Assembly (NCBI RefSeq): GCF_004022265.1 | Contig: NZ_SAVB01000005.1 | Location: 62,001-126,000, forward strand | DNA: 64,000 bases | Origin: Paenirhodobacter ferrireducens | GTDB taxonomy: Bacteria; Pseudomonadota; Alphaproteobacteria; Rhodobacterales; Rhodobacteraceae | Direction of reading: 5' to 3' | Shown: positions 1 through 64,000 of the stretch, piece after piece | How the letters are laid out: each line of letters starts with the position of its first letter | Position numbering within the stretch: the stretch's first letter is position 1 | Notes under the pieces: generated by a model | Told to the model about the DNA's origin: nothing | Databases searched by the model: none | What the model saw: only the letters and a program-made list of their open reading frames with translations | Made by a program: the position numbers and the translations under genes

Positions 1-656
1 CGCAGCCGGCTGCGCCATTGCCGGAAGGTGAGCCCGGTCTCGGCGCGGAACAGGCGTTCCAGCGTGCGCGGGCTCGCCCCGGCAAGGGCCGCCAGATCGG
101 CAAGCGGGCGCGCCTCGTCGGGCGTCTCGCGCAGGTGCCGCATCAGCCGCACCAGCCGCGCGTCATGCGCGCCGGGCAGGCTGAGGGGCGCCTCGGCCAG
201 CGCCTCGATCTCGTCGGTGATGACCGCGGCCAGATGCAGCCGCCGTGCGTCGAAGGGCGCGTCGGTGCTCAGCGCGGCGAGCCGCAGGATCAGTTCGCGC
301 AGCAGCGGCGTCAGCAGCAGCACCGCGCAACGCGGCACCTGCCGGCGCAGCGCCAGCGTCGGGTCGACGTAGAGGTTGCGGATCTCGACCTCGGTCTCGG
401 TCGTGACGTGGTGGTCGGTGCCGCCCGGGATCCAGACCGCGTGACTGGGCGGCACGATCCAGACGCCGCCGCGGCTCGTCACCCGCAACACCCCCTGCAT
501 CGCCCAGATCAGCTGGCCGCGCGGGTGGCTGTGCGGCTCGACCATCTGCCCGGCCGGCATCCGCCCGCTGTGCACCAGCACCGGGCGCGCGGCATCGCGC
601 ACGAAGCCGGCACCACTGGCGGGCCGGGTTGGCGTTTCGGCGACATCCTTTGTCAT
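1..656 (-). CDS. AraC-family transcriptional regulator (C-terminus cut by window edge)
   Basis: Reverse-strand frame starting MTKDVAETPTRPASGAG and open to base 1, so the last part of the DNA-binding domain is missing. Residues about 20-90 form a cupin-like sensor (HSHPRGQL, WIPGGTDHHV), and residues about 170 onward give the first AraC helix-turn-helix (LADLAALAGASPRTLERLF, then FRQWR). This cupin plus AraC layout is known for cytoplasmic small-molecule-responsive regulators. It is divergent from the SLC13-type transporter, with start codons only about 65 bp apart, so control of that transporter is the natural inference. The effector is unknown. Confidence 0.85.
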   Translation of the reverse strand, partial: MTKDVAETPTRPASGAGFVRDAARPVLVHSGRMPAGQMVEPHSHPRGQLIWAMQGVLRVTSRGGVWIVPPSHAVWIPGGTDHHVTTETEVEIRNLYVDPTLALRRQVPRCAVLLLTPLLRELILRLAALSTDAPFDARRLHLAAVITDEIEALAEAPLSLPGAHDARLVRLMRHLRETPDEARPLADLAALAGASPRTLERLFRAETGLTFRQWRSRL

Positions 657-720
657 GATGATGGTCTAACGCAGGGGCGCGCGCCGGGCTAGTGTGGCGG
701 CGCGTGCGAACGGGGGTCCC

Positions 721-2127
721 ATGTCTGTCGCAAGAATTTCGATGAAACCGCTTTTCGTCGGGCTGGTCGTGCTGGCGGCGCTGGTGCTGGCGTTGCTGCC
801 GCCCGCCGGGCTGACACTCGAGCAGGCGCGCACGCTCGGCATCGTGCTGGTCACGCTGGCGCTCTGGGCGACGGGGGTGGTGCCGGGCTATCTGGCCAGC
901 CTGATCTTCTTCGCCGTGGTGCTGATCCTCGGCCTTGCGCCGGCGGCGACGGTCTTTGCCGGCTTCGGCTCGACCGCGGTCTGGCTGATCGTCTCGGGTT
1001 TCGTCATCGGCACGGCGATCGGCGTGTCCGGCCTTGGCGGTCGTCTGGCCGAAGCGGTGGGGCCGGTGCTCGGCCGCTCCTATCCGCGGCTCATCGGCGG
1101 GCTGATGATCGTGGCGATGGCGCTTGGCTTCCTGATGCCCTCCTCGGTCGGGCGCGCGGTGGTGCTGGTGCCGATCGGCATGGCGCTTGCCGACCGGGCG
1201 GGCTTTGGCCGCGGCTCGAACGGGCGGATCGGCATCGCCGCGGTGCTGGCGATCGGCTGCAACATGCCGAGCTTCGCGATCCTGCCCTCGAACATCCCGA
1301 ACATGGTGCTGTCGGGCGCGGCCGAGACCATCCACCACGTCCATTTCGGCTATACCGAATACCTGCTTCTGCATTACCCGGTGCTGGGCATTCTCAAGGC
1401 GGCGCTGACCGTCGCGCTGGTGCTGCGCCTGTTCCCGGCCGAGGTCGGTGCGCCGCTGCCGGGTGTGCTCGAGGCAGAGGCCGCGGCGGGCGCGCAACCC
1501 GGCGAGCGCGGCAAGCAGATCCGGGTGGCGGTGATCCTGCTTGCGACGCTCGTGCTGTGGATGACCGACAGCTGGCACGGGGTGAACGCGGCCTGGGTCG
1601 GGCTGGTCGCGGCGGTGATCCTGCTGATGCCGGGGATCGGCGTGGTGACGCCGCCGGCCTTCCGGCAGGGCGTCGACTTCGGCATGTTGCTGTTCGTCGT
1701 CGGCGCGCTGGCGCTTGGCGCGATGGTCAATGCCTCGGGGCTGGGCGCGCTGCTCGGCGCGGGGCTGCAAAAGGTGCTGCCGATGGCGCCCGGGGCGGAT
1801 GCGACGAATTTCCTGTCGCTCGTCGCGATGGCCAGCGGCACCGGCCTCTTCGCCACCGTGCCGGGGGTGCCCGCGGTGCTGACGCCGATGGCGCAGGATC
1901 TGGCCACCCTCACCGGTTTCAGCCTGAAGGCGGTGCTGATGACCCAGGTGATCGGCTTCTCGACGGTGTTCTTCCCCTATCAGGTGGGGCCCCTGGTGGT
2001 GGCGATGCAGCTCTCGGGCGAGCGGCTTTCCCACCTCGTCAAGGTGGTGCTGCCGCTCGCGCTGATCACGCTTCTCGTGCTCGCCCCGCTCGACTTCCTG
2101 TGGTGGAAGCTCCTGGGCTGGATCTGA
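721..2127 (+). CDS. SLC13/DASS-type sodium:anion symporter
   Basis: 468-residue, strongly hydrophobic membrane protein with about 11-12 predicted transmembrane segments. The two-fold repeated helical-hairpin layout and small-residue loops (GFGSTAVWLIVSGFVIG; MPSSVGRAVVLVPIGMA; GCNMPSFAILPSNIPNM; ATVPGVPAVLTPMAQDL) fit the divalent-anion:Na+ symporter/SLC13 permease families, which import dicarboxylates, sulfate or similar anions. The ATG at 721 is preferred over a GTG at 694 because the hydrophobic domain begins right after it; the ribosome-binding site is weak. It is divergent from the AraC gene and converges with the oxidoreductase gene, leaving 4 bp. Substrate not determinable. Confidence 0.8.
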   Translation: MSVARISMKPLFVGLVVLAALVLALLPPAGLTLEQARTLGIVLVTLALWATGVVPGYLASLIFFAVVLILGLAPAATVFAGFGSTAVWLIVSGFVIGTAIGVSGLGGRLAEAVGPVLGRSYPRLIGGLMIVAMALGFLMPSSVGRAVVLVPIGMALADRAGFGRGSNGRIGIAAVLAIGCNMPSFAILPSNIPNMVLSGAAETIHHVHFGYTEYLLLHYPVLGILKAALTVALVLRLFPAEVGAPLPGVLEAEAAAGAQPGERGKQIRVAVILLATLVLWMTDSWHGVNAAWVGLVAAVILLMPGIGVVTPPAFRQGVDFGMLLFVVGALALGAMVNASGLGALLGAGLQKVLPMAPGADATNFLSLVAMASGTGLFATVPGVPAVLTPMAQDLATLTGFSLKAVLMTQVIGFSTVFFPYQVGPLVVAMQLSGERLSHLVKVVLPLALITLLVLAPLDFLWWKLLGWI

Positions 2128-2131
2128 CGCG

Positions 2132-3103
2132 TCAGGGGATCAGCACTGTGGTGCCGGTGGTGCGCCGCCCCTCGAGCGCGGCATGCGCCTCGGCCGCCTC
2201 GCTGAGCGGCCGCGTCGCCACCACGTCGGCCCGCACCTCGCCGCGTTCGAGCCGGCCGAACAGATCGGCGGCGCGGCGTTCGAGGTCTTCGCGCGCATCG
2301 ACATAGTCGAAGAGCATCGGCCGGTTCGCCGACAGCGAGCCCCGGGCGAGGTCGGAGAGCTTGAAATCCTCGATCATCCCCGAGGACTGGCCGAAGTTCA
2401 CGAACATGCCGAAGCGCTTCAGACAGGCGAGCGAGCCGCGCCAGGTGTCGCGCCCGACGCTGTCATAGACCGCGGCGCAGAGCGCGCCCCGGGTCAGCCG
2501 CGCGACCTCGGGGGCGAAGTCGGTGGCGGTGTAGTCGATGACGTCGCTGTAGCCATGTTCGAGCGCCAGCGCGACCTTGGCGGGCCCGCCCGCGGTGCCG
2601 ATCGCCCGCGCCCCGATCGCGCGCAGCCACTGGCCGAGGAGCAGCCCGACGCCGCCCGCTGCCGCATGGACAAGAACGGTGTCGCTCGGTTGCACCGCGT
2701 AGGACGAAGTGACGAGGTATTGCGCCGTCAGCCCCTTCAGCATGACGCTTGCCGCCACCGTGTCGGGGATCGCGTCGGGCAGCCGCACCAGCCGGCCCGC
2801 GGGCACCACGCGGCGCGTGCGATAGGCGCCGAATTTCAGCACATAGGCGACCCGGTCGCCGGGCCGCACCGTGTTGACGCCGGGGCCCACCGCCTCGACC
2901 ACCCCCGCGGCCTCGGCGCCGGGGATCATCATGCCCTCGGGCCAGGGGTACAGGCCCGAGCGGTGATAGACGTCGATGAAATTCACCCCGATCGCGGTGT
3001 GGCGGACCAGCGCCTCGCCGGGGCCGGGGGCGGCGGTCTCGACCGCGCTCCATTCCATCACCTCGGGGCCGCCCGGGCGGCGGGCGACAAGGGCCATGTC
3101 CAT
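2132..3103 (-). CDS. Zinc-independent NADPH:quinone oxidoreductase (MDR family)
   Basis: 323-residue medium-chain dehydrogenase/reductase of the quinone-oxidoreductase (Qor) type: GroES-like N-terminal domain (ending near residue 120) and Rossmann domain with the AAAGGVG motif in VHAAAGGVGLLLGQWLRAIG. The zinc-ligand cysteines of alcohol dehydrogenases are absent, as expected for Qor. Family members reduce quinones or activated enones with NADPH in the cytoplasm. AAGGAGG lies just upstream of the ATG. It is the last gene of the ABC operon, 12 bp after the AhpD-like gene, which suggests it acts on an intermediate of the imported compound or on redox by-products. Confidence 0.85.
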   Translation of the reverse strand: MDMALVARRPGGPEVMEWSAVETAAPGPGEALVRHTAIGVNFIDVYHRSGLYPWPEGMMIPGAEAAGVVEAVGPGVNTVRPGDRVAYVLKFGAYRTRRVVPAGRLVRLPDAIPDTVAASVMLKGLTAQYLVTSSYAVQPSDTVLVHAAAGGVGLLLGQWLRAIGARAIGTAGGPAKVALALEHGYSDVIDYTATDFAPEVARLTRGALCAAVYDSVGRDTWRGSLACLKRFGMFVNFGQSSGMIEDFKLSDLARGSLSANRPMLFDYVDAREDLERRAADLFGRLERGEVRADVVATRPLSEAAEAHAALEGRRTTGTTVLIP

Positions 3104-3115
3104 CGCGTGGCCTCC

Positions 3116-3520
3116 TTACAGCTGGAATTCGGGATCGACCGGGATCTGCATCCCGGTGACGAGGTGGTTCGTCTGCGCCGCGAGCGCGACGATCGACAGA
3201 AGCTCGGCGTGTTCGGCCGCGCCCATGCCCTTCGCCTTCGCCTGTGCGGTGTGCGAATGCACGCAATAGCTGCAGCTGTTGGCGATCGAGACCGCGACAT
3301 AGATCATCTCGCGCGTCTTCGGGTCGATCTCGCCGGGCACGGTCATCACCGCCTTCAGCCCTTCCCAGGTGCGCGCCAGAAGCCCCGCGTCGAAGGCGAG
3401 CGCGCGCCAGAAGTTGTTGATGAAGTCGGTCTTGCGCGTCGCGCGGATGTCGTCGAACACCGCCTTGACCGCGGGGATCGTCTCCGCCTCGGCATCGCTC
3501 ATCAGTCTCACGGTCGCCAT
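3116..3520 (-). CDS. Carboxymuconolactone decarboxylase/AhpD-like protein
   Basis: 134-residue all-helical protein of the CMD/AhpD-like fold. The redox-type signature is present near residues 80-90: SCSYCVHSH gives the CxxC pair and following histidine preceded by REMIYVAVSIAN. In AhpD-like members the CxxC pair performs thiol-disulfide or peroxide chemistry; other CMD proteins are lactone-pathway decarboxylases. The start at 3520 is chosen because GGAGG lies just upstream, rather than an upstream in-frame ATG giving 13 more residues. It sits between the ABC ATPase and quinone oxidoreductase genes of the same operon. Confidence 0.85.
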   Translation of the reverse strand: MATVRLMSDAEAETIPAVKAVFDDIRATRKTDFINNFWRALAFDAGLLARTWEGLKAVMTVPGEIDPKTREMIYVAVSIANSCSYCVHSHTAQAKAKGMGAAEHAELLSIVALAAQTNHLVTGMQIPVDPEFQL

Positions 3521-3542
3521 CGCGTCCTCCTTTTTCCGCCGC

Positions 3543-5042
3543 TCAATGCACGGCGGCATACATGATCCTGGCCTCGGTCGCCTCGCCGGGCGAGAATTCC
3601 TCGACGATCCGGCCCTGACGGCACACGAGGATGCGGTCGGAGAGGTTCATCACCTCGGGCAGGTAGGAGGAAATCACCACCACCGCGAGCCCCTCGTCGG
3701 CGAGCCGGTTGATCAGCGCGTGGATCTCGGCGATCGCGCCGACGTCGACGCCGCGGGTGGGCTCGTCGAAGATGACGAGCCGCGGCTTCTGCACCAGCCC
3801 CTTGCCGATCACCACCTTCTGCTGGTTGCCGCCCGACAGCTCGACCACCCGGGCATTCTCGTTGATCGCGCGGATGTTCAGGGTCTGCGTCCACTCGGCC
3901 GCCACCGCCGCCATCTCGGCCCGCCCGACATACCAGGCGTGGTCGTGCCCCGCCGCCAGAAGCCCGGAATAGATGTTCTCGGCAATCGACATCGTCTCGA
4001 AGAAGCCCTCGGCCTTGCGGTCCTCGGTGATGTAGACGATACCGTCGCGCACCGCCTCGCGCGGCACGGTATAGCGCACCGGCCGGCCGTCGAGCGCCAC
4101 CGCCCCGCCGCGCAGGAAGTCGCGCTTGTAGATCCCCGAGACCACCTTGAAGGTCTCGGTCCGGCCCGAGCCCACCAGCCCGAAGACCCCGGTGACCTGC
4201 CCGGCAAAGACCGAGAACGAGGTGTTACGCACCATCGCCCCCATCGACAGGTCCTGCACCGACAGCACCTTCTGCCCCGCCTTGCGGGTGCCCGCGGCGG
4301 AGCGGTCGCGGTAAAGCGCGTCCGACAGCGTGCGCCCGACCATCGCGGCGACGATCGTCTCGCGGGTGAAGTCTGCGGTCGGCCCCGTCGCCACCAGCTC
4401 GCCGTCGCGCAGGATGGTGATGCGGTCCGACAGGTCGAGCGCCTCCTCAAGCGCGTGCGAGATGAAGACGATCGACACGCCGCGCGCCTTCAGCCGGCGG
4501 ATCAGCGCGAAGAAGTGGCGTTTTTCCTCGGGGGTCAGGGTCGCGGTCGGCTCGTCGAAGATGATGACCTCGGCGTTGTGATGGACGGCGCGGGCGATCT
4601 CGACCATCTGCTTCTTCGCGGCGCCCAGCGTCTCGACCATCGCCGCCGGATCGACCGGGAAGTTCAGCGATTGCAGGAATTGCTGTGCCGAGATGTAGGT
4701 GCCGCGCAGCCGGTTCAGGAATTTCTCGGAGCCGAGATAGAGGTTCTGCGCCACCGTCATCGAGGGCACGAGCGAGGTCTCCTGGAAGACCATCGCGATG
4801 CCGGCCTCGAGCGCCGCGTTCGGCGTGGCGAAGACCGTCTCGCGGCCATGCAGCCACATCCGCCCGGAACTGGGCGCGACGACCCCCGCCATCATCTTCG
4901 TCAGCGTCGACTTGCCGGCGCCGTTCTCGCCCAGAAGGGCGTGGATCTCGCCCTTGCGCAGCTCGAAATCGACCTCGCGCACGGCGGGGACGCCGCGATA
5001 GGCCTTGGTGATCTTCTCGAGCCGCAGGATCGCATCGTCCAT
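3543..5042 (-). CDS. Sugar ABC transporter ATP-binding protein (MglA/RbsA type, two ABC domains)
   Basis: 499 residues, the usual size for the double-ATPase carbohydrate CUT2 family. The first domain has Walker A GENGAGKST near residue 40. The second has the degenerate P-loop GLVGSGRTE and an intact signature LSGGNQQKVVIGKGL followed by VIFDEPTRGVDVG. A degenerate second site is normal in this family. It should energise uptake through the two permeases of the operon with the periplasmic binding protein. The start ATG is 2 bp after the upstream stop, indicating translational coupling. Substrate class (pentose, polyol or sugar lactone) cannot be read from the sequence. Confidence 0.93.
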   Translation of the reverse strand: MDDAILRLEKITKAYRGVPAVREVDFELRKGEIHALLGENGAGKSTLTKMMAGVVAPSSGRMWLHGRETVFATPNAALEAGIAMVFQETSLVPSMTVAQNLYLGSEKFLNRLRGTYISAQQFLQSLNFPVDPAAMVETLGAAKKQMVEIARAVHHNAEVIIFDEPTATLTPEEKRHFFALIRRLKARGVSIVFISHALEEALDLSDRITILRDGELVATGPTADFTRETIVAAMVGRTLSDALYRDRSAAGTRKAGQKVLSVQDLSMGAMVRNTSFSVFAGQVTGVFGLVGSGRTETFKVVSGIYKRDFLRGGAVALDGRPVRYTVPREAVRDGIVYITEDRKAEGFFETMSIAENIYSGLLAAGHDHAWYVGRAEMAAVAAEWTQTLNIRAINENARVVELSGGNQQKVVIGKGLVQKPRLVIFDEPTRGVDVGAIAEIHALINRLADEGLAVVVISSYLPEVMNLSDRILVCRQGRIVEEFSPGEATEARIMYAAVH

Positions 5043-5044
5043 GC

Positions 5045-6091
5045 TCAACCCTCCGCCGGCAGGGTGACGATGACGTCGCCGCCCTTCGAGGCGACGACAA
5101 GCCGGCCCGCGTGCACGATCGCCGAGCATACGCCATGGCGGTGGCCGTTGGCGCGGCTGTGCGCGCTCGATACCGGGTTCATCTGCCGGTCGAGCCGCAC
5201 CACAAGGCCCCAGGAGCGCGAGGGCGACCAGGGCTTGTGCACGCCCATGGTGCGGATGCCGCCGCATTGCAGCGGTTCGAGGAAGCTGCGCCCCGAGGCG
5301 AGCGCCGGCGCGATCCAGTAGTCGCGCGGCACCTCGCGGATCATGTCCGCGCGGTAATGGGTTTCCTGCAGCACGAATTCGATCAGCCGGTTGCGTGGCG
5401 CAAAGACCGCAAGCACCGCCCCGCCGTCGGGGGCGGGCGAGATCCGCGCGGGATAGCCCGGGATCATTTCGATCAGCGGTTTCAGCCCGCCCCCGGCGTC
5501 CAGTTCCATCACCCGGTGCCGCCAGCTTTCGGAAAAGGCGATGGCGCCGCCCGGGCGCGGGCACAGCCCGTTCGGCCAGGCCAGATCCTGTGCCACCTTG
5601 TGGAAGGGTTGCCCCTCGGCGCGGCGCACCCAGATCGAGCCGGTGGCGCGCCGCTTCATCAGATCGGCTGCCCAGTCCGAGGGCGCGTGCTCGGCCGAGC
5701 CGTTCGTCAGCCACAGCGCGCCGTCGGCCGAGAAGGCAAGGCCGGTGATCGCCCGCACCTCGGGCAGCAGGTGCTGTGCCACCCCGTCGACCAGCAGCGC
5801 GCCGGTTTCAAGCGCCACCGCAAGCTGCCCCCCGGCCGAGACCGCCAGCGCGGTCACCGGCGCCGCGAAGCGCTGGAGGGGCCGGGGCTCGGCCCCCGGC
5901 ACGAGGCGGTAGAGTGCATTGCCCGAGGAGGCGACGAGCTCGTTCCCGAGCACGGCGAGGTTGTCGGGCTCGTCCAGAAGCGCCAGCACCGGCGCCTCGT
6001 CAAGCGCGGTATTCGGCCGGAACGCGCCGTCCATCGGCGGGATCGTCACCGCCTTGCCGCGGAAGAGGTCGAGGATCGGATCGAAGATCAT
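5045..6091 (-). CDS. SMP-30/strictosidine-synthase-like beta-propeller protein
   Basis: 348 residues with no signal peptide. Repeated propeller-blade patterns run through it (LALLDEPDNLAVLGNELVASSG; ITGLAFSADGALWLTNGSAEHA; WPNGLCPRPGGAIAFSESWRHRV), with a conserved blade ending NG...FSESW typical of SMP-30/gluconolactonase/LRE and Str_synth relatives. Such proteins hydrolyse lactones with a bound divalent metal, although many paralogues lack tested activity. The ATG overlaps the stop of the upstream fusion gene by 4 bp (ATGA). It resembles the C-terminal half of that neighbour, so the operon encodes two related propellers, perhaps a pair. Confidence 0.75.
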   Translation of the reverse strand: MIFDPILDLFRGKAVTIPPMDGAFRPNTALDEAPVLALLDEPDNLAVLGNELVASSGNALYRLVPGAEPRPLQRFAAPVTALAVSAGGQLAVALETGALLVDGVAQHLLPEVRAITGLAFSADGALWLTNGSAEHAPSDWAADLMKRRATGSIWVRRAEGQPFHKVAQDLAWPNGLCPRPGGAIAFSESWRHRVMELDAGGGLKPLIEMIPGYPARISPAPDGGAVLAVFAPRNRLIEFVLQETHYRADMIREVPRDYWIAPALASGRSFLEPLQCGGIRTMGVHKPWSPSRSWGLVVRLDRQMNPVSSAHSRANGHRHGVCSAIVHAGRLVVASKGGDVIVTLPAEG

Positions 6092-8211
6092 GCGCGGGTC
6101 CCCCAATAGGCGCGCATCCCGGTCCACTCGGGGTCGGCGCCCTCGATCCGGTAGCGGCCGATGCGGTTGTTCAGGATGCCGCCGATGAACAGCTCGCCCT
6201 TGTGTTCGCGCATCGAGGTGACCATCGGGTGGTTCTCGCCGGTGAGGTCGCCGAAGGTCTGCAGGATGCGGCCGCTGTCGTCGAATTTCACGATGCCGCC
6301 GGTGTTGATGTTCGGGAACAGCCAGTCGTCCTGCGGCAGGCGGCGGGTCATCCGCTTGCGCATCGCCGGGTGACGGAGCGACAGGTCGAAGCTGGGCGTC
6401 CGCATGCCGAGCCAGGCCATCCAATAGGTGCCGTCCGAGGCGCGGTTGATGTTGTCGGTATAGCCCGGCATGTCCTTGATCACGCATTCCGCGGTGCCGG
6501 CCTTCGGCCCCTCGAGCCAATAGCGGTGGATCCGGCAGGCCCAGCTTTCGGCGAAATAGAGCGACTTGCCGTCATGCGCCATGCACACGCCGTTCGTGTA
6601 GCGATAGCCGTCGAGCAGCGTCTTCGTCGAGCCGTCCCTGGGATCATAGACCAGCAGCCGGCCGGTGCCGCGGTTCTCGATGCTGTCGAGCGTCCAGTCA
6701 TGCGCGTCATAGCGCTTCGTCGAGTCGGTGAAATAGATCCGCCCGTCCGGCGCAATGTCGAGGTCATTGGGGTCGCGCAGCCGCGCGTCATCCTGCACCG
6801 AGGTGAGCGAGCGCCGGGTCTCGGCGCTCAGCCGCGTCACGGTGCGGTCGGGCGCGATCTTGTAAAGCCCCATGGCGCCCACGCAGGAGATCAGGTTGCC
6901 GTCGCGGTCGAAGGCGAGGCCGAGGGGGAAGCCGCCGACATGGGCGAAGACCTCGGAACGGGTGTAGTCGGGCGCGAAGAAGCGCACGATCTCGCCATGC
7001 CGGGTGCCGCAATAGAGATGGTCGTCGGCGTCGAGGATCACGTCCTCGGGCCCCTCAAGTGCGCCCAGACCGATCGACTCGGCCGCTGCGAGGCGGCTGT
7101 TGAGCGCAAAGGGCGTGCCCGACTGCGGCTCGGCCGACTGGGTCTCGCCCATCTTCAGATAGACCGGCGCGACATAGACCTCGTTCAGCACCTTGTGGCG
7201 GTTCTTCAGCCAGCGGATGTCGATGGTGACGGCGACGGCCAGCATGATGCCCAGAACCATCTGGTTGGTGCCGGTGCCATAGCCCAGGCGAATGAGCCCG
7301 TTCGTCATCACCAGCACGATCACCGCGCCCATCAGCCCCTTGACCACCGAGCCGCGCCCGCCGCCAAGGGCGTTGCCGCCGACGACCGCCGCGGTGAGGG
7401 CGAGGATCTCGAGCCCGGCGCCGGTGCCCGGGCCTGCGCCCGAGAGCCGGCAGGCGATCAGGAACCCCGCCGCGCCCGAGCACAGGCCCGAGAAGACATA
7501 GGTCAGGAAGACCGTGCGCCGGACCTTGATGCCGGCGTTATGCGCCGAGCGGCGCGAGCCGCCGACGGCGAGGATGTGCCAGCCGATGCGGGCTCGGGTC
7601 AGGGTGACATGGGTGACAAGCGCCAGCAGCCCGGCCGCGATCACCGGCACCGAGAGCCCGGCAAGGGTGCCGTCGCCGATGAAGTCCCACGCATCCGAAC
7701 TGGCGAAGGACATCTGGATCGCGGCGCCGAACTGCACCACCAGGATGTCGAAGACGGCGCGTCCGATGATGAAGGTGACCAGCGTGGTCAGGAAGGCCCG
7801 CAGCCGCAGGAAGCCGACGAGATAGCCGTTGATCGCACCGAAAAGCGCGCCGGTCGCCAGCGCCGCCAGAAAGGCCACCCAGACCGGCAGGCCGAGGATG
7901 AAGAACGAGCCCACCGAGGCGAAGGTTGCAAGCGCGAAGATCGAGCCCACCGAAAGGTCGATGCCGCCGCCGAGCATCACCACGGTCAGCCCGATCACCA
8001 CGATCGCGAACTCGCCGAGCTGTCGGGTCGATTCCTGCAGGCTGAACGGGTTGAAGAACCCCGGTATCGCCGTGCCGAAGAGCGCGATCACCGCCACCAG
8101 CACCAGGAACGGGATCGCGTTGTCGGTCCAGCGCTTGGTCAGGATCTCGCCGATCAGGTGATCGGGAATGAGGTTGTAGCGCAGGGCCTGCAGGCGTTCG
8201 CGTGACGGCAT
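6088..8211 (-). CDS. Fusion: CUT2-type ABC permease + SMP-30/gluconolactonase-like domain
   Basis: 707 residues in one uninterrupted frame. Residues about 1-345 are an RbsC-type inner-membrane permease (about 8-10 hydrophobic segments; LGGGIDLSVGSIFALATFAS and GGNALGGGRGSVVKGLMGAVIV are typical BPD_transp_2 stretches). After the last helix comes a basic cytoplasmic linker (RWLKNRHK), then residues about 385-707 form a beta-propeller (LEGPEDVILDADDHLYCGTR; RDPNDLDIAPDGRIYFTDS; YTNGVCMAHDGKSLYFAESW; LFPNINTGGIVKFD). The positive linker places the propeller in the cytoplasm, next to the exit of the channel. RbsC-type permeases are normally about 320-340 residues and have no enzyme domain. Confidence 0.88.
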   Translation of the reverse strand: MPSRERLQALRYNLIPDHLIGEILTKRWTDNAIPFLVLVAVIALFGTAIPGFFNPFSLQESTRQLGEFAIVVIGLTVVMLGGGIDLSVGSIFALATFASVGSFFILGLPVWVAFLAALATGALFGAINGYLVGFLRLRAFLTTLVTFIIGRAVFDILVVQFGAAIQMSFASSDAWDFIGDGTLAGLSVPVIAAGLLALVTHVTLTRARIGWHILAVGGSRRSAHNAGIKVRRTVFLTYVFSGLCSGAAGFLIACRLSGAGPGTGAGLEILALTAAVVGGNALGGGRGSVVKGLMGAVIVLVMTNGLIRLGYGTGTNQMVLGIMLAVAVTIDIRWLKNRHKVLNEVYVAPVYLKMGETQSAEPQSGTPFALNSRLAAAESIGLGALEGPEDVILDADDHLYCGTRHGEIVRFFAPDYTRSEVFAHVGGFPLGLAFDRDGNLISCVGAMGLYKIAPDRTVTRLSAETRRSLTSVQDDARLRDPNDLDIAPDGRIYFTDSTKRYDAHDWTLDSIENRGTGRLLVYDPRDGSTKTLLDGYRYTNGVCMAHDGKSLYFAESWACRIHRYWLEGPKAGTAECVIKDMPGYTDNINRASDGTYWMAWLGMRTPSFDLSLRHPAMRKRMTRRLPQDDWLFPNINTGGIVKFDDSGRILQTFGDLTGENHPMVTSMREHKGELFIGGILNNRIGRYRIEGADPEWTGMRAYWGTRA

Positions 8212-8241
8212 GTCGGGGGTGTCCGGCTCGGGAGGAGGGGA

Positions 8242-8263
8242 GGGCGGCCCCGCAGGGCCGCCC
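8242..8263 (-). terminator. Intercistronic stem-loop after the binding-protein gene
   Basis: Perfect 9-bp stem GGGCGGCCC/GGGCCGCCC with a 4-base loop, in the 91-bp gap between the binding-protein gene and the permease fusion. There is no clear U-run on the minus-strand transcript, so partial termination or 3-prime-end protection of the upstream mRNA is more likely than full termination. Such hairpins are known to raise binding-protein levels over membrane components. Confidence 0.6.
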
Positions 8264-8302
8264 CGGTTCGCGTGAGTGGTCGTCGCGTGAATGGGGAAGG
8301 GC

Positions 8303-9328
8303 TTACTTCGCCGCCGCCTGCAGTGCCTGCAGATCCCAGCAGGTGCCGGGCGTCAGGTCGGCCTTGGTGGTGGCCTTGAGCAGCGTGTAGAGATAGGCTG
8401 ACGAGGTGCCCGGCGCCTGACCGCCTTGCAGCAGGTACTTGATCATCGCCACCATGTCGCTCGACTCATGGGCGAGATCGGTCATCACCACGGCGTCATA
8501 GGTGCCGTCCTCGAGCCGGTCGCAATCGGCGGTCTTCTCGCCGCCGCCGGTGGTCACCAGGTAGACCTGATCCTGCTTTCCCGCATCCCGGATCGCGGCG
8601 GCGGCGCCGGTCGCGTCACCGTCCCAGAAGTCGATGATGCCGCAGATGTCGGGGTTTTGCTGCAGCATCGTGGTGGTCACGTTGCGCGAGGTGGTGGCGT
8701 CCCAGTTCGAGTCGGGTTTCGCCACGACCTGGAAATCGGGATATTTCGCCAGCACCTCCATGATGCCCGCATATTGGAACAGGCTGGTGGCGTTGACCTG
8801 ATCGCCCTGCACAAGGCCGATCTTCTTCGAGCTGCCCTCGCCACAGCCCTTGACCACCGCCTCGGCCTCGAGCCGGCCAAGCTGGGTCCAGTCCGAGCCG
8901 GTGTAGACGTCGGCCTTGAAGTTCGCCGGGTTGTCGACAAGGATCACGTAGATCCCGGCCTGCTGCGCCTTCTTGAGCAGCTTCGAATAGCTGTTCAGGT
9001 CGGGCGACATCACGATCAGCACGTCGGGCTTCTCGGCCGAGGAGATCGCCTCGGTGATCGCCTGCGCGCCCGCTTCGGCCGACCAGTTCGGGTCGCGGGT
9101 CTCGAGCGTGCCGCCGAAGGCGTCGATCTCGCGCTTGAGGAAGGCGGTCCAGCCCTGGGCGAGGTCGAAGCCCATCGACAGCGGCACCAGCATCACCTTC
9201 TTGCCCTTCAGCGCGGCCGAATAGGCGGCCGGGCCCGGGTCGTCGAGCGCCGCGGCGGGCAGCGTCGCGGCGCCGAGGAACCCCGCGGCCGCGGCGGTCA
9301 TCACGGCAGTCTTCAGCAGTGTCTTCAT
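8303..9328 (-). CDS. Periplasmic sugar-binding protein of ABC transporter
   Basis: 341 residues with a clear Sec signal peptide (MKTLLKTAVMTAAAAGFLGAATLPAAA, cleavage after AAA/A). The mature part has the type I periplasmic-binding-protein pattern: VMLVPLSMGFDLAQGWTAFLKREIDAFGG, VLIVMSPDLNSYSKLLKKAQQAGIYVILVDNP and ICGIIDFWDGDATGAAAAIRDAG, as in ribose/xylose-binding Peripla_BP_4 proteins. Three or more cysteines occur in the mature part, unusual but suited to periplasmic disulfides. It lies between the two permease genes and should set the specificity of the system. Confidence 0.9.
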   Translation of the reverse strand: MKTLLKTAVMTAAAAGFLGAATLPAAALDDPGPAAYSAALKGKKVMLVPLSMGFDLAQGWTAFLKREIDAFGGTLETRDPNWSAEAGAQAITEAISSAEKPDVLIVMSPDLNSYSKLLKKAQQAGIYVILVDNPANFKADVYTGSDWTQLGRLEAEAVVKGCGEGSSKKIGLVQGDQVNATSLFQYAGIMEVLAKYPDFQVVAKPDSNWDATTSRNVTTTMLQQNPDICGIIDFWDGDATGAAAAIRDAGKQDQVYLVTTGGGEKTADCDRLEDGTYDAVVMTDLAHESSDMVAMIKYLLQGGQAPGTSSAYLYTLLKATTKADLTPGTCWDLQALQAAAK

Positions 9329-9389
9329 GTCGTTCCCCTTGTTGGAAATGGCCCGCCGCCCGCCTCGCGCGCGGGGGCGGTCGTCGGTC

Positions 9390-10361
9390 TCAGATGTCGC
9401 CTTGCTGCGCGGTCTGCTCGTCGCGCGGGTTCAGCACCCCGTCGAAGATGATCGCGGCCAGCAGGATCGCGGACTTGATCAGGTTCTGATAGAGAAGCGG
9501 GATGTCGAGGATGGTCATCGCGTTCAGCATGATGCCGATCAGCGCCGCGCCGATCAGCACGTTGCGCACGCCGCCCTTGCCGCCCGCAAGCCCGATGCCG
9601 CCGATCACCGTCACCAGAACGATGTCGTAAAGCTGGGTCGAGTTCACCACGCGGGTGTTCATCGACTGCAGGCTGCCCGCGGTCAGGATCCCGGCGGCGA
9701 AGGCGACGAGCGACGAGAGCACGTAACGCAGCACCAGCATCGGCCGCACCGGCATGCCGACATTGCGCGCCGCCGCCGGGTTGTCGCCCGCGTAATAGAC
9801 ATAGCGCCCCCATTTGGTGAAGCGCAGGAAGACGAAGGCCGCAAGGGCGAGACCGGCGAAGACGAAGACCTCGACCGGCACGTCGGCAAGCCGCAGCGCG
9901 CCGAGCTCGGCCACCCAGTGCCCGGGCGGCACCGGCACCGCGTCCGAGCCGATCAGCTGCGAGCGCACCAGCCCGTAGACGAAGGAGGCCGAGGCCAGGG
10001 TGACGAAGATCGCCGGCACCTCGGCATAGGCGACAAGGAAGCCGTTCGCGAAGCCGATCACCACCACGCCCGCCAGCGCAAGGCCAAGTGCCGCACCGTC
10101 GCTCATGCCGTTGCCCAGCATCTGCAGATACCACGCCACCGACATCGCCATCACCGCCACCATCGACAGGTCGATGCCGCGGCCGATCACGATCACCGCC
10201 ATGCCGAGCGCAAGGATGCCCAGCACCGAGACCGAGCGCACGATCGCCACCAGATTGTCGGCGGTGAAGAACCCCGGCAGGGTCAGTGCCGCGATGACGA
10301 AGATCGCCACCGCGATCGCGAAGACGATGCGCTCCTGATTGAGGGATCCGAGAAAACCCAT
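9390..10361 (-). CDS. CUT2-type sugar ABC transporter permease (RbsC-like)
   Basis: 323-residue inner-membrane protein with about 8-10 helices. Family signatures are VIVIGRGIDLSMVAVMAMS (helix near residue 65) and the late glycine-rich loop VTVIGGIGLAGGKGGVRNVLIGAALIG. The ATG at 10361 follows AGGAAGG with 8-base spacing; an in-frame TTG 6 bp upstream is less likely. It is the first structural gene of the minus-strand operon; pairing with the permease half of the fusion protein would give the two-subunit channel. Confidence 0.9.
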   Translation of the reverse strand: MGFLGSLNQERIVFAIAVAIFVIAALTLPGFFTADNLVAIVRSVSVLGILALGMAVIVIGRGIDLSMVAVMAMSVAWYLQMLGNGMSDGAALGLALAGVVVIGFANGFLVAYAEVPAIFVTLASASFVYGLVRSQLIGSDAVPVPPGHWVAELGALRLADVPVEVFVFAGLALAAFVFLRFTKWGRYVYYAGDNPAAARNVGMPVRPMLVLRYVLSSLVAFAAGILTAGSLQSMNTRVVNSTQLYDIVLVTVIGGIGLAGGKGGVRNVLIGAALIGIMLNAMTILDIPLLYQNLIKSAILLAAIIFDGVLNPRDEQTAQQGDI

Positions 10362-10493
10362 CGGCAAGACCTTCCTGTGGCGGCCGTCCTCTCGCGGGGC
10401 GGTCCGATTGGGTCAGGCTAGTCGTGCGCGCGCGGCACGGTCCAATGAATAATATCGGGCAAAACCGATGCGAAACCGGAATGGATCCGGGGC
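10362..10493 (-). promoter_or_regulatory. Intergenic region with two inverted repeats upstream of the sugar ABC operon
   Basis: The 132-bp gap between the LysR stop and the first permease holds an AT-richer patch with the perfect inverted repeat ATCGG-N6-CCGAT (10454-10469), a candidate operator, and CCGGA-N5-TCCGG (10476-10490) right after the LysR stop, which may be a weak terminator. Promoter boxes are not convincing. Confidence 0.4.
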
Positions 10494-11441
10494 TCAGACC
10501 ACCTGCAGCCGGCCGTAGCGGGTGGCGGGAAGGCGGCCGTCCTCGGGCGCCTGATCGGCGCGGATATGGGCGCCGAGCGCCTCGATGAAGCGCCGGCCAT
10601 AGACCGGCAGCCCGGCCCGCGCGTTCCACATCGCGCAGATGCCGAACAGCACCGGATCGCCATTGAGCGCGATCGGCCGGCTCACCAGCCGATCGACCGG
10701 GGGCTTGGCCGAGGAGGGCACCACCGCGATGCCGTTGCCGCCCTCGGCCATGGCGAACAGCGTGTGCGGCGAATAGCTTTCCAGCACGATGTCGGCGACG
10801 ACGCCCGACACCCGGCAGGCGGCATCGAACACCTCGCGCGAGGCGTGGCGACGGTTCAGCGTCAGGATCGGCCGGTCGAGCAGATCGGCCAGTTCCACCG
10901 GCGCATTGCCCTCGGGCAACAGTTCTGGCTCGGCCACGGCCAGAAAGCCGAGCCGGCCGAGGGGCAGGCTTTCGAGCACGTCGATCGGCGCCGAGGGCGC
11001 CGCCGAGAGGGTCAGGTGCAACTGCCCGTCCTTGAGCTTGCCGGCCAGTTCCGGCCCGCCGCCATCCTCGAGCCGCAGCTCGATCCCCGGATTGGCCGCG
11101 CGCCAGCCGCGTAGGAAGGTGGGCAGATAGCGCTCGATCATCTGCGAGCAGGCGCCGACGCGCAGAAGCCCGCTGTCGCCCTTCGCCAGATCCTCGGCGC
11201 AGGCCAAAAGGCTGCGGTCCGCGGCGAGCACCGCGCCGACCCGCCCGCGCAGCGCCTCGCCCGCGGCGGTCAGGCGGATGTTGCGCCCGGCCTTTTCGAA
11301 CAGCGCGACGCCCAGGTGATCCTCGAGCGCCTTGATCTGCCGCGACAGCGCCGATTGCGTCAGGTTCAGCCGTTCCGCCGCGCGGGTGACGTTCAGCGTC
11401 TCGGCGGTGGCGGCGAAGGCGGTGTAGGTGCGAATGTCCAT
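10494..11441 (-). CDS. LysR-family transcriptional regulator
   Basis: 315 residues. The N-terminal winged helix-turn-helix is standard (TLNVTRAAERLNLTQSALSRQIKALEDHLGVALFEKAGR, residues about 15-53), followed by a LysR substrate-binding domain from about residue 90. It is read in the same direction as the sugar ABC operon, 132 bp upstream, and divergent from gbcA with 249 bp between start codons. LysR proteins usually act on the divergent neighbour and repress themselves, so both gbcAB and the ABC operon are possible targets. The inducer is unknown. Confidence 0.92.
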   Translation of the reverse strand: MDIRTYTAFAATAETLNVTRAAERLNLTQSALSRQIKALEDHLGVALFEKAGRNIRLTAAGEALRGRVGAVLAADRSLLACAEDLAKGDSGLLRVGACSQMIERYLPTFLRGWRAANPGIELRLEDGGGPELAGKLKDGQLHLTLSAAPSAPIDVLESLPLGRLGFLAVAEPELLPEGNAPVELADLLDRPILTLNRRHASREVFDAACRVSGVVADIVLESYSPHTLFAMAEGGNGIAVVPSSAKPPVDRLVSRPIALNGDPVLFGICAMWNARAGLPVYGRRFIEALGAHIRADQAPEDGRLPATRYGRLQVV

Positions 11442-11690
11442 GGGCGCTCCGGTTTGGCCGGGGAAAGCCTAGGCGCGGGCAGGGCGATGCGTCAACAATC
11501 CTGCTGCATCCGCGGCGGCGCGAAGCGGCAGGTCTTTTTCCGTCGATCCGGTGTCGCAAATGTCGATCGGCGCCACGAAAACTCTGGCTAGAGTGGGCTC
11601 ATGCGGCCCCGTCCGCAGCGAGTCACGGCGGCCTGCCGCCCCCCTTCAGCCCGATCCGTGCACAAGGCGCGGAGCCAACAGAGGTGCCAC

Positions 11691-12929
11691 ATGCTGGGCA
11701 AGACCGAAATCCGCGCGCTTCTCGACGCACGCCGCCCGAACTATGCGCTCGAACGCGATCTCTACTGCGATCCGGGCGTCTTCGAGGCGGATCTCGAGCA
11801 GATCTGGTACAAGGAATGGCTGTTCGCGATTCCGGCGGTGCAGCTGACCAGGACCGGCGCCTATGCGACGCTGCAGATCGGCGCCTATCCGGTCGTCATC
11901 GTGCGCGGCGCCGACGGCGCGATCCGCGCCTTCCACAACGTCTGCCGTCACCGCGGCCAGCGGCTGTGCGCGAAGGAAACCGGCTCGGCGCCGAAGATCG
12001 TCTGCCCCTATCACCAGTGGACCTATGAGCTGGACGGCCGGCTGCTCTATGCGAAGGACATGCAGCAGGGCTTCGATCCGGCGGCGCACGGGCTGAAGCC
12101 GGTCGCGTGCAAGACCATCGGCGGCATGGTCTTCGTCTGCCTCGCCGACACCCCCCCCGACACCGCGCTGCTGGAAGAAAAGCTGTCGGCCTATCTCGCC
12201 CCCTCGGGCATCGCCGAGGCCAAGGTCGCCTTCACCTCGACCATCGTCGAGAAGGGCAACTGGAAGCTCGTGCTGGAAAACAACCGCGAGTGCTATCACT
12301 GCGGCGGTTCGCACCCCTCGCTGTGCCGCACCTATTCCGACAGCCCGACGATGACGGCGATGGAAGGCCCCGACAGCGCCGCGCCCGAGATCCTCGAGCA
12401 CTGGAAGCGCTGCGAGGAGGCCGGCCTGCCCTCGCGCTTCACCAACGAGCCGAAGATGCAGTGGCGCCTTGCCCGCATCCCGCTGCTGAACAACGCCGAG
12501 AGCTACACCATGAGCACGAAGCGCGCGGTGAACAAGCTGATGGGGCAGATGCCCTTCCACGACGCGGGCTCGCTGCTGTTCTACCTCTATCCGAACACCT
12601 GGAACCACTTCCTTGCCGATCACGCGATCGTCTTCCGCGTGCTGCCGGTCAGCCCCACGGAGACCCTCGTCACCACCACCTGGCTGGTGCCGAAGGACGC
12701 GGTCGAGGGCGAGGACTACAACCTCAAGGAACTGACCGAGGTCTGGGAAGCGACGAACGACGAGGACCGCCGCGTCGTCGAGGAGAACCAGAAGGGGATC
12801 CTGTCGCCGGCCTACGAGCCCGGTCCCTATTCGACCGTGGTCGAGGAGGGCGTGATCCAGTTCGTCGACTGGTATTGCGGTCTGATGACCGAACGTCTCG
12901 CGCCGAAACCGGCGCTGGCGGCGGAGTGA
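11691..12929 (+). CDS. gbcA: Rieske oxygenase, glycine betaine monooxygenase alpha subunit (GbcA-like)
   Basis: 412 residues. The Rieske [2Fe-2S] motif is complete (C85-x-H87 in CRHRGQ, C105-x2-H108 in CPYHQW), and the catalytic iron site has E200, H203 and H208 in NNRECYHCGGSHP. GbcA with GbcB demethylates glycine betaine to dimethylglycine, releasing formaldehyde. GAGGTG precedes the ATG at 11691. The reductase gene follows after 4 bp, as in known gbcAB pairs. A stachydrine- or carnitine-type demethylase is the main alternative. A GbdR-type activator gene is not next to it; a LysR gene is divergent instead. Confidence 0.85.
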   Translation: MLGKTEIRALLDARRPNYALERDLYCDPGVFEADLEQIWYKEWLFAIPAVQLTRTGAYATLQIGAYPVVIVRGADGAIRAFHNVCRHRGQRLCAKETGSAPKIVCPYHQWTYELDGRLLYAKDMQQGFDPAAHGLKPVACKTIGGMVFVCLADTPPDTALLEEKLSAYLAPSGIAEAKVAFTSTIVEKGNWKLVLENNRECYHCGGSHPSLCRTYSDSPTMTAMEGPDSAAPEILEHWKRCEEAGLPSRFTNEPKMQWRLARIPLLNNAESYTMSTKRAVNKLMGQMPFHDAGSLLFYLYPNTWNHFLADHAIVFRVLPVSPTETLVTTTWLVPKDAVEGEDYNLKELTEVWEATNDEDRRVVEENQKGILSPAYEPGPYSTVVEEGVIQFVDWYCGLMTERLAPKPALAAE

Positions 12930-12933
12930 TCGG

Positions 12934-14025
12934 ATGGCGAAACCCCGGCTGAACTGGGGCGCCGAGCCCTGGCAGGATTCGGAGCCGCTCGAATGCGCGA
13001 TGGTGGTGCCGGAGACCTCCGACACCGCCACCTTCACCTTCCGCGCGCCTTCGGGCGCGTGGTTCGACTATCAGCCGGGGCAGTTCGTCACCCTTGATCT
13101 GCCGGTCGATCCGGCGAAGGGGGCGGCGGGCAATGTGCAGCGCACCTACACGATCTCGTCGAGCCCGTCGCGGCCGCTCTCGATCTCGGTGACGGTGAAG
13201 GCGCAGAAGGACAGCATCGGCACGCGCTGGATGCTCGATCACCTGAAGCCCGGGATGCGGATCCGCGCCTTCGGCCCCTCGGGGATCTTCTCCTTCCTGC
13301 GCCACCCGGCGAAGAAGTACCTGTTCATCTCGGCGGGCTCGGGGATCACCCCGATGATGTCGATGACCACCTGGGCGTGGGATTCGGGCGAGATGCCCGA
13401 CATCGCCTTCGTCCACGCCGCGCGCCGGCCCTCGGAGATCATCTTCCGCGAGCGGCTCGAGCAGTTCGCGAACCGGGTGCCGGGGTTGCAGCTGCGCCTG
13501 ACCGTCGAGGAGCCGGACCCGTTCCGCTCCTGGCCCGGCTATCACGGCCGGCTGAACCAGATCATGCTGGGCCTGATGGCGCCCGACTATCTCGAGCGCG
13601 AGGTGTTCTGCTGCGGCCCCGAGCCCTTCATGCAGGCGGTGCGCGAGATGCTGATCTCGCTCGGCTATGACATGGAGCATTACCACCAGGAAAGCTTCGG
13701 CGCCCCGGTGGCGACCGAGGCCGAGGCGCCGGTGATCGAGGATGTCACCCCCGAGGAAGGGGTGAAGGCCGAGATCACCTTCACCGAAAGCGGCATCACC
13801 ACGCCCTGCGCCGAGACCGACACGATCCTTGCCGTCGCCAAGCGCTCGGGGCTGAACATCCCCTCGGGCTGCACCTTCGGGCTGTGCGGCACCTGCAAGA
13901 TCAAGAAGGTCTCGGGCGAGGTGCACATGGTGCACAACGGCGGGATCTCGGACGAGGATATCGAAGAGGGCTGGATCCTTGCCTGCTGCTCGAACCCGAT
14001 GGGCAAGGTCGAGGTCGAGGTCTGA
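12934..14025 (+). CDS. gbcB: Oxygenase reductase with C-terminal [2Fe-2S] ferredoxin domain (GbcB-like)
   Basis: 363 residues in three parts: FAD-binding domain (RTYTISSSPS near residue 70), NAD-binding domain (FISAGSGITPMMSM, then EVFCCGPEPFMQAV) and a plant-type ferredoxin domain with CTFGLCGTCK near residues 312-321 and a last cysteine near residue 350. It passes electrons from NAD(P)H to the Rieske centre of GbcA. The start lies 4 bp after the gbcA stop, so the two genes are almost certainly co-transcribed. A strong terminator follows. Confidence 0.9.
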   Translation: MAKPRLNWGAEPWQDSEPLECAMVVPETSDTATFTFRAPSGAWFDYQPGQFVTLDLPVDPAKGAAGNVQRTYTISSSPSRPLSISVTVKAQKDSIGTRWMLDHLKPGMRIRAFGPSGIFSFLRHPAKKYLFISAGSGITPMMSMTTWAWDSGEMPDIAFVHAARRPSEIIFRERLEQFANRVPGLQLRLTVEEPDPFRSWPGYHGRLNQIMLGLMAPDYLEREVFCCGPEPFMQAVREMLISLGYDMEHYHQESFGAPVATEAEAPVIEDVTPEEGVKAEITFTESGITTPCAETDTILAVAKRSGLNIPSGCTFGLCGTCKIKKVSGEVHMVHNGGISDEDIEEGWILACCSNPMGKVEVEV

Positions 14026-14066
14026 CCCGTTCAGGGGCCGGCAAGAGCCACCACTCACAGACTGAA

Positions 14067-14090
14067 ACGCCCGCCATTTCCGGCGGGCGT
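14067..14090. terminator. Bidirectional intrinsic terminator between gbcB and metH
   Basis: 9-bp stem ACGCCCGCC/GGCGGGCGT with a 6-base loop, flanked by GAAA on the left and TTTCTT on the right, so it can stop transcription from both convergent genes. Confidence 0.9.
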
Positions 14091-14112
14091 TTTCTTGTCT
14101 GCGGAGGAGGGC

Positions 14113-16836
<2,724 letters not shown>

Positions 16837-16845
16837 GGTCTTACC

Positions 16846-17886
<1,041 letters not shown>

Positions 17887-17949
17887 CGGCGTCGGGCCTC
17901 CTTGCAAAGCAGCAAAGACCCTACTGCGCCGGCAACCCGCGCGCAAATT

Positions 17950-17971
17950 CATAATTTTCGTAAAGATTATG
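17950..17971. promoter_or_regulatory. Candidate operator (inverted repeat) upstream of split metH
   Basis: CATAAT-N10-ATTATG, a perfect 6-bp inverted repeat with further matches inside, forms an AT-rich island in the 105-bp gap between cbiZ and the metH N-terminal gene. It may bind a methionine-pathway regulator; I cannot assign the protein. Confidence 0.4.
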
Positions 17972-17991
17972 AGCGAAATCGAAGTTCGGGG

Positions 17992-18675
17992 TCAGTCGAG
18001 CGGCTTGCCCTCCGCCTTCAGGCGCCGCAGCCGGCGGATGTCGACGCGCCAGTCGGCGATGCAGTGGGCGACGCCCGCGCGCACCGCGGCGCCGATCGCC
18101 TCGCCAAGCGCGGTGTGCAGGCCGGCATGGGGCAGGGCGGGGCCTGCCTCGCGCGCGGCAATCGCGATGCAGTCGGTGCCGGTGCCGGTGGCAAGCCCGG
18201 TCGGCAGCTCGATCGCCGCCTCGATCACCGCGGCGGTGCGGGCCTCGGTGGCGATGCTGAGCGCCTCGAAAAGCGCGGACTCGGTCAGCGCGGCATGGAT
18301 CTGCACCGCGATGTTGATCGTGCCCCAGTCCATGCCGGCCCAGTCCTGCCGCCGGCCCACGGCCTCGGCATTCGACAGCCCCGCGGTGGTCAGCGCCTCG
18401 ACCGCCACGCCCTCGACCTCGGTGCGGGTCAGGGCATGGGCGCGGATGTCGCGCGAGGTCAGCAGGCCGACGGCATCGGCGCCACCGCGCCCCGCCATCT
18501 CGCGCGCAAGCCACGGAGTGACGTCAAGATCGGCGGGCAGGTCGGCGTTGCGTACCTCGCGCCACCAGATCCTCGAGGCGCGGGTCAGCCCGCCGTTGTG
18601 CACGGCCCAGCTGAGCACCCGGTGCGGCGCGCCGAGATCGGCACAAAGCCAGGGCCGGTCGCAGGTGACGATCAT
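17992..18675 (-). CDS. cbiZ: Adenosylcobinamide amidohydrolase
   Basis: 227 residues of the CbiZ family, with the diagnostic stretches RVLSWAVHNGGL, VGLLTSRDIRAHAL, GTINIAVQIHAALTESALFEALSIATEA and GLATGTGTDCIAIA. CbiZ removes the nucleotide-loop side chain from scavenged (pseudo)cobamides to give adenosylcobyric acid, letting the cell rebuild its own B12; this is established in Rhodobacter. The start overlaps the btuD stop by 4 bp (ATGA), so it is the last gene of the riboswitch-led btu operon. Confidence 0.9.
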   Translation of the reverse strand: MIVTCDRPWLCADLGAPHRVLSWAVHNGGLTRASRIWWREVRNADLPADLDVTPWLAREMAGRGGADAVGLLTSRDIRAHALTRTEVEGVAVEALTTAGLSNAEAVGRRQDWAGMDWGTINIAVQIHAALTESALFEALSIATEARTAAVIEAAIELPTGLATGTGTDCIAIAAREAGPALPHAGLHTALGEAIGAAVRAGVAHCIADWRVDIRRLRRLKAEGKPLD

Positions 18676-19409
18676 CGCGCGACCCGGCCGAGCGGCTGGA
18701 AGATCAGCCCCTCGGGTCCCTCGGACAGGTGCGCGCGGATGCCGAAGGTGCCGGCCAGCAGCGCCTCGGTCAGCACCGTGCGGGGGGCGCCGTCGGCGAC
18801 GATCCGGCCCGTGTCGAGCACGATCAGCCGGGTGCAGTGCCGTGCCGCAAGGCCGAGGTCATGGAGCGAGGCGAGCACCGTGCCACCCTCGGCCGCAAGT
18901 CCGGCAAAGAGCGTCATCACCGCAAGCTGTTGTTCGGGATCAAGCCCCGCCGTGGGCTCGTCGGCCAGCAGCAGCGGCGCCTCCTGCGCCAGCGCGCGGG
19001 CCAGCAGCACCCGCGCCTGCTCGCCGCCCGAAAGCTCGGTCGCGGGGCGCTTGCGCAGCGGCGCAAGGCCGAGCCGGTCGATGGCGCGGGCGACGGCGGC
19101 GGCATCCTCGGGCCGGCGGCCGGGCCGGCCGAGTGCGACCAGCGTCTCGACCGGCATCGGCCAGGCGATCTCGCGGCCCTGCGGCAGGAAGGCCGCGGCA
19201 CGGGCGCGGGCGGCGGGCGGCAGCGCGGCGACGGAGGAGTGCCCCTCGGCCGGCAAGAGCCCAAGCGCCGCGCGCAACAGCGTGGTCTTGCCCGCGCCGT
19301 TCGGGCCGAGCAGGCCGACGAATTCGCCCTCGGCCAGCGTCAGGGAAATGTCGTGCAGCACCGGGCAGGGGCCGCGGCGGACGGTCAGGTGGTCGAGGAC
19401 AAGCCGCAT
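18672..19409 (-). CDS. btuD: Vitamin B12 ABC transporter ATP-binding protein
   Basis: 245 residues with Walker A GPNGAGKTT (near residue 35), signature LSGGEQARVLLARAL and Walker B LLLADEPTAGLD. It belongs to the FecE/BtuD class of importers for iron chelates and cobalamin; the riboswitch, btuB and cbiZ decide for cobalamin. The ATG at 19409 overlaps the btuC stop (TGATG); an in-frame GTG one codon earlier is possible. Confidence 0.9.
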   Translation of the reverse strand: MRLVLDHLTVRRGPCPVLHDISLTLAEGEFVGLLGPNGAGKTTLLRAALGLLPAEGHSSVAALPPAARARAAAFLPQGREIAWPMPVETLVALGRPGRRPEDAAAVARAIDRLGLAPLRKRPATELSGGEQARVLLARALAQEAPLLLADEPTAGLDPEQQLAVMTLFAGLAAEGGTVLASLHDLGLAARHCTRLIVLDTGRIVADGAPRTVLTEALLAGTFGIRAHLSEGPEGLIFQPLGRVAR

Positions 19410-20404
19410 CACAGCCCCTCCTGCCGGGTGCGCAAGATCAGGTGCAGGAAGAAGGGCGCGCCGACAAGCGCGGTCAGCACGCCCAGTTTCAGGTCGCGGT
19501 CCGGCGCGATCAGGCGCACCGCGACATCGGCCGCCAGCACCACCGCCGCCCCGCCAAGCGCCGAGGCGGCGAGCAGCCGGCTGGGCCGCGCATCGCAGGC
19601 GCGGCGCAGCAGGTGCGGCACGACGAGGCCGACAAAGCCCACGGCGCCGGCGACGGCGGTCGCGGCGCCGACCATCAGCGCGGCGGAAAGCACCGTCAGC
19701 AGCCGCAGCCGGCGCAGGTTCACCCCCATCGAGGCCGCGGCATCCTCGCCCAGCGTCAGTGCGTCGAGGCTGCGCGCGGCGGGGATCGCCAGCACCGCGC
19801 CGAGGCCGAGGAAGGGCAGCGCCAGCTGCACATGCAGCATCGAGCGGTCGGCAAGCGAGCCCATCATCCAGAAGATGATCTCGTTCGCGGCGAAGGGGTT
19901 GGGCGACAGGTTCAGGATCAGCGCCGTGGTGGCGGTGGCGAGCGACGAGATCCCGATGCCGGCGAGGATCAGCGTCAGCGTCGAGCCGCGGGGGCCCGAG
20001 AGCAGCAGCAGCACCGCGACCGAGGCAAGCGCGCCGGCAAGTGCGGCAAGCGGCAGGGCGAGCGCAAAGGCCGCCGAGACCCCGGTCTGGATTGCCAGCA
20101 CCGCGCCGAGCGCCGCCGAGGAGGAGGTGCCGATCAGCCCCGGCTCGGCCAGCGGGTTGCGCAGCAGCCCCTGCAGCAGCGCGCCCGACAGCCCGAGCGC
20201 CGCGCCGATCGCCGCGCCGAGGATCGCGCGCGGCAGCCGCACCTCGCGCATCACCAGCGTCACCGCCTCGCCCTGACCATGGATCAGCGCGGCGAGGCTG
20301 TCCGACAGCCCGATCGCCGCCGGGCCGACCAGCAGCGAGGCGAGGAACAGCAGGGCGCCGGCAAGGCCGAGCGCGGCAAGAAGCGCGGGATAGGGCAGGC
20401 GCAT
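19409..20404 (-). CDS. btuC: Vitamin B12 ABC transporter permease
   Basis: 331-residue FecCD/BtuC-family inner-membrane protein with about ten helices. Typical stretches are VREVRLPRAILGAAIGAALGLSGALLQGLLRNPLAEPGLIGTSSSAALGA in the first half and VAGAVGFVGLVVPHLLRR in the second. The start follows the btuF stop by 2 bp; a GTG 6 bp upstream overlapping that stop is an alternative. It forms the channel with BtuD. Confidence 0.9.
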   Translation of the reverse strand: MRLPYPALLAALGLAGALLFLASLLVGPAAIGLSDSLAALIHGQGEAVTLVMREVRLPRAILGAAIGAALGLSGALLQGLLRNPLAEPGLIGTSSSAALGAVLAIQTGVSAAFALALPLAALAGALASVAVLLLLSGPRGSTLTLILAGIGISSLATATTALILNLSPNPFAANEIIFWMMGSLADRSMLHVQLALPFLGLGAVLAIPAARSLDALTLGEDAAASMGVNLRRLRLLTVLSAALMVGAATAVAGAVGFVGLVVPHLLRRACDARPSRLLAASALGGAAVVLAADVAVRLIAPDRDLKLGVLTALVGAPFFLHLILRTRQEGL

Positions 20405-20406
20405 GG

Positions 20407-21264
20407 TCACTCCGTCAGGCCGTCGCGGGCGGCACGCAGCGCCCGCACGGCGCGCAGAACATAGGGCGTTCCGCAGATCCAGTCACGATCCGCCATTGCG
20501 GCCCGCGCCGAGGCGGTGCCAAGGGCGGCGAGCGCCGGGTGGTCGAGCACCTCTTCCGAGCGCGAGGCACCGGGATAGCGCTGGCCCGAGATCACGAGGT
20601 CGGGGCGGGCGAGGATCAGCACCTCGAGCGGCAGGGTGCCGCCGATGCTCAGCCCCGCCTCGGCACCGACATTGCGGAACCCGGCGGCGGCGAGGATCTG
20701 CCCCGAGAGCGTCTTGTCGCCCAGCGAATAGCTGTTGGCATAGTAGAGTGCGGCGCGCGGGCCGGTGGCGGGATCGGCGCGCAGCGCGGCCAGATCGGCA
20801 TCGAACTGCGCCACCATCGCGCGCGCGGCCTCGTCGCGGCCGAGGGCGGTGCCCATGGCCAGAACCTCGGCCCGCACCGCGTCCATGTCGGAGGCGGGGG
20901 CGAAGGTCTCGACCCGCACGCCGAGGCGACGCAGCAGGGCCGTGGTCGCCGGGCTGGTGTAGGTGCCGGCCAGCACCAGATCGGGGCGCAGCGCGAAGAC
21001 CTCTTCGGCAAGGCCGTGGTTCTCGGGATAGGCCGCGGCCTGCCCGGCCATCGCCGAGGCGAGCGGGTCGCGCGCGAGGTTCGACACCGAGACAAGCTGT
21101 CCAGGTGCGGCGAGCAGCATCGCCAGCTGGTCGGTGCACAGGTTGATCGACACCACCCGCTGCGGCACCTCGGCCGCGGCGGGAAGCGCCAGCATCAGCG
21201 CGGCGGCAAGCGCAAGCGCCTGCCACCCCTTATGCCGCTCAGAACGACGCACGAAGCCCGACAT
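20407..21264 (-). CDS. btuF: Cobalamin-binding periplasmic protein
   Basis: 285 residues with a Sec signal peptide (WQALALAAALMLALPAAA) and the two-lobe helical-backbone fold of BtuF/FhuD/FecB proteins (RVVSINLCTDQLAMLL; RPDLVLAGTYTSP; ADRDWICG). Starting at 21264, the gene overlaps the end of btuB by 26 bp. No good ribosome-binding site is visible there, so a start at the GTG at 21252 is possible. It should hand cobamides from the periplasm to BtuCD. Confidence 0.82.
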   Translation of the reverse strand: MSGFVRRSERHKGWQALALAAALMLALPAAAEVPQRVVSINLCTDQLAMLLAAPGQLVSVSNLARDPLASAMAGQAAAYPENHGLAEEVFALRPDLVLAGTYTSPATTALLRRLGVRVETFAPASDMDAVRAEVLAMGTALGRDEAARAMVAQFDADLAALRADPATGPRAALYYANSYSLGDKTLSGQILAAAGFRNVGAEAGLSIGGTLPLEVLILARPDLVISGQRYPGASRSEEVLDHPALAALGTASARAAMADRDWICGTPYVLRAVRALRAARDGLTE

Positions 21265-23050
21265 AGAAGGCGCGGTCCGAGGTGCCATAGCCCTTGTTCG
21301 TCTGGTATTCCTTGTCGAACAGGTTCTCGACCCGCAGATAGGCCGTCCGCCCCTCGCCGAAGTCGTAGCTGAGCGAGGCATTCACCACCGCGTAATCCTC
21401 CATCCCGTCGGGCCGGTCGGCGACGTAATGCACTGACATGTCGCCCGAAAGCGCCTCGGTGATCTCGCCGGTCGCGGTGACGGTCAGGTCGTGGTGCGCG
21501 ACGGCGGCCCAGCCGGTCGAGACCGAATTGTCGGTGTAGGTATAGGCCGCGGCCAGATCGAGGCGCGGCGAGACCCGGTAATGGCCGGCGAGTTCCAGCC
21601 CCGAGCGGCGCGAATGGCCGTCGACCTGGGCATAGCAGCCCCAGGCCTGACCGCAGGCGGTGGCGGCGTAATCCCAGCCGATCAGGTTCTTGGCGTCGAG
21701 ATAGAAGGCCGTGGCGCGCAGGCTTGCGGTCTCGCCCCAGCGTTTCTCGATGCCGATGTCGGCGCTTTGGCTGTCCTCGCGCTTCAGGTCCGGATCGCCA
21801 TAGACGCTGTAAAGCTCGTAGAGCGAGGGGGCGCGGAAGCCGTTGCCGAGCGAGGCGCGCAACAGAAGGTCGTCCTGCAGCCGGTAGACCGCCGCGATCC
21901 GGCCCGAGGTGAAGCTGCCGAAATCGCTGTGGGTGTCGTGGCGCAGCGAGAAGGTCAGGTCGAGCTTTTCGGCCGCGGCCCAGTTCAGCTCGCCGAAGAC
22001 GCCGTTGGTGCGGGTCGAGGCGCCGGCGGATTTCTCCTTGGTGGTGTCGGCGCCGAAGGCGAGCCGGGCCGTGGCGCCAAGGTCGGTCGCACCCTGATAG
22101 CCGAGCTTGGTGCGGGTGCCGTCGAACGGGTCGCACCAGCCGTTCGAGCACGATTGCCGGTCGCTGTCGAACCAGGTCGCCTCGAGCGTGTTGTCGACGG
22201 TGCCGGTGACGAAATCGGCAAAGACCCGCGCGCCCTTGCTGTCGCGGGTGGTGAAGTCGTTGCCCGGCGTGCCGGCGACGTCGCCTTCGTAATCGTCGAA
22301 CTCGCCCCAGCTTTTCTCGGCGAAACCGTTCGCGCCCAGCGTCAGCCCGTTCGCGAAAGTGTACTGGCCGAAGAAGCTGAGCCGGTTGGCGCGATAGCCG
22401 TCGGCCTCGTAATTGCCGTCATTCTCGTCGCGGGCCGAGAAGCCATGCGTCGAGATATGCGAATAGGTCAGCGCGGCTTCGGCGTTCTCGGTCTTGGTGG
22501 CGACCGAATAGCTGAACTTGCGGGTGGCATATTGCCCGTATTCGGCGGCGACCGACTGTTCGGTGCCAGGTTTCGTTGCGCGCTTGGTGGTGATGTTGAT
22601 CACCCCGGCCACCGCCTGCGAGCCGTAAAGCGCCGAGCTCGAGCCCTCGAGCACCTCGATGCGGCTGACATCGGAGGTCGAGAGCGTGCCGAAGTCATAG
22701 GCCCCCTGGGGCGAGGCCGGATCGCCCACCTCGATGCCGTCGACCAGCACGGGGATGTATTGCGCCGGCGCGCCGCGCAGATAGAGCGAGGCGGTGGTGC
22801 CGATCGGGCCCGAGCTGTTTACCGAGATCCCGGGCAGGCGCGAGAGGTAATCGGCGACGCGGGTGTCGCCGGCCTGGGCGAGCGCGTCGGCGGTGACGAC
22901 GGTGACGGTGGCGCCGGTGCGGTCGGTGCCGGTGGCCTCGAGATTGGCCGAGACGGTGATCTCGTCGAGCGCGGTGGTGTCCTCGGCGCCGGCGGGCAGC
23001 GCGGTGACAAGGGCGGTGGTGAGAAGCAGCGAGATGCGCAGGGTTTGCAT
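21239..23050 (-). CDS. btuB: TonB-dependent outer-membrane cobalamin receptor
   Basis: 603 residues: signal peptide (MQTLRISLLLTTALVTALPAGA), TonB-box-like DEITVSA, plug domain (LPGISVNSSGPIGTTASLYLRGAP...VEVLEGSSSALYGSQAVAGVINI, typical) and a 22-strand barrel ending in aromatic FYVGLRASF. It is similar in size to E. coli BtuB (614). A cysteine pair CSNGWCDPFDG and another CGQAWGC lie in predicted loops. The start at 23050 follows GGGAG. The cobalamin riboswitch lies in its leader. Confidence 0.93.
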   Translation of the reverse strand: MQTLRISLLLTTALVTALPAGAEDTTALDEITVSANLEATGTDRTGATVTVVTADALAQAGDTRVADYLSRLPGISVNSSGPIGTTASLYLRGAPAQYIPVLVDGIEVGDPASPQGAYDFGTLSTSDVSRIEVLEGSSSALYGSQAVAGVINITTKRATKPGTEQSVAAEYGQYATRKFSYSVATKTENAEAALTYSHISTHGFSARDENDGNYEADGYRANRLSFFGQYTFANGLTLGANGFAEKSWGEFDDYEGDVAGTPGNDFTTRDSKGARVFADFVTGTVDNTLEATWFDSDRQSCSNGWCDPFDGTRTKLGYQGATDLGATARLAFGADTTKEKSAGASTRTNGVFGELNWAAAEKLDLTFSLRHDTHSDFGSFTSGRIAAVYRLQDDLLLRASLGNGFRAPSLYELYSVYGDPDLKREDSQSADIGIEKRWGETASLRATAFYLDAKNLIGWDYAATACGQAWGCYAQVDGHSRRSGLELAGHYRVSPRLDLAAAYTYTDNSVSTGWAAVAHHDLTVTATGEITEALSGDMSVHYVADRPDGMEDYAVVNASLSYDFGEGRTAYLRVENLFDKEYQTNKGYGTSDRAFYVGLRASF

Positions 23051-23179
23051 GCGGAACTCCCTCAGGGCGGGGCAGGGCCCCTCGTGAAACGAAATCTGAC
23101 GGGAGATCCCGCAGACGGCGACAATCACCACTGCGGATGGCCGCTGAACCGATGCGCCCCGCATCGGACAAGGGTGAGT

Positions 23180-23360
23180 GCCGCGGCAGGTCTCCTGGCT
23201 TGCGGGTCTGGGCTCGGACGGGCCTTCCCGGGGGATCGCCCCAGTGGCAGTTGCCGTCTTCGCTCGCCGCTTACAGTTGCGGGGGCAGCTGCGGCATGAC
23301 CCGAAGGCGCACCGCATTCCCTTTTCATCCGGACTTTGGGCCCGGAACCGAGGCGCGTTC
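23180..23360 (-). ncRNA. Cobalamin riboswitch (AdoCbl class)
   Basis: On the minus strand the leader carries, in order, the AAAAGGGAATGCGGTG segment, GCCCCCGCAACTGTAAGCGG, the B12 box GCCACTGG, GGGAAGGC and the closing GCAAGCCAGGAGACCTGCC. This is the full consensus order of the cobalamin riboswitch. It ends about 130 bp before btuB and should switch off the btu operon when B12 is plentiful. Confidence 0.96.
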
Positions 23361-23384
23361 GTCTTGCGCGATCGGGGGCGGCGC

Positions 23385-23390
23385 TGTCAA
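23385..23390 (-). promoter_or_regulatory. Candidate -35 element for the btu operon
   Basis: A perfect TTGACA on the minus strand just upstream of the riboswitch. The -10 position 17 bp on (GCAAGA) is poor, so the assignment rests mainly on the -35 box and location. Confidence 0.45.
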
Positions 23391-23526
23391 GCGCCCGTGA
23401 GCCTGCGCGAGGGCCGCGTGAGCCGGCGATGCGGATTTGCCGCAGTGCAGCGACGGGGTGGGCCCATGCCCTCTTGCCCGCCCAAGCCCTCTTGCCCGAT
23501 TGCGCCGGGGCGTGGGATGAAGGCGC

Positions 23527-24489
23527 ATGGACATCACGATGATCGAGGCCGCCGCGGCGCGGCTTGCCGGCCATGCCCGGCGCACGCCGCTTCTCTCCTC
23601 GCCCTTCCTCGACGCGGTCGCGGGGCGGCGGGTGCTGGTGAAACCCGAATGCCTGCAGCACACGGGCTCGTTCAAGTTCCGCGGCGCCTGGTCGGCGCTG
23701 ACGGCGCTGCCCGCGGGCACGCGCGGGGTGATCGCCTTTTCCTCGGGCAACCATGCGCAGGGCGTCGCCCATGCGGCGCGGCGTCTCGGGCTGGCGGCGG
23801 TGATCGTCATGCCCTCGGACGCGCCGGCGCTGAAGATCGACAACACCCGGGCCTTCGGCGCCGAGGTGGTGCTCTATGACCGCGTCGAGGAGAGCCGCGA
23901 GGAGATCGGCGCGCGGATCGCGGCCGAGCGCGGGCTGGTCTTGGTGAAACCCTATGACGAGCCGCAGGTGATTGCCGGGCAGGGCACGATCGGGCTCGAG
24001 ATCGCCGAGGATTGCGCGCGGCTTGGCATTGCCGCCGCCGATGTGCTGGTGCCCTGCGGCGGTGGCGGGATGACGGCGGGGATTGCGCTGGCGCTTCAGG
24101 CGCGGGCGCCGGGGCTGCGGGTGCGGCCCTGCGAGCCCGAGGGCTTCGATGACGCCGCACGCTCGCTTGTTGCCGGGCGGCGGGTGGCGAATGCGCAGGC
24201 GGCGGGCTCGATCTGCGACGCGATCGTCACGGCGATGCCGGGCGAGCTGACCTTCCCGGTGATGGCGCGGCTGTGCGGCCCGGGGATCGCAGTCAGCGAT
24301 GACGAGGCGCTGGCGGCGATGCGGGCGGCGGCGCTGCGGCTGAAGATCCTGGCCGAGCCCGGTGGCGCGGTGGCGCTGGCCGCGGCGCTGTCGCACCCGG
24401 TGGCCTTCGAGCCCGACCGGCCGGTGATCGCCGTGGTCTCGGGCGGCAATGCCGATCCGGCGATGATCGCCCGCGCGCTGGCCGGATAG
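23527..24489 (+). CDS. PLP-dependent serine/threonine dehydratase-family enzyme
   Basis: 320 residues of fold-type II. The PLP lysine is in HTGSFKFRGA (near residue 45), the phosphate-binding loop is PCGGGGMTAG (near residue 180) and SSGNHAQGVA matches the asparagine loop. At 320 residues it has no regulatory ACT domain, so it resembles catabolic threonine dehydratase, serine racemase or threo-3-hydroxyaspartate ammonia-lyase. Predicted to deaminate serine/threonine-type substrates in the cytoplasm; exact substrate unknown. It is divergent from the btu operon and convergent with the acyl-CoA ligase gene. Confidence 0.85.
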   Translation: MDITMIEAAAARLAGHARRTPLLSSPFLDAVAGRRVLVKPECLQHTGSFKFRGAWSALTALPAGTRGVIAFSSGNHAQGVAHAARRLGLAAVIVMPSDAPALKIDNTRAFGAEVVLYDRVEESREEIGARIAAERGLVLVKPYDEPQVIAGQGTIGLEIAEDCARLGIAAADVLVPCGGGGMTAGIALALQARAPGLRVRPCEPEGFDDAARSLVAGRRVANAQAAGSICDAIVTAMPGELTFPVMARLCGPGIAVSDDEALAAMRAAALRLKILAEPGGAVALAAALSHPVAFEPDRPVIAVVSGGNADPAMIARALAG

Positions 24490-24492
24490 CGA

Positions 24493-24515
24493 AAGGGGGC
24501 CCGCCGGGCCCCCTT
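24493..24515. terminator. Bidirectional terminator-like hairpin
   Basis: Perfect 10-bp stem AAGGGGGCCC/GGGCCCCCTT with a 3-base loop between the convergent dehydratase and acyl-CoA ligase genes. Confidence 0.8.
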
Positions 24516-24522
24516 GTCCGTC

Positions 24523-26163
24523 TCAGGACTGCAGCTCCATCTGCCGCGCCCGGTCGCGCAGCACGAATTTCTGCACCTTGCCGGTCGAGGTCTTGGGCAG
24601 ATCGCCGAACACCACCGTCTTCGGCGCCTTGAAATGCGCCATGTTCTGCCGGCAGAAGGCGATGAGCTCCTTGTCCGTCACCTCGGCCCCCGCGCGCAGC
24701 TTGACGAAGGCGCAGGGCGTCTCGCCCCAGCGTTCGTGCGGGCGGGCGACGACGGCCGCTTCCATCACCTCGGGGTGCTTGTAGAGCACGTCCTCGACCT
24801 CGATCGAGGAGATGTTCTCGCCGCCCGAGATGATGATGTCCTTCGAGCGGTCCTTCAGCTCGATATAGCCATCGGGGTGCATCACGCCGAGGTCGCCCGA
24901 GGCGAACCAGCCGCCGGCAAAGGCCTCGTCGGTGGCGGTGGGGTTCTTCAGATAGCCCTTCATCACGTTGTTGCCGCGCATGAAGATCTCGCCCATCGTC
25001 ACGCCATCGGCCGGCACCGGCTCCTGCGTGTCGGGGTTCGCCACCATGATCTCTTCCATCGCATGGTTGCGCACGCCCTGCCGCGCCTTGAGCTTCGCGC
25101 GTTCGGGCAGCGACAGCCCGTCCCATTCCTCGTGCCAGGCGCAGGTGACGCCGGGGCCGTAGGTCTCGGTCAGGCCATAGCCATGGGTGACGTCGAAGCC
25201 GAGCGCCTCCATCTTCTCGATGATGATCGCGGGCGGCGGGGCGCCGCCGGTCAGCACCTTGACGCCGGTCTGCAGGCCTTCCTTCATCTCGGGGGCCGCA
25301 TGCACCAGCATCGCCAGCACCACCGAGGCGCCGCAGAAATGGGTGACGCCCTCTTCCTTGATGAGGCGATAGATCGGCTCGTCGCGCACCGCGCGCAGGC
25401 AGACCGCGACACCTGCCGAGGCGGCGATGGTCCAGGGGAAGCACCAGCCGTTGCAATGGAACATCGGCAGCGTCCACAGATAGACCGGCCGGTCCCCCAT
25501 GTGCCACGACACGACATTCGCCAGCGCATTCAGATGCGCGCCGCGGTGGTGATAGATCACGCCCTTCGGGTTGCCGGTGGTGCCCGAGGTGTAGTTCAGC
25601 GTGATCGCGTCCCATTCGTCATCGGGGCGGATCCAGCGGAAATCGGCGTCGCCCTCGGCCAGCAGCTCCTCATAGCCGATCTGGCCGATCTTGCGCGCTT
25701 CGCCGAAGGCCGGGTCGGTGATGTCGACCACCAGCAGGTCGCGCGGCCGGGCGATGTGCACGGCGCGGTCGACGATCTCGGCGAATTCCGGGTCGACGAA
25801 GATCACCTTGCTTTCGGCATGGCTGAGGATGAAGGCCACGGCCTCGGCATCCAGGCGGGTGTTGATCGCGTTCAGCACGGCGCCGGCCATCGGCACCGAG
25901 AAATGCGACTCGAACATCTCGGGGATGTTGGTCGCCATGATCGAGATCGTGTCGCCCTTGCCGTAGCCACGCTTCGACAGCGCCGAGGCCATCTTCAGGC
26001 AGCGCGCATAGGTCTCCCCCCAGGTGCGGCGCACGCCCTCGTAGACCACCGCAAGCCGGTCCGGATAGACCTTGGCCGAGCGGTCCATCAGGCTCAGCGG
26101 CGTGATCGGCAGATAGTTCGCCGGGGTCTTCTCCACCCCGATGTTGTAGATGTTGTGCTCCAT
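24523..26163 (-). CDS. AMP-forming acyl-CoA synthetase
   Basis: 546 residues of the ANL superfamily. Motifs: P-loop-like LNYTSGTTGNPKGV (near 180), GYGLTETYGPG, the adenylate-binding ASGDLGVMHPDGYIELKDRSKDIIISGGENIS and the catalytic lysine of the C-terminal lid in PKTSTGKVQK (near 530). Its length and the HFCGASVVLAMLV stretch resemble medium-chain or DmdB-type (methylmercaptopropionate) ligases of marine Rhodobacterales, but specificity cannot be told by eye. GGGAGG precedes the ATG. It is 51 bp downstream of the fadN-like gene, in the same operon. Confidence 0.88.
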   Translation of the reverse strand: MEHNIYNIGVEKTPANYLPITPLSLMDRSAKVYPDRLAVVYEGVRRTWGETYARCLKMASALSKRGYGKGDTISIMATNIPEMFESHFSVPMAGAVLNAINTRLDAEAVAFILSHAESKVIFVDPEFAEIVDRAVHIARPRDLLVVDITDPAFGEARKIGQIGYEELLAEGDADFRWIRPDDEWDAITLNYTSGTTGNPKGVIYHHRGAHLNALANVVSWHMGDRPVYLWTLPMFHCNGWCFPWTIAASAGVAVCLRAVRDEPIYRLIKEEGVTHFCGASVVLAMLVHAAPEMKEGLQTGVKVLTGGAPPPAIIIEKMEALGFDVTHGYGLTETYGPGVTCAWHEEWDGLSLPERAKLKARQGVRNHAMEEIMVANPDTQEPVPADGVTMGEIFMRGNNVMKGYLKNPTATDEAFAGGWFASGDLGVMHPDGYIELKDRSKDIIISGGENISSIEVEDVLYKHPEVMEAAVVARPHERWGETPCAFVKLRAGAEVTDKELIAFCRQNMAHFKAPKTVVFGDLPKTSTGKVQKFVLRDRARQMELQS

Positions 26164-26214
26164 GGGTCCTCCCTTGGTGTGGCCGGGCAGGGCGCCCGGC
26201 CGCAGGTTGTCTGA

Positions 26215-28407
26215 TCAGGTCTTCAGCGGCTTGCCGGTCTCGAGGATGTGCTTGATCCGGGCAAGCGTCAGCGGCACCTGCATCATCTCGACGAAGGCGC
26301 GGGCCTCGAGCGCGCGCAGATCCTCCTCGGCCAGCTCGCCGCCGAGCGGGCCGCCGGTGATGACCGAGGCGATGTGCTCCTGCACCGCCAGATCGGCCGC
26401 CGAGAGCTTGCCCGCCGCCACCATCTCGCGGCGCGGCGCGAGGATCGCCTCGGCCTCCTCGGCGCCGCCGGTGGTGATGCGCTCGGGCGCAAGCGGGGTG
26501 TAGCCGTCGATCATCGCCAGCGCGGTCTGCATCGCCGCGCCGATCCGGTCATCCGCGTGCATCACCACCTGCGTCGTCGCCGGGTCGAGGAAGCCAAGCG
26601 TCACCGCCTCGCGCGCCGAGCCCGCCGGGCGCGGCTGGGTCAGTGCCGCGAAGGCCTTCGCCGCGCCAAGCCGCGCGGTCAGCCGGGTGCAGCCGCCCCA
26701 GCCCGGCAGGATGCCAAGCGTGTGCTCGGGCAGGCCGATCTTCGCCTCGAGATGCACGACGCGGGCCGCGCAATGCAGCGTCAGCTCGCAGCCGCCGCCG
26801 AGCGTGATCCCCTGCACCGCCGCCACCGAGGGCACCGGCGCCTGCCGCAGCAGCGGATAAAGCGCGTGGCCGCGGGCGATGAAGCCGCCGATCGCGCCCC
26901 AGTTCGCGCTTTCGATCATCCCGACGAAACGGGCGAGGTTGGCGCCGGCCGAGAAGGCGCGCGGGTCGTGGTTGCCGACCACCAGCGCCTTCACCGCACC
27001 GCCCATCCGGCCCAGCGTCTCCTCGATCATGTCGAAGACGCCGTCGTCGACCGCGTTCATCTTGGTGGTGAGTTCGAGGCAGCCGACGCCGTCGCCCAGA
27101 TCCCACAGGCCGGCCGAGGCATTGCCGGCAAGCTTCGCGCCCGCCGCCTTCGCCCGGTCGAGCGGATCCTGCGCCGCGGCGTCCTTCACCACCGCGGGCA
27201 TCGCCGGCAGGGTCAGCGCGGCGCGGCTGGCGGCATCGAGGCCCCGGGCGATCGCGAAGGGCCCCTTGCGCCAGGCAAAGCCCAGCTCCAGAGCCGCATC
27301 GAGCGCCGCGGGGCCGGTCGAGATCTCGGCGACATGGGCCGCGGCATAGCGCAGCACCTCGCCCAGCACCTCGCGCGCATAGGCGCCGAGCTTGCCCTGA
27401 TCGGCCAGAAGCGCCGCCAGATCCTTGCCGCCGCCGGGCACGGTGACGGGCTGCACCGCGCGGTATTCGCCGGTTGCCGGGTCGATCACCTCGCGGCTGC
27501 CGTCGGCCGCCTTGCGGTAGAAGCCCGCGCCCGACTTGCGGCCGAAGCGGCCCTTGGCGATCATGTCCCTGACCAGCGCATTCGCCGGCAGGTCGAAGCG
27601 GTTGATCGCGTCGCCGGCGGGCAACTCGCCCATCAGCGAGCCCCAGATGCTCGGGATCATGTCGACGCCCACGAGGTCCGACAGGCCGAAGACGCCGGTG
27701 CGCGGGATGCCGAAGACGGTCTGCACGGCGTCGGCCTCCTCGATCGTCAGGCCAAGGCGCAGCGCCTCGACCATGGCGATCGACATCCAGGTGCAGCCGA
27801 TGCGGTTGGCGATGAAGCCGGGAGTGTCGCGGCAGTCGATCACCGTCTTGCCCAGCACCGCGCGCCCGGCCTTGCGGATGAAGGCCTGCGCCGGCCCGCC
27901 ATCCTCGGCGACCAGCTCGAGCAGCGCCATGTGCCGCGGCGGGTTGAAGAAATGCGAGATCGCGAAGCGCGCGGCGAAGTCGGCGCCGAAACCCTCGGTC
28001 AGCAACTCGCGCAGGATCGTCGAGGTGTTCGAGGACACCACGGCACCCGGCGCCAGAAGCGGCGCGACCTTGGCGAAGAGCGCGCGCTTCACCTCGAGGT
28101 TCTCGATCACCGCCTCGATGATCCAGTCGGCCTCGGCGATGCGGGCGATGTCGTCCTCGACGTTGCCAGGGCGCACGAGTGCCGCGGGGCCGGGGCCGGC
28201 GAAACCGCCTGCCTTCAGCTGCGCGGCGATGCCGGCCTCGGCGCGGGCGTTGCGGTTGCCCTCGGCCGGGATGTCGAGCAGGTCGACCGGAACGCCGGCG
28301 TTGGCGAATTGCGCGGCGATGCCCGCGCCCATCGAGCCCGCCCCGATCACCACGGCGCGGCGGCATCCGCTTGTCGCCACGCCCCAGGCCTGCGTCAGTT
28401 CCGTCAT
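26215..28407 (-). CDS. Bifunctional 3-hydroxyacyl-CoA dehydrogenase/enoyl-CoA hydratase (FadN-like)
   Basis: 730 residues with the dehydrogenase first and hydratase last, the reverse of FadB. NAD-binding domain with VVIGAGSMGAGIAAQFANAG (near 20), dehydrogenase signature HFFNPPRHMALLELV (near 155) and CRDTPGFIANRIG, then a crotonase domain from about 430 (NHDPRAFSAGANL; GITLGGGCELTLHC oxyanion region). It carries out two consecutive beta-oxidation steps. Together with the acyl-CoA ligase it forms an activation plus oxidation operon for a fatty or alkylthio acid. Confidence 0.9.
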   Translation of the reverse strand: MTELTQAWGVATSGCRRAVVIGAGSMGAGIAAQFANAGVPVDLLDIPAEGNRNARAEAGIAAQLKAGGFAGPGPAALVRPGNVEDDIARIAEADWIIEAVIENLEVKRALFAKVAPLLAPGAVVSSNTSTILRELLTEGFGADFAARFAISHFFNPPRHMALLELVAEDGGPAQAFIRKAGRAVLGKTVIDCRDTPGFIANRIGCTWMSIAMVEALRLGLTIEEADAVQTVFGIPRTGVFGLSDLVGVDMIPSIWGSLMGELPAGDAINRFDLPANALVRDMIAKGRFGRKSGAGFYRKAADGSREVIDPATGEYRAVQPVTVPGGGKDLAALLADQGKLGAYAREVLGEVLRYAAAHVAEISTGPAALDAALELGFAWRKGPFAIARGLDAASRAALTLPAMPAVVKDAAAQDPLDRAKAAGAKLAGNASAGLWDLGDGVGCLELTTKMNAVDDGVFDMIEETLGRMGGAVKALVVGNHDPRAFSAGANLARFVGMIESANWGAIGGFIARGHALYPLLRQAPVPSVAAVQGITLGGGCELTLHCAARVVHLEAKIGLPEHTLGILPGWGGCTRLTARLGAAKAFAALTQPRPAGSAREAVTLGFLDPATTQVVMHADDRIGAAMQTALAMIDGYTPLAPERITTGGAEEAEAILAPRREMVAAGKLSAADLAVQEHIASVITGGPLGGELAEEDLRALEARAFVEMMQVPLTLARIKHILETGKPLKT

Positions 28408-28704
28408 CTTCGTGCCTTTCTCGTCTTTGCCCCGCGGGGCCGTCGGGACCGGGCAGCGTGCCGCCGCGGTCGTCTGTCTCGGGGCCGGGGATGGCCCGGC
28501 AGGGGTGCACGGGCCGCCACCTTCCGCCTGGGAAGTGTGCTGGCCGCTGGCCCCGAAATCTGGTGACGGGTCCTCCCGCGCGCAGCCCGAACCCCTCCGA
28601 TCCCGGCTGCATCCGGCACTAGCTCATGCAGGTGTTGCGCAAGTTTTGTCGAATTGTATCGAAATGTGACGTCCGCCGCTTCGGGCTTTTGGAGGGGGCG
28701 AGGG
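28408..28704. promoter_or_regulatory. Divergent promoter region between fadN-like and hybrid kinase genes
   Basis: The 297-bp gap is mostly GC-rich, but 28634-28672 is AT-rich. There TTGCGC-N16-TATCGA (plus strand, about 28635-28662) is a possible promoter for the kinase gene, overlapping TCGA-N6-TCGA, which could be an operator. No RNA gene is visible. Confidence 0.35.
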
Positions 28705-30729
28705 ATGTTGCATGCTGGCCGCGGTGGAGGAGAACCGATCGGAATCGCGATGCAGAACAGACCCGTGCGCCCCGGCCTGTCGGTGCCGCTCGAAGAGGCG
28801 CTGAACGAGCTCGAGGAGGGCTTTGCCGTCTTCGACGCCGAGTTCCGGCTGTTGGCCTGGAACCGGCGCTTTCTGGAATTGCACGACCTGCCCGCGGCGC
28901 TGGCCTTTCCGGGGGCGGAATACGAAAGCTTCGTGCGCTGCTTTGCCGAGCGTGGCGATTACGGCCCGGGCGAGCCGGCGGCGCTGGTGCGCGGGCGGAT
29001 GACCGGCGCGCGGCGCGCCGAGCGGATCGAAATCGAGCTGGCGAAACCGATGGATCGGGTGATCGAGGCGGTGGGGCGGCCGTTGGCCTCGGGCGGCTAT
29101 CTGTCGACCTGTGCCGATGTCACGGCGCGGCGCAACCGCGCCGTGCAGCTCGAGGCGCAGGTCGAGGAGCGCACCCGCGCGCTGCGGCTGAGCGAGGAGC
29201 GTCTTGCCCTGATCGCCGACGAGGTGCCTGCGGGCATCGCGCATTTCGACAGCGAGTTGCGCATCCTCTATGCCAACCGCCGCTTTGCCCGCGCCTATCG
29301 CCGCAGCCCGGCCGAGATGATCGGGCTGCACGCGACCGAGGTGCTGTCGTCCCGCACGCTGGGCGACTCCGAATGCTATTTCGAACAGGCCCGGCGCGGC
29401 GCGCTCGTCGATTTCGAGATGCGGGTGGAGCTGCCCGACGGCCGTTTCAAGGACATCCGCACCCTGCTGCGCCCCGAGCGACCGTCCTCGGGCGAGGTGA
29501 TCGGGTTTTACCTGCTGTCGATCGATGTCACCCGGCGCAAGGCGGCGATGGCGGCCCTGATGGGGGCGCAGAAGATGGATGCGCTTGGCCGCATGGCCTC
29601 GGGCATCTCGCATGATTTCAACAACCTGCTGACGGTGATCCTGGGCAACCTGCTGCCGCTTGCCGAGGAGATCGGCGAGGGCGAGCTGAACCGCGAGTTC
29701 CTGGCGCCGGCAATTGCCGCCGCCCGCCGCGGCTCGGCGCTGACGCAGCGGCTTCTGACGCTTGCCCGGCGCGAGCAGTTCGCGCCCGAGCCCACCGACA
29801 TTCCGGGCGCGGTGGCCGAGATCTGCACGCTGCTGCGTGCCTCGATGCCGCGCAAGCTGGTGATCGGCACCGAAAGCACGGCCGAGGTGCCGTCGGCGCT
29901 GGTCGACCGCGCGCAGCTTGAGATGGCGCTCCTGAACCTTGCGATGAACGCCCGCGACGCGACCGGCGGGGCGGGGCACATCCGGATCGAAATCGCGCCC
30001 TACGACCTGCCGCCGCAGGAGGCGGAACTTCTCTATCTGCCGGTCGGCCGCTATGTCCGGCTGCGGTTTTCCGACGACGGCTGCGGCATGTCGCCCGAGC
30101 AGGTGGAGCGGATCTTCGAACCCTTCTTCACCTCGAAGGCGGCCGGCGCCGGTTCGGGGCTCGGCCTCTCGATGGTCTATGGTTTCGTCAAGCAGTCGAA
30201 TGGCGCGATCATGGTCGACAGCGCGCCGGGCAAGGGCGCGAGCTTCACCATCCTGCTGCCCAGCGTCGAGCTGGCCGCGCTGCCGCCCGCGCCACTTGCG
30301 CTGCCCGCCCCCGAGCCCGCGTCCGAGGAGGAAAGCCCGCCGCTGCTGCTGCTGGTCGAGGATGACCGCGACGTGCGCCGCACCCTGCGCCGCAAGATCG
30401 CTGCCCTCGGCCATCCGCTGATCGAGGCCGACAGCGCCGACGAGGCGAAGCTGCTGATCCAGCGCATCGGCGCGATTGCGGTGGTGATCTCGGATATCGA
30501 CATGCCCGGCACGCTCGACGGGTTCGGCCTGGCGCGCTGGCTGGCGGCCGAGCGGCCGGGCACCGGCGTCGTGCTGATGAGCGGCAAGGCGGGGCTTGCC
30601 GGTCAGGCGGCGGCCGAGCTGCCGGGCCTGCCCATCCTGCGCAAGCCCTTCACCGATGCGGCGCTGGCCGCGGCGCTTGCCACCGCGCGGGCGCAGGCGC
30701 ATGCACCCCAGCCGGCAAGGAGAGACTGA
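28705..30729 (+). CDS. PAS-domain hybrid sensor histidine kinase
   Basis: 674 residues, no membrane segments. In order: a PAS-like domain (about 30-130; EEGFAVFDAEFRLLAWNRRFLEL), a short coiled coil, a second PAS (about 170-285), a dimerisation domain with the phospho-acceptor His in GISHDFNNLLTV (near 312), a HATPase domain (MNARDATGGAGHIRIEIA; SDDGCGMSPEQVERIFEPFFTSK; GSGLGLSMV) and a C-terminal receiver (LLVEDDRDVRR; SDIDMPG). The start at 28705 has GGAGGGGG upstream; two other in-frame ATGs exist. The response regulator gene overlaps its stop by 1 bp (TGATG). Confidence 0.9.
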   Translation: MLHAGRGGGEPIGIAMQNRPVRPGLSVPLEEALNELEEGFAVFDAEFRLLAWNRRFLELHDLPAALAFPGAEYESFVRCFAERGDYGPGEPAALVRGRMTGARRAERIEIELAKPMDRVIEAVGRPLASGGYLSTCADVTARRNRAVQLEAQVEERTRALRLSEERLALIADEVPAGIAHFDSELRILYANRRFARAYRRSPAEMIGLHATEVLSSRTLGDSECYFEQARRGALVDFEMRVELPDGRFKDIRTLLRPERPSSGEVIGFYLLSIDVTRRKAAMAALMGAQKMDALGRMASGISHDFNNLLTVILGNLLPLAEEIGEGELNREFLAPAIAAARRGSALTQRLLTLARREQFAPEPTDIPGAVAEICTLLRASMPRKLVIGTESTAEVPSALVDRAQLEMALLNLAMNARDATGGAGHIRIEIAPYDLPPQEAELLYLPVGRYVRLRFSDDGCGMSPEQVERIFEPFFTSKAAGAGSGLGLSMVYGFVKQSNGAIMVDSAPGKGASFTILLPSVELAALPPAPLALPAPEPASEEESPPLLLLVEDDRDVRRTLRRKIAALGHPLIEADSADEAKLLIQRIGAIAVVISDIDMPGTLDGFGLARWLAAERPGTGVVLMSGKAGLAGQAAAELPGLPILRKPFTDAALAAALATARAQAHAPQPARRD

Positions 30730-31439
30730 TGCCCCTGATCTACCTGCTCGAGGATGACCTCGACATCGCCCGGCTGATCGAGCGCACGCTGAGCCAGCAG
30801 GGCTATGCGCTGCGCAAGTTCCGCCGTCTGGCCGAGTTCGAGCGCGAGGTGCGCCGGCAATTGCCCGACCTGTGCCTGATCGACCTGTCTTTGCCCGATG
30901 GCGACGGGCTCGGCCTGCTGGGATCCGGGCTGTTGCCGCGCTCGGTGCCGCGGGTGGTGGTCACCGGGCGCGGGTCGGTCACCGACAAGGTGATCGGGCT
31001 CGAGATCGGGGCGGACGACTACATCACCAAGCCGTTCGAACCGCGCGAGCTGGTGGCGCGGGTGCGCGCCGTGCTGCGCCGTGGCACGCTCGCCCGCGAG
31101 GAAAGCGAGGCGGCGGCGCATGCGCAGGCGCGCTTCGGCGGCTGGGTGGCGAACCTGACGGCCTGCACGCTTGCCGGCCCGGCGGGGCAGCAGGTGGCGC
31201 TCAGCTCCTCGGAGACCAGCCTGCTCGGCGCCTTCCTGAATGCGCCGAACCGGGTGCTGAGCCGGGCGCAGCTGCTCGATGCCACGCGCGGGCGCGCCGA
31301 CGAGCCCTTCGACCGCTCGATCGACGCGCGGGTGTGCCGGCTGCGCCGTAAGCTCGAGGATGACAGCCACGCGCCCGAGCTGATCCGCACCGTCTATGGC
31401 GCGGGCTACATCCTGACGAGCGATGTCGACTGGCTGTGA
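30729..31439 (+). CDS. OmpR-type response regulator
   Basis: 236 residues: receiver domain (LLEDDLDIARL; phospho-acceptor Asp in LCLIDLSLPDGDG near residue 52; TKPFEPREL lysine) and winged-helix output domain (about 135-236; RSIDARVCRLRRKLEDD, TVYGAGYIL). Cognate to the overlapping hybrid kinase. The target is unknown; the fadN-like/acyl-CoA ligase operon is divergent to the pair and is the nearest candidate. Confidence 0.92.
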   Translation: MPLIYLLEDDLDIARLIERTLSQQGYALRKFRRLAEFEREVRRQLPDLCLIDLSLPDGDGLGLLGSGLLPRSVPRVVVTGRGSVTDKVIGLEIGADDYITKPFEPRELVARVRAVLRRGTLAREESEAAAHAQARFGGWVANLTACTLAGPAGQQVALSSSETSLLGAFLNAPNRVLSRAQLLDATRGRADEPFDRSIDARVCRLRRKLEDDSHAPELIRTVYGAGYILTSDVDWL

Positions 31440-31445
31440 CGCGCC

Positions 31446-32573
31446 TCAGCGATAGGCGCGCAGATAGTGGTTCTCGAACATCCGCTTGAGCCAGTGCAGC
31501 GGTTTCAGCGCCGACAGCACGATGTTGATCTTGCCGCGACGGAACACCAGCATGCCGCGGTCGAGGCTGTCCATGATGCACACCAGCTCGGCCTCGAAGG
31601 CGGCCTTCGGCGCCTCGCCCTTCAGCGTCGCGGCGATGTTCGCGGCGGCGGCCTTCGCCTGCAGGTCGGCCTGATGCGCCTGTTTCGGCATCCAGTCCGG
31701 CCCCGGATAGCTGCCGGCATCGCCCGCGACCCAGATCCCGGGCCGGTCCGCCACCCGGCACAGCCCGTCGGCCAGCACCATGCCGCCCGGCGAGAGCGGC
31801 AGATCGGCATTCGCGAGCCACGCCGGCCCGGTCATGCCGGGCTGGAACAGGATCAGGTCGGCCGCGATCTCGCCGCCCTCGGTCACCACCTTGGCGGGCT
31901 CGATCCGCACCATCTTGTGGCCCAGATGGGTCTCGACGCCGCGCTTCGCCATCTCCTTCAGGATGCCGTCGACCGCCTTCTCGCCAAGGCGCTGGCCGGG
32001 GCGGGACGAGGGGCTGAAGAACACCAGACGGAACTTGTCGCGCCGGCCCTCGCGGCGCAACAGCGTGTCGAGGATGAAGAGATATTCGAACATCGGACCG
32101 CCGCGCATCGCGCCCGGCTCGTTCGGGTTCGTCGCCATGCCGATCGCGATGGTGCCGCCCACCATCGCCTTCAGCCGCACCGCGATCTGCTCGGCGGCAA
32201 GGATGCCCTCGCAGGGGATGATGGCGTTCTCGACGCCGGGCAGCTTGCGGATGAAGCGGCCGCCGGTGGCGATCAGGATCTGGTCGGCGGTGATCGGGCC
32301 GGCGTCGGTCTCGATCACCTTCTCGGCGGCCTGCATGCCGGTGACCGAGGCTTTCACGTGCTTCACCTGGTGGCGCGCGAAGAAGGCCGCGAGCGGCAGG
32401 CGCAGCGCCTCGGCCTTACGCAGCCCGGCCGGGATCCAGATCGAGGAGGGCAGGTAATGCAGTTCCTCGCGCGGCGAGACGACGGTGATCTCGGCCTCGA
32501 CCTTCTGGCGGCGCAGTTCGCGAACGGCGGTGAGGGCGGCAAAGCCCGAGCCGAGAATGGCAATTCTGGTCAT
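31446..32573 (-). CDS. Sulfide:quinone oxidoreductase-like FAD protein
   Basis: 375 residues of the SQR/flavocytochrome-c-sulfide-dehydrogenase superfamily: N-terminal FAD site (ILGSGFAALTAVRELRR), ILIATGG, PGVENAIIPCEG and WVAGDAGSYP, with a C-terminal amphipathic part for membrane docking. Cysteines are at 121, 272 and 332. C121 and C332 fit the two redox cysteines around the flavin, but the position where classical SQR has its middle cysteine reads MRGGPMFEY. An SqrR-like operator overlaps its promoter, supporting a sulfide role. It is convergent with the response regulator gene. Confidence 0.75.
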   Translation of the reverse strand: MTRIAILGSGFAALTAVRELRRQKVEAEITVVSPREELHYLPSSIWIPAGLRKAEALRLPLAAFFARHQVKHVKASVTGMQAAEKVIETDAGPITADQILIATGGRFIRKLPGVENAIIPCEGILAAEQIAVRLKAMVGGTIAIGMATNPNEPGAMRGGPMFEYLFILDTLLRREGRRDKFRLVFFSPSSRPGQRLGEKAVDGILKEMAKRGVETHLGHKMVRIEPAKVVTEGGEIAADLILFQPGMTGPAWLANADLPLSPGGMVLADGLCRVADRPGIWVAGDAGSYPGPDWMPKQAHQADLQAKAAAANIAATLKGEAPKAAFEAELVCIMDSLDRGMLVFRRGKINIVLSALKPLHWLKRMFENHYLRAYR

Positions 32574-32594
32574 GTGCTGGATCCGGGCTGAGAT

Positions 32595-32636
32595 ATTCGA
32601 TCTCTGGAATGTAACTTTGCCGCAGCGCAGAAGCAA
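32595..32636 (-). promoter_or_regulatory. SQR-like gene promoter with SqrR/BigR-type operator
   Basis: On the minus strand TTGCTT (32631-32636) and TACATT (32608-32613), 17 bp apart, form a good sigma-70-type promoter 35 bp before the gene. ATTC-N8-GAAT (32595-32610) overlaps the -10 box. As I recall, this is the operator consensus of SqrR/BigR, persulfide-sensing ArsR-family repressors of sulfide oxidation genes in Rhodobacter. Repression by promoter occlusion is the obvious inference. Confidence 0.7.
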
Positions 32637-32668
32637 GCGCGGCGTCGTGGCGCAGGGGGCGCGGGGGA

Positions 32669-33883
32669 TCAGCGGCGGCGCAGGGCGCGGGGCGGAATGC
32701 CGGCGCGGGCACGCAGCTTCGCCACCACCCGGCGCGAGACGGTGATGCCCGCCTGCGCCAGTGCCTCGGCCAGTGCGCCGTCGGTCAGCGGTGCGCTCGG
32801 ATGCTCGGCGCCGACCAGCGCGCGGATGCGGGCGATGACGGCGGGGCCGGCCTCGGCATTCTCGGCCTGGGCGACGGCGCGGCCGAAGAAGGCCGCCAGC
32901 GGTTCGGTCCCGCGGGGCGTCTCGGCCGAGCCCGCGGCGACCATCCGGCTGACCGTGCTTTCATGCAGCCCGATCGCCGCGGCGACGGCGCGGCGGGTCA
33001 GCGGGCGCAGCGCGGCGGGGCCGTCGCGCAAGAAGCCCGGCTGTTCGCGGGCGAGCGCCGTGCCAAGCGCCAGAAGGGCAGCGTTGCGCCGCTCGACCGC
33101 GGCAATCAGCGCCTGTGCCGCGCGGCGCTCGCGCGCGGGGCCGGTGATCGCGGCGAGGGTCAGGCGCGGCGCGGTCTCGCGGTTCAGCCGCACGGCCCAG
33201 CCCGTGCCCTCGGGGGCGAAGACGAGATCGGCGATGCGGGCGCGGGCAGGGGGCGTGGCAAAGCCCGCGGCGGGGCGGGGGCTCAGCCCGCGCAGCTGGG
33301 CGAGCAGCGGCGCAAGCATGTCGGGCGGCAGCCCCGTGGCGCGGGCGAGCGCCGCGGGGCCGCCCTCGGCAAGGGCGGGAAGCGCCTCGAGGACGCGGCG
33401 CATCTCGGGCGCGATCGGGCTTTCCTCGGCCAGTTGCAGGGCGAGGCACTCGGCAAGCGAGCGGGCGAACAGCCCGCGTGGCTCGATCCGCTGCAGCTGC
33501 GCCAGCACCGCCTCGATATGCGCGGGCGGCAGGCCGAGGCGGGCGGCGATTGCGGGCGTGGGCGTGGCCAGAAACCCCTGCGCATCCAGCGCCTCGGCCA
33601 GCGCCAGCGCCACCGCGCGATCGGCAGGGGCGGGGACAAGCCCGGGCAGGCACTCGAACACATGGGCGATGAGCGAGGGCCCCTCGTCGGCGATCTCGAC
33701 ATCCTCAAGCGCCGCGGCCCTCGGCAGCTCGAGCCGCAGGAAGGGGTTCTCGGCCGCCGCCTCGCGCAGGCTCTCGCCCAGATCGAGGTTCGACAGGCCG
33801 AGCAGGCCGATCGCGCGCACCAGATCCTGGCTGAGGGTCAGCCGGGTCTGCTGGCGCAGCGCGATGTCCTGACGCAGCTTCAT
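32669..33883 (-). CDS. rpoN: Short sigma-54 (RpoN) paralogue
   Basis: 404 residues (E. coli RpoN is 477). Region I is recognisable (LRQQTRLTLSQDLVRAIGLLGLSNLDLGESLREAAAENPFL), as is the core-binding domain (about 80-230). The helix-turn-helix LTRRAVAAAIGLHESTVSRMVA is followed by the conserved TPRGTEPLAAFF, and the RpoN box is SRRVVAKLRARAGIP near residue 385 (consensus ARRTVAKYRE, so diverged). Its ATG overlaps the stop of the glutamine amidotransferase gene (ATGA), tying the sigma factor to the catabolic cluster that also contains a sigma-54 activator and promoter. Confidence 0.92.
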   Translation of the reverse strand: MKLRQDIALRQQTRLTLSQDLVRAIGLLGLSNLDLGESLREAAAENPFLRLELPRAAALEDVEIADEGPSLIAHVFECLPGLVPAPADRAVALALAEALDAQGFLATPTPAIAARLGLPPAHIEAVLAQLQRIEPRGLFARSLAECLALQLAEESPIAPEMRRVLEALPALAEGGPAALARATGLPPDMLAPLLAQLRGLSPRPAAGFATPPARARIADLVFAPEGTGWAVRLNRETAPRLTLAAITGPARERRAAQALIAAVERRNAALLALGTALAREQPGFLRDGPAALRPLTRRAVAAAIGLHESTVSRMVAAGSAETPRGTEPLAAFFGRAVAQAENAEAGPAVIARIRALVGAEHPSAPLTDGALAEALAQAGITVSRRVVAKLRARAGIPPRALRRR

Positions 33884-34605
33884 CCGTGCGCGATCTCCTC
33901 GCCGCGCAGCACGCGGGCAAAGCCGCGGGCGATGCGCTGCTGATCGAGCGGGCCCGACAGCGAGGCCATCGCCTCGGCATGCAGATCGTCGGCCAGCCGC
34001 ACCCCGTCGGGCGGGGTGATCAGCGCGCGCAGGAAGTCGAGGGTGAACTCCGGGTGGGCCTGCGACGAGATCGCCGGGAAGTCGCTGTAGAGAAAGCCGC
34101 CGTTCGGCGAGGCGGCGGTCGAGAACAGCCGCTCGGCCCGCGGCGGCGGCACCATGACCTGATCCTGATGGATCGAGAGCGCGGGCAGCGCGCCCGGCCC
34201 GAAGACCGCAGCCCCCGTCGCGCTCAGGTCGTGGTCATGCCGGCCCACCACCCAGCCGTCGGGCGACTTGCGCACCTCGCCGCCGAAGGCCTGCGCCATC
34301 ACCTGATGGCCGAAGCAGACGCCGGCGAGCGGCACCCGCGCCGCGGCGATGCGCTGCAACCCGGCGATCAGCGGTGCGATCCACGGCCGGTCCTCGTAGA
34401 CCCCGGCGCGCGAGCCGGTGACGAGGAAGGCGTCGAAGGCGGTCAGATCCTCGGGCACCGTCTCGCCCTCGGCGACGAAGACGCGGGTGAACCGCGCCTC
34501 GGGCAGCACGGGGGCAAGCCAGCGCGAGAACATATCGGCATAGCTGCCATGGACGGGCTCGAAGGCGGGGCCGGTGGTGTCGGTCTCGAGAATGCAGATC
34601 TTCAT
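33880..34605 (-). CDS. Class I glutamine amidotransferase-like hydrolase
   Basis: 241 residues with an intact triad: nucleophile C97 in GVCFGHQ, then H184 and E186 in SSQAHPEF. Free-standing class I amidotransferase proteins of this type hydrolyse gamma-glutamyl bonds (PuuD does this on gamma-glutamyl-GABA, though PuuD is a C26 relative). Next to two glutamine-synthetase-like ligases and an aldehyde dehydrogenase, the likely role is removal of the glutamyl group at the end of the pathway. Alternatively it could serve the ligases as an ammonia-releasing partner. It overlaps rpoN by 4 bp. Confidence 0.82.
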   Translation of the reverse strand: MKICILETDTTGPAFEPVHGSYADMFSRWLAPVLPEARFTRVFVAEGETVPEDLTAFDAFLVTGSRAGVYEDRPWIAPLIAGLQRIAAARVPLAGVCFGHQVMAQAFGGEVRKSPDGWVVGRHDHDLSATGAAVFGPGALPALSIHQDQVMVPPPRAERLFSTAASPNGGFLYSDFPAISSQAHPEFTLDFLRALITPPDGVRLADDLHAEAMASLSGPLDQQRIARGFARVLRGEEIAHG

Positions 34606-34619
34606 GGGGTCCTCGGAAG

Positions 34620-34642
34620 GGGCGGGGGAGGGCCCCCCGCCC
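34620..34642 (-). terminator. Intercistronic hairpin between aldehyde dehydrogenase and amidotransferase genes
   Basis: Perfect 9-bp stem GGGCGGGGG/CCCCCGCCC with a 5-base loop in the 44-bp gap. No U-run; probably lowers read-through into the amidotransferase and rpoN genes or protects the upstream mRNA. Confidence 0.55.
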
Positions 34643-34649
34643 GTTGCGC

Positions 34650-36146
34650 TCAGCTCAGTTCGATCCAGACGGATTTCGTCTGGGTGTATTGCGTCAGCGC
34701 CTCGAGGCACTTGTCGCGGCCGTTGCCCGATTGCTTGAAGCCGCCCCAGGGCGTGGTGGCATCGCCCGCCTCGTAGGCGTTGACCCAGACGATGCCGGCC
34801 TCGATCTCCTGCGCGAAGCGATGTGCGCTTTTCAGATTCGAGGTCCAGATCGCCGAGGCGAGGCCGTAGATCGTGTCGTTCGCGGTGGCAATCGCATGGT
34901 CGAGATCGTCGACCGGGATGATCGAGGCGACCGGGCCGAAGATTTCCTCCTGCGCGATGGTCATCTTGTTCGAGACATCGGTGAAGAGCGTCGGCTCGAC
35001 ATAGCAGCCGGCGTTGAACCCCGCCGGCACGCCGCCACCGAAGGCAAGCTTCGCGCCCTCGGCCTTGCCCTTCTCGATGTAGCCGAGCACCCGCGCCTGC
35101 TGTTCGGGGGTGACCAGCGGGCCCATGGTGGTCGCGGGGTCGAGCGGGTTGCCCGGCACATGCATGCCCTTCGCGGCCTCGGTGAAAAGCGCGACATACT
35201 CGTCATAGACCTTGCGCTCGACCAGGATGCGCGAGCCGGCCGAGCAGACCTCGCCCTGGTTGCCGTAGATGCCGGCTACGCCGAAGGTCGCGGCCTTCTC
35301 GAGGTCGTCGCAATCGGCCAGCACGATCTGCGGCGACTTGCCGCCGCATTCGGTGGTGACGCGCTTCATGTTCGACTGGCCGGCATAGACCATCATCAGC
35401 TTGCCGACCTCGCCCGAGCCGGTGAAGCCGATCTTGTCGACATCCATGTGCAGCGCGAGCGGCTTGCCGGTTTCCTCGCCAAAGCCGGTGACGACGTTGA
35501 AGACGCCGGCGGGCCCACCCGCCTCGCAGAACAGTCGGGCGAGCAGCAGCGCCGAGAGCGGCGACTGTTCGGCCGGTTTCAGCACCACCGAGTTGCCGCA
35601 AGACAGCGCCGGGGCCAGTTTCCAGGCCGCCATCATCAGCGGGTAGTTCCACGGCACCACGATGCCGCACACACCGAGCGGCTGGCGCAGGATGTAGTGC
35701 AGCGCATCGGCCTTGGTCGAGGTGACGACGCCCTCCATCTTGTCGATCGTCTCGGCAAAGAAGCGGATCGTCATCAGAGAGCCGGGGATGTCGATGTTGA
35801 GCATGTCCGAGATCGGCTTGCCCATGTCGAGCGTGTCGAGAAGCGCGAAATCCTCGGCGTGCGCTTCGATCAGATCGGCGAAGCGGCGCATCACCGACAT
35901 CCGGTCCGAGGGCGCCATGCGCGACCAGACGCCCGACTTGAACGCCTTCCTGGCGCTGGCGACGGCGCGGTCGACATCCTCGGCGGTGCCGCGGGCGAGC
36001 TCGGCCACGACCTCGCCGGTGGCGGGGTTCACGGTCTCGAACTTGCCGCCCTTCGCGGCATCGACGAAGGTGCCGTCGATGAACAGGCGGGTGTCGGGTT
36101 TCAGCGCGGCGGCGCGCGCCTGCCAGTCTTTCAGCGTCAGGGTCAT
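34650..36146 (-). CDS. NAD(P)-dependent aldehyde dehydrogenase (PuuC-like)
   Basis: 498 residues of the ALDH superfamily: NYPLMMAAWKLAPAL (cofactor-site start), FTGSGEVGKLMM, general base in TTECGGKSP and nucleophile cysteine in NQGEVCSAGSRI (near 300). Length and motifs resemble PuuC/gamma-glutamyl-gamma-aminobutyraldehyde dehydrogenases. AGGAGG precedes the ATG at 36146, so the upstream in-frame ATG at 36164 is rejected. In the cluster it should oxidise the aminoaldehyde, or its glutamyl conjugate, made by the P450 system. Confidence 0.9.
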   Translation of the reverse strand: MTLTLKDWQARAAALKPDTRLFIDGTFVDAAKGGKFETVNPATGEVVAELARGTAEDVDRAVASARKAFKSGVWSRMAPSDRMSVMRRFADLIEAHAEDFALLDTLDMGKPISDMLNIDIPGSLMTIRFFAETIDKMEGVVTSTKADALHYILRQPLGVCGIVVPWNYPLMMAAWKLAPALSCGNSVVLKPAEQSPLSALLLARLFCEAGGPAGVFNVVTGFGEETGKPLALHMDVDKIGFTGSGEVGKLMMVYAGQSNMKRVTTECGGKSPQIVLADCDDLEKAATFGVAGIYGNQGEVCSAGSRILVERKVYDEYVALFTEAAKGMHVPGNPLDPATTMGPLVTPEQQARVLGYIEKGKAEGAKLAFGGGVPAGFNAGCYVEPTLFTDVSNKMTIAQEEIFGPVASIIPVDDLDHAIATANDTIYGLASAIWTSNLKSAHRFAQEIEAGIVWVNAYEAGDATTPWGGFKQSGNGRDKCLEALTQYTQTKSVWIELS

Positions 36147-36160
36147 GGGGGAACCTCCTG

Positions 36161-36979
36161 TCATTTCTGTTTTGTTTCTCGTGTTGCGACGACGGATGCG
36201 ACGATGAGGACGAGCGAGAGCAGGACGATGATGGTGCCGACGGCGTTGATCTCTGGGGTCACGCCGCGGCGCAGGGTGGAATAGATGTACATCGGCAAGG
36301 TGTTGTCTCGGCCGGTCAGGAAGAAGGTGACCGGGATCTCGTCGAAGCTGAGCACGAAGCTCAGCATGCCGGCGCCGACGATGGCGGTGCGGATGTTGGG
36401 GAGCGTGATGTCGACGAAGCTGCGCCAGGGCGAGGCGCCGAGATCGAAGGCCGCCTCCTCGAGCGATTTCGGCAGCCGCTGTAGCCTTGCATAGACCTGG
36501 GTCACGACGACGCCCAGAAGCGCCGTGGCATGGCCGAGGATCACCGTTTCCAGGCTGAGCGGGAAGCCGATCAGCTTGAACATGTTCAGCATCGAGATGC
36601 CGGTGACGATGCCGGGCAGGGTGATCGGCAGCAGGATCAGGCGGCGGAACACGGTCTTGCCGGGGAAGCTGACCTTGTGCAGCGCGAGTGCCGCGGGCAC
36701 GCCGACGCAGAGCGTCAGGATCGTCGCCCCGGTCGCCACGTAGAAGCTGTTGCGGATCGCGGCGAGCAGGTCGCCGTTCGAGGCAAGCTTGACGTACCAG
36801 TCGAGGGTGAAGCCCGACAGCGGCCAGGTCAGCGAGCGCGAGTCGTTGAACGAGAAGGCGATCAGCACCCAGATCGGGATGTAGAGGAACGCCATCAGCG
36901 CCGCGACGAAGGTCATGAAGGCGGTGTCGGCGCCATAGCGCGAGACGAGGCCCGGGGCGCGGTTCGGTGATTGTGCCAT
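36161..36979 (-). CDS. potC: Spermidine/putrescine-type ABC transporter permease
   Basis: 272 residues with six predicted helices. The cytoplasmic EAA loop is LEEAAFDLGASPWRSFVDITLPNIRTAI near residues 165-192. PotC-like by position and by the short N-terminus. The start follows the potB stop by 1 bp. It forms the channel with PotB. The substrate is probably an amine, judging from the neighbouring amine-catabolism genes, not necessarily putrescine. Confidence 0.88.
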   Translation of the reverse strand: MAQSPNRAPGLVSRYGADTAFMTFVAALMAFLYIPIWVLIAFSFNDSRSLTWPLSGFTLDWYVKLASNGDLLAAIRNSFYVATGATILTLCVGVPAALALHKVSFPGKTVFRRLILLPITLPGIVTGISMLNMFKLIGFPLSLETVILGHATALLGVVVTQVYARLQRLPKSLEEAAFDLGASPWRSFVDITLPNIRTAIVGAGMLSFVLSFDEIPVTFFLTGRDNTLPMYIYSTLRRGVTPEINAVGTIIVLLSLVLIVASVVATRETKQK

Positions 36980-36980
36980 G

Positions 36981-37847
36981 TCAGATCCCTCCCGTGGCGC
37001 CCTTGCGCTCCATCCGGTCGCTGAGCGAGACGATGGTCAGCACGACGACCAGCATCACGATGGCGAGCGCGGAGCCGAGCGGCCAGTTCAGTGCGGCGCC
37101 GAATTGCGTGGCGATGACGTTGGCGATCAGGTTGCCGTCCGGCCCGCCCACCAGGAAGGGCGCGATGAAGTCGCCGAACGACAGGCAGAAGGTGAGCGTC
37201 GCCCCCGCCGCGATGCCCGGTGCCGAGAGCGGCAGCGTCACCGTCCAGAAGCTGCGCCACGGCCCCATGCCCAGATCCGCCGCCGCCTCGGTCAGGTTCG
37301 CGGGGATCTTCTCGAGCGCGGTATAGATCGGCATCACCATGAATGGGATGAAGATATAGGTCAGCGTCACCACCATCGCGAACTGGTTGTAGAGGAAGAT
37401 CGAGGAGGGCTCGTCGATCAGGCCGATCGATTTCAGGAACGAGTTCAGCACCCCCTCGGTGCCGAGGATCGTCTTCCAGACATAGGCGCGCAGCAGATAG
37501 CTGACCCAAAGCGGCGCGATCACCGCCATGTAGAGCCAGGTGCGCAGCTTGGCCGAGCGGCAGCGGAACACCAGCCAATAGGCGAAGGGATAGGCGAGCA
37601 GCAGCGAGGCCACCGAGACCAGCACCGAGATCTTCAGCGTGCGCAGCAGCACCAGCACATATTGCGGGTCGGTGAAGAGGGTGACGTAATTGCCGAACTG
37701 GAAGGCCGGCACGAAGGTCGGGTATTTCTTCACCCAGAACGAGAAGGTGACGATGATCCCGTAGGGGAGCAGCATGAAGAGGGCGATCCAGAGCAGCGGA
37801 ATGCCCAGCACCATGCCCCCCGAGAGGTTGCGGCGGGCGTGGCTCAC
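36981..37847 (-). CDS. potB: Spermidine/putrescine-type ABC transporter permease
   Basis: 288 residues, six helices, EAA loop LTEAAADLGMGPWRSFWTVTLPLSAPGI near 180-207. It begins with GTG at 37847, overlapping the potA stop by 4 bases (GTGA); an internal ATG at residue 12 is less likely. Partner of PotC in the inner membrane. Confidence 0.88.
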   Translation of the reverse strand: MSHARRNLSGGMVLGIPLLWIALFMLLPYGIIVTFSFWVKKYPTFVPAFQFGNYVTLFTDPQYVLVLLRTLKISVLVSVASLLLAYPFAYWLVFRCRSAKLRTWLYMAVIAPLWVSYLLRAYVWKTILGTEGVLNSFLKSIGLIDEPSSIFLYNQFAMVVTLTYIFIPFMVMPIYTALEKIPANLTEAAADLGMGPWRSFWTVTLPLSAPGIAAGATLTFCLSFGDFIAPFLVGGPDGNLIANVIATQFGAALNWPLGSALAIVMLVVVLTIVSLSDRMERKGATGGI

Positions 37848-38941
37848 GGCGTGACCTCCCCCTCGAAGACGAAGACGTTGTGCGGCTCGACGGCGAGACG
37901 CAGGCTTTGTCCGAGCGGCGGCACGGCGCTGAGCGCGAGGCGGTCGGGAAGCAGGCTGTCGGTATAGACGCGGCTGCCGTCCGCGAGCTCGACCGCAAGC
38001 CGCAGCCCGAGCCCGTAATAGATCACCTCGGCGACCCGGCCCTCGAGCACGTTCTCGGCGGTCTCGCCCTCGGCGAGCAGGCGCACCTTCTCGGGGCGGC
38101 AGCCGGCGGTGACGGTGCTGCCCGCGACCAGCGGCGCATCGACGATCGCGCTCAGCCGGCCGCCGCCGATCTCGATCTCGGCGCGCTCGCCCGCACAGCG
38201 GATGACGCGGCCGGGCAGGAAGTTGGTGGTGCCGATGAAATTCGCGACATAGGGCGAGGCGGGGTGGTCATAAAGCTCCTGCGGGCGGCCCTGCTGGGCG
38301 ATGCGGCCCTTCTCCATCACCACGACGCGGTCGGACATCACCAGCGCCTCGGTCTGGTCGTGGGTGACCATGACGAAGGTGATGCCGACCTTCTCGTGCA
38401 GGTGCTTCATCTCGATCTGCATCTGCTCGCGGAGTTTCGCGTCAAGCGCCGAGAGCGGTTCGTCGAGCAGCAGCACCTTCGGTTCGCGCACGATGGCGCG
38501 GGCAAGGGCGATGCGCTGGCGCTGGCCGCCCGAGAGCTGCTGGGGCCGCAGCTTGACCTTGTCGAAGAGGCCGACGAGCTTCAGCGCATCATGCACCTTG
38601 GTCTCGATCTCGAGCCGGCCGAGGCCCTTGACCTTGAGCCCGTAGCCGACGTTCTCGCCCACGGTCATGTGCGGGAAGAGGGCATAGTCCTGGAACACCA
38701 TGTTGACCTCGCGCTTGTAGGGCGGGTCCCAGGTGACGTCCTTGTCGGCGAGGCGGATGGAGCCGGCGGTGGGCGTCTCGAAGCCGCCGATCATCCGCAG
38801 GAGCGTGGATTTCCCGCAGCCCGAGGGGCCGAGCAGCGTGACGAATTCGCCGTCCTCGACCGTCAGCGAGACATTGTCCACGCCGATGATCGTCGGGCTG
38901 TAGTGCTTGGAGATGTTCTCCAGTTCGATGATTGCGGCCAT
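37844..38941 (-). CDS. potA: Spermidine/putrescine-type ABC transporter ATP-binding protein
   Basis: 365 residues: ABC domain with Walker A GPSGCGKST (near 37), Q-loop VFQDYALFPHMTV, signature LSGGQRQRIALARAI, Walker B VLLLDEPLSALD and H-switch THDQTEAL, then a C-terminal TOBE domain from about 275 (VEPHNVFVFEGE). Standard for PotA/CUT1-like importers. It follows potD after 112 bp containing a stem-loop. Confidence 0.92.
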   Translation of the reverse strand: MAAIIELENISKHYSPTIIGVDNVSLTVEDGEFVTLLGPSGCGKSTLLRMIGGFETPTAGSIRLADKDVTWDPPYKREVNMVFQDYALFPHMTVGENVGYGLKVKGLGRLEIETKVHDALKLVGLFDKVKLRPQQLSGGQRQRIALARAIVREPKVLLLDEPLSALDAKLREQMQIEMKHLHEKVGITFVMVTHDQTEALVMSDRVVVMEKGRIAQQGRPQELYDHPASPYVANFIGTTNFLPGRVIRCAGERAEIEIGGGRLSAIVDAPLVAGSTVTAGCRPEKVRLLAEGETAENVLEGRVAEVIYYGLGLRLAVELADGSRVYTDSLLPDRLALSAVPPLGQSLRLAVEPHNVFVFEGEVTP

Positions 38942-39016
38942 GTCGCCTTTCCCTGAAACGTGGCGCCCGGGCTCTCCTCCCCCGAAAACCCGGCGCCTTT
39001 TGATTGGTGGCCCGGC

Positions 39017-39040
39017 CCGGGATGCCGTGCGGCACCCCGG
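39017..39040 (-). terminator. Intercistronic stem-loop between potD and potA
   Basis: 10-bp stem (one G-U pair in the RNA) with a 4-base loop just after the potD stop and no U-run, matching the position of the stem-loop after the other binding-protein gene in this window. Probably keeps binding-protein mRNA more abundant than the rest. Confidence 0.55.
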
Positions 39041-39053
39041 ATCGGGCGGGTCG

Positions 39054-40100
39054 TCATTGCGCCTTCACGGCGTTCCAGGCGTTGGTGTAGGCCTCGAAGC
39101 GGTCACCGAGCGGCTGCCAGACCATCAGGCTGTCGAGATAGGCCGGGTCGTCCTGATGCAGGTCCTTGTACTGCTCGGGCGTCATGCAGGCCTTGGCCGA
39201 GACCGGGTTGGTCACCGAATAGCCGTTGATGTTGGCGACACCGCACTGGCCGAGCGGCGACAGCTGCATGTTCAGGAACTTGTAGGCGCATTCCTTGTTC
39301 GGCGTGCCCTTGACCACCATCCAGCTGTCCATCCAGCCCTCGGCGCCTTCCTTCGGGATGAACTCGGTGACCTTGATGCCCTCGGCCTTCAGCAGCCCCG
39401 ACTGGTAGCCCGCCCAGGTGTTCGAGATCACCACTTCGCCGGCTTTGTAGAGGTCGACGAGCTCGCCCGCGGTGGCCCAGTACTTGCGGATCAGCGGTTT
39501 CTGCTCGAGCAGCTTCTTCTGCGCGGCGGCGATCTGCTCGTCGGTCAGGTTGTAGATGTCCATGTCGCCGTTCAGCCGCGCCGCGACATAGATTGAGGAC
39601 TTGTCGTCCCACAGCGCGACCTTGCCCTTCAGCGCGGGGTTCCACAGGTCCGCGATCGAGGTCGGCGGCGTGGTGAAGGCATCGTCGCGATACATGAAGG
39701 CGATCGCGCCCCAGACATAGGGCATGCCGTAATATTCGCCGTCCTTCTGGATCCCGTCGAGGTCGCGGAATTTCTTGTAGATGTTGTTCCACTCGCTGAT
39801 CTTCGCGGTGTCGAGCGGCTCGACGAAGTCGAGGTCGATCATCAGCTTGGTGGTGTCGATCGAGGGGGTGATCAGGTCATAGACGCCACCGCCCGACATC
39901 AGCTTGGGCGCGAAGTCGTCGTTCGAACCGACATAGGTCGCGTTCACCTTGCAGCCCGACTCTTCCTCGAACTTCGAGATGAAGGAGGGGTCGGCATAGC
40001 CTTCCCAGGTCAGCACGTTGAGCGTGCCTTCGGCAAGCGCCGGGGCGGCGGTGGTCAGGGCGAGGGCGCCAAGCGCACCGAGCAGGATCTTCCGGGTCAT
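39054..40100 (-). CDS. potD: Polyamine/amine ABC transporter substrate-binding protein
   Basis: 348 residues with signal peptide (MTRKILLGALGALALTTAAPALA). The mature part begins TLNVLTWEGYADPSFISKFEEESG, the standard start of PotD/SpuD-type proteins, with YDLITPS and WNNI further on. An aspartate-rich ligand site is expected for cationic amines. First of the four transporter genes, 31 bp after the sigma-54 activator gene. Confidence 0.9.
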   Translation of the reverse strand: MTRKILLGALGALALTTAAPALAEGTLNVLTWEGYADPSFISKFEEESGCKVNATYVGSNDDFAPKLMSGGGVYDLITPSIDTTKLMIDLDFVEPLDTAKISEWNNIYKKFRDLDGIQKDGEYYGMPYVWGAIAFMYRDDAFTTPPTSIADLWNPALKGKVALWDDKSSIYVAARLNGDMDIYNLTDEQIAAAQKKLLEQKPLIRKYWATAGELVDLYKAGEVVISNTWAGYQSGLLKAEGIKVTEFIPKEGAEGWMDSWMVVKGTPNKECAYKFLNMQLSPLGQCGVANINGYSVTNPVSAKACMTPEQYKDLHQDDPAYLDSLMVWQPLGDRFEAYTNAWNAVKAQ

Positions 40101-40131
40101 TTCGTGTCTCCACTGTTGGTTGAACGGCCGT

Positions 40132-41514
<1,383 letters not shown>

Positions 41515-41532
41515 CGCGTCACCTCCCATCCC

Positions 41533-42723
41533 TCAGCGCTCCGCCCGGAAGCGGGCGATGCGGCCCGCGGGGGCACCCGCGAGCGCCGGGCCGCGCTTCA
41601 GCCGCAGGCTGAGCACCAGACACTCGGTCTCGCGCAGGCGCAGCGGCCGGGCCTGCATCTCGGCCCGCACCCCGGTTTCCGAGCGCAGCGGCTCCACCGT
41701 CCAGGTCCGGTCGGGATGACCTGGCAGCCGGCCCGCCGCGGCCTCGAACAGCGCCTCGAGCGGCAGGGGCAGCTCGATGTAATCGCCCAGCTCGCGCGTC
41801 GCATAGGCATCGGTCGCGAGCGACAGCAGTTCTTCCGCCGCAAGGTTCGTGCGCAGCAGGTGCCCGGCGCGGTCGATCACCAGCACCGCATCGGGCAGCG
41901 CCGTCAGCACCGCCTCGAGCGCCTCGATCTCGTCGCGCAGCACCGCGGCGCGGCGGGCGTGTTTCGAGACGTCGCGCACCGTGCCCCACATCCGGGTCAG
42001 CCGGTTGCCGCGGATATGGCCGCGCACGTCGTTCTCGACCTCGATCCAGACCCCGTCATAGCGCAGATCGTGCGAGGGCGAGGCGGTGACGTCGAAACTT
42101 GCGCGCACCAGACGGCGGACGAAATCCTCGTTTTCCGGCGTGCGCGGGAAGGTCTCGTGCACCGGCAATTCGTTGAAATCGCGCCCGGGCGGGGTGCGGT
42201 AGAGCCGTGCCATCGCGTCGTTGCAAAAGCGCCAGCGCGGGCCGTTCTCGAAGACCTGCCGGATCGTCTCCTGCTCGGGCGCGGACAGGTCGACGGGCTC
42301 GGCCCATTCCATGCACCAGCCCGCATCGTCCGAGGTGGCGAGGATCGAGGCGATCACCTCGTTCTCCTCGGCCAGCCGCTCGACCGCGTCGATCATCCCG
42401 CCGCGCGGCCATTTGAAGAGCCGCAGGCAGGGGCCCGCGAGCGGGTCCTCGACCCGCTCGATCACCGCCGTCACCGGCAGCAGCGCCGCGCCGGCACAGC
42501 GCAGCTCGAGCGCCAGCACCTGCGGCCAGGGGCCGGTGAGGGCAAACAGCGTCTCCAGCCGCTCGCGCGCGGCGAGCGGATAGATCAGCGACCACGGACG
42601 GCCTGCGGCCGCGCCCGGGGCAAGCCCGAGCGCGGTGTCCTGTGCCGGGCTCGCGCGCAGGATCGTCCCGTCGCGCGCGAGCCAGTCTTCCAGCATCGAA
42701 CCTTGCGGTTCCCGTGCTCCCAT
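41533..42723 (-). CDS. PAS-domain sensory protein without an output domain
   Basis: 396 residues with two or three PAS-like modules: about 10-95, a central one about 130-250 (FCNDAMARLYRTPP; WIEVENDVRGHIRG; MWGTVRDVS) and a third about 255-380 (LEAVLTALPDAVLVIDRAGHLLRTNLAAEELL). I see no kinase, cyclase, DNA-binding or membrane segment. The third module resembles the PAS domain of the neighbouring sigma-54 activator (both read TALPDxxLVxDxAGxxxxxNxxAA), hinting at duplication and heteromeric sensing. It lies 18 bp upstream of that activator gene. A GGGGGAG motif precedes the ATG at 42723. Confidence 0.75.
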   Translation of the reverse strand: MGAREPQGSMLEDWLARDGTILRASPAQDTALGLAPGAAAGRPWSLIYPLAARERLETLFALTGPWPQVLALELRCAGAALLPVTAVIERVEDPLAGPCLRLFKWPRGGMIDAVERLAEENEVIASILATSDDAGWCMEWAEPVDLSAPEQETIRQVFENGPRWRFCNDAMARLYRTPPGRDFNELPVHETFPRTPENEDFVRRLVRASFDVTASPSHDLRYDGVWIEVENDVRGHIRGNRLTRMWGTVRDVSKHARRAAVLRDEIEALEAVLTALPDAVLVIDRAGHLLRTNLAAEELLSLATDAYATRELGDYIELPLPLEALFEAAAGRLPGHPDRTWTVEPLRSETGVRAEMQARPLRLRETECLVLSLRLKRGPALAGAPAGRIARFRAER

Positions 42724-42751
42724 CAGGTGATCTCCCCCGGTCGGCACCGCG

Positions 42752-44233
42752 TCAGGGCACGCAGTGCAAGTAGCGTTCCACATCCCAATTGGTGACCTCT
42801 CGCAGGAAGCGCGTCCACTCATCCTGCTTGTATTCGTCGAAGACGTCGTAGAGCCGGCCGGGAAGTGCCGAACGGATGACCTCGTCCTTTTCCAAAGCGG
42901 TCAGTGCATCGCGCAGATTGAGAGGGATGAGTTTCACCGGCTCTCCCGACTGCCAGACCTCGGTGACGTTGCGCGATTCGGGGGCGCCCGGGTCGATATT
43001 GTTGCGGATGCCGTCGTCCATCGCCTTCAGCAGCGCGCCGCAGAAGAGATGCGGGTTCACCATGCTGTCGACGGCGCGGAACTCGAAGCGGTCGGGCGAC
43101 GAGATGCGGATCGTGCAGGAGCGGTTCTGCAGACCCCAGTTCGCGCCGATCGGCGCCCAGAGGCCGAAGTCGTTGAAGCGACGATAGGAGTTCACCGTCG
43201 AGGCGCCGAGGCAGGTGAGCGCGTCGATGTGCTTGAGCGAGCCGCCGAGGATGTGGTGGCCCAGCTCCGTCGGCAGCCAGCCGCCGTCGGTGTTCTCGAA
43301 CTCGTTCACCCCGCCTTTTGAGTAGTGCCACAGCTCTTCCATGCCCGGCAGCTCGCCCGGGATCAGCTGTTGCAACTCGCGCGAGCCGCCGGTCCAGACC
43401 GAGCAGTTGTGGTGACAACCGTTCGCGGCATAGCCCATGAAGGGTTTCGCCATGAAACAGGCAATGAGCCCGTTCTGCCGCGCCACCTCGGCGCAGATCT
43501 GCCGGTAGGTGGTCATCCGGTCGCAGGTCGGCAGCGCGTCGTCGAACTGGTAGTTCAGCTCGATCTGGCCGGGCGCGTCCTCGCAATCGCCCTGGATCAT
43601 GTCGAGGCCCATGGCGCGGGCGTAATCCGAGACCTGCATCCAGATGTTGCGGGCGCTCTCGAACTGGCCGATGTGATAGGCATAGGCCTCGGTGATGCCC
43701 TCGTAGGGGCGGACCTCGCCGTCCTTCGGCTTGAGCCACAGCATCTCGGGCTCGAGGCCGACCCGCAGCGTGAGGCCGTTATGCGCCTCGCGGAACTCGC
43801 GGTCGAAGCGCTTGAGGTTGCCGCGGGTGTCGTATTCGTAATGCTGGCCGGGGAAATTCGGGTCCTCGAGGCTGTAGTAGAGCGTGCAGAAGACGCGGGC
43901 GACGCGCTTGTCCCAGGGCAGCTGGCAGAAGGTGTCGGGATCGGGCAGCGCGATGCATTCCATCGCGTTGCTGTCGAAGCCGATCAGGTTGCCCTTGAAG
44001 TTCGGGGTGACGTCGGCGACGCCGCCCATCCAGGTCTGCACGCCCTTGCGCGCCTGGGTCTCCCAGTGCCGCGCCGGGGCGGCCTTGCCCATCACGCGGC
44101 CGGTGATCGAGATGTATTGGTAGTAGATGTAATCGACGCCAAGCGCGTCGATCTTGCGGCGCACGCGCTCGACGAGCGCGGCACGGCCGGGCGCCTCGAT
44201 CTCGCGGTGATAGTCGGTGTCGGTGGTGGTCAT
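42752..44233 (-). CDS. Glutamine-synthetase-like gamma-glutamylamide ligase 1
   Basis: 493 residues of the GS superfamily: N-terminal beta-grasp part, metal-site GLEPEMLWL (near 190), DCEDAPGQIELNYQFDDAL, the ATP/glutamate region ANGCHHNCSVW and NRSCTIRISSPDRFEFRAVDSMVNPHL. True GlnA would be about 470 residues with an adenylylated Tyr loop I do not see. GS relatives such as PuuA, GmaS and IpuC make gamma-glutamyl amides from amine substrates with ATP. Placed in tandem with a second, shorter GS-like gene and behind a P450 system, so an amine ligase role is inferred. Confidence 0.85.
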   Translation of the reverse strand: MTTTDTDYHREIEAPGRAALVERVRRKIDALGVDYIYYQYISITGRVMGKAAPARHWETQARKGVQTWMGGVADVTPNFKGNLIGFDSNAMECIALPDPDTFCQLPWDKRVARVFCTLYYSLEDPNFPGQHYEYDTRGNLKRFDREFREAHNGLTLRVGLEPEMLWLKPKDGEVRPYEGITEAYAYHIGQFESARNIWMQVSDYARAMGLDMIQGDCEDAPGQIELNYQFDDALPTCDRMTTYRQICAEVARQNGLIACFMAKPFMGYAANGCHHNCSVWTGGSRELQQLIPGELPGMEELWHYSKGGVNEFENTDGGWLPTELGHHILGGSLKHIDALTCLGASTVNSYRRFNDFGLWAPIGANWGLQNRSCTIRISSPDRFEFRAVDSMVNPHLFCGALLKAMDDGIRNNIDPGAPESRNVTEVWQSGEPVKLIPLNLRDALTALEKDEVIRSALPGRLYDVFDEYKQDEWTRFLREVTNWDVERYLHCVP

Positions 44234-44259
44234 GGTCGTCTCCCTGTTGTTCTGACCAC

Positions 44260-45576
44260 TCAGCCTTCGAGATAGCGGGCGCGTTCTTCGGCGCTGACCG
44301 CTTTCGCGAGGCTGGCGTATTCGGCGCGGCAGGCAGCCGCGAAATTCTGGCAGAAGGCCTGCCCGAAGAGGCGCGCGGCATCGGCCGAGGCGTCGAGGCG
44401 GTCGGCCGCCTCGGCAAGGTCGCGCGGAAAGCGTTGGGCGCCCTCGGGCACGACATCGGGATGCGTGGCGGTGGCGGGGGCGGGGGTGGCAAGCTGCCGC
44501 TCGATCCCGTCGAGCCCCGCGCCCAGCATCAGCGCAAGCGTGAGATAGGGGTTGCAGTCGGCCGGCGGCACCCGGAATTCGAGTCGCGCGCGGTCGCCCG
44601 CATGGGGGGCCGAGCGCACCGCAACGGTGAACGGGTATTCGGCCCAGGTCAGCGATTTCGGCGCCCAGCTGCCCGGCGCAAGCCGGCGATAGGCGTTCAC
44701 CGTCGAGGTGCACATCGCGAAGGCCTGCGGCACGATCTGCATCATGCCGGCGATGAACGAGCCCGCAAGCGCCGAGGTCTTCGCCTCGGGGTCCGAGAAC
44801 AGGTTCTTGCCGGTGGCCTTGTCGCGCAGCGAGACGGTGCAATGCCCGCCGATGCCGGGGTAGTCCGCGCCGAGATAGGGCATGAAGCTCGCCGTCTTGC
44901 CCATCTTGCGGGCATAGGACCGCGCCGCCATGCGGAAGAAGGCGGCGTCATCGGCCGCGCGCAGCCCCTCGGTCGCGCCGAGCGTCGCCTCGAGGCAGCC
45001 CGGCCCGAGCTCGACGCCCAGACCGTAGAGCGCGACGTCATGGCCGAGGATCTCGGCCTCCATCCCGGCGATGAACGCGGCATGGGTGTTTGCCGTGGCG
45101 CCCGACCAGCACTTGTTGTCGGGGGCGAATTTCGCAAGGCCGGCGAAGCCCTTCTCGCGCACCGAGGTGTCGGTCTCGTCGAGCACGATCACCTCGAATT
45201 CGAAGGCCGCGTCGACGGTGAAGCCCATGGCGGCGGCGCGGTCGATCTGCCGGCGCAGCACCTCGCGCGGCATCAGCTCCTTCGCGGCACCCGAGAGCTC
45301 GGCGATCACCGTGACGGCGCCGGGTTCGGACGGGTTGCGGCGCATCGAACTCGGGTCGATCTCCACCGTCTCGGTGTAGAAGGCATCGCCGCCATAGAGG
45401 TTGTCGGCGCTGTCCCAATAGGCGAGGACGTTGGCAAAGCGCGCGTCCGTCGCCCAGTCGAGGAATTGCGGGCGGCGCAGCCGGCGTTCGCGGAACACCG
45501 AGGCATAGTCGAACTGGCCGACATGGACGATCTCGGCATTCAGGGCGTCAAGGGCGGCGGTCAGGGCGTGGGTCAT
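44260..45576 (-). CDS. Glutamine-synthetase-like gamma-glutamylamide ligase 2
   Basis: 438 residues. GS catalytic motifs are FEFEV (near 125), LGPGCLEATLGATEGLRAAD, IGGHCTVSLRDKATGKNLF and RLEFRVPPADCNPYLTLALMLGAGLDGI. In the usual E-x-GPGQ-E motif Gln is replaced by Cys (GPGCLE). It differs clearly from ligase 1, so the two are not a recent duplication; they could form a mixed oligomer or act on different amines. It is 26 bp upstream of ligase 1 and 7 bp downstream of the reductase gene. Confidence 0.85.
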   Translation of the reverse strand: MTHALTAALDALNAEIVHVGQFDYASVFRERRLRRPQFLDWATDARFANVLAYWDSADNLYGGDAFYTETVEIDPSSMRRNPSEPGAVTVIAELSGAAKELMPREVLRRQIDRAAAMGFTVDAAFEFEVIVLDETDTSVREKGFAGLAKFAPDNKCWSGATANTHAAFIAGMEAEILGHDVALYGLGVELGPGCLEATLGATEGLRAADDAAFFRMAARSYARKMGKTASFMPYLGADYPGIGGHCTVSLRDKATGKNLFSDPEAKTSALAGSFIAGMMQIVPQAFAMCTSTVNAYRRLAPGSWAPKSLTWAEYPFTVAVRSAPHAGDRARLEFRVPPADCNPYLTLALMLGAGLDGIERQLATPAPATATHPDVVPEGAQRFPRDLAEAADRLDASADAARLFGQAFCQNFAAACRAEYASLAKAVSAEERARYLEG

Positions 45577-45583
45577 CGGGGCC

Positions 45584-46801
45584 TCAGGCGGTAAGCGTTT
45601 CGGTCAGCGCCGCGTCAAGACGGGCGCGGGCCTTTGCGAGGGCGGCAGGGTTCGCGCCGAGGCCGAGCACGCCGACCGGCTCGCCCCCGCGCAGGTATTC
45701 GACGATCACCGGCGCGCGGCCGACAAGCGACAGCTCGCCTTCCAGCACCCGGCAGGCGTCGGCGAGAGAGGGCGCGCCGAAGGCCTGCAGCCGCATCCCG
45801 TGCTGGTCCGACCAGAACGAGGGCATCGGTGCGAAGCGGGTGGCAAGCGCGGTGCCCGCGGCCTCGGCGGCCAGCGTCTCGCCCACCCGTTTCGCGGTCT
45901 GGCCGGGCACGCACCAATGCTCGGTGCGGCGCGCCTCGGGGCCGAAGAGCGGGTTGACGAAGCGGGCGACGTCGCCCACGGCCATCAGCCCTTCGGCGCC
46001 GGGGGCGACCATCCGGTCGTCGACCAGCACGCCGTCGCGCAGATCGGCGCCCGATCCGGCAAGCCATTCGACATTCGGGTGCGAGCCGAGCGCCTCGACG
46101 ATCACCTCGGCGGCAAGCGCCTGACCGTCGTCGAGGATCACGCCCTCGTCCGAGAAGCCCGCGACCGAACGGCCGGTGAGCAGCACGACGCCATGGGCGC
46201 GGTGCAGCGCCGCCATCGCCGCGGCGACGCGCGGGCCGAGGGCGCGCAGCATCGGTTGCGGCGACGGCTCGACGATCGTCGCCTCGAGACCGAGCTTGCG
46301 GCCGGTCGCGGCGATCTCGCAGCCGATGAAGCCGCCGCCGATCACCACCATCCGCGCGCCGGGGCGCAGGCTCGGGGCCAGGCGGACGAGGTCGTCGAAG
46401 CTGCGCAGCACGTGGCGGCGGGCTTCGGCGCCCGGAAGGGGCAGGCGGCGCGGGCGCAGCCCGGTCGCTGCGATCACCCGCTCGCCCGGCACCAGCGCAC
46501 CATCGGCGAGCCGCACGCCGCCCGGTTCGAGCGCCACCGCGCCCGACCCGAGACGCAGGCTCAGCGCTGCGGGCGAAAGCTTCGAGCGCAGCAGCAGCTT
46601 GCCGAACACCGCCTCGCGCGCCGTGGTGTCGCGGGCGAGCGTCTCGGCCGCCTCCTTCGACAGCGGCGGGCGGTTGTAGGGGGCAAGCGGCTCGTCGCCC
46701 ACAAGGGTGATCCGCGCCGCGGGCAGGGCGGCGTGAACCGCCTCTGCCGTGCGCAGGCCCGCAAGCGAAGCCCCGACGATGGTGATGCGCGGCGCGGTCA
46801 T
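45584..46801 (-). CDS. FAD-dependent ferredoxin reductase for the P450 system
   Basis: 405 residues of the putidaredoxin/rhodocoxin reductase family: FAD motif VGASLAGLRTAEAV, NRPPLSKE, NAD motif VVIGGGFIGCEIAATGRKLG (near 150) and VMAVGDVARF-like LMAVGDVARFVNP (near 275), plus a C-terminal reductase domain. It should transfer electrons from NADH to the small ferredoxin encoded 4 bp upstream. The P450-ferredoxin-reductase order makes a complete three-component class I P450 system. Confidence 0.9.
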   Translation of the reverse strand: MTAPRITIVGASLAGLRTAEAVHAALPAARITLVGDEPLAPYNRPPLSKEAAETLARDTTAREAVFGKLLLRSKLSPAALSLRLGSGAVALEPGGVRLADGALVPGERVIAATGLRPRRLPLPGAEARRHVLRSFDDLVRLAPSLRPGARMVVIGGGFIGCEIAATGRKLGLEATIVEPSPQPMLRALGPRVAAAMAALHRAHGVVLLTGRSVAGFSDEGVILDDGQALAAEVIVEALGSHPNVEWLAGSGADLRDGVLVDDRMVAPGAEGLMAVGDVARFVNPLFGPEARRTEHWCVPGQTAKRVGETLAAEAAGTALATRFAPMPSFWSDQHGMRLQAFGAPSLADACRVLEGELSLVGRAPVIVEYLRGGEPVGVLGLGANPAALAKARARLDAALTETLTA

Positions 46802-46805
46802 GGCG

Positions 46806-46991
46806 TCAGCCGAGAAGGATCGCCTGCTCGGGGCAGGCGTCGGCGGCGGCTTCGACATCGGCGCGCTGCGCCTCGTCCACTTCGGCGACCCAGACGAGCC
46901 CGCCGTCGTCGTCGAAGGAGAACACCTGAGGCGCGGCGATCACGCATTGGCCGTGCAGCAGGCAGATCGACATGTCGACATCAACTTTCAT
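46806..46991 (-). CDS. [3Fe-4S] ferredoxin of the P450 system
   Basis: 61 residues with cluster ligands C10 and C16 in CLLHGQC and C53 in ACPEQA. The second cysteine of a [4Fe-4S] motif is replaced by H13, the mark of [3Fe-4S] ferredoxins that serve soluble bacterial P450s. It sits between the P450 and the reductase genes and should shuttle single electrons between them. Confidence 0.92.
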   Translation of the reverse strand: MKVDVDMSICLLHGQCVIAAPQVFSFDDDGGLVWVAEVDEAQRADVEAAADACPEQAILLG

Positions 46992-47031
46992 TTTCGCTTC
47001 CCTGTGTCTGATGGGGTCTGGGTGGCCTGGA

Positions 47032-48231
47032 TCAGGCCGGATCGAAGGCGATCGGCAGGGTGATGGCGCCGGTGTTGCCGCTGTCGGCCAGCCATTTCAC
47101 CTCGCCGTTGAAGCGCGGGTTCTTCAGCCGCTGGGCAAGCAGCTTCAGCGCCTCGGTCATGTCGCCGCGGGCGATGAAATGGCCCAGGCAATGGTGCGCG
47201 CCGCCGCCAAAGCCGAAATGCGGCTTGCGCTCGGCGGTGATGTCGAAGCCGGGTTCGGGGAAGACCGCCGGGTCCGAAGTCGCCGATTGCGAGAACAGGT
47301 GGATCGTGGTGCCGGCCTTGATCGGCAGGTCGTTGTAGGTGAAGTCCTCGGTCGCCTCGCGGGTGACCCAGGTCACCGTCGGGCGCACGCGCATCACCTC
47401 CTCGACCGCGGCGCGGGCCAGATCGGGCTGTTCGGCCAGAAGCGCCCATTGCTCGGGGTGCTCGATGAAGGTCGCCATCGCCAGACCGAGCTGGTTGCGG
47501 GTGGTGTCGATGCCGCCGAAGATTGCCAGCACGATCATGTCGAGCAGCTCCTGATCCGAGAGCTGCGACTTGTCGGCATTCGCCTGCACCAGCATGCCGA
47601 CGAAATCGTCGGACGGATTGGCGCGCTTCAGCGCCACCAGATCCTCGGCGTATTTCAGTAGCCGCGCGGTCGCCGCCTCGACCGTGGCGAGGTCCTGCTT
47701 GAAGGTCACGCCAAGCGCGAGGCCCATCTCGGCGGCGATGTCGGCAAGCTCGCGCCAGGTCTCGAAGGGCAGGCCGAGCAGGTCGCAGATGACGCCGGTG
47801 GCATAGGGTTCGGTGAACTCGGCGATGAAGTCGCATTCGCCCTTCGCGGCGAAGCCGTCGATCAGCTTGTTGGCGAGCGCCTGGAACTTCGGCCGCAGCT
47901 CGGTGATGAGCTTGGGCGAGAAGGCGGGGTTGGCCATCCGGCGCAGGCGCGAATGGGTCTCGCCCTCCTGCGACAGCAGCATCGCGCCCCACCAGCGGGC
48001 GAAGAGGCCGCCGTGCACACCGCTCAGCTCGGGCCAGCGATAGGAGCCCTGGCGCAGCTTCGGATGGCGCAGCAGCTTCATCACGTCATCATAGCGCAGC
48101 ACCGCGATGCCGTAGTTGGTGCGGGCATACCAGCTCGCCTCGCGGGCCTCGAGGACCGCCTGCGAGCGGATCGAGAAGGTGGGGTCGGCAACGTCCAGAT
48201 AGGGCGCTTCGGCGAGGGTTTCTTGCGTCAT
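47032..48231 (-). CDS. Soluble cytochrome P450
   Basis: 399 residues, no membrane anchor. I-helix oxygen motif GGIDTT (239-244), ExxR as E278-R281, heme loop FGFGGGAHHCLGHFIAR with C348 as iron ligand. Class I bacterial P450 by its ferredoxin and reductase neighbours. The set P450, [3Fe-4S] ferredoxin, reductase and GS-like gene recalls the mycobacterial mor/pip operons, where the P450 hydroxylates morpholine, piperidine or pyrrolidine to open the ring. A related reaction on an amine or its gamma-glutamyl conjugate is inferred. It is the first gene behind the sigma-54 promoter. Confidence 0.93.
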   Translation of the reverse strand: MTQETLAEAPYLDVADPTFSIRSQAVLEAREASWYARTNYGIAVLRYDDVMKLLRHPKLRQGSYRWPELSGVHGGLFARWWGAMLLSQEGETHSRLRRMANPAFSPKLITELRPKFQALANKLIDGFAAKGECDFIAEFTEPYATGVICDLLGLPFETWRELADIAAEMGLALGVTFKQDLATVEAATARLLKYAEDLVALKRANPSDDFVGMLVQANADKSQLSDQELLDMIVLAIFGGIDTTRNQLGLAMATFIEHPEQWALLAEQPDLARAAVEEVMRVRPTVTWVTREATEDFTYNDLPIKAGTTIHLFSQSATSDPAVFPEPGFDITAERKPHFGFGGGAHHCLGHFIARGDMTEALKLLAQRLKNPRFNGEVKWLADSGNTGAITLPIAFDPA

Positions 48232-48596
48232 CGGCTCAGGCTCCGGTCAGGGGTGCGCGGTTCACCGAAGCAAGATGCAAGAAGCATTCCAGAATTTCAG
48301 ATGGCCGCAATAAAATCGCATCTCATTGAAATTTATGGGAAAGAAATTTTCATTCTGGGGGCGGCCGGGGAAGGTTTGCGGTCGCATCGGGCCGGGGGCT
48401 GCGGGTGATGCGTCGCTGCATCGCCTGCAGCCGGCAGTTGCGCATCACTTGCGTCTGCGCAAAGGGGGCGCGGGGGCATGAAAAAATACGGGTCCGTCCG
48501 CATTTTGGCCAGATTCTAGGTGAAGGAAGCTTTAAGACCTTTTGCCCATCACCAAGCCCGCCGGCCAAGTGCGGGCGTCAGAGCAGGACAGACACG
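48232..48596. promoter_or_regulatory. Divergent control region between P450 cluster and lpxR-like gene
   Basis: 365 bp without a gene. Nearest the P450 is the sigma-54 promoter; next an AT-rich island (48291-48360) with AATTTCA/TGAAATT half-sites (48293-48299 and 48327-48333, with a further AATTTTCA at 48345-48352), a candidate enhancer site for the activator; then TTGCGCA-N11-TGCGCAA (48438-48462), a perfect 7-bp inverted repeat on the side of the lpxR-like gene. Confidence 0.5.
48276..48291 (-). promoter_or_regulatory. Sigma-54 (-24/-12) promoter of the P450/amine cluster
   Basis: On the minus strand TGGAATGCTTCTTGCA: GG and GC elements exactly 10 bp apart, with TTGCA matching the -12 consensus fully and TGG the -24 core (consensus TGGCACG-N4-TTGCA). 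The expected start of transcription is about 40 bp before the P450 ATG. Confidence 0.75.
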
Positions 48597-49538
48597 ATGA
48601 CGAACCGCCCGAAGGCCGCCCTGCGCGGCCTGCTCCTTCTTGCTGCGCTGCTCGCGCCCGCCGTGGCCCGGGCCGAGATCGACTTGTCCGGGCGCTCGAC
48701 GCTCGGCCTGGGGCGGTTCTTCAACAACGACTATCTGGGCGATGGCAAGGACCGCTGGCAGACCGGCAGTTACAACATCTCGGTGGTGCGCGGCGTGAGC
48801 TGGGACGGGGCGCTGCCGTCGCGGCCGTTCGAGATCATGGAATACCGCTTTGGCGCCTCGATCGTCGCGCCGTCGAAGCTGCGCAATCCGCCGGCCGGGG
48901 ATCGTCGTTATGCGGGCGTGCTGCATTTCGCCGCGAAAACCCAGTTCGAGCTGGCGCCGAAGGTCGAGGCGGGGCTCGGCTTCGGCCTTGTTGCCGTCGG
49001 CCCCTCGACCGGCGTCTCGCATTTCCACGAATCCGTGCACCGGATCTTCTCGGCGCCGGCACCGAAGGCGGCGAAGGATCAGCTCGGGGACCATCTCTAT
49101 CCGGTGATCGACGGCGAGCTTGGCCGCAGCTTCTCCTTCGGTGGGCTCGACGCGCGGCCCTTCGTCGAGGCGCGGGCGGGCGACGAGACGCTGGTGCGCG
49201 CGGGCGTCGACCTTGCCTTTGGCATGCGCGAACAGGGCGCGCTGTGGCTGCGCGATGAGATCACCGGGCAGCGCTATGTCGGTATCTCGGGCCGGTCCGA
49301 GCCGCTGGTCCCGAGTCTCGTTCTGGGCGCCGATGTCGCCCATGTCTTCGACAGCAGCTATTTCCCCTCGGAAGACGGGGTCGACTTCGAGGGCACCCGT
49401 ACCCGTTTGCGTGCAGGCGTCAGCCTGCGGTCCGGGACCTTCGGGCTGTTCTACGGCGTGACCTGGCTGTCGAAGGAATTCGAGGGCCAGCCCGAGGGGC
49501 AGGTGCTGGGCAGTCTGCGCGCGCGCGTCAACTTCTGA
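48597..49538 (+). CDS. lpxR: LpxR-family outer-membrane lipid A deacylase-like protein
   Basis: 313 residues with signal peptide (LRGLLLLAALLAPAVARA) and a 12-strand-barrel-like pattern ending in aromatic VNF. The N-terminal FFNNDYLGDGKDRWQTG matches the LpxR/DUF2219 active-site stretch (Asn/Asp and later Thr), and VGPSTGVSHFHESVHRIF holds the second-site histidine. LpxR removes the 3-prime acyloxyacyl chain of lipid A in a calcium-dependent way. The start is placed at 48597 because the signal peptide begins there. Activity in this organism is not shown. Confidence 0.75.
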   Translation: MTNRPKAALRGLLLLAALLAPAVARAEIDLSGRSTLGLGRFFNNDYLGDGKDRWQTGSYNISVVRGVSWDGALPSRPFEIMEYRFGASIVAPSKLRNPPAGDRRYAGVLHFAAKTQFELAPKVEAGLGFGLVAVGPSTGVSHFHESVHRIFSAPAPKAAKDQLGDHLYPVIDGELGRSFSFGGLDARPFVEARAGDETLVRAGVDLAFGMREQGALWLRDEITGQRYVGISGRSEPLVPSLVLGADVAHVFDSSYFPSEDGVDFEGTRTRLRAGVSLRSGTFGLFYGVTWLSKEFEGQPEGQVLGSLRARVNF

Positions 49539-49541
49539 CGC

Positions 49542-49552
49542 GGGGGGGGGGG
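49542..49552. repeat. Homopolymer run of ten G after lpxR-like stop
   Basis: A G10 run immediately downstream of the lpxR-like stop codon, non-coding. Slippage there would not alter either neighbouring protein. Confidence 0.7.
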
Positions 49553-49674
49553 CGCCTGCGGCACGCTGCCACAATCGTTGCCAAGGGGGATTCCCAAGAA
49601 GATTCGCCCATGTTAGCGTGGTCCCCAATCAAGGGCCAAAAGGTCCATAAGAACGAGCGCGGGACATACAGGCA

Positions 49675-50742
49675 ATGAAAACGGGCTATCAGGGCACGTT
49701 TGTCATTTCATGGGCACAGACGGAGATCGACGGCGTGGCTGGCGCGCCGGCGTCCGCTTTGGCGATCGGCAGCTGCTGGCGCTGGGGCGGCGAGGCGGTC
49801 TGCGTCGATGGTCCGCGCGGGCTTTTGGTGCTGAGCGGCGCCGAGGGCGAGGCCGCGGTGCGGCGGCGCGCGGCGAAGATGGTGCGTCGGCTGCTGGGCG
49901 CGGCCCCCGAGGAGACGCCACTGCCCGACGACCCGCTGCGGGTGGCGCTGCCCGAGCTTCCCGACCAGAGCTTCACCGTGACCGATGGCCATGCCGCCTG
50001 GGTGGTGACGCTGGTCGAGGCGGCGGGGGGCGTGCGGCTTCTGATGTTCTCGGGCGGGGTGCCGCCGCGCGGCGCCGATCTGTGGGTCGTCGAGCTCGGG
50101 CTCGATACCCGGGCCGAGCCGGTGCGGTTGCCGCCGCCGGGGGTGATCTGCTTCACGCCGGGCACGCTGATCGACACGCCGGGCGGCATGCGCCCGGTCG
50201 AGTCGCTGCGCCCGGGGGACCGGGTGCTGACCCGCGACGACGGCGCGCAGGAACTGCTGTGGATGGGCTCGCGGCGGATGACCGGGGCGCGGCTGCATGC
50301 GCTGCCGCATCTGCGCCCGGTGCGGATCCGCGCCGGCGCCTTCGGCATCGGCCGGCCGACGGGCGACCTGATCGTCTCGCCGCAGCACCGGATGCTGATC
50401 CGCGGCCCGCAGGCGCGGATGCTGTTCAACGAGCCCGAGGTGCTGGTGCAGGCCTGCGACCTGGTCGACGGCGGTGCGGTGCGGGTCGAGCAGGGTCTGG
50501 CGGGGCTGCACTACATCCATCTGCTCTTCGCGCGCCATCAGGTGATCCGTGCGAACGGCATGGAGAGCGAGAGCTTCCACCCGGCCTCGACCGCGCTCGA
50601 GATGATTTCCGAGCCGCAGCGGGCGGGGCTGCTGGCGCTGCTGCCCGAGATCGCCACCGATCCGCTGCGCTATGGCACCTTCGCGCGGCGCGCGCTGAGC
50701 GGGTCCGAGGCGGCGATCCTGCGCCACGATCTGGCTGCCTGA
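49675..50742 (+). CDS. Hint-domain (hedgehog/intein-type) protein
   Basis: 355 residues. The C-terminal half (about 160-320) is a Hint_2 domain: CFTPGTLIDTPGGMRPVESLRPGDRVLTRDDG begins with the cysteine nucleophile, SPQHRMLIRG carries the conserved His and LLFARHQVIRANGMESESFHP is the typical end. Free-standing Hint_2 proteins are common in Rhodobacterales, often on secreted autoproteolytic proteins; here there is no signal peptide and the N-terminal 155 residues match nothing I recognise. There is no extein on the C-terminal side, so self-cleavage rather than splicing would be expected. Confidence 0.85.
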   Translation: MKTGYQGTFVISWAQTEIDGVAGAPASALAIGSCWRWGGEAVCVDGPRGLLVLSGAEGEAAVRRRAAKMVRRLLGAAPEETPLPDDPLRVALPELPDQSFTVTDGHAAWVVTLVEAAGGVRLLMFSGGVPPRGADLWVVELGLDTRAEPVRLPPPGVICFTPGTLIDTPGGMRPVESLRPGDRVLTRDDGAQELLWMGSRRMTGARLHALPHLRPVRIRAGAFGIGRPTGDLIVSPQHRMLIRGPQARMLFNEPEVLVQACDLVDGGAVRVEQGLAGLHYIHLLFARHQVIRANGMESESFHPASTALEMISEPQRAGLLALLPEIATDPLRYGTFARRALSGSEAAILRHDLAA

Positions 50743-50756
50743 GGGCAGGCCGGGCT

Positions 50757-50819
50757 GGGGGCGCTGCCCCCTCCGGCGCCGCGGGCGCCGTCACCCCCGA
50801 GGTATTTTCGGCAAGGAGA
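50757..50819 (+). repeat. Intergenic palindromic repeat, copy 1
   Basis: GGGGGCGCTGCCCCC, then a second stem CGGCGCC/GGCGCCG, then CCCCCGAGGTATTTTCGGCAA. It shares both ends with copy 2 at 58901-58960 while the central stem differs by paired changes. Located just behind the Hint gene stop; terminator-like function is plausible. Confidence 0.75.
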
Positions 50820-50850
50820 ACGCCGGGCGAGGGGGCAGGGCATTCGGGCA

Positions 50851-50878
50851 TTGACTCCGGTCGGGCGGGCTGTATAAG
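50851..50878 (+). promoter_or_regulatory. rpsD promoter
   Basis: TTGACT (50851-50856) and TATAAG (50873-50878) with a 16-bp spacer, the best sigma-70-type promoter in the window, fitting a ribosomal protein gene. Transcription should start about 50885, giving a 135-base leader. Confidence 0.85.
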
Positions 50879-50884
50879 CCCCGC

Positions 50885-51021
50885 CAGTCCGGATGGCCGC
50901 GGTCTTCCGGATTTCATTGGTGTTGGTGGACCCCGCAAGGGGAAACCTGTCGCCTGAGGCCTCGCGGATGGGGCCGAGGGAGGAGGACAACGCCCTTCGG
51001 AACACATGAAGGAGATCAGCC
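50885..51021 (+). ncRNA. Structured rpsD 5-prime leader
   Basis: The leader between the rpsD promoter and gene contains a CCCC-GCAA-GGGG hairpin with a GNRA loop (50931-50942), a CCTCG/CGAGG stem and GGAGG-rich sequence near the start codon. S4 represses its own translation in other bacteria, so an autoregulatory role is possible but not shown. Confidence 0.4.
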
Positions 51022-51642
51022 GTGACCAAACGCACGTCTGCCAAGTACAAAATCGATCGCCGCATGGGCGAGAACATCTGGGGCCGCGCCAAGTCGCCGC
51101 TGAACAAGCGCGAATACGGCCCGGGCCAGCACGGCCAGCGCCGCAAGGGCAAGCTGTCGGACTTCGGCACCCAGCTGCGCGCCAAGCAGAAGCTCAAGGG
51201 CTACTATGGCGACCTGACCGAGAAGCAGTTCCGCCGCATCTACGGTGAAGCCGAACGCGTCAAGGGCGACACCGGCGAAAACCTGATCGGCCTGCTCGAG
51301 CGCCGTCTGGACGCGGTCGTCTACCGCGCCAAGTTCGTGCCGACCGTCTTCGCCGCCCGTCAGTTCGTCAACCACGGCCACGTGACCGTGAACGGCAAGC
51401 GTGTCAACATCGCCTCCTACCGTGTGAAGGAAGGCGACGTGATCGCGGTTCGCGACAAGTCGCGTCAGCTCGCGCTGGTGCTCGAAGCCGTGCAGTCGGG
51501 CGAGCGTGACGTTCCGGATTACCTGGAAGTCGACCACAACAAGATGACCGCGACCTTCGTTCGCACCCCGGCTCTGGGCGACGTGCCCTACCCGGTGCAG
51601 ATGGAACCGAACCTGGTCGTCGAATTCTACGCGAAGAACTGA
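51022..51642 (+). CDS. rpsD: 30S ribosomal protein S4
   Basis: 206 residues, full length for S4. N-terminal [47 protein letters not shown] is the alphaproteobacterial form without zinc cysteines; the S4 RNA-binding domain (about 95-160) reads [35 protein letters not shown]. Binds 16S rRNA early in small-subunit assembly. Codon use is more restricted than its neighbours, as expected for high expression. Strong promoter, leader and terminator frame it as a single-gene unit. Confidence 0.99.
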
Positions 51643-51667
51643 TCCTTCAGTCTTCGCCGATCTTGCG

Positions 51668-51698
51668 GGGCCGTCCTTCGGGGCGGCCCTTACCTTTT
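51668..51698 (+). terminator. rpsD intrinsic terminator
   Basis: 9-bp stem GGGCCGTCC/GGGCGGCCC (one G-U) closed by a UUCG tetraloop, followed by TTACCTTTT. Confidence 0.88.
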
Positions 51699-51798
51699 GC
51701 GCGCCCGCAGGGGCGCGGCGGGCGGGCTGCGACGCAAGTAGCCCTTCCCATGTGCGGCGCCCGCGGCTAATACGGCGGCGAGAGCAAGGAACCCCGCC

Positions 51799-52890
51799 AT
51801 GAACGATCTGATCCGCCCGAAGCCCGGCATTCTCGACATCGCCCTCTACGAGGGCGGCGCCGCGCATGTCGCGGGGCTCAGCGACGCGATCAAGCTGAGC
51901 TCGAACGAGAACCCGTTCGGCCCCTCCGACAAGGCGAAGGAGGCCTTCTCGCGCGCGGTGCACAAGCTCAACCGCTATCCCTCGACCGACCATGCCGGGC
52001 TGCGTCAGGCGATCGGCGAGGTGCACGGGCTCGACCCGGCACAGATCATCTGCGGCGTCGGCTCGGACGAGCTGATCCGGATGATCGTCAATGCCTATGC
52101 CGGGCCGAAGGACGAGGTGCTGTTCACCGAACACGGCTTCCTGATGTATCGGATCGCGGCGCTTGGCGCGGGGGCGACCCCGGTCGCGGTGCCCGAGCGC
52201 GAGCGCACCACCGATGTCGACGCGCTGCTGAAGGCCTGCAGCAAGAAGACGAAGCTCGTCTTCCTGGCGAACCCGAACAACCCGACCGGCACGATGATCG
52301 GTCTGGCCGAGCTCGAGCGTCTGGCCACGGGGCTGCCGAAGCAGGCAATCCTGGTCATCGACGGCGCCTATGCCGAATATGTCGAGGGCTATGACGGCGG
52401 GGCGGAGCTGGCGACGCGGCTGCCCAACGTGTTCATGACCCGCACCTTCTCGAAGATCTACGGGCTTGGCGGGCTGCGCATCGGCTGGGGCTACGGCCCG
52501 CGCCACATCGTCGACGTGCTGAACCGCATCCGCGACCCGTTCAACCTGTCGACCGCGCAGCTCGAGACCGCCGAGGCGGCGATGCGCGATCAGGACTGGA
52601 TCGCGCGTTGCCGCGACGACAACACCCGGCTGCGCGGCTGGCTGGCCGAGGCACTGGCCGAGAAGGGGGTGCCGTCGGACACCTCGACCGCGAACTTCAT
52701 CCTCGCCCGTTTCGGCTCGGAAGACGAGGCCGTGGCCTGTGACGAGTTCCTGAAGAAGGACGGGCTGATCGTGCGTCGCGTCGCGGGCTATGGCCTGCCG
52801 AACTGCCTGCGCATCACCGTGGGCGACGAGCCCTCGTGCCGGCGCGTTGCGCATATGATCGGCCAGTTCAAGGCGGGTGCGTCGGCATGA
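51799..52890 (+). CDS. hisC: Histidinol-phosphate aminotransferase
   Basis: 363 residues, fold-type I aminotransferase. [12 protein letters not shown] (N-terminal family motif), NPNNPTGT, and the PLP lysine in [19 protein letters not shown] (near 218). HisC of this type also transaminates aromatic keto acids, which fits its overlap (ATGA) with the prephenate/arogenate dehydrogenase gene: together they serve histidine and tyrosine synthesis. Confidence 0.93.
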
Positions 52891-53816
52891 CGGAATACAG
52901 GCGCGTTGCGCTGATCGGCCTTGGTCTGATCGCCTCCTCGATGGCGCATGCGATGCGGGCGAAGGGGCTTGCGGGCGAGATTGTGGGCCATGCCCGCTCG
53001 GCCGAGACGCGGGCGACGGCGCGCGAGATCGGTCTGGTCGACCGGGTCTGCGACACCGCGGCCGAGGCGGTGCAGGGCGCGGACCTTGTCGTGCTGGCGG
53101 TGCCGGTCGGTGCCATGGGCGCGATCGCGGCCGAGATCGCCCCGCATCTGGCCGAGGGCGCGACCATCACCGATGTCGGCTCGGTCAAGCAGGCGGTGAT
53201 CGAGGCGGTGGCGCCGCATCTGCCGGGCCATGTGCATTTCATCCCGGGCCACCCGCTTGCCGGCACCGAGCATTCGGGGCCGCGCTCGGGCTTTGCCACG
53301 CTCTTCGTCAACCGCTGGTGGCTGCTCACGCCGCTCGAGGCGACCGACCCCGCGGCGCTTGCGCGGCTGCGCAGCTTCCTGACCGGTCTTGGCGCCAATG
53401 TCGACGAGATGGACGTGCATCGCCACGATCTGGTGCTGGCCGTCGTGTCGCACACGCCGCACCTCATCGCCTATACCATGGTGGGGGTCGCCGATCACCT
53501 GCGCCGGGTGACGCATGAAGAGGTGATCAAGTATTCCGCCTCGGGCTTTCGCGACTTTACCCGCATCGCGGCCTCGGACCCGACGATGTGGCGCGACGTG
53601 TTCCTGACCAACCGCGAGGCGACGCTCGACATCCTCGGCCGGTTCACCGAGGAGCTGTTCATGCTCCAGCGGGCGATCCGGATGGGCGACGGCGACATGC
53701 TGTTCGACTATTTCACCCGCACCCGCGAGATCCGCCGCGGCATCATCGAGGCCGGTCAGGACACCGCCGCCCCCGACTTCGGCCGTGGCGCGCCGGTGCC
53801 GGAGAAGAAGGCGTGA
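52887..53816 (+). CDS. tyrC: Prephenate/arogenate (cyclohexadienyl) dehydrogenase
   Basis: 309 residues: NAD-binding [17 protein letters not shown], then the catalytic region [15 protein letters not shown] with the active-site His (near 118), and the helical dimerisation domain ([13 protein letters not shown]). Oxidises prephenate or arogenate toward tyrosine. No ACT domain, so feedback control must be elsewhere. It overlaps hisC by 4 bp and the next gene by 1 bp. Confidence 0.92.
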
Positions 53817-54727
53817 TGCGGCGGGCGGCGGGACTGGTCGCGCTGCTCGCGAGCCTGAGCGCGGGGCTTGCCCATGCCGAGGCGCCGGGCGCCTCGCCCC
53901 GCCCCGTGGCGCGCCCGGCCGATGCCGCCCCCGCGCCCGACGCCCCGCTTCTGCTGACGGCTGCCGTGCCGGTGCGGCCGCAGGCCCGTCCGGCGGCTCT
54001 GGCGCCAGAGGCCGGACCGGCCGCCGGGGCCAGCCTTGCCGCGGGGGCGCTTGCCGCCGAGCCCGAGACCGCCTCGCTGGCGCTCGCCGCCTTGCGGCCG
54101 CTGCCGAAGCCCGCGGTGGCACGTGCCCCGACGGCCGCCGCCCCGCGCGAACAGCTGATCCAGGTCTCGGGGGCCGGTCCGGCCAAGCGTCTTGCCGCGC
54201 CCGGCCGCAGCGGCGCACTGTGCGGCGTGCCGGGGCTGACCGGTCATCCGATCGCGCCCATTGCCTCGCGCGTGCAGGGCTGCGGCCTGCCCGACGGCGT
54301 CGAGGTCACGGCGATCTCGGGGATTCCGCTGTCGTTGCCGATCCAGGTTGATTGCAACACTGCGGTGGCCTTCAAGCGCTGGATCGACCGCGGCATCCTG
54401 CCGGCCGTGGGCAACCGCGGCGGCGGGCTTGCGCGGCTCGAGGTTGCGGGCTCCTACATGTGCCGGCCGCGCAACAACCAGCGCGGTGCGAAAGTGTCGG
54501 AGCACGGCCGCGGCCATGCCGTCGACCTGTCGGGGCTGCGGCTGCGCAATGGCCAGACGATCACCGTGCTCGCCGGCTGGAAGAGGGACGCGCGGCTGCT
54601 GAAGGCCGTGCATGCCTCGGCCTGCGGTCCCTTCGGCACGGTTCTCGGCCCGAAGTCGGATCGCTTCCATCAGGATCACATCCACGTCGACACCGCGGCG
54701 AACCGCGGCGGGCCCTACTGCCGCTGA
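53816..54727 (+). CDS. Extensin-like, LAS-type metallopeptidase family exported protein
   Basis: 303 residues: signal peptide (AGLVALLASLSAGLAHA), a low-complexity Pro/Ala linker (about 20-125), then an extensin-like C-terminal domain with SEHGRGHAVDLSG and FHQDHIHVD, giving the HxxxxxxD and HxH zinc ligands of LAS peptidases such as MepK. Probable cell-wall hydrolase in the periplasm. Four cysteines in the domain can form disulfides. The start overlaps the tyrC stop (TGATG). The 3-prime end overlaps the convergent DUF2125 gene by 13 bp. Confidence 0.8.
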   Translation: MRRAAGLVALLASLSAGLAHAEAPGASPRPVARPADAAPAPDAPLLLTAAVPVRPQARPAALAPEAGPAAGASLAAGALAAEPETASLALAALRPLPKPAVARAPTAAAPREQLIQVSGAGPAKRLAAPGRSGALCGVPGLTGHPIAPIASRVQGCGLPDGVEVTAISGIPLSLPIQVDCNTAVAFKRWIDRGILPAVGNRGGGLARLEVAGSYMCRPRNNQRGAKVSEHGRGHAVDLSGLRLRNGQTITVLAGWKRDARLLKAVHASACGPFGTVLGPKSDRFHQDHIHVDTAANRGGPYCR

Positions 54728-55704
54728 ACCAGCACCGGTGCGCGGCCAAGCGGCACCGGGCCGAGGCTCATCCGCCCCTGCGCGAAGGCGAGGGGCAGCT
54801 CGACCGCGCCATCGGTCGACTGCTGCGCCAGATAGGCGCCGAGCGTGGTCAGCATCGGCACCCGCTTCGCCTCGACCAGCCCCGCCGCCACCGCGACCTT
54901 CAGCCAGGCGGCCCAGTCCCGGGTTGACAGCGTGATCGTGCCCTCGGGCCGGCCTCCGGCGTCGATGGTGAGCGCGCCGCGGGCATCGAGCGCCCGCCCG
55001 CCCCAGGAAAGATGCGCGTCGCTCAGATCGAGCGCGGTCAGCTCGGGCATCCGCTCGGCCATCAGCGCGGGCGGGGTGTCGAGGCTTGCCGTCGCATCGA
55101 CCGTGACCGTCTCGATCACGTCGGGCAGGCCCGCACCGGGGGCGAGGCTGTCGTTCAGACCCTTTGGCAGGGCAAGCGCCGTGGCTCCGGCGACGATCTG
55201 CCAGCGCCCGTCTTCGGCCCGCGTCGCGGTGGCGGTCACGTCCTGAGCGGCCAGCGCGGGGGCGGTGGCGCCCTCGACGCTCAGCCGCGGCGCGTCGAGG
55301 GTGAGGGTCGCGCGGCGCAGCGGCAGTGCGGCGCCAAGCCCGAGGCCGAGCGTCGCGACGCTGTCGGTGGCGGCAAGGGTGAAGCGCTGCCCGGCCAGGG
55401 TCAGTTCCTGCGGCGCGGTCGCGGCGATGCGCCAGTCGAGCGGCGCCCAGAGTGGCGCGGCGAGTTCGGCCGAGGGCGCCTGCCAGCGTCCGCCCGCTTC
55501 GGGGAAATCAAGCGCGGGCGCCGTCACCGCGGCACCGATGCGCAGCGGAAAGCCTGCGGCGCTGACCGAGGCCGCGCCGCCGCGCCCCTCGGCTGCAAGC
55601 CGGGCAAAACCCTCGGCCGCCTGCCGGGCGAGCAGCGTGCCGCCGCCCCAGCTTGCCGCTGCGCCAAGGGCCGCAAGGGCCGTGATCGCTCCGAGCCAGC
55701 GCAT
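54715..55704 (-). CDS. DUF2125-family exported/membrane-anchored protein
   Basis: 329 residues with an N-terminal hydrophobic segment (LGAITALAALGAAASWGGGTLL) and beta-rich repeats (PLRIGAAVTAPALDFP; VEVE-like strands) typical of DUF2125, an alphaproteobacterial family of unknown function with some resemblance to AsmA-type lipid-handling proteins. Overlaps the extensin-like gene tail to tail. Function unknown. Confidence 0.75.
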   Translation of the reverse strand: MRWLGAITALAALGAAASWGGGTLLARQAAEGFARLAAEGRGGAASVSAAGFPLRIGAAVTAPALDFPEAGGRWQAPSAELAAPLWAPLDWRIAATAPQELTLAGQRFTLAATDSVATLGLGLGAALPLRRATLTLDAPRLSVEGATAPALAAQDVTATATRAEDGRWQIVAGATALALPKGLNDSLAPGAGLPDVIETVTVDATASLDTPPALMAERMPELTALDLSDAHLSWGGRALDARGALTIDAGGRPEGTITLSTRDWAAWLKVAVAAGLVEAKRVPMLTTLGAYLAQQSTDGAVELPLAFAQGRMSLGPVPLGRAPVLVQRQ

Positions 55705-55767
55705 CGCTGCCCCCTTCCCAAAGACCTGCCTCCCATGTAACCACGCCCCCGCAGGAGGGCCAGCGCA

Positions 55768-56301
55768 ATGACCGAAACGTTATGGATCTTCGGCTATGGC
55801 TCGCTGATCTGGGACCCGGGCTTCGCGCCCGCCGAGAGCCGCCGCGCACGGCTTGACGGCTGGGCGCGCAGCTTCTGCATGCGCTCGATCCATTTCCGCG
55901 GCACCAGTGCAGCGCCGGGGCTTGTGCTGGCCCTCGATGCGGCCGAGGGGGCAAGCTGCACCGGCCTTGCGCTGCGCGTGCCCGAGGCGCAGGCCGAAGA
56001 GGTTCTGGCCGCGATTCGGGCGCGCGAGCTGGTCTCGGACGCCTATCTCGAGCGGCGCCTGACGGTGACCTGCGAGCAGGGCGAGCAGGTCTCGGTGCTG
56101 GCCTATGTCATCGACCCTGCCGGGCCGCAATATTGCGCGCTTGGCGCCGAGGAACAGGCGCAGATCATCGCCCGAGCCGCGGGCGCGCGCGGGCCGAACC
56201 GCGACTATCTGTGGAACACTGCTCAACATTTGCGCGCGCTTGGCATTCCCGACCCGGAACTCGAGGCGCTTGCCGCACGGGTGCGCGACCTCGCCGGTTA
56301 A
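55768..56301 (+). CDS. chaC: ChaC-family gamma-glutamylcyclotransferase
   Basis: 177 residues. FGYGSLIWDPGF near the start is the phosphate/glutamyl-binding loop, and the catalytic Glu is in RARELVSDAYLERR. ChaC cleaves glutathione to 5-oxoproline and Cys-Gly in the cytoplasm. Size and motif order are as in E. coli ChaC. It lies upstream of the MotA/MotB-like pair, separated by a promoter-like sequence. Confidence 0.9.
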   Translation: MTETLWIFGYGSLIWDPGFAPAESRRARLDGWARSFCMRSIHFRGTSAAPGLVLALDAAEGASCTGLALRVPEAQAEEVLAAIRARELVSDAYLERRLTVTCEQGEQVSVLAYVIDPAGPQYCALGAEEQAQIIARAAGARGPNRDYLWNTAQHLRALGIPDPELEALAARVRDLAG

Positions 56302-56304
56302 GTC

Positions 56305-56333
56305 TTGGCACTGTCGCAGCCGCCGCCTATCCT
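56305..56333 (+). promoter_or_regulatory. Candidate promoter of the MotA/MotB-like pair
   Basis: TTGGCA and TATCCT with a 17-bp spacer in the 60-bp gap after chaC. Confidence 0.5.
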
Positions 56334-56361
56334 CGCGCCAAGAACAAGCGAGAGGCAGACC

Positions 56362-57555
56362 ATGCGCGCCCCTGTCCGGCGGCCCGAGCCGCATTTTTCC
56401 CAGCCGGTCCGGCAGGTCACGCTGATGCTGATGGCGCTTGCGCTGGTCGGCGCGGGCGGCTGGTTCGCCTATGCCCGGATCTTCCCGGTCTTCCTCGCCA
56501 ACCCCTGGCTGAACGGGCTGATCGGTACGGTCTTCGTGCTGGGCATCCTGACCTGCTTCTGGCAGGTGGCGCAGCTGGTCGCGGCGGTGAGCTGGATCGA
56601 GAGCTTTGCCGCCGACCGCCCCGGCCGGCCGCAGCTGCAGGCGCCGCAGATGCTCGCGCCGCTGGCCGCGCTGCTGGGCAGCCGCGGCGCCACCCGCTCG
56701 ATCGCGACCACGGCCGGCCGCTCGATCCTCGAATCCGTCGCCACCCGGATCGAGGAGGCGCGCGACATCACGCGCTATCTGACCAACCTGCTGATCTTCC
56801 TCGGTCTTCTGGGCACCTTCTATGGGCTGGCAACGACCGTGCCGGCGGTGGTCGACACCATCCGCGCGCTGGCCCCGCAGCCCGGCGAGACCGCGACGGC
56901 GGTCTTCGACCGGCTGATGACGGGGCTTGAATCGCAGCTGGGCGGCATGGGCACGGCGTTCTCCTCCTCGCTGCTGGGCCTTGCCGGGTCGCTGGTCGTC
57001 GGCCTGCTCGAGCTGTTCGTGACGCATGGCCAGAACCGCTTCTATCGCGAGCTCGAGGAATGGATCTCCTCGATCACCCGGCTCAGCTTTGCCGCCGCCG
57101 AGGGCGATGGCGAGGCCTCGGCGGTGGTCGAGATCCTCGACCACATGGCCGAGCAGATGGACGCGCTGCAGACGCTTTTCGTGCGTTCTGAGCACGCGCG
57201 CGGGCAGACCGAGACGCAGCTTGCGCAGCTGACCGACGCCTTCGCCGGGCTGGCGCAGAACCTTGGCACCGATCTGTCGACCCGCGCCGAGCAAAGCGCG
57301 TCGCTCGCCAAGATGGCGGGCGGGCAGGACCGGCTGGTGACCGCGCTCGAGGCGCTGACGCAGCGGGCGGCTGCGGCGCAGGACAGCGAGGTCGATGCCG
57401 AGATGCGGATGCGGCTGCGCTCGATCGACCTGCAGCTTTTGCGCCTGCTCGAGGAGCTGTCGGCCGGCCGGCAGGAAAGCATGGCCGAGCTGCGCAACGA
57501 TTTCGCCGCGCTGACCCGCGCGATCCTGACCCGCCCGCGCGGGCAGGAGGGCTGA
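56362..57555 (+). CDS. MotA/TolQ/ExbB-like proton channel subunit
   Basis: 397 residues: two N-terminal helices (about 20-80), then two more (LTNLLIFLGLLGTFYGLATTV near 150 and SSSLLGLAGSLVVGLLELF near 205) that carry the family MotA_ExbB pattern, and a long cytoplasmic helical tail (about 240-390) with coiled-coil character. The partner gene starts 1 bp after its stop. Together they should form a stator-like ion-driven motor; no flagellar or Ton genes are nearby. Likely role is in envelope or chromosome-linked force transmission, unknown. Confidence 0.82.
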   Translation: MRAPVRRPEPHFSQPVRQVTLMLMALALVGAGGWFAYARIFPVFLANPWLNGLIGTVFVLGILTCFWQVAQLVAAVSWIESFAADRPGRPQLQAPQMLAPLAALLGSRGATRSIATTAGRSILESVATRIEEARDITRYLTNLLIFLGLLGTFYGLATTVPAVVDTIRALAPQPGETATAVFDRLMTGLESQLGGMGTAFSSSLLGLAGSLVVGLLELFVTHGQNRFYRELEEWISSITRLSFAAAEGDGEASAVVEILDHMAEQMDALQTLFVRSEHARGQTETQLAQLTDAFAGLAQNLGTDLSTRAEQSASLAKMAGGQDRLVTALEALTQRAAAAQDSEVDAEMRMRLRSIDLQLLRLLEELSAGRQESMAELRNDFAALTRAILTRPRGQEG

Positions 57556-57556
57556 G

Positions 57557-58864
57557 ATGGCGCTCCCCCGCCGCGGCGGCGCGCGGTTCTCGACCAATGT
57601 CTGGCCGGGCTTCGTCGACGCCATGGGTGCGCTGCTGATGGTGCTGATCTTCGTGCTGTCGATCTTCATGATCATGCAGTCGATGTTGCGCGACACGATC
57701 ACCAGCAAGGAAAACGAGCTGACCGCGCTGACCCAGCAGGTGAACGGCCTGTCGCAGGCGCTGTCGCTGGAGCGGGCGCGGGCGAAGGATCTGGCCGGGC
57801 AGCTGGATGCGGCGGGGCAGAAGATCACCGATTTCGAGGCGCAGGTGGCCAGCCTGATCGCCGCGCGCGATGCGGCGAAGGCCGATGCCGATGCCAGCGC
57901 CGCGGCGCTCAAGCTCGACAAGGCGACGATCGAGGAGTTGCGGGCCAAGCTGAAATCCTCGGGCGACGAGGTCGCGGCGATGACCCTTGCGCTCGAGGCC
58001 GAGCGGCAGAAGGCGGCCGAGACGCTGACCCTGCTGGCCGCGGCGCAGGCCTCCGAGGCGGAGCTGAAGCAGCAGCTGGCGACGCAGATGACCGAGGCCG
58101 AGAAGGCCGCGGCGCTGCGCGCGGTGGCCGAGAAGGCGCTGGCCGATCAGACCCAGCTCAGCGACCGCAATGCCGAGAAGGTGGCGCTGCTGAACGTGCA
58201 GATCGCGGCGTTGCGCAATCAGCTTGGCGAGCTGCAATCGGTGCTCGATGCCGCACAGGCGCGCGATGCGGCCTCGAAAGTGCAGGTCGAGACGTTGGGG
58301 GCGCAGCTGAATGCGGCGCTTGCCCAGACCGCGGCCGAGCAGAAGCGCCGCGCCGAGCTGGAGGCCGAGGCGCGCAAGAAGGCCGAGGCCGAGGCGCAGG
58401 ATCTGGCGAAGTATCGGTCCGAGTTCTTCGGGCGGATGTCGCAGCTCTTGCAGGGCCGCGAGGGGGTGCGCATCGTCGGCGACCGTTTCGTCTTTTCCTC
58501 GGAAGTGCTGTTCCAGCTCGGCTCGGCGGATCTCTCGCCCGAGGGCAAGGCGCAGATCGCCCGCGTCGCCGAGACCTTCCGCGAGCTGGCCTCGGACATC
58601 CCTCCGACGATCTCCTGGATCCTCGAGGTCGACGGCTTCACCGATGACACGCCGCTGTCTGGGCAGGGGGCATTTCGCGACAACTGGGAGCTGAGCCAGG
58701 CGCGGGCGCTGTCGGTGGTGCGCTACCTCATCGACGATCTGGGCTTTCCGCCGCGGCGGCTGGCGGCGACGGGCTTTGGCCAGTATCAGCCGGTGGTCGG
58801 TGGCACGAGCGAGACGGCGCGGGCGCAGAACCGGCGCATCGAGCTGAAGCTGACCGAGCGCTGA
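57557..58864 (+). CDS. MotB/OmpA-type peptidoglycan-binding partner of the proton channel
   Basis: 435 residues: single N-terminal helix with the conserved channel aspartate (PGFVDAMGALLMVLIFVLS, near 22), a long Ala/Glu/Lys-rich coiled coil (about 45-290) and an OmpA-like domain (about 300-430; FQLGSADLSPEGK; GFTDDTP; NWELSQARALSVVRYL; GFGQYQPV; NRRIELKL). Typical flagellar MotB is about 260-300 residues, so the periplasmic arm here is unusually long. Confidence 0.85.
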   Translation: MALPRRGGARFSTNVWPGFVDAMGALLMVLIFVLSIFMIMQSMLRDTITSKENELTALTQQVNGLSQALSLERARAKDLAGQLDAAGQKITDFEAQVASLIAARDAAKADADASAAALKLDKATIEELRAKLKSSGDEVAAMTLALEAERQKAAETLTLLAAAQASEAELKQQLATQMTEAEKAAALRAVAEKALADQTQLSDRNAEKVALLNVQIAALRNQLGELQSVLDAAQARDAASKVQVETLGAQLNAALAQTAAEQKRRAELEAEARKKAEAEAQDLAKYRSEFFGRMSQLLQGREGVRIVGDRFVFSSEVLFQLGSADLSPEGKAQIARVAETFRELASDIPPTISWILEVDGFTDDTPLSGQGAFRDNWELSQARALSVVRYLIDDLGFPPRRLAATGFGQYQPVVGGTSETARAQNRRIELKLTER

Positions 58865-58900
58865 GACGGCGGGCGGAGGCCTGCGGTCTTGGTCGGGCAG

Positions 58901-58960
58901 GGGGGCGCTGCCCCCCGTGGCCTGCGGCCACGCCCCCCGGGATATTTGCGGCAATTGGAA
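58901..58960 (+). repeat. Intergenic palindromic repeat, copy 2
   Basis: GGGGGCGCTGCCCCCC, central stem CGTGGCC/GGCCACG, then CCCCCCGGGATATTTGCGGCAA. Same outline as copy 1 at 50757-50819 with a different but still paired central stem. Sits behind the MotB-like gene. Confidence 0.75.
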
Positions 58961-59124
58961 GCCGGGGGCGGTTTTTCACGAAATCACGAGGGCGCGCGCG
59001 GGGGCTTGACGGGTGCCGCGCGGCGCTGCATCTGGCGCTGTCCCCTGCCTAGGTCGATCATGCGTCAGCCCCTGTCGTAACCCCCCGTTCCTGACCCCTT
59101 GCCCGTGTGTTCAGGAGCCTTGTG

Positions 59125-60061
59125 ATGACCCCCCCCCCAGTTTTCTTCCGGCGATCTGATCGCCGATCGCCGCGCCGACTATGCCGAGGGCCTGCTGACC
59201 GCGGGCGAGGCGGCGGCGGCGGCCGATCTTTATGCTCAGGCGCTCGAGGTTGCGCCGGGTTGGGGAGCGGGCTGGTATCGGCTGGGCGAGATCCGCGCCG
59301 AGCACGATCTGCCGGGGGCGGCCGAGGCCTTTGCCGAGGCGCTGCGGCTAGACCCGGCCGATGTGATGGGGGCGGCGCTGCGGCTTGACCTGTTGCGCCC
59401 GCGACCGGCGGCCGAGACCATGCCCTCGGCCTTTGTCGAGACGCTGTTCGATCAGTATGCCAGCCATTTCGACGCGTCCTTGGTCGGCACGCTCGACTAT
59501 CGCGGGCCGCAGCTGATCCGGGCGGGGCTGGGCGGGTGCCACGGTCGGGTGCTGGATCTCGGTTGCGGCACCGGGCTGATGGGGGCCGAGCTGCGTCCGC
59601 TCGCCGGCTGGCTCGAGGGGTGGGACATCTCGGCCGAGATGCTGCGCGAGGCCGGGGCGAAGGGGATCTATGACCGGCTGGAGAAGGCCGATCTGTCGGC
59701 GCTGCCGGTGCCGGCCGAGCGGTGGGATCTGGTGACGGCGGCCGATGTCTTTTCCTATCTCGGCGCGCTCGAGCGGATCGTCGGCTGGGTGGCGCTGGCG
59801 CTGGTGCCGGGGGGCAGTTTCGCCTTCACCACCGAGGCGCATGACGGGCCCGAGCCGCTGGTTCTGCGCGAGAGCCGCCGCTATGCGCATTCCGAGCCCT
59901 ATCTGCGGGCATTGCTAGCCGAGGCGGGGTTCGGCGAGGTGACGGTGCGGCGGGGGATGCTGCGTCGCGACCGGGGCGCCGAGATCGAGAGCTTCGTGGT
60001 TCTGTCCCGGCGCAATCCGGATATGATGGCGGCCATCGGAGAGGCGGTCGTCACCGCCTGA
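59125..60061 (+). CDS. TPR-methyltransferase, reading frame broken by a C10 tract
   Basis: From the ATG at 59125 the natural frame ends after 11 codons because a run of ten C (59129-59138) shifts it. With nine C the frame reads MTPPQFSSGDLIADRR and continues to 60061, about 310 residues. The protein would have two TPR motifs (YAEGLLTAGEAAAAADLYAQALEVAPGW; GAAEAFAEALRLDPAD) and a class I SAM methyltransferase (VLDLGCGTGLMGAEL near 145, then FSYLGALERI). A shorter product from GTG at 59363 would lack the TPR part. Either a phase-variable gene in the off state or a sequencing indel. Confidence 0.8.
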
Positions 60062-60072
60062 GAGGAGGCGGG

Positions 60073-60837
60073 ATGAACGCGCTGGCCTATGAGCATTACA
60101 CCTATGCCGCGGTGGCGGTGATCGGCACCTTGGCGGCGGTCTGGGCGGTCGATCACCTGTTGAACCGCCCGGCGGTCGCGTCGCGCACGGTGCCCTGGCG
60201 CGGCGTGGTGGCGCCCTTCATCAACGTCAATGCGATGCTGTTCGGCCTGACGCTTGCCTTCATCGCGAATGACACCTGGTCGGCGCGCGACCGGGCGATG
60301 GATGCGGTCTTTCGCGAGGCGGACAGTCTGCGCAGCCTGCTGGTGCTGGCCTCGGCGCTGCCAGAGCCTGCGCGGGAGACGATGGCGGGGGCCGTGCGCG
60401 ACTATGGCGCGGCGGCGGCGGGCGAATTCGCGCAGCTGCGCGAGCGCGGGGTGGCGCCTGCGGCGGCGGCGGCGGCCGATGCGCTGTTGCGCCGGGTCGC
60501 GGGGGGCAGTGCCGCGGCCGCGGGCGAGGTGGTGCAGGCCGAGATGCTGCGCCAGGTGATGCGGCTGCGCGATGACCGCGACCTGCGGGTGTCGCTGTCG
60601 CGCACCCATCTGAATCCGCTGAAATGGCTGGGCATGGCGGCGCTCGGTTTCCTCACCATCCTGTCGATCGCGGCGGTGCATCTGGGCGCGCCGAAGGCCG
60701 GAGTGCTGGCGACCGCGCTCTTCGCGCTGGCCGCCGCGCCCTCGGCCGCGATCGTGCTGGTGCAGGGCAACCCGTTTCAGGAGCCTGCCGCGATCAGCGC
60801 CGCGCCGATCCTTGCGGCGATCGCTGGCGAGCCCTGA
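60073..60837 (+). CDS. DUF4239 (bestrophin-like) membrane protein
   Basis: 254 residues with helices near the N-terminus (YAAVAVIGTLAAVWAVDHLL; VNAMLFGLTLAFIAND) and two near the C-terminus, plus EADSLRSLLVLA typical of DUF4239. Family members are thought to be related to bestrophin-type channels, but function is unproven. It starts 11 bp after the methyltransferase gene. Confidence 0.7.
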   Translation: MNALAYEHYTYAAVAVIGTLAAVWAVDHLLNRPAVASRTVPWRGVVAPFINVNAMLFGLTLAFIANDTWSARDRAMDAVFREADSLRSLLVLASALPEPARETMAGAVRDYGAAAAGEFAQLRERGVAPAAAAAADALLRRVAGGSAAAAGEVVQAEMLRQVMRLRDDRDLRVSLSRTHLNPLKWLGMAALGFLTILSIAAVHLGAPKAGVLATALFALAAAPSAAIVLVQGNPFQEPAAISAAPILAAIAGEP

Positions 60838-60843
60838 TCGCGC

Positions 60844-61413
60844 CTATTTGTCGTAGGCGGGCAGGCGCGCGAAATCGAGCGTGGCGAGCACCGGCAGCAT
60901 CGTCGCGCTGTCCATTCCCTGCGCCTGCACCAGCACCCGCCCGCCGACCAGCGCCGAGAGCGAGCCGTCCTGTTCCAGCATGTCCTGCGATCCGGCCTTC
61001 GCGATCTTGCCCATCATCGCCATCATCTGCGGATTGCCGAGCATCCCCGCCATCGAGGCGACCATCGGGCTGTCGGCGGTGAGGGTCAGGGTGAAGCTGT
61101 CGCCCGCGGCGTTGGCATAACGCCCCTCGACGAAATTGCCCGCCATGCCGATCAGCGCCATGCCCTGTCCGCCCTCGGTGGTGACCTCGCGGGTCCAGCC
61201 TGCGGGCGCCTCGGGCAGCATCGCGGCGAGCCTGGCGCTTTGCAGCGCCTGCACCTCCTTCGCGGCCACGGTGATCTGCGTCGCGGTGGTCGACAGATCG
61301 CCCGTGGCATGGGCCGCAAGCGCCGCCTCGAGCGCATCGCCCACTGCATCGGCATGAAGCGGCGCGGCGAGCAGGCCGGCAACGAGGAGGGCGGTGGCAA
61401 ACGTCTGTTTCAT
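60844..61413 (-). CDS. Small exported protein of unknown function
   Basis: 189 residues with a signal peptide (MKQTFATALLVAGLLAAPLHA). The mature part is alpha plus beta (LPEAPAGWTREVTTEGGQGMALIGMAGNFVEGRYANAAGDSFTLTLTADSP), with a Met-rich stretch near 120-135 (MAGMLGNPQMMAMMGKI). No enzyme motif or cysteine seen. I do not recognise the family. Convergent with the DUF4239 gene. Confidence 0.65.
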   Translation of the reverse strand: MKQTFATALLVAGLLAAPLHADAVGDALEAALAAHATGDLSTTATQITVAAKEVQALQSARLAAMLPEAPAGWTREVTTEGGQGMALIGMAGNFVEGRYANAAGDSFTLTLTADSPMVASMAGMLGNPQMMAMMGKIAKAGSQDMLEQDGSLSALVGGRVLVQAQGMDSATMLPVLATLDFARLPAYDK

Positions 61414-61704
61414 CGTCGTCTTTCCCTGGGTTCAGTCGGTGGCGCACGCCTCGGGCGCGGGGGTGAAACTGTGGTCAGTCGCGCCTGTCCCCTTGCGCGG
61501 GTCCGGGGGCACTGCGCAAGGGGGGCAGGCGCACCGCCGACCGGCCGGAAACCCGGTGCCGGTCGCCCGGATCTGCCGTCCTGAGGCTGAAATGGCTCAT
61601 GTCAAAATCCGGTGGGCTGCGGGGCGCACCGGAACATTGCACATGGAAAATGACGTCAGGTCAATCGCCGAGAGCGGGGCGCGGCGAGCCGCGCCCCGGA
61701 AGGT
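61414..61704. repeat. Intergenic region with two long hairpins
   Basis: 291 bp without a convincing gene. An imperfect inverted repeat of 18/19 bases (61481-61498 and 61514-61532) and a perfect 10-bp one (61676-61685 and 61688-61697) right after the decarboxylase stop. Neither is followed by a U-run; terminator or RNA-protecting roles are possible. Confidence 0.6.
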
Positions 61705-64000
61705 TCAGCCCTGCGCGTCCCCGGCAGCGACGCAATCTGCATAGTAATGCACCGTGCCGTCGGCCTCGGTCTCCTGCACGAGGCCGTGGATGTCGGTCTC
61801 GAAGCCCGGGCATTCGCGCGCGAATTCGCGGTTGAACTTGAGGTATTCGACGATGCGCGGGTTGAACACCTCGCCCGGGATCAGCAGCGGGATGCCCGGC
61901 GGATAGGGGGTGACGAGCGAGGTGGTGATGCGCCCCTCGAGATCGTCGATCGCCACCCGCTCGGTGGTGCGGCGGGCGATATGGGCGAAGGCGTCCGAGG
62001 GTTTCATCGCCGGGGTCAGGTCGCTCAGATAGATCTCGGTGGTCAGCCGCGCGACGTCATACTTGGCGTAAAGCGCGTGCACATGGGCGCAGAGGTCGCG
62101 CAGGCCCATGTGTTCATAGCGCGGCTGCTTGGCGCAGAACTCGGGCATGGTGCGCCACATCGGGTGGTTCTTCTCGTAATCGTCCTTGAACTGCTGCAGC
62201 GCGGTCAGAAGCGTGTTCCAGCGGCCCTTGGTGATGCCGATGGTGAACATGATGAAGAAGGAATAGAGCCCGGTCTTTTCCACCACCACGCCATGTTCGG
62301 CGAGGTATTTCGTCACGATCGAGGCCGGGATGCCCCAGTCCTCGAACCGGCCGTCGAGGTTCAGCCCGGGGGTGATGATCGTCGCCTTGATCGGGTCGAG
62401 CATGTTGAACCCGGGCGCCATGTCGCCAAAGCCGTGCCAGCTGTCCTCGCCGTCCGAGGGGTGGACGCCATCGGCATCGGTGCGCCGCAGCACCCAGTCC
62501 TTGGTGCGGCCGATGCCTTCCTCGGCCAGCTCCTCCGGGCCCCAGACCTTGAACCACCAGTCGTCGTCGCCGTATTCGTCGTCGACCTTGCGCATCGCGC
62601 GGCGGAAATCGAGCGCTTCCATGATGCTCTCTTCCACCAGCGCCTCGCCGCCCGGCGGTTCCATCATCGCCGCGGCGACGTCGCAGCTTGCGATGATCGA
62701 GTATTGCGGGCTGGTCGAGGTGTGCATCAGGTAGGATTCGTTGAAGAGATGGCGGTCGAGCTTGGTCTCTTCGCTGTCCTGCACCAGCACGTGGCTCGCC
62801 TGGCTGATGCCGGCGAGGAGCTTGTGGATCGACTGCGTCGCATAGACGACCGAGGCGCGGGTGCGCGGCCGCTTGCGGCCCATCGAGTGATACTGGCCGT
62901 AGAACGGGTGGAAGGCCGCATGCGGCAGCCAGGCTTCGTCGAAATGCAGGTTCTCGACCCAGCCGTCGAGCAGGGTCTTGATGACCTCGGTGTTGTAAAG
63001 GACGCCGTCATAGGTCGATTGCGTCAGCGTCATGATCCGCGGCTTCACCCGCTCGGCGTCATAGTCCCTGAGCAGCGGGTTCGCCCGGATCTTGGCGCGG
63101 ATCGTCTCGGGCTCGAATTCCGAGCGCTGGATCGGGCCGATGATGCCCCAGTGGTTGCGCGTGGGCTTGAGGAACACCGGGATCGCGCCGGTCATGATGA
63201 TCGAGTGCAGGATCGACTTGTGGCAGTTGCGGTCCACCACCACCACATCGCCCGGCGCCACGGTATGGTGCCAGACCATCTTGTTCGAGGTCGAGGTGCC
63301 GTTGGTGACAAAGAAGCAATGGTCGGCGTTGAAGATCCGCGCGGCGTTACGCTCGGAAGCGCCGATCGCGCCGTTGTGGTCAAGCAGCTGACCGAGTTCC
63401 TCGACCGCGTTGCAGACGTCGGCGCGCAGCATGTTCTCACCGTAGAACTGGTGATACATCTGCCCGATCGGCGATTTCAGGAAGGCGACGCCGCCCGAAT
63501 GGCCCGGGCAGTGCCACGAGTAGGAGCCGTCCTCGGCATAGTCGAGCAGGGCGCGGAAGAACGGCGGCTGGATCGCCTCGAGATAGCTTTTCGCCTCGCG
63601 GATGATGTGCTTGGCGACGAACTCGGGCGTATCCTCGAACATGTGGATGAAGCCGTGCAGCTCGCGCAGGATGTCGTTCGGAAGGTGCCGCGCGGTCTTC
63701 GTCTCGCCATAGATGTAGATCGGCACCTCGGCGTTCTTCCAGCGCACCTCCTCGATGAAGTTGCGCAGGTTCATCACCGCCGGGTCGAGATCGGGGCCGG
63801 GGGTGAATTCCTCGTCGTCGATCGACAGCAGGAAGGCCGAGGCGCGCGACTGCTGCTGGGCGAATTTCGACAGATCGCCATAGCTCGTCACGCCGAGCAC
63901 CTCGAAGCCCTCGTCCTCGATCGCCTGGGCCAGGGCCCGGATGCCGAGACCCGAGGAGTTCTCGGAGCGGAAATCCTCGTCGATGATGACGATCGGGAAG
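61705..64000 (-). CDS. Orn/Lys/Arg decarboxylase (5-prime end beyond window)
   Basis: 765 residues visible; the frame stays open through the right edge (FPIVIIDEDFRSENSSGLGIRALAQ), so the start lies outside. N-terminal wing domain resembling a receiver fold, then the PLP core with HSGGVAF, STSTSNKMVWHHTVAPGDVVVVDRNCHKSILH, DEAW and the PLP lysine in QSIHKLLAGISQASH, and a C-terminal domain from about 600. Matches large inducible-type amino acid decarboxylases that make putrescine, cadaverine or agmatine; substrate not clear. It could feed the polyamine pool handled by the Pot-type transporter. Confidence 0.9.
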   Translation of the reverse strand, partial: FPIVIIDEDFRSENSSGLGIRALAQAIEDEGFEVLGVTSYGDLSKFAQQQSRASAFLLSIDDEEFTPGPDLDPAVMNLRNFIEEVRWKNAEVPIYIYGETKTARHLPNDILRELHGFIHMFEDTPEFVAKHIIREAKSYLEAIQPPFFRALLDYAEDGSYSWHCPGHSGGVAFLKSPIGQMYHQFYGENMLRADVCNAVEELGQLLDHNGAIGASERNAARIFNADHCFFVTNGTSTSNKMVWHHTVAPGDVVVVDRNCHKSILHSIIMTGAIPVFLKPTRNHWGIIGPIQRSEFEPETIRAKIRANPLLRDYDAERVKPRIMTLTQSTYDGVLYNTEVIKTLLDGWVENLHFDEAWLPHAAFHPFYGQYHSMGRKRPRTRASVVYATQSIHKLLAGISQASHVLVQDSEETKLDRHLFNESYLMHTSTSPQYSIIASCDVAAAMMEPPGGEALVEESIMEALDFRRAMRKVDDEYGDDDWWFKVWGPEELAEEGIGRTKDWVLRRTDADGVHPSDGEDSWHGFGDMAPGFNMLDPIKATIITPGLNLDGRFEDWGIPASIVTKYLAEHGVVVEKTGLYSFFIMFTIGITKGRWNTLLTALQQFKDDYEKNHPMWRTMPEFCAKQPRYEHMGLRDLCAHVHALYAKYDVARLTTEIYLSDLTPAMKPSDAFAHIARRTTERVAIDDLEGRITTSLVTPYPPGIPLLIPGEVFNPRIVEYLKFNREFARECPGFETDIHGLVQETEADGTVHYYADCVAAGDAQG

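What the first reader, a model, noticed from the sequence alone, without database searches (positions are those of the whole stretch)
32669..48231. Self-contained sigma-54 amine catabolic cluster: P450, two GS-like ligases, transporter, activator and sigma factor
Seen: fourteen genes in one direction, spaced -4 to +112 bp, with the order P450, ferredoxin, FAD reductase, GS-like x2, PAS protein, sigma-54 activator, PotDABC-type transporter, aldehyde dehydrogenase, class I amidotransferase, RpoN paralogue. Known: mycobacterial mor/pip operons pair a P450, [3Fe-4S] ferredoxin, reductase and GS-like protein for secondary cyclic amines; the Puu pathway uses a GS-like ligase, aldehyde dehydrogenase and glutamyl hydrolase. 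Inferred: the amine is taken up, gamma-glutamylated, oxidised by the P450 in place of PuuB, then oxidised by the dehydrogenase and released by the amidotransferase. I know of no described system with this full set.
Basis: partly seen in the sequence, partly recalled or inferred. Interest (0 to 1): 0.88.

Follow-up and report, generated by a model that had tools for sequence, protein, structure and literature searches.

The report
Amine operon carrying its own sigma-54
A block of fourteen bacterial genes looks like a complete kit for taking up and breaking down a small nitrogen compound (probably a ring-shaped amine), and it carries a private transcription factor whose DNA-reading part seems to have changed together with the operon's promoter.

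Summary
The fourteen minus-strand genes are real (window 32669-48231, gaps -4 to +112 bp). The same order recurs in Thioclava and Gemmobacter. The P450 next to a glutamine-synthetase-like gene (GS2) recurs in 72 of 80 named loci, Pseudomonas and actinobacteria included. A related cluster lies on a plasmid of Paracoccus sp. TOH, cited as a piperazine degrader. I favour a cyclic or other secondary amine, gamma-glutamylated, oxygenated and opened, then finished by PuuC/PuuD-like steps; substrate and order are inferred. GS1 lacks a conserved arginine (40 of 40), so 'two ligases' is uncertain. The larger novelty is regulatory: PAS protein, activator and RpoN look like a dedicated sigma-54 set. Cluster RpoNs form one clade; in 7 of 17 genomes it is the only RpoN found, and the cluster activator the only GAFTGA activator among 35 stretches examined. 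RpoN box and -24 element co-vary (SRRV/TGGAA 13 of 13, ARRT/TGGCA 15 of 15, (P/T)RRR/TGGCC 3 of 3), partly through shared ancestry. No experiment supports function yet.

The parts
48276..48291 (-). sigma-54 -24/-12 promoter TGGAATGCTTCTTGCA, 60 to 45 bp before the P450 start
   Evidence: a -24/-12 site precedes the P450 in 31 of the 32 named loci with an activator hit (exception L085, whose activator-like hit lies 8 kb away). In the own genome TGGMAYGN4TTGCW has 2 matches, both in the cluster, against 3 for the reversed pattern, so only the location is notable
48415..48432 (-). candidate activator-binding repeat GGCTGCAGGCGATGCAGC, about 200 bp upstream of the P450
   Evidence: GCTGCA/TGCAGC-type words upstream in 18 of 27 loci against a mean of 3.5 in shuffles; motif chosen after looking, weak
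47032..48231 (-). cytochrome P450 (399 aa)
   Evidence: Pfam p450; heme motif FGFGGGxHHCxG and I-helix DTT invariant in 11 aligned relatives; best solved chains 3p3l/3p3o, 256 bits
46806..46991 (-). ferredoxin, 61 aa, CX5C...CP pattern of [3Fe-4S] type
   Evidence: 58-98% identical in the 22 loci with the core; cluster type inferred from the cysteine pattern; no Pfam/NCBIfam match to the fragment scanned
45584..46801 (-). FAD-dependent ferredoxin reductase
   Evidence: Pfam Pyr_redox_2 and Reductase_C
44260..45576 (-). GS1: GS-like protein, IpuC-related (34%), metal ligands kept, Arg339 equivalent replaced by Phe
   Evidence: Pfam Gln-synt_C
42752..44233 (-). GS2: GS-like amine ligase; metal ligands and phosphate-side arginines kept, Glu327 equivalent replaced by Trp
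41533..42696 (-). sensor of three PAS-like domains without output domain
   Evidence: Pfam PAS (one domain over the cut-off); AlphaFold model pLDDT 86.9, three PAS-like units by my reading of its secondary structure; best Foldseek match PpsR without HTH, whole-chain TM 0.26
40132..41514 (-). sigma-54 activator (PAS, AAA+ with GAFTGA, HTH)
   Evidence: Pfam Sigma54_activat 207.8 bits; GAFTGA
39054..40100 (-). periplasmic binding protein, PotD/PotF/YdcS class
37844..38941 (-). ABC transporter ATPase
   Evidence: Pfam ABC_tran, TOBE_2
36981..37847 (-). ABC permease 1
   Evidence: Pfam BPD_transp_1
36161..36979 (-). ABC permease 2
   Evidence: Pfam BPD_transp_1
34650..36146 (-). aldehyde dehydrogenase, closest NCBIfam model PuuC (583.5 bits, below its cut-off 850)
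33880..34605 (-). class I amidotransferase with GVCFGHQ nucleophile motif; proposed gamma-glutamyl hydrolase
   Evidence: Pfam GATase; sequence
32669..33883 (-). cluster RpoN (sigma-54) with divergent RpoN box SRRVVAKLR
   Evidence: Pfam AID, CBD, DBD over cut-off; clade of 17 rows at 100/98; box

Best explanation
This is a self-contained catabolic operon for a small amine, most likely a cyclic or other secondary amine (pyrrolidine/piperidine/piperazine class). SHOWN by sequence: the gene set, its conservation, the conserved -24/-12 site, and the joint divergence of the RpoN box and the -24 element. INFERRED: the ABC importer takes up the amine; GS2 joins it to glutamate with ATP; the P450, fed by reductase and ferredoxin, hydroxylates the carbon next to nitrogen, so that the amide opens to a gamma-glutamyl amino-aldehyde, the same kind of intermediate as in the Puu pathway; the PuuC-like dehydrogenase oxidises it; the amidotransferase releases glutamate and an amino acid. 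GS1 is a required partner or second ligase. The triple-PAS protein senses amine, product or redox state and controls the activator, which drives the cluster's own sigma-54 at the promoter in front of the P450. Because rpoN is the last gene, induction would feed forward. The RpoN box has changed together with the promoter, insulating the operon from other sigma-54 circuits.
For: Conservation: all 14 genes in order in own genome, G114, G087, G061; P450+Fd+FdR+GS1+GS2+PAS+activator in 22 of 80 named loci, P450 with a GS2-like gene in 72 of 80. Oxygenase slot is exchangeable: GS1-GS2 is followed by a PhyH-family Fe/2OG oxygenase in 5 of the 7 other class-level GS1 loci. Uptake slot: this ABC importer in 30, an APC permease in 30, both in 0 of 80. 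End of pathway: in actinobacterial relatives an ALDH 50-52% identical to the window's (in L090 the best NCBIfam model is PuuC, 596 bits against cut-off 850), Peptidase_C26 (PuuD family) proteins in L128, and nearby genes whose best NCBIfam models are GABA transaminase and succinate-glutarate CoA-transferase (L128) and SSADH (L095), all below cut-off. Substrate: Paracoccus sp. TOH plasmid p2 holds P450 (63.6%), GS1 (61.3%), GS2, ALDH (65%), amidotransferases, PAS, activator and rpoN, and the strain is cited as a piperazine degrader (title in a reference list). Regulation: -24/-12 site before the P450 in 31 of 32 named loci with an activator hit; box/promoter table of 33 clusters 13/13, 15/15, 3/3 plus two singletons; cluster RpoN clade 100/98; only RpoN found in 7 of 17 genomes, and in those seven the cluster activator is the only one with GAFTGA among 35 activator-type stretches.
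Against: No biochemical or genetic result for any gene of this cluster; no substrate tested. Strain TOH could degrade piperazine by other genes. Several relatives point to methylated amines instead: L018 (GS2-P450 beside Tmm-, Tdm- and N-methylglutamate-synthase-like genes), FMN-oxidoreductases in L034 and L036, GcvT-type genes in L033, SHMT and DAO in TOH. Eight of 80 P450 loci show no GS2-like gene (L086 and L097 with 10 kb searched downstream), and four more distant P450s (44-46%) have none in their stretch, so the P450 may work on a free amine. The window's GAT matched PF00117, not Peptidase_C26. The GABA-type genes of L128 lie on the opposite strand. Box/promoter co-variation is partly shared ancestry: the SRRV and RRR classes lie each in one clade, and three promoter sites (L057, L059, L061) match only 7-8 of 12 consensus bases, a score also reached upstream of P450s without an activator. 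In ten genomes other RpoNs are present, so which RpoN reads the promoter is open.
Confidence: 0.6

Rival explanations
1. Primary alkylamine pathway of the Ipu type: GS-like ligase makes a gamma-glutamyl alkylamide, P450 hydroxylates the alkyl chain, amidotransferase releases an amino alcohol.
For: Same three enzyme types in the described Ipu pathway (PMC6776027 passages; pTC1/pTC2 gene order); among the proteins compared, GS1's best match outside its own family is IpuC (34%).
Against: The P450 is only 28% identical to both pTC1 and pTC2 P450s, and GS2, the constant partner, only 25-26% to IpuC. PuuC-like dehydrogenase and GABA-type genes near some relatives suggest an amino-aldehyde rather than an amino alcohol.
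Confidence: 0.2
2. Methylated-amine pathway: GS2 makes gamma-glutamyl-dimethylamide, P450 N-demethylates it to gamma-glutamylmethylamide and formaldehyde.
For: L018 places a GS2-P450 pair beside amt-, Tmm-, Tdm-, NMGS- and GMAS-like genes; L034 and L036 have FMN-oxidoreductases (that of L034 of trimethylamine-dehydrogenase appearance) near GS1-GS2-PhyH; L033 has a GcvT-type gene; TOH has SHMT and DAO genes (several names by recall).
Against: The L018 pair is a distant branch (51-52% identity); the window cluster has a PuuC-like ALDH and an ABC importer, and I saw no methylated-amine genes directly beside it (by eye), although a Rieske-like pair lies 20-36 kb away.
Confidence: 0.14
3. P450 attacks the free amine first (as reported for MorA), and the GS-like protein traps the opened amino-aldehyde by glutamylation.
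For: PMC9477822 (passages) cites recombinant MorA with its redox partners as oxidising morpholine; P450 relatives exist without a GS-like gene nearby.
Against: GS2 is linked to the P450 in 72 of 80 loci and also to an unrelated oxygenase family (PhyH), which is easier to explain if the oxygenase acts on the glutamylated compound.
Confidence: 0.3
4. The linked rpoN is an ordinary redundant paralogue that shares promoters with other RpoNs; promoter differences are drift.
For: Ten of 17 genomes also hold other RpoNs; the deviant box classes fall in one clade.
Against: Paracoccus TOH has a linked rpoN from outside the clade, with the standard box and a standard -24 element; deviant boxes within the clade (SRRT, PRRM) go with deviant, though weak, -24 elements.
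Confidence: 0.2

Closest known systems
Ipu isopropylamine pathway (Pseudomonas KIE171; Paenarthrobacter aurescens TC1 pTC1/pTC2)
   Same: GS-like gamma-glutamylamide synthetase, P450 with ferredoxin and reductase, amidotransferase, in one cluster; proposed oxidation of the glutamylated amine (PMC6776027 passages; the original 2002 paper was not held)
   Different: P450 28% identical; one GS-like gene; no ABC importer or sigma-54 set annotated in the stretches seen
Mycobacterial pip/mor loci (PipA/MorA, CYP151; pyrrolidine, piperidine, morpholine)
   Same: P450, ferredoxin, GS-like gene, GntR regulator; Mycolicibacterium relatives L127/L128 show GntR/FCD-P450-Fd-GS2, the order I recall for pip
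   Different: No importer of this type, PAS/activator/rpoN or GS1 in L127/L128; PipA/MorA sequences could not be obtained, so identity to them is untested
E. coli Puu pathway
   Same: GS-like ligase, PuuC-like aldehyde dehydrogenase, glutamyl hydrolase
   Different: P450 instead of PuuB; GAT not Peptidase_C26 in the window; NCBIfam gamma-glutamylputrescine synthetase and PuuC models hit below cut-off
Aniline/1-naphthylamine systems (AtdA, TdnQ, NpaA1)
   Same: GS-like ligase plus amidotransferase plus oxygenase, amine glutamylated first (PMC11335346 passages)
   Different: Rieske dioxygenase and aromatic amines
Specialised RpoN paralogues of Cereibacter sphaeroides (RpoN1-nif, RpoN2-fla, RpoN3-AprX)
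   Same: each studied RpoN works with its own activator; the -11 base matters (PMC11999139 passages)
   Different: there the passages describe nif, flagellar and xrpA targets, not an rpoN inside a catabolic operon; here the RpoN box itself varies with the -24 element, and the copy can be the only one found

Membership tests
Ipu-type N-glutamylated amine pathway | GS-like ligase, P450 system and amidotransferase clustered | tested here: met
Ipu-type N-glutamylated amine pathway | orthologous P450 | tested here: not met
   28% identity over 278 and 315 residues
Ipu-type N-glutamylated amine pathway | isopropylamine as substrate | not testable with these tools
   needs growth or enzyme assay
CYP151 (PipA/MorA) | over 40% identity to PipA/MorA | tested here: inconclusive
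Puu pathway | PuuA equivalog score | tested here: not met
   GGputSyn model 138.5 (GS1) and 192.6 bits (GS2) against cut-off 650
Puu pathway | PuuC equivalog score | tested here: not met
   583.5 bits against 850, though the best model
active GS-type ligase (GS2) | metal and phosphate residues of GS | tested here: met
   Glu129/131/212/220/357, His269, Arg321, Arg344 in 76 of 76; Arg339 and Arg359 Arg 47 or Lys 29; Asn264, Asp50 and Ser53 not kept, as in GMAS-like L164 and IpuC for the first two
active GS-type ligase (GS1) | Arg339 equivalent | tested here: not met
   Phe 34, Tyr 6 of 40; metal ligands kept 40 of 40
sigma-54 (RpoN) | AID, core-binding and DNA-binding domains above cut-off | tested here: met
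sigma-54 (RpoN) | RpoN box ARRTVAKYR | tested here: not met
   0 of 17 cluster-clade rows; 21 of 27 other rows and TOH have it
sigma-54-dependent operon | -24/-12 promoter and GAFTGA activator | tested here: met

The most novel reading that the evidence does not exclude
A catabolic operon has captured and privatised sigma-54: its own RpoN has a changed RpoN box that reads a changed -24 element (TGGAAC, or TGGCCC in Gemmobacter relatives), making a natural orthogonal sigma-54 with a regulon of essentially one operon, in some genomes the only sigma-54 present; the operon itself degrades a cyclic amine by gamma-glutamyl tagging, P450 (or, in relatives, Fe/2OG oxygenase) ring opening and a Puu-like finish.
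Probability: 0.42. Interest if true: 0.85.

Novelty: new variant of a known kind. Interest (0 to 1): 0.72.

Why it matters
It makes two open questions testable. First, what the GS-like gene beside P450s of secondary-amine catabolism does: the P450-GS2 pair, and its PhyH counterpart, predict that the glutamylated amine is the oxygenase substrate. Second, how sigma-54 recognises the -24 element: natural box/promoter pairs (SRRV-TGGAA, ARRT-TGGCA, RRR-TGGCC) are candidates for a specificity code and for orthogonal regulators. It also suggests that sigma-54, usually a broad factor, can persist as a private factor of one operon.

Tried and rejected
Polyamine catabolism proper: considered because of the PotD-type importer and Puu-like genes; lowered because NCBIfam cut-offs are missed, no PuuB-like gene is in the cluster, and relatives swap the importer for an APC permease. 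Second sigma-54 site TGGAACGCTACTTGCA at 42765-42780: lies in the GS2 coding end; among the loci seen only in S. hankyongi (L049) besides the own genome; judged fortuitous. Downstream FAD-oxidoreductase as a fifteenth gene: not conserved. GS1 as a dead enzyme: not adopted, since all metal ligands are kept in 40 of 40. Identifying PipA through Mycolicibacterium genomes: no identified pip locus; the stretches were not used further. Papers PMC127573 and PMC93808 not held. Ten paper searches listed no paper that I recognised as describing this full set; of the hits I opened passages of six; subscription papers and preprints are not in the library. The promoter association was first tabulated as 0 of 17 against 14 of 14 with CA at -23/-22; that left out L051, L052 and L056 (contigs cut before rpoN) and Paracoccus TOH, which has a linked rpoN and CA. 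One search added L056 (G677, link of its rpoN unproven) and TOH; L051, L052 and the further clusters L082 (site TGGCAC), L014 (same species as L049) stayed out of the table. GS residue counts left out stretches with weak scores or stops. In the RpoN tree, near-copies were dropped, G672's among them. While rechecking I corrected: promoter coordinates, 21 (not 20) of 27 boxes, 11 (not 10) P450 promoters, and replaced an incomplete GAFTGA inspection; the methylated-amine rival was raised from 0.12 to 0.14 after listing all neighbours that favour it.

Full report
WHAT IS THERE. The window lies at G000:C57:62001-126000 of a 4.07 Mb genome, same genus as G114, whose contig length equals that of Sinirhodobacter hankyongi. 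All fourteen genes exist on the minus strand from 48231 down to 32669, with gaps of -4 to +112 bp after start correction. A sigma-54 site, TGGAATGCTTCTTGCA, starts 60 bp before the P450. Of six loci tested, the genes flanking the cluster were found only in the same species' loci L014 and L049, so I take the unit to be these fourteen genes.

CONSERVATION. With the P450 as query, 10 of 292 genomes of the order, own included, matched at E<=1e-60. With GS1 as query, 8 of 385 genomes of the class, own included, matched at E<=1e-80. So the oxygenase next to the ligase pair is exchangeable.

NAMED RELATIVES. The P450 alignment brought 80 named loci, the best of 361. A tblastn scan with window and reference proteins found a GS2-like gene in 72 of 80; of the eight misses, L086 and L097 have 10 kb downstream, six have under 4 kb. 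GS1 is in 36, Fd+FdR in 46, PAS and activator in 32 each, and P450+Fd+FdR+GS1+GS2+PAS+activator in 22; flanks end before GAT and rpoN in most loci, so these were not counted here. The ABC importer (by its binding protein) is in 30, an APC permease in 30, both in none, neither in 20. Pseudomonas and actinobacterial loci mostly show a GntR/FCD regulator (35 of 80; Pfam on L128). I called genes in six such loci. In L128 two Peptidase_C26 proteins are present, and genes on the opposite strand have GABA transaminase and succinate-glutarate CoA-transferase as best NCBIfam models; L095 has an SSADH-like gene; all below curated cut-offs. This fits release of an omega-amino acid such as GABA or 5-aminovalerate, without proving it.

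SUBSTRATE CLUE. Plasmid p2 of Paracoccus sp. TOH has GS1 61%, P450 64% (in one open frame with a diflavin-reductase-like part), GS2, ALDH 65%, two amidotransferases, SHMT, DAO, PAS, activator and rpoN. A reference list holds the title 'Degradation of piperazine by Paracoccus sp. TOH isolated from activated sludge' (PMC5172442, one passage). I did not see that paper; nothing seen here ties these genes to piperazine. Against it, several relatives have methylated-amine-type neighbours (L018, L033, L034, L036).

ENZYMES. GS2 keeps the metal ligands, Arg321 and Arg344 in 76 of 76 sequences, with Arg or Lys at 339 and 359; Glu327 is Trp (40) or Phe (36), Trp also in the genome's L164 (GMAS-like by my reading) and in IpuC. 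GS1 keeps the metal ligands, Arg321, Arg344 and Arg359 but has Phe (34) or Tyr (6) for Arg339 and Trp for Glu327 in 40 of 40 (Salmonella numbering from recall, mapped on the genome's own GlnA by motifs). GS1 is 34% identical to IpuC of pTC1, GS2 26%. The P450 is 28% identical to the two P450s of the TC1 ipu clusters. The PAS protein models as three PAS-like units with no output domain (pLDDT 86.9; best Foldseek match PpsR without HTH, low whole-chain TM-scores).

PRIVATE SIGMA-54. Of 33 genomes reached through the loci, 31 have RpoN. In seven (G674, G676, G679, G681, G682, G684, G686; two are MAGs, the assemblies are drafts) it is the only RpoN found; the other ten hold further RpoNs. Fourteen genomes have an RpoN elsewhere and none at the cluster; G677's single copy is unplaced because the contig ends; the two Roseovarius genomes (L088, L118) have none, and their clusters lack PAS/activator and show an Lrp-like gene. 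The cluster RpoNs, with G677's copy and without the near-copy of G672, form one clade (17 rows, 100/98). In the seven genomes I examined 35 stretches, namely the hits to Sigma54_activat above about 92 bits: GAFTGA is in seven, each the cluster activator; the others read GAFPGA, GAFAGA, GAFSGA or show no such loop. Weaker hits (64 bits and less) were not examined. In the own genome the bEBP beside the other rpoN also has GAFTGA.

BOX AND PROMOTER. In 33 clusters tabulated, RpoN box SRRV goes with AA at -23/-22 in 13 of 13, ARRT with CA in 15 of 15, (P/T)RRR with CC in 3 of 3; SRRT goes with AC and PRRM with TC, one each. Where no rpoN is linked, the box is that of the genome's standard RpoN. 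Base -11 is T in 13 of 15 ARRT cases and in none of the other 18. Paracoccus TOH is a useful control: linked rpoN, but outside the clade, with standard box and standard -24 element; its -11 base is A, as in the cluster type. Three sites (L057, L059, L061) are weak. Sites TGGAAYN4CTTGCA number 17 in 16 genomes against 10 for the reversed pattern; 11 of the 17 are P450 promoters, 2 lie in GS2 ends, 4 elsewhere. Shared ancestry limits the independence of these counts; Fisher values ignore it.

WHAT IS KNOWN. Ipu joins IpuC, a P450 system and an amidotransferase (PMC6776027, passages). Aniline and 1-naphthylamine pathways glutamylate before dioxygenation (PMC11335346, passages). Pip/mor P450s act on cyclic amines; a passage of PMC9477822 cites MorA as oxidising morpholine. 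Cereibacter RpoN paralogues with private activators are described (PMC11999139, passages), so dedicated RpoNs are not new; an rpoN as the last gene of a catabolic operon with a matching box/promoter change did not appear in the ten searches made.

VERDICT. A real, widely conserved amine-type operon; metabolic logic a variant of known pathways; regulatory arrangement the more surprising part. Function, substrate and orthogonality are untested.

Noticed in passing
L234 (G000:C58:181000-200650), rpoN at about 18225-19505: The genome's other RpoN lies at a contig end beside hydantoinase A/B-type subunits (acetone-carboxylase-like), a GAF/sigma-54 activator with GAFTGA and a CobW-like gene, with box SRRAVANHR: a second operon with a seemingly private sigma-54. 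Ciceribacter naphthalenivorans L235 looks alike.
   Followed up: partly
L034:12522-13391, L035:6657-7529, L036:7526-8404, L037:12272-13144, L038:7015-7881: A PhyH-family Fe/2OG oxygenase takes the place of the P450 next to the GS1-GS2 pair.
   Followed up: partly
L260:683-3380 (Paracoccus sp. TOH plasmid p2): Plasmid-borne activator-rpoN pair with an RpoN outside the cluster clade, behind a related amine cluster: apparently independent linkage of sigma-54 to such a cluster.
   Followed up: partly
L018:881-3558 and 6831-19901: GS2-P450 pair beside Tmm-, Tdm-, DMGDH-, NMGS- and GMAS-like genes, a methylated-amine region (names partly from recall).
   Followed up: no
L043:13250-16162: The P450 shares one open frame with a diflavin-reductase-like domain (970 aa) in Paracoccus sp. 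TOH; the gene table lists only the reductase part.
   Followed up: no
L044:11328-13772 (Gordonia sp. KTR9 pGKT2): One open frame holds a GS2-like domain and an FAD-oxidoreductase domain (814 aa) behind the P450; only the second part is annotated.
   Followed up: no
window 42765-42780: Second sigma-54-like site TGGAACGCTACTTGCA inside the GS2 3' end, before the PAS gene, shared with S. hankyongi only among the loci.
   Followed up: partly
window 11691-14025: Two genes that look by eye like a Rieske oxygenase and its reductase, followed by methionine-synthase-like genes (14113-17886); possibly a demethylation function (no family search run).
   Followed up: no
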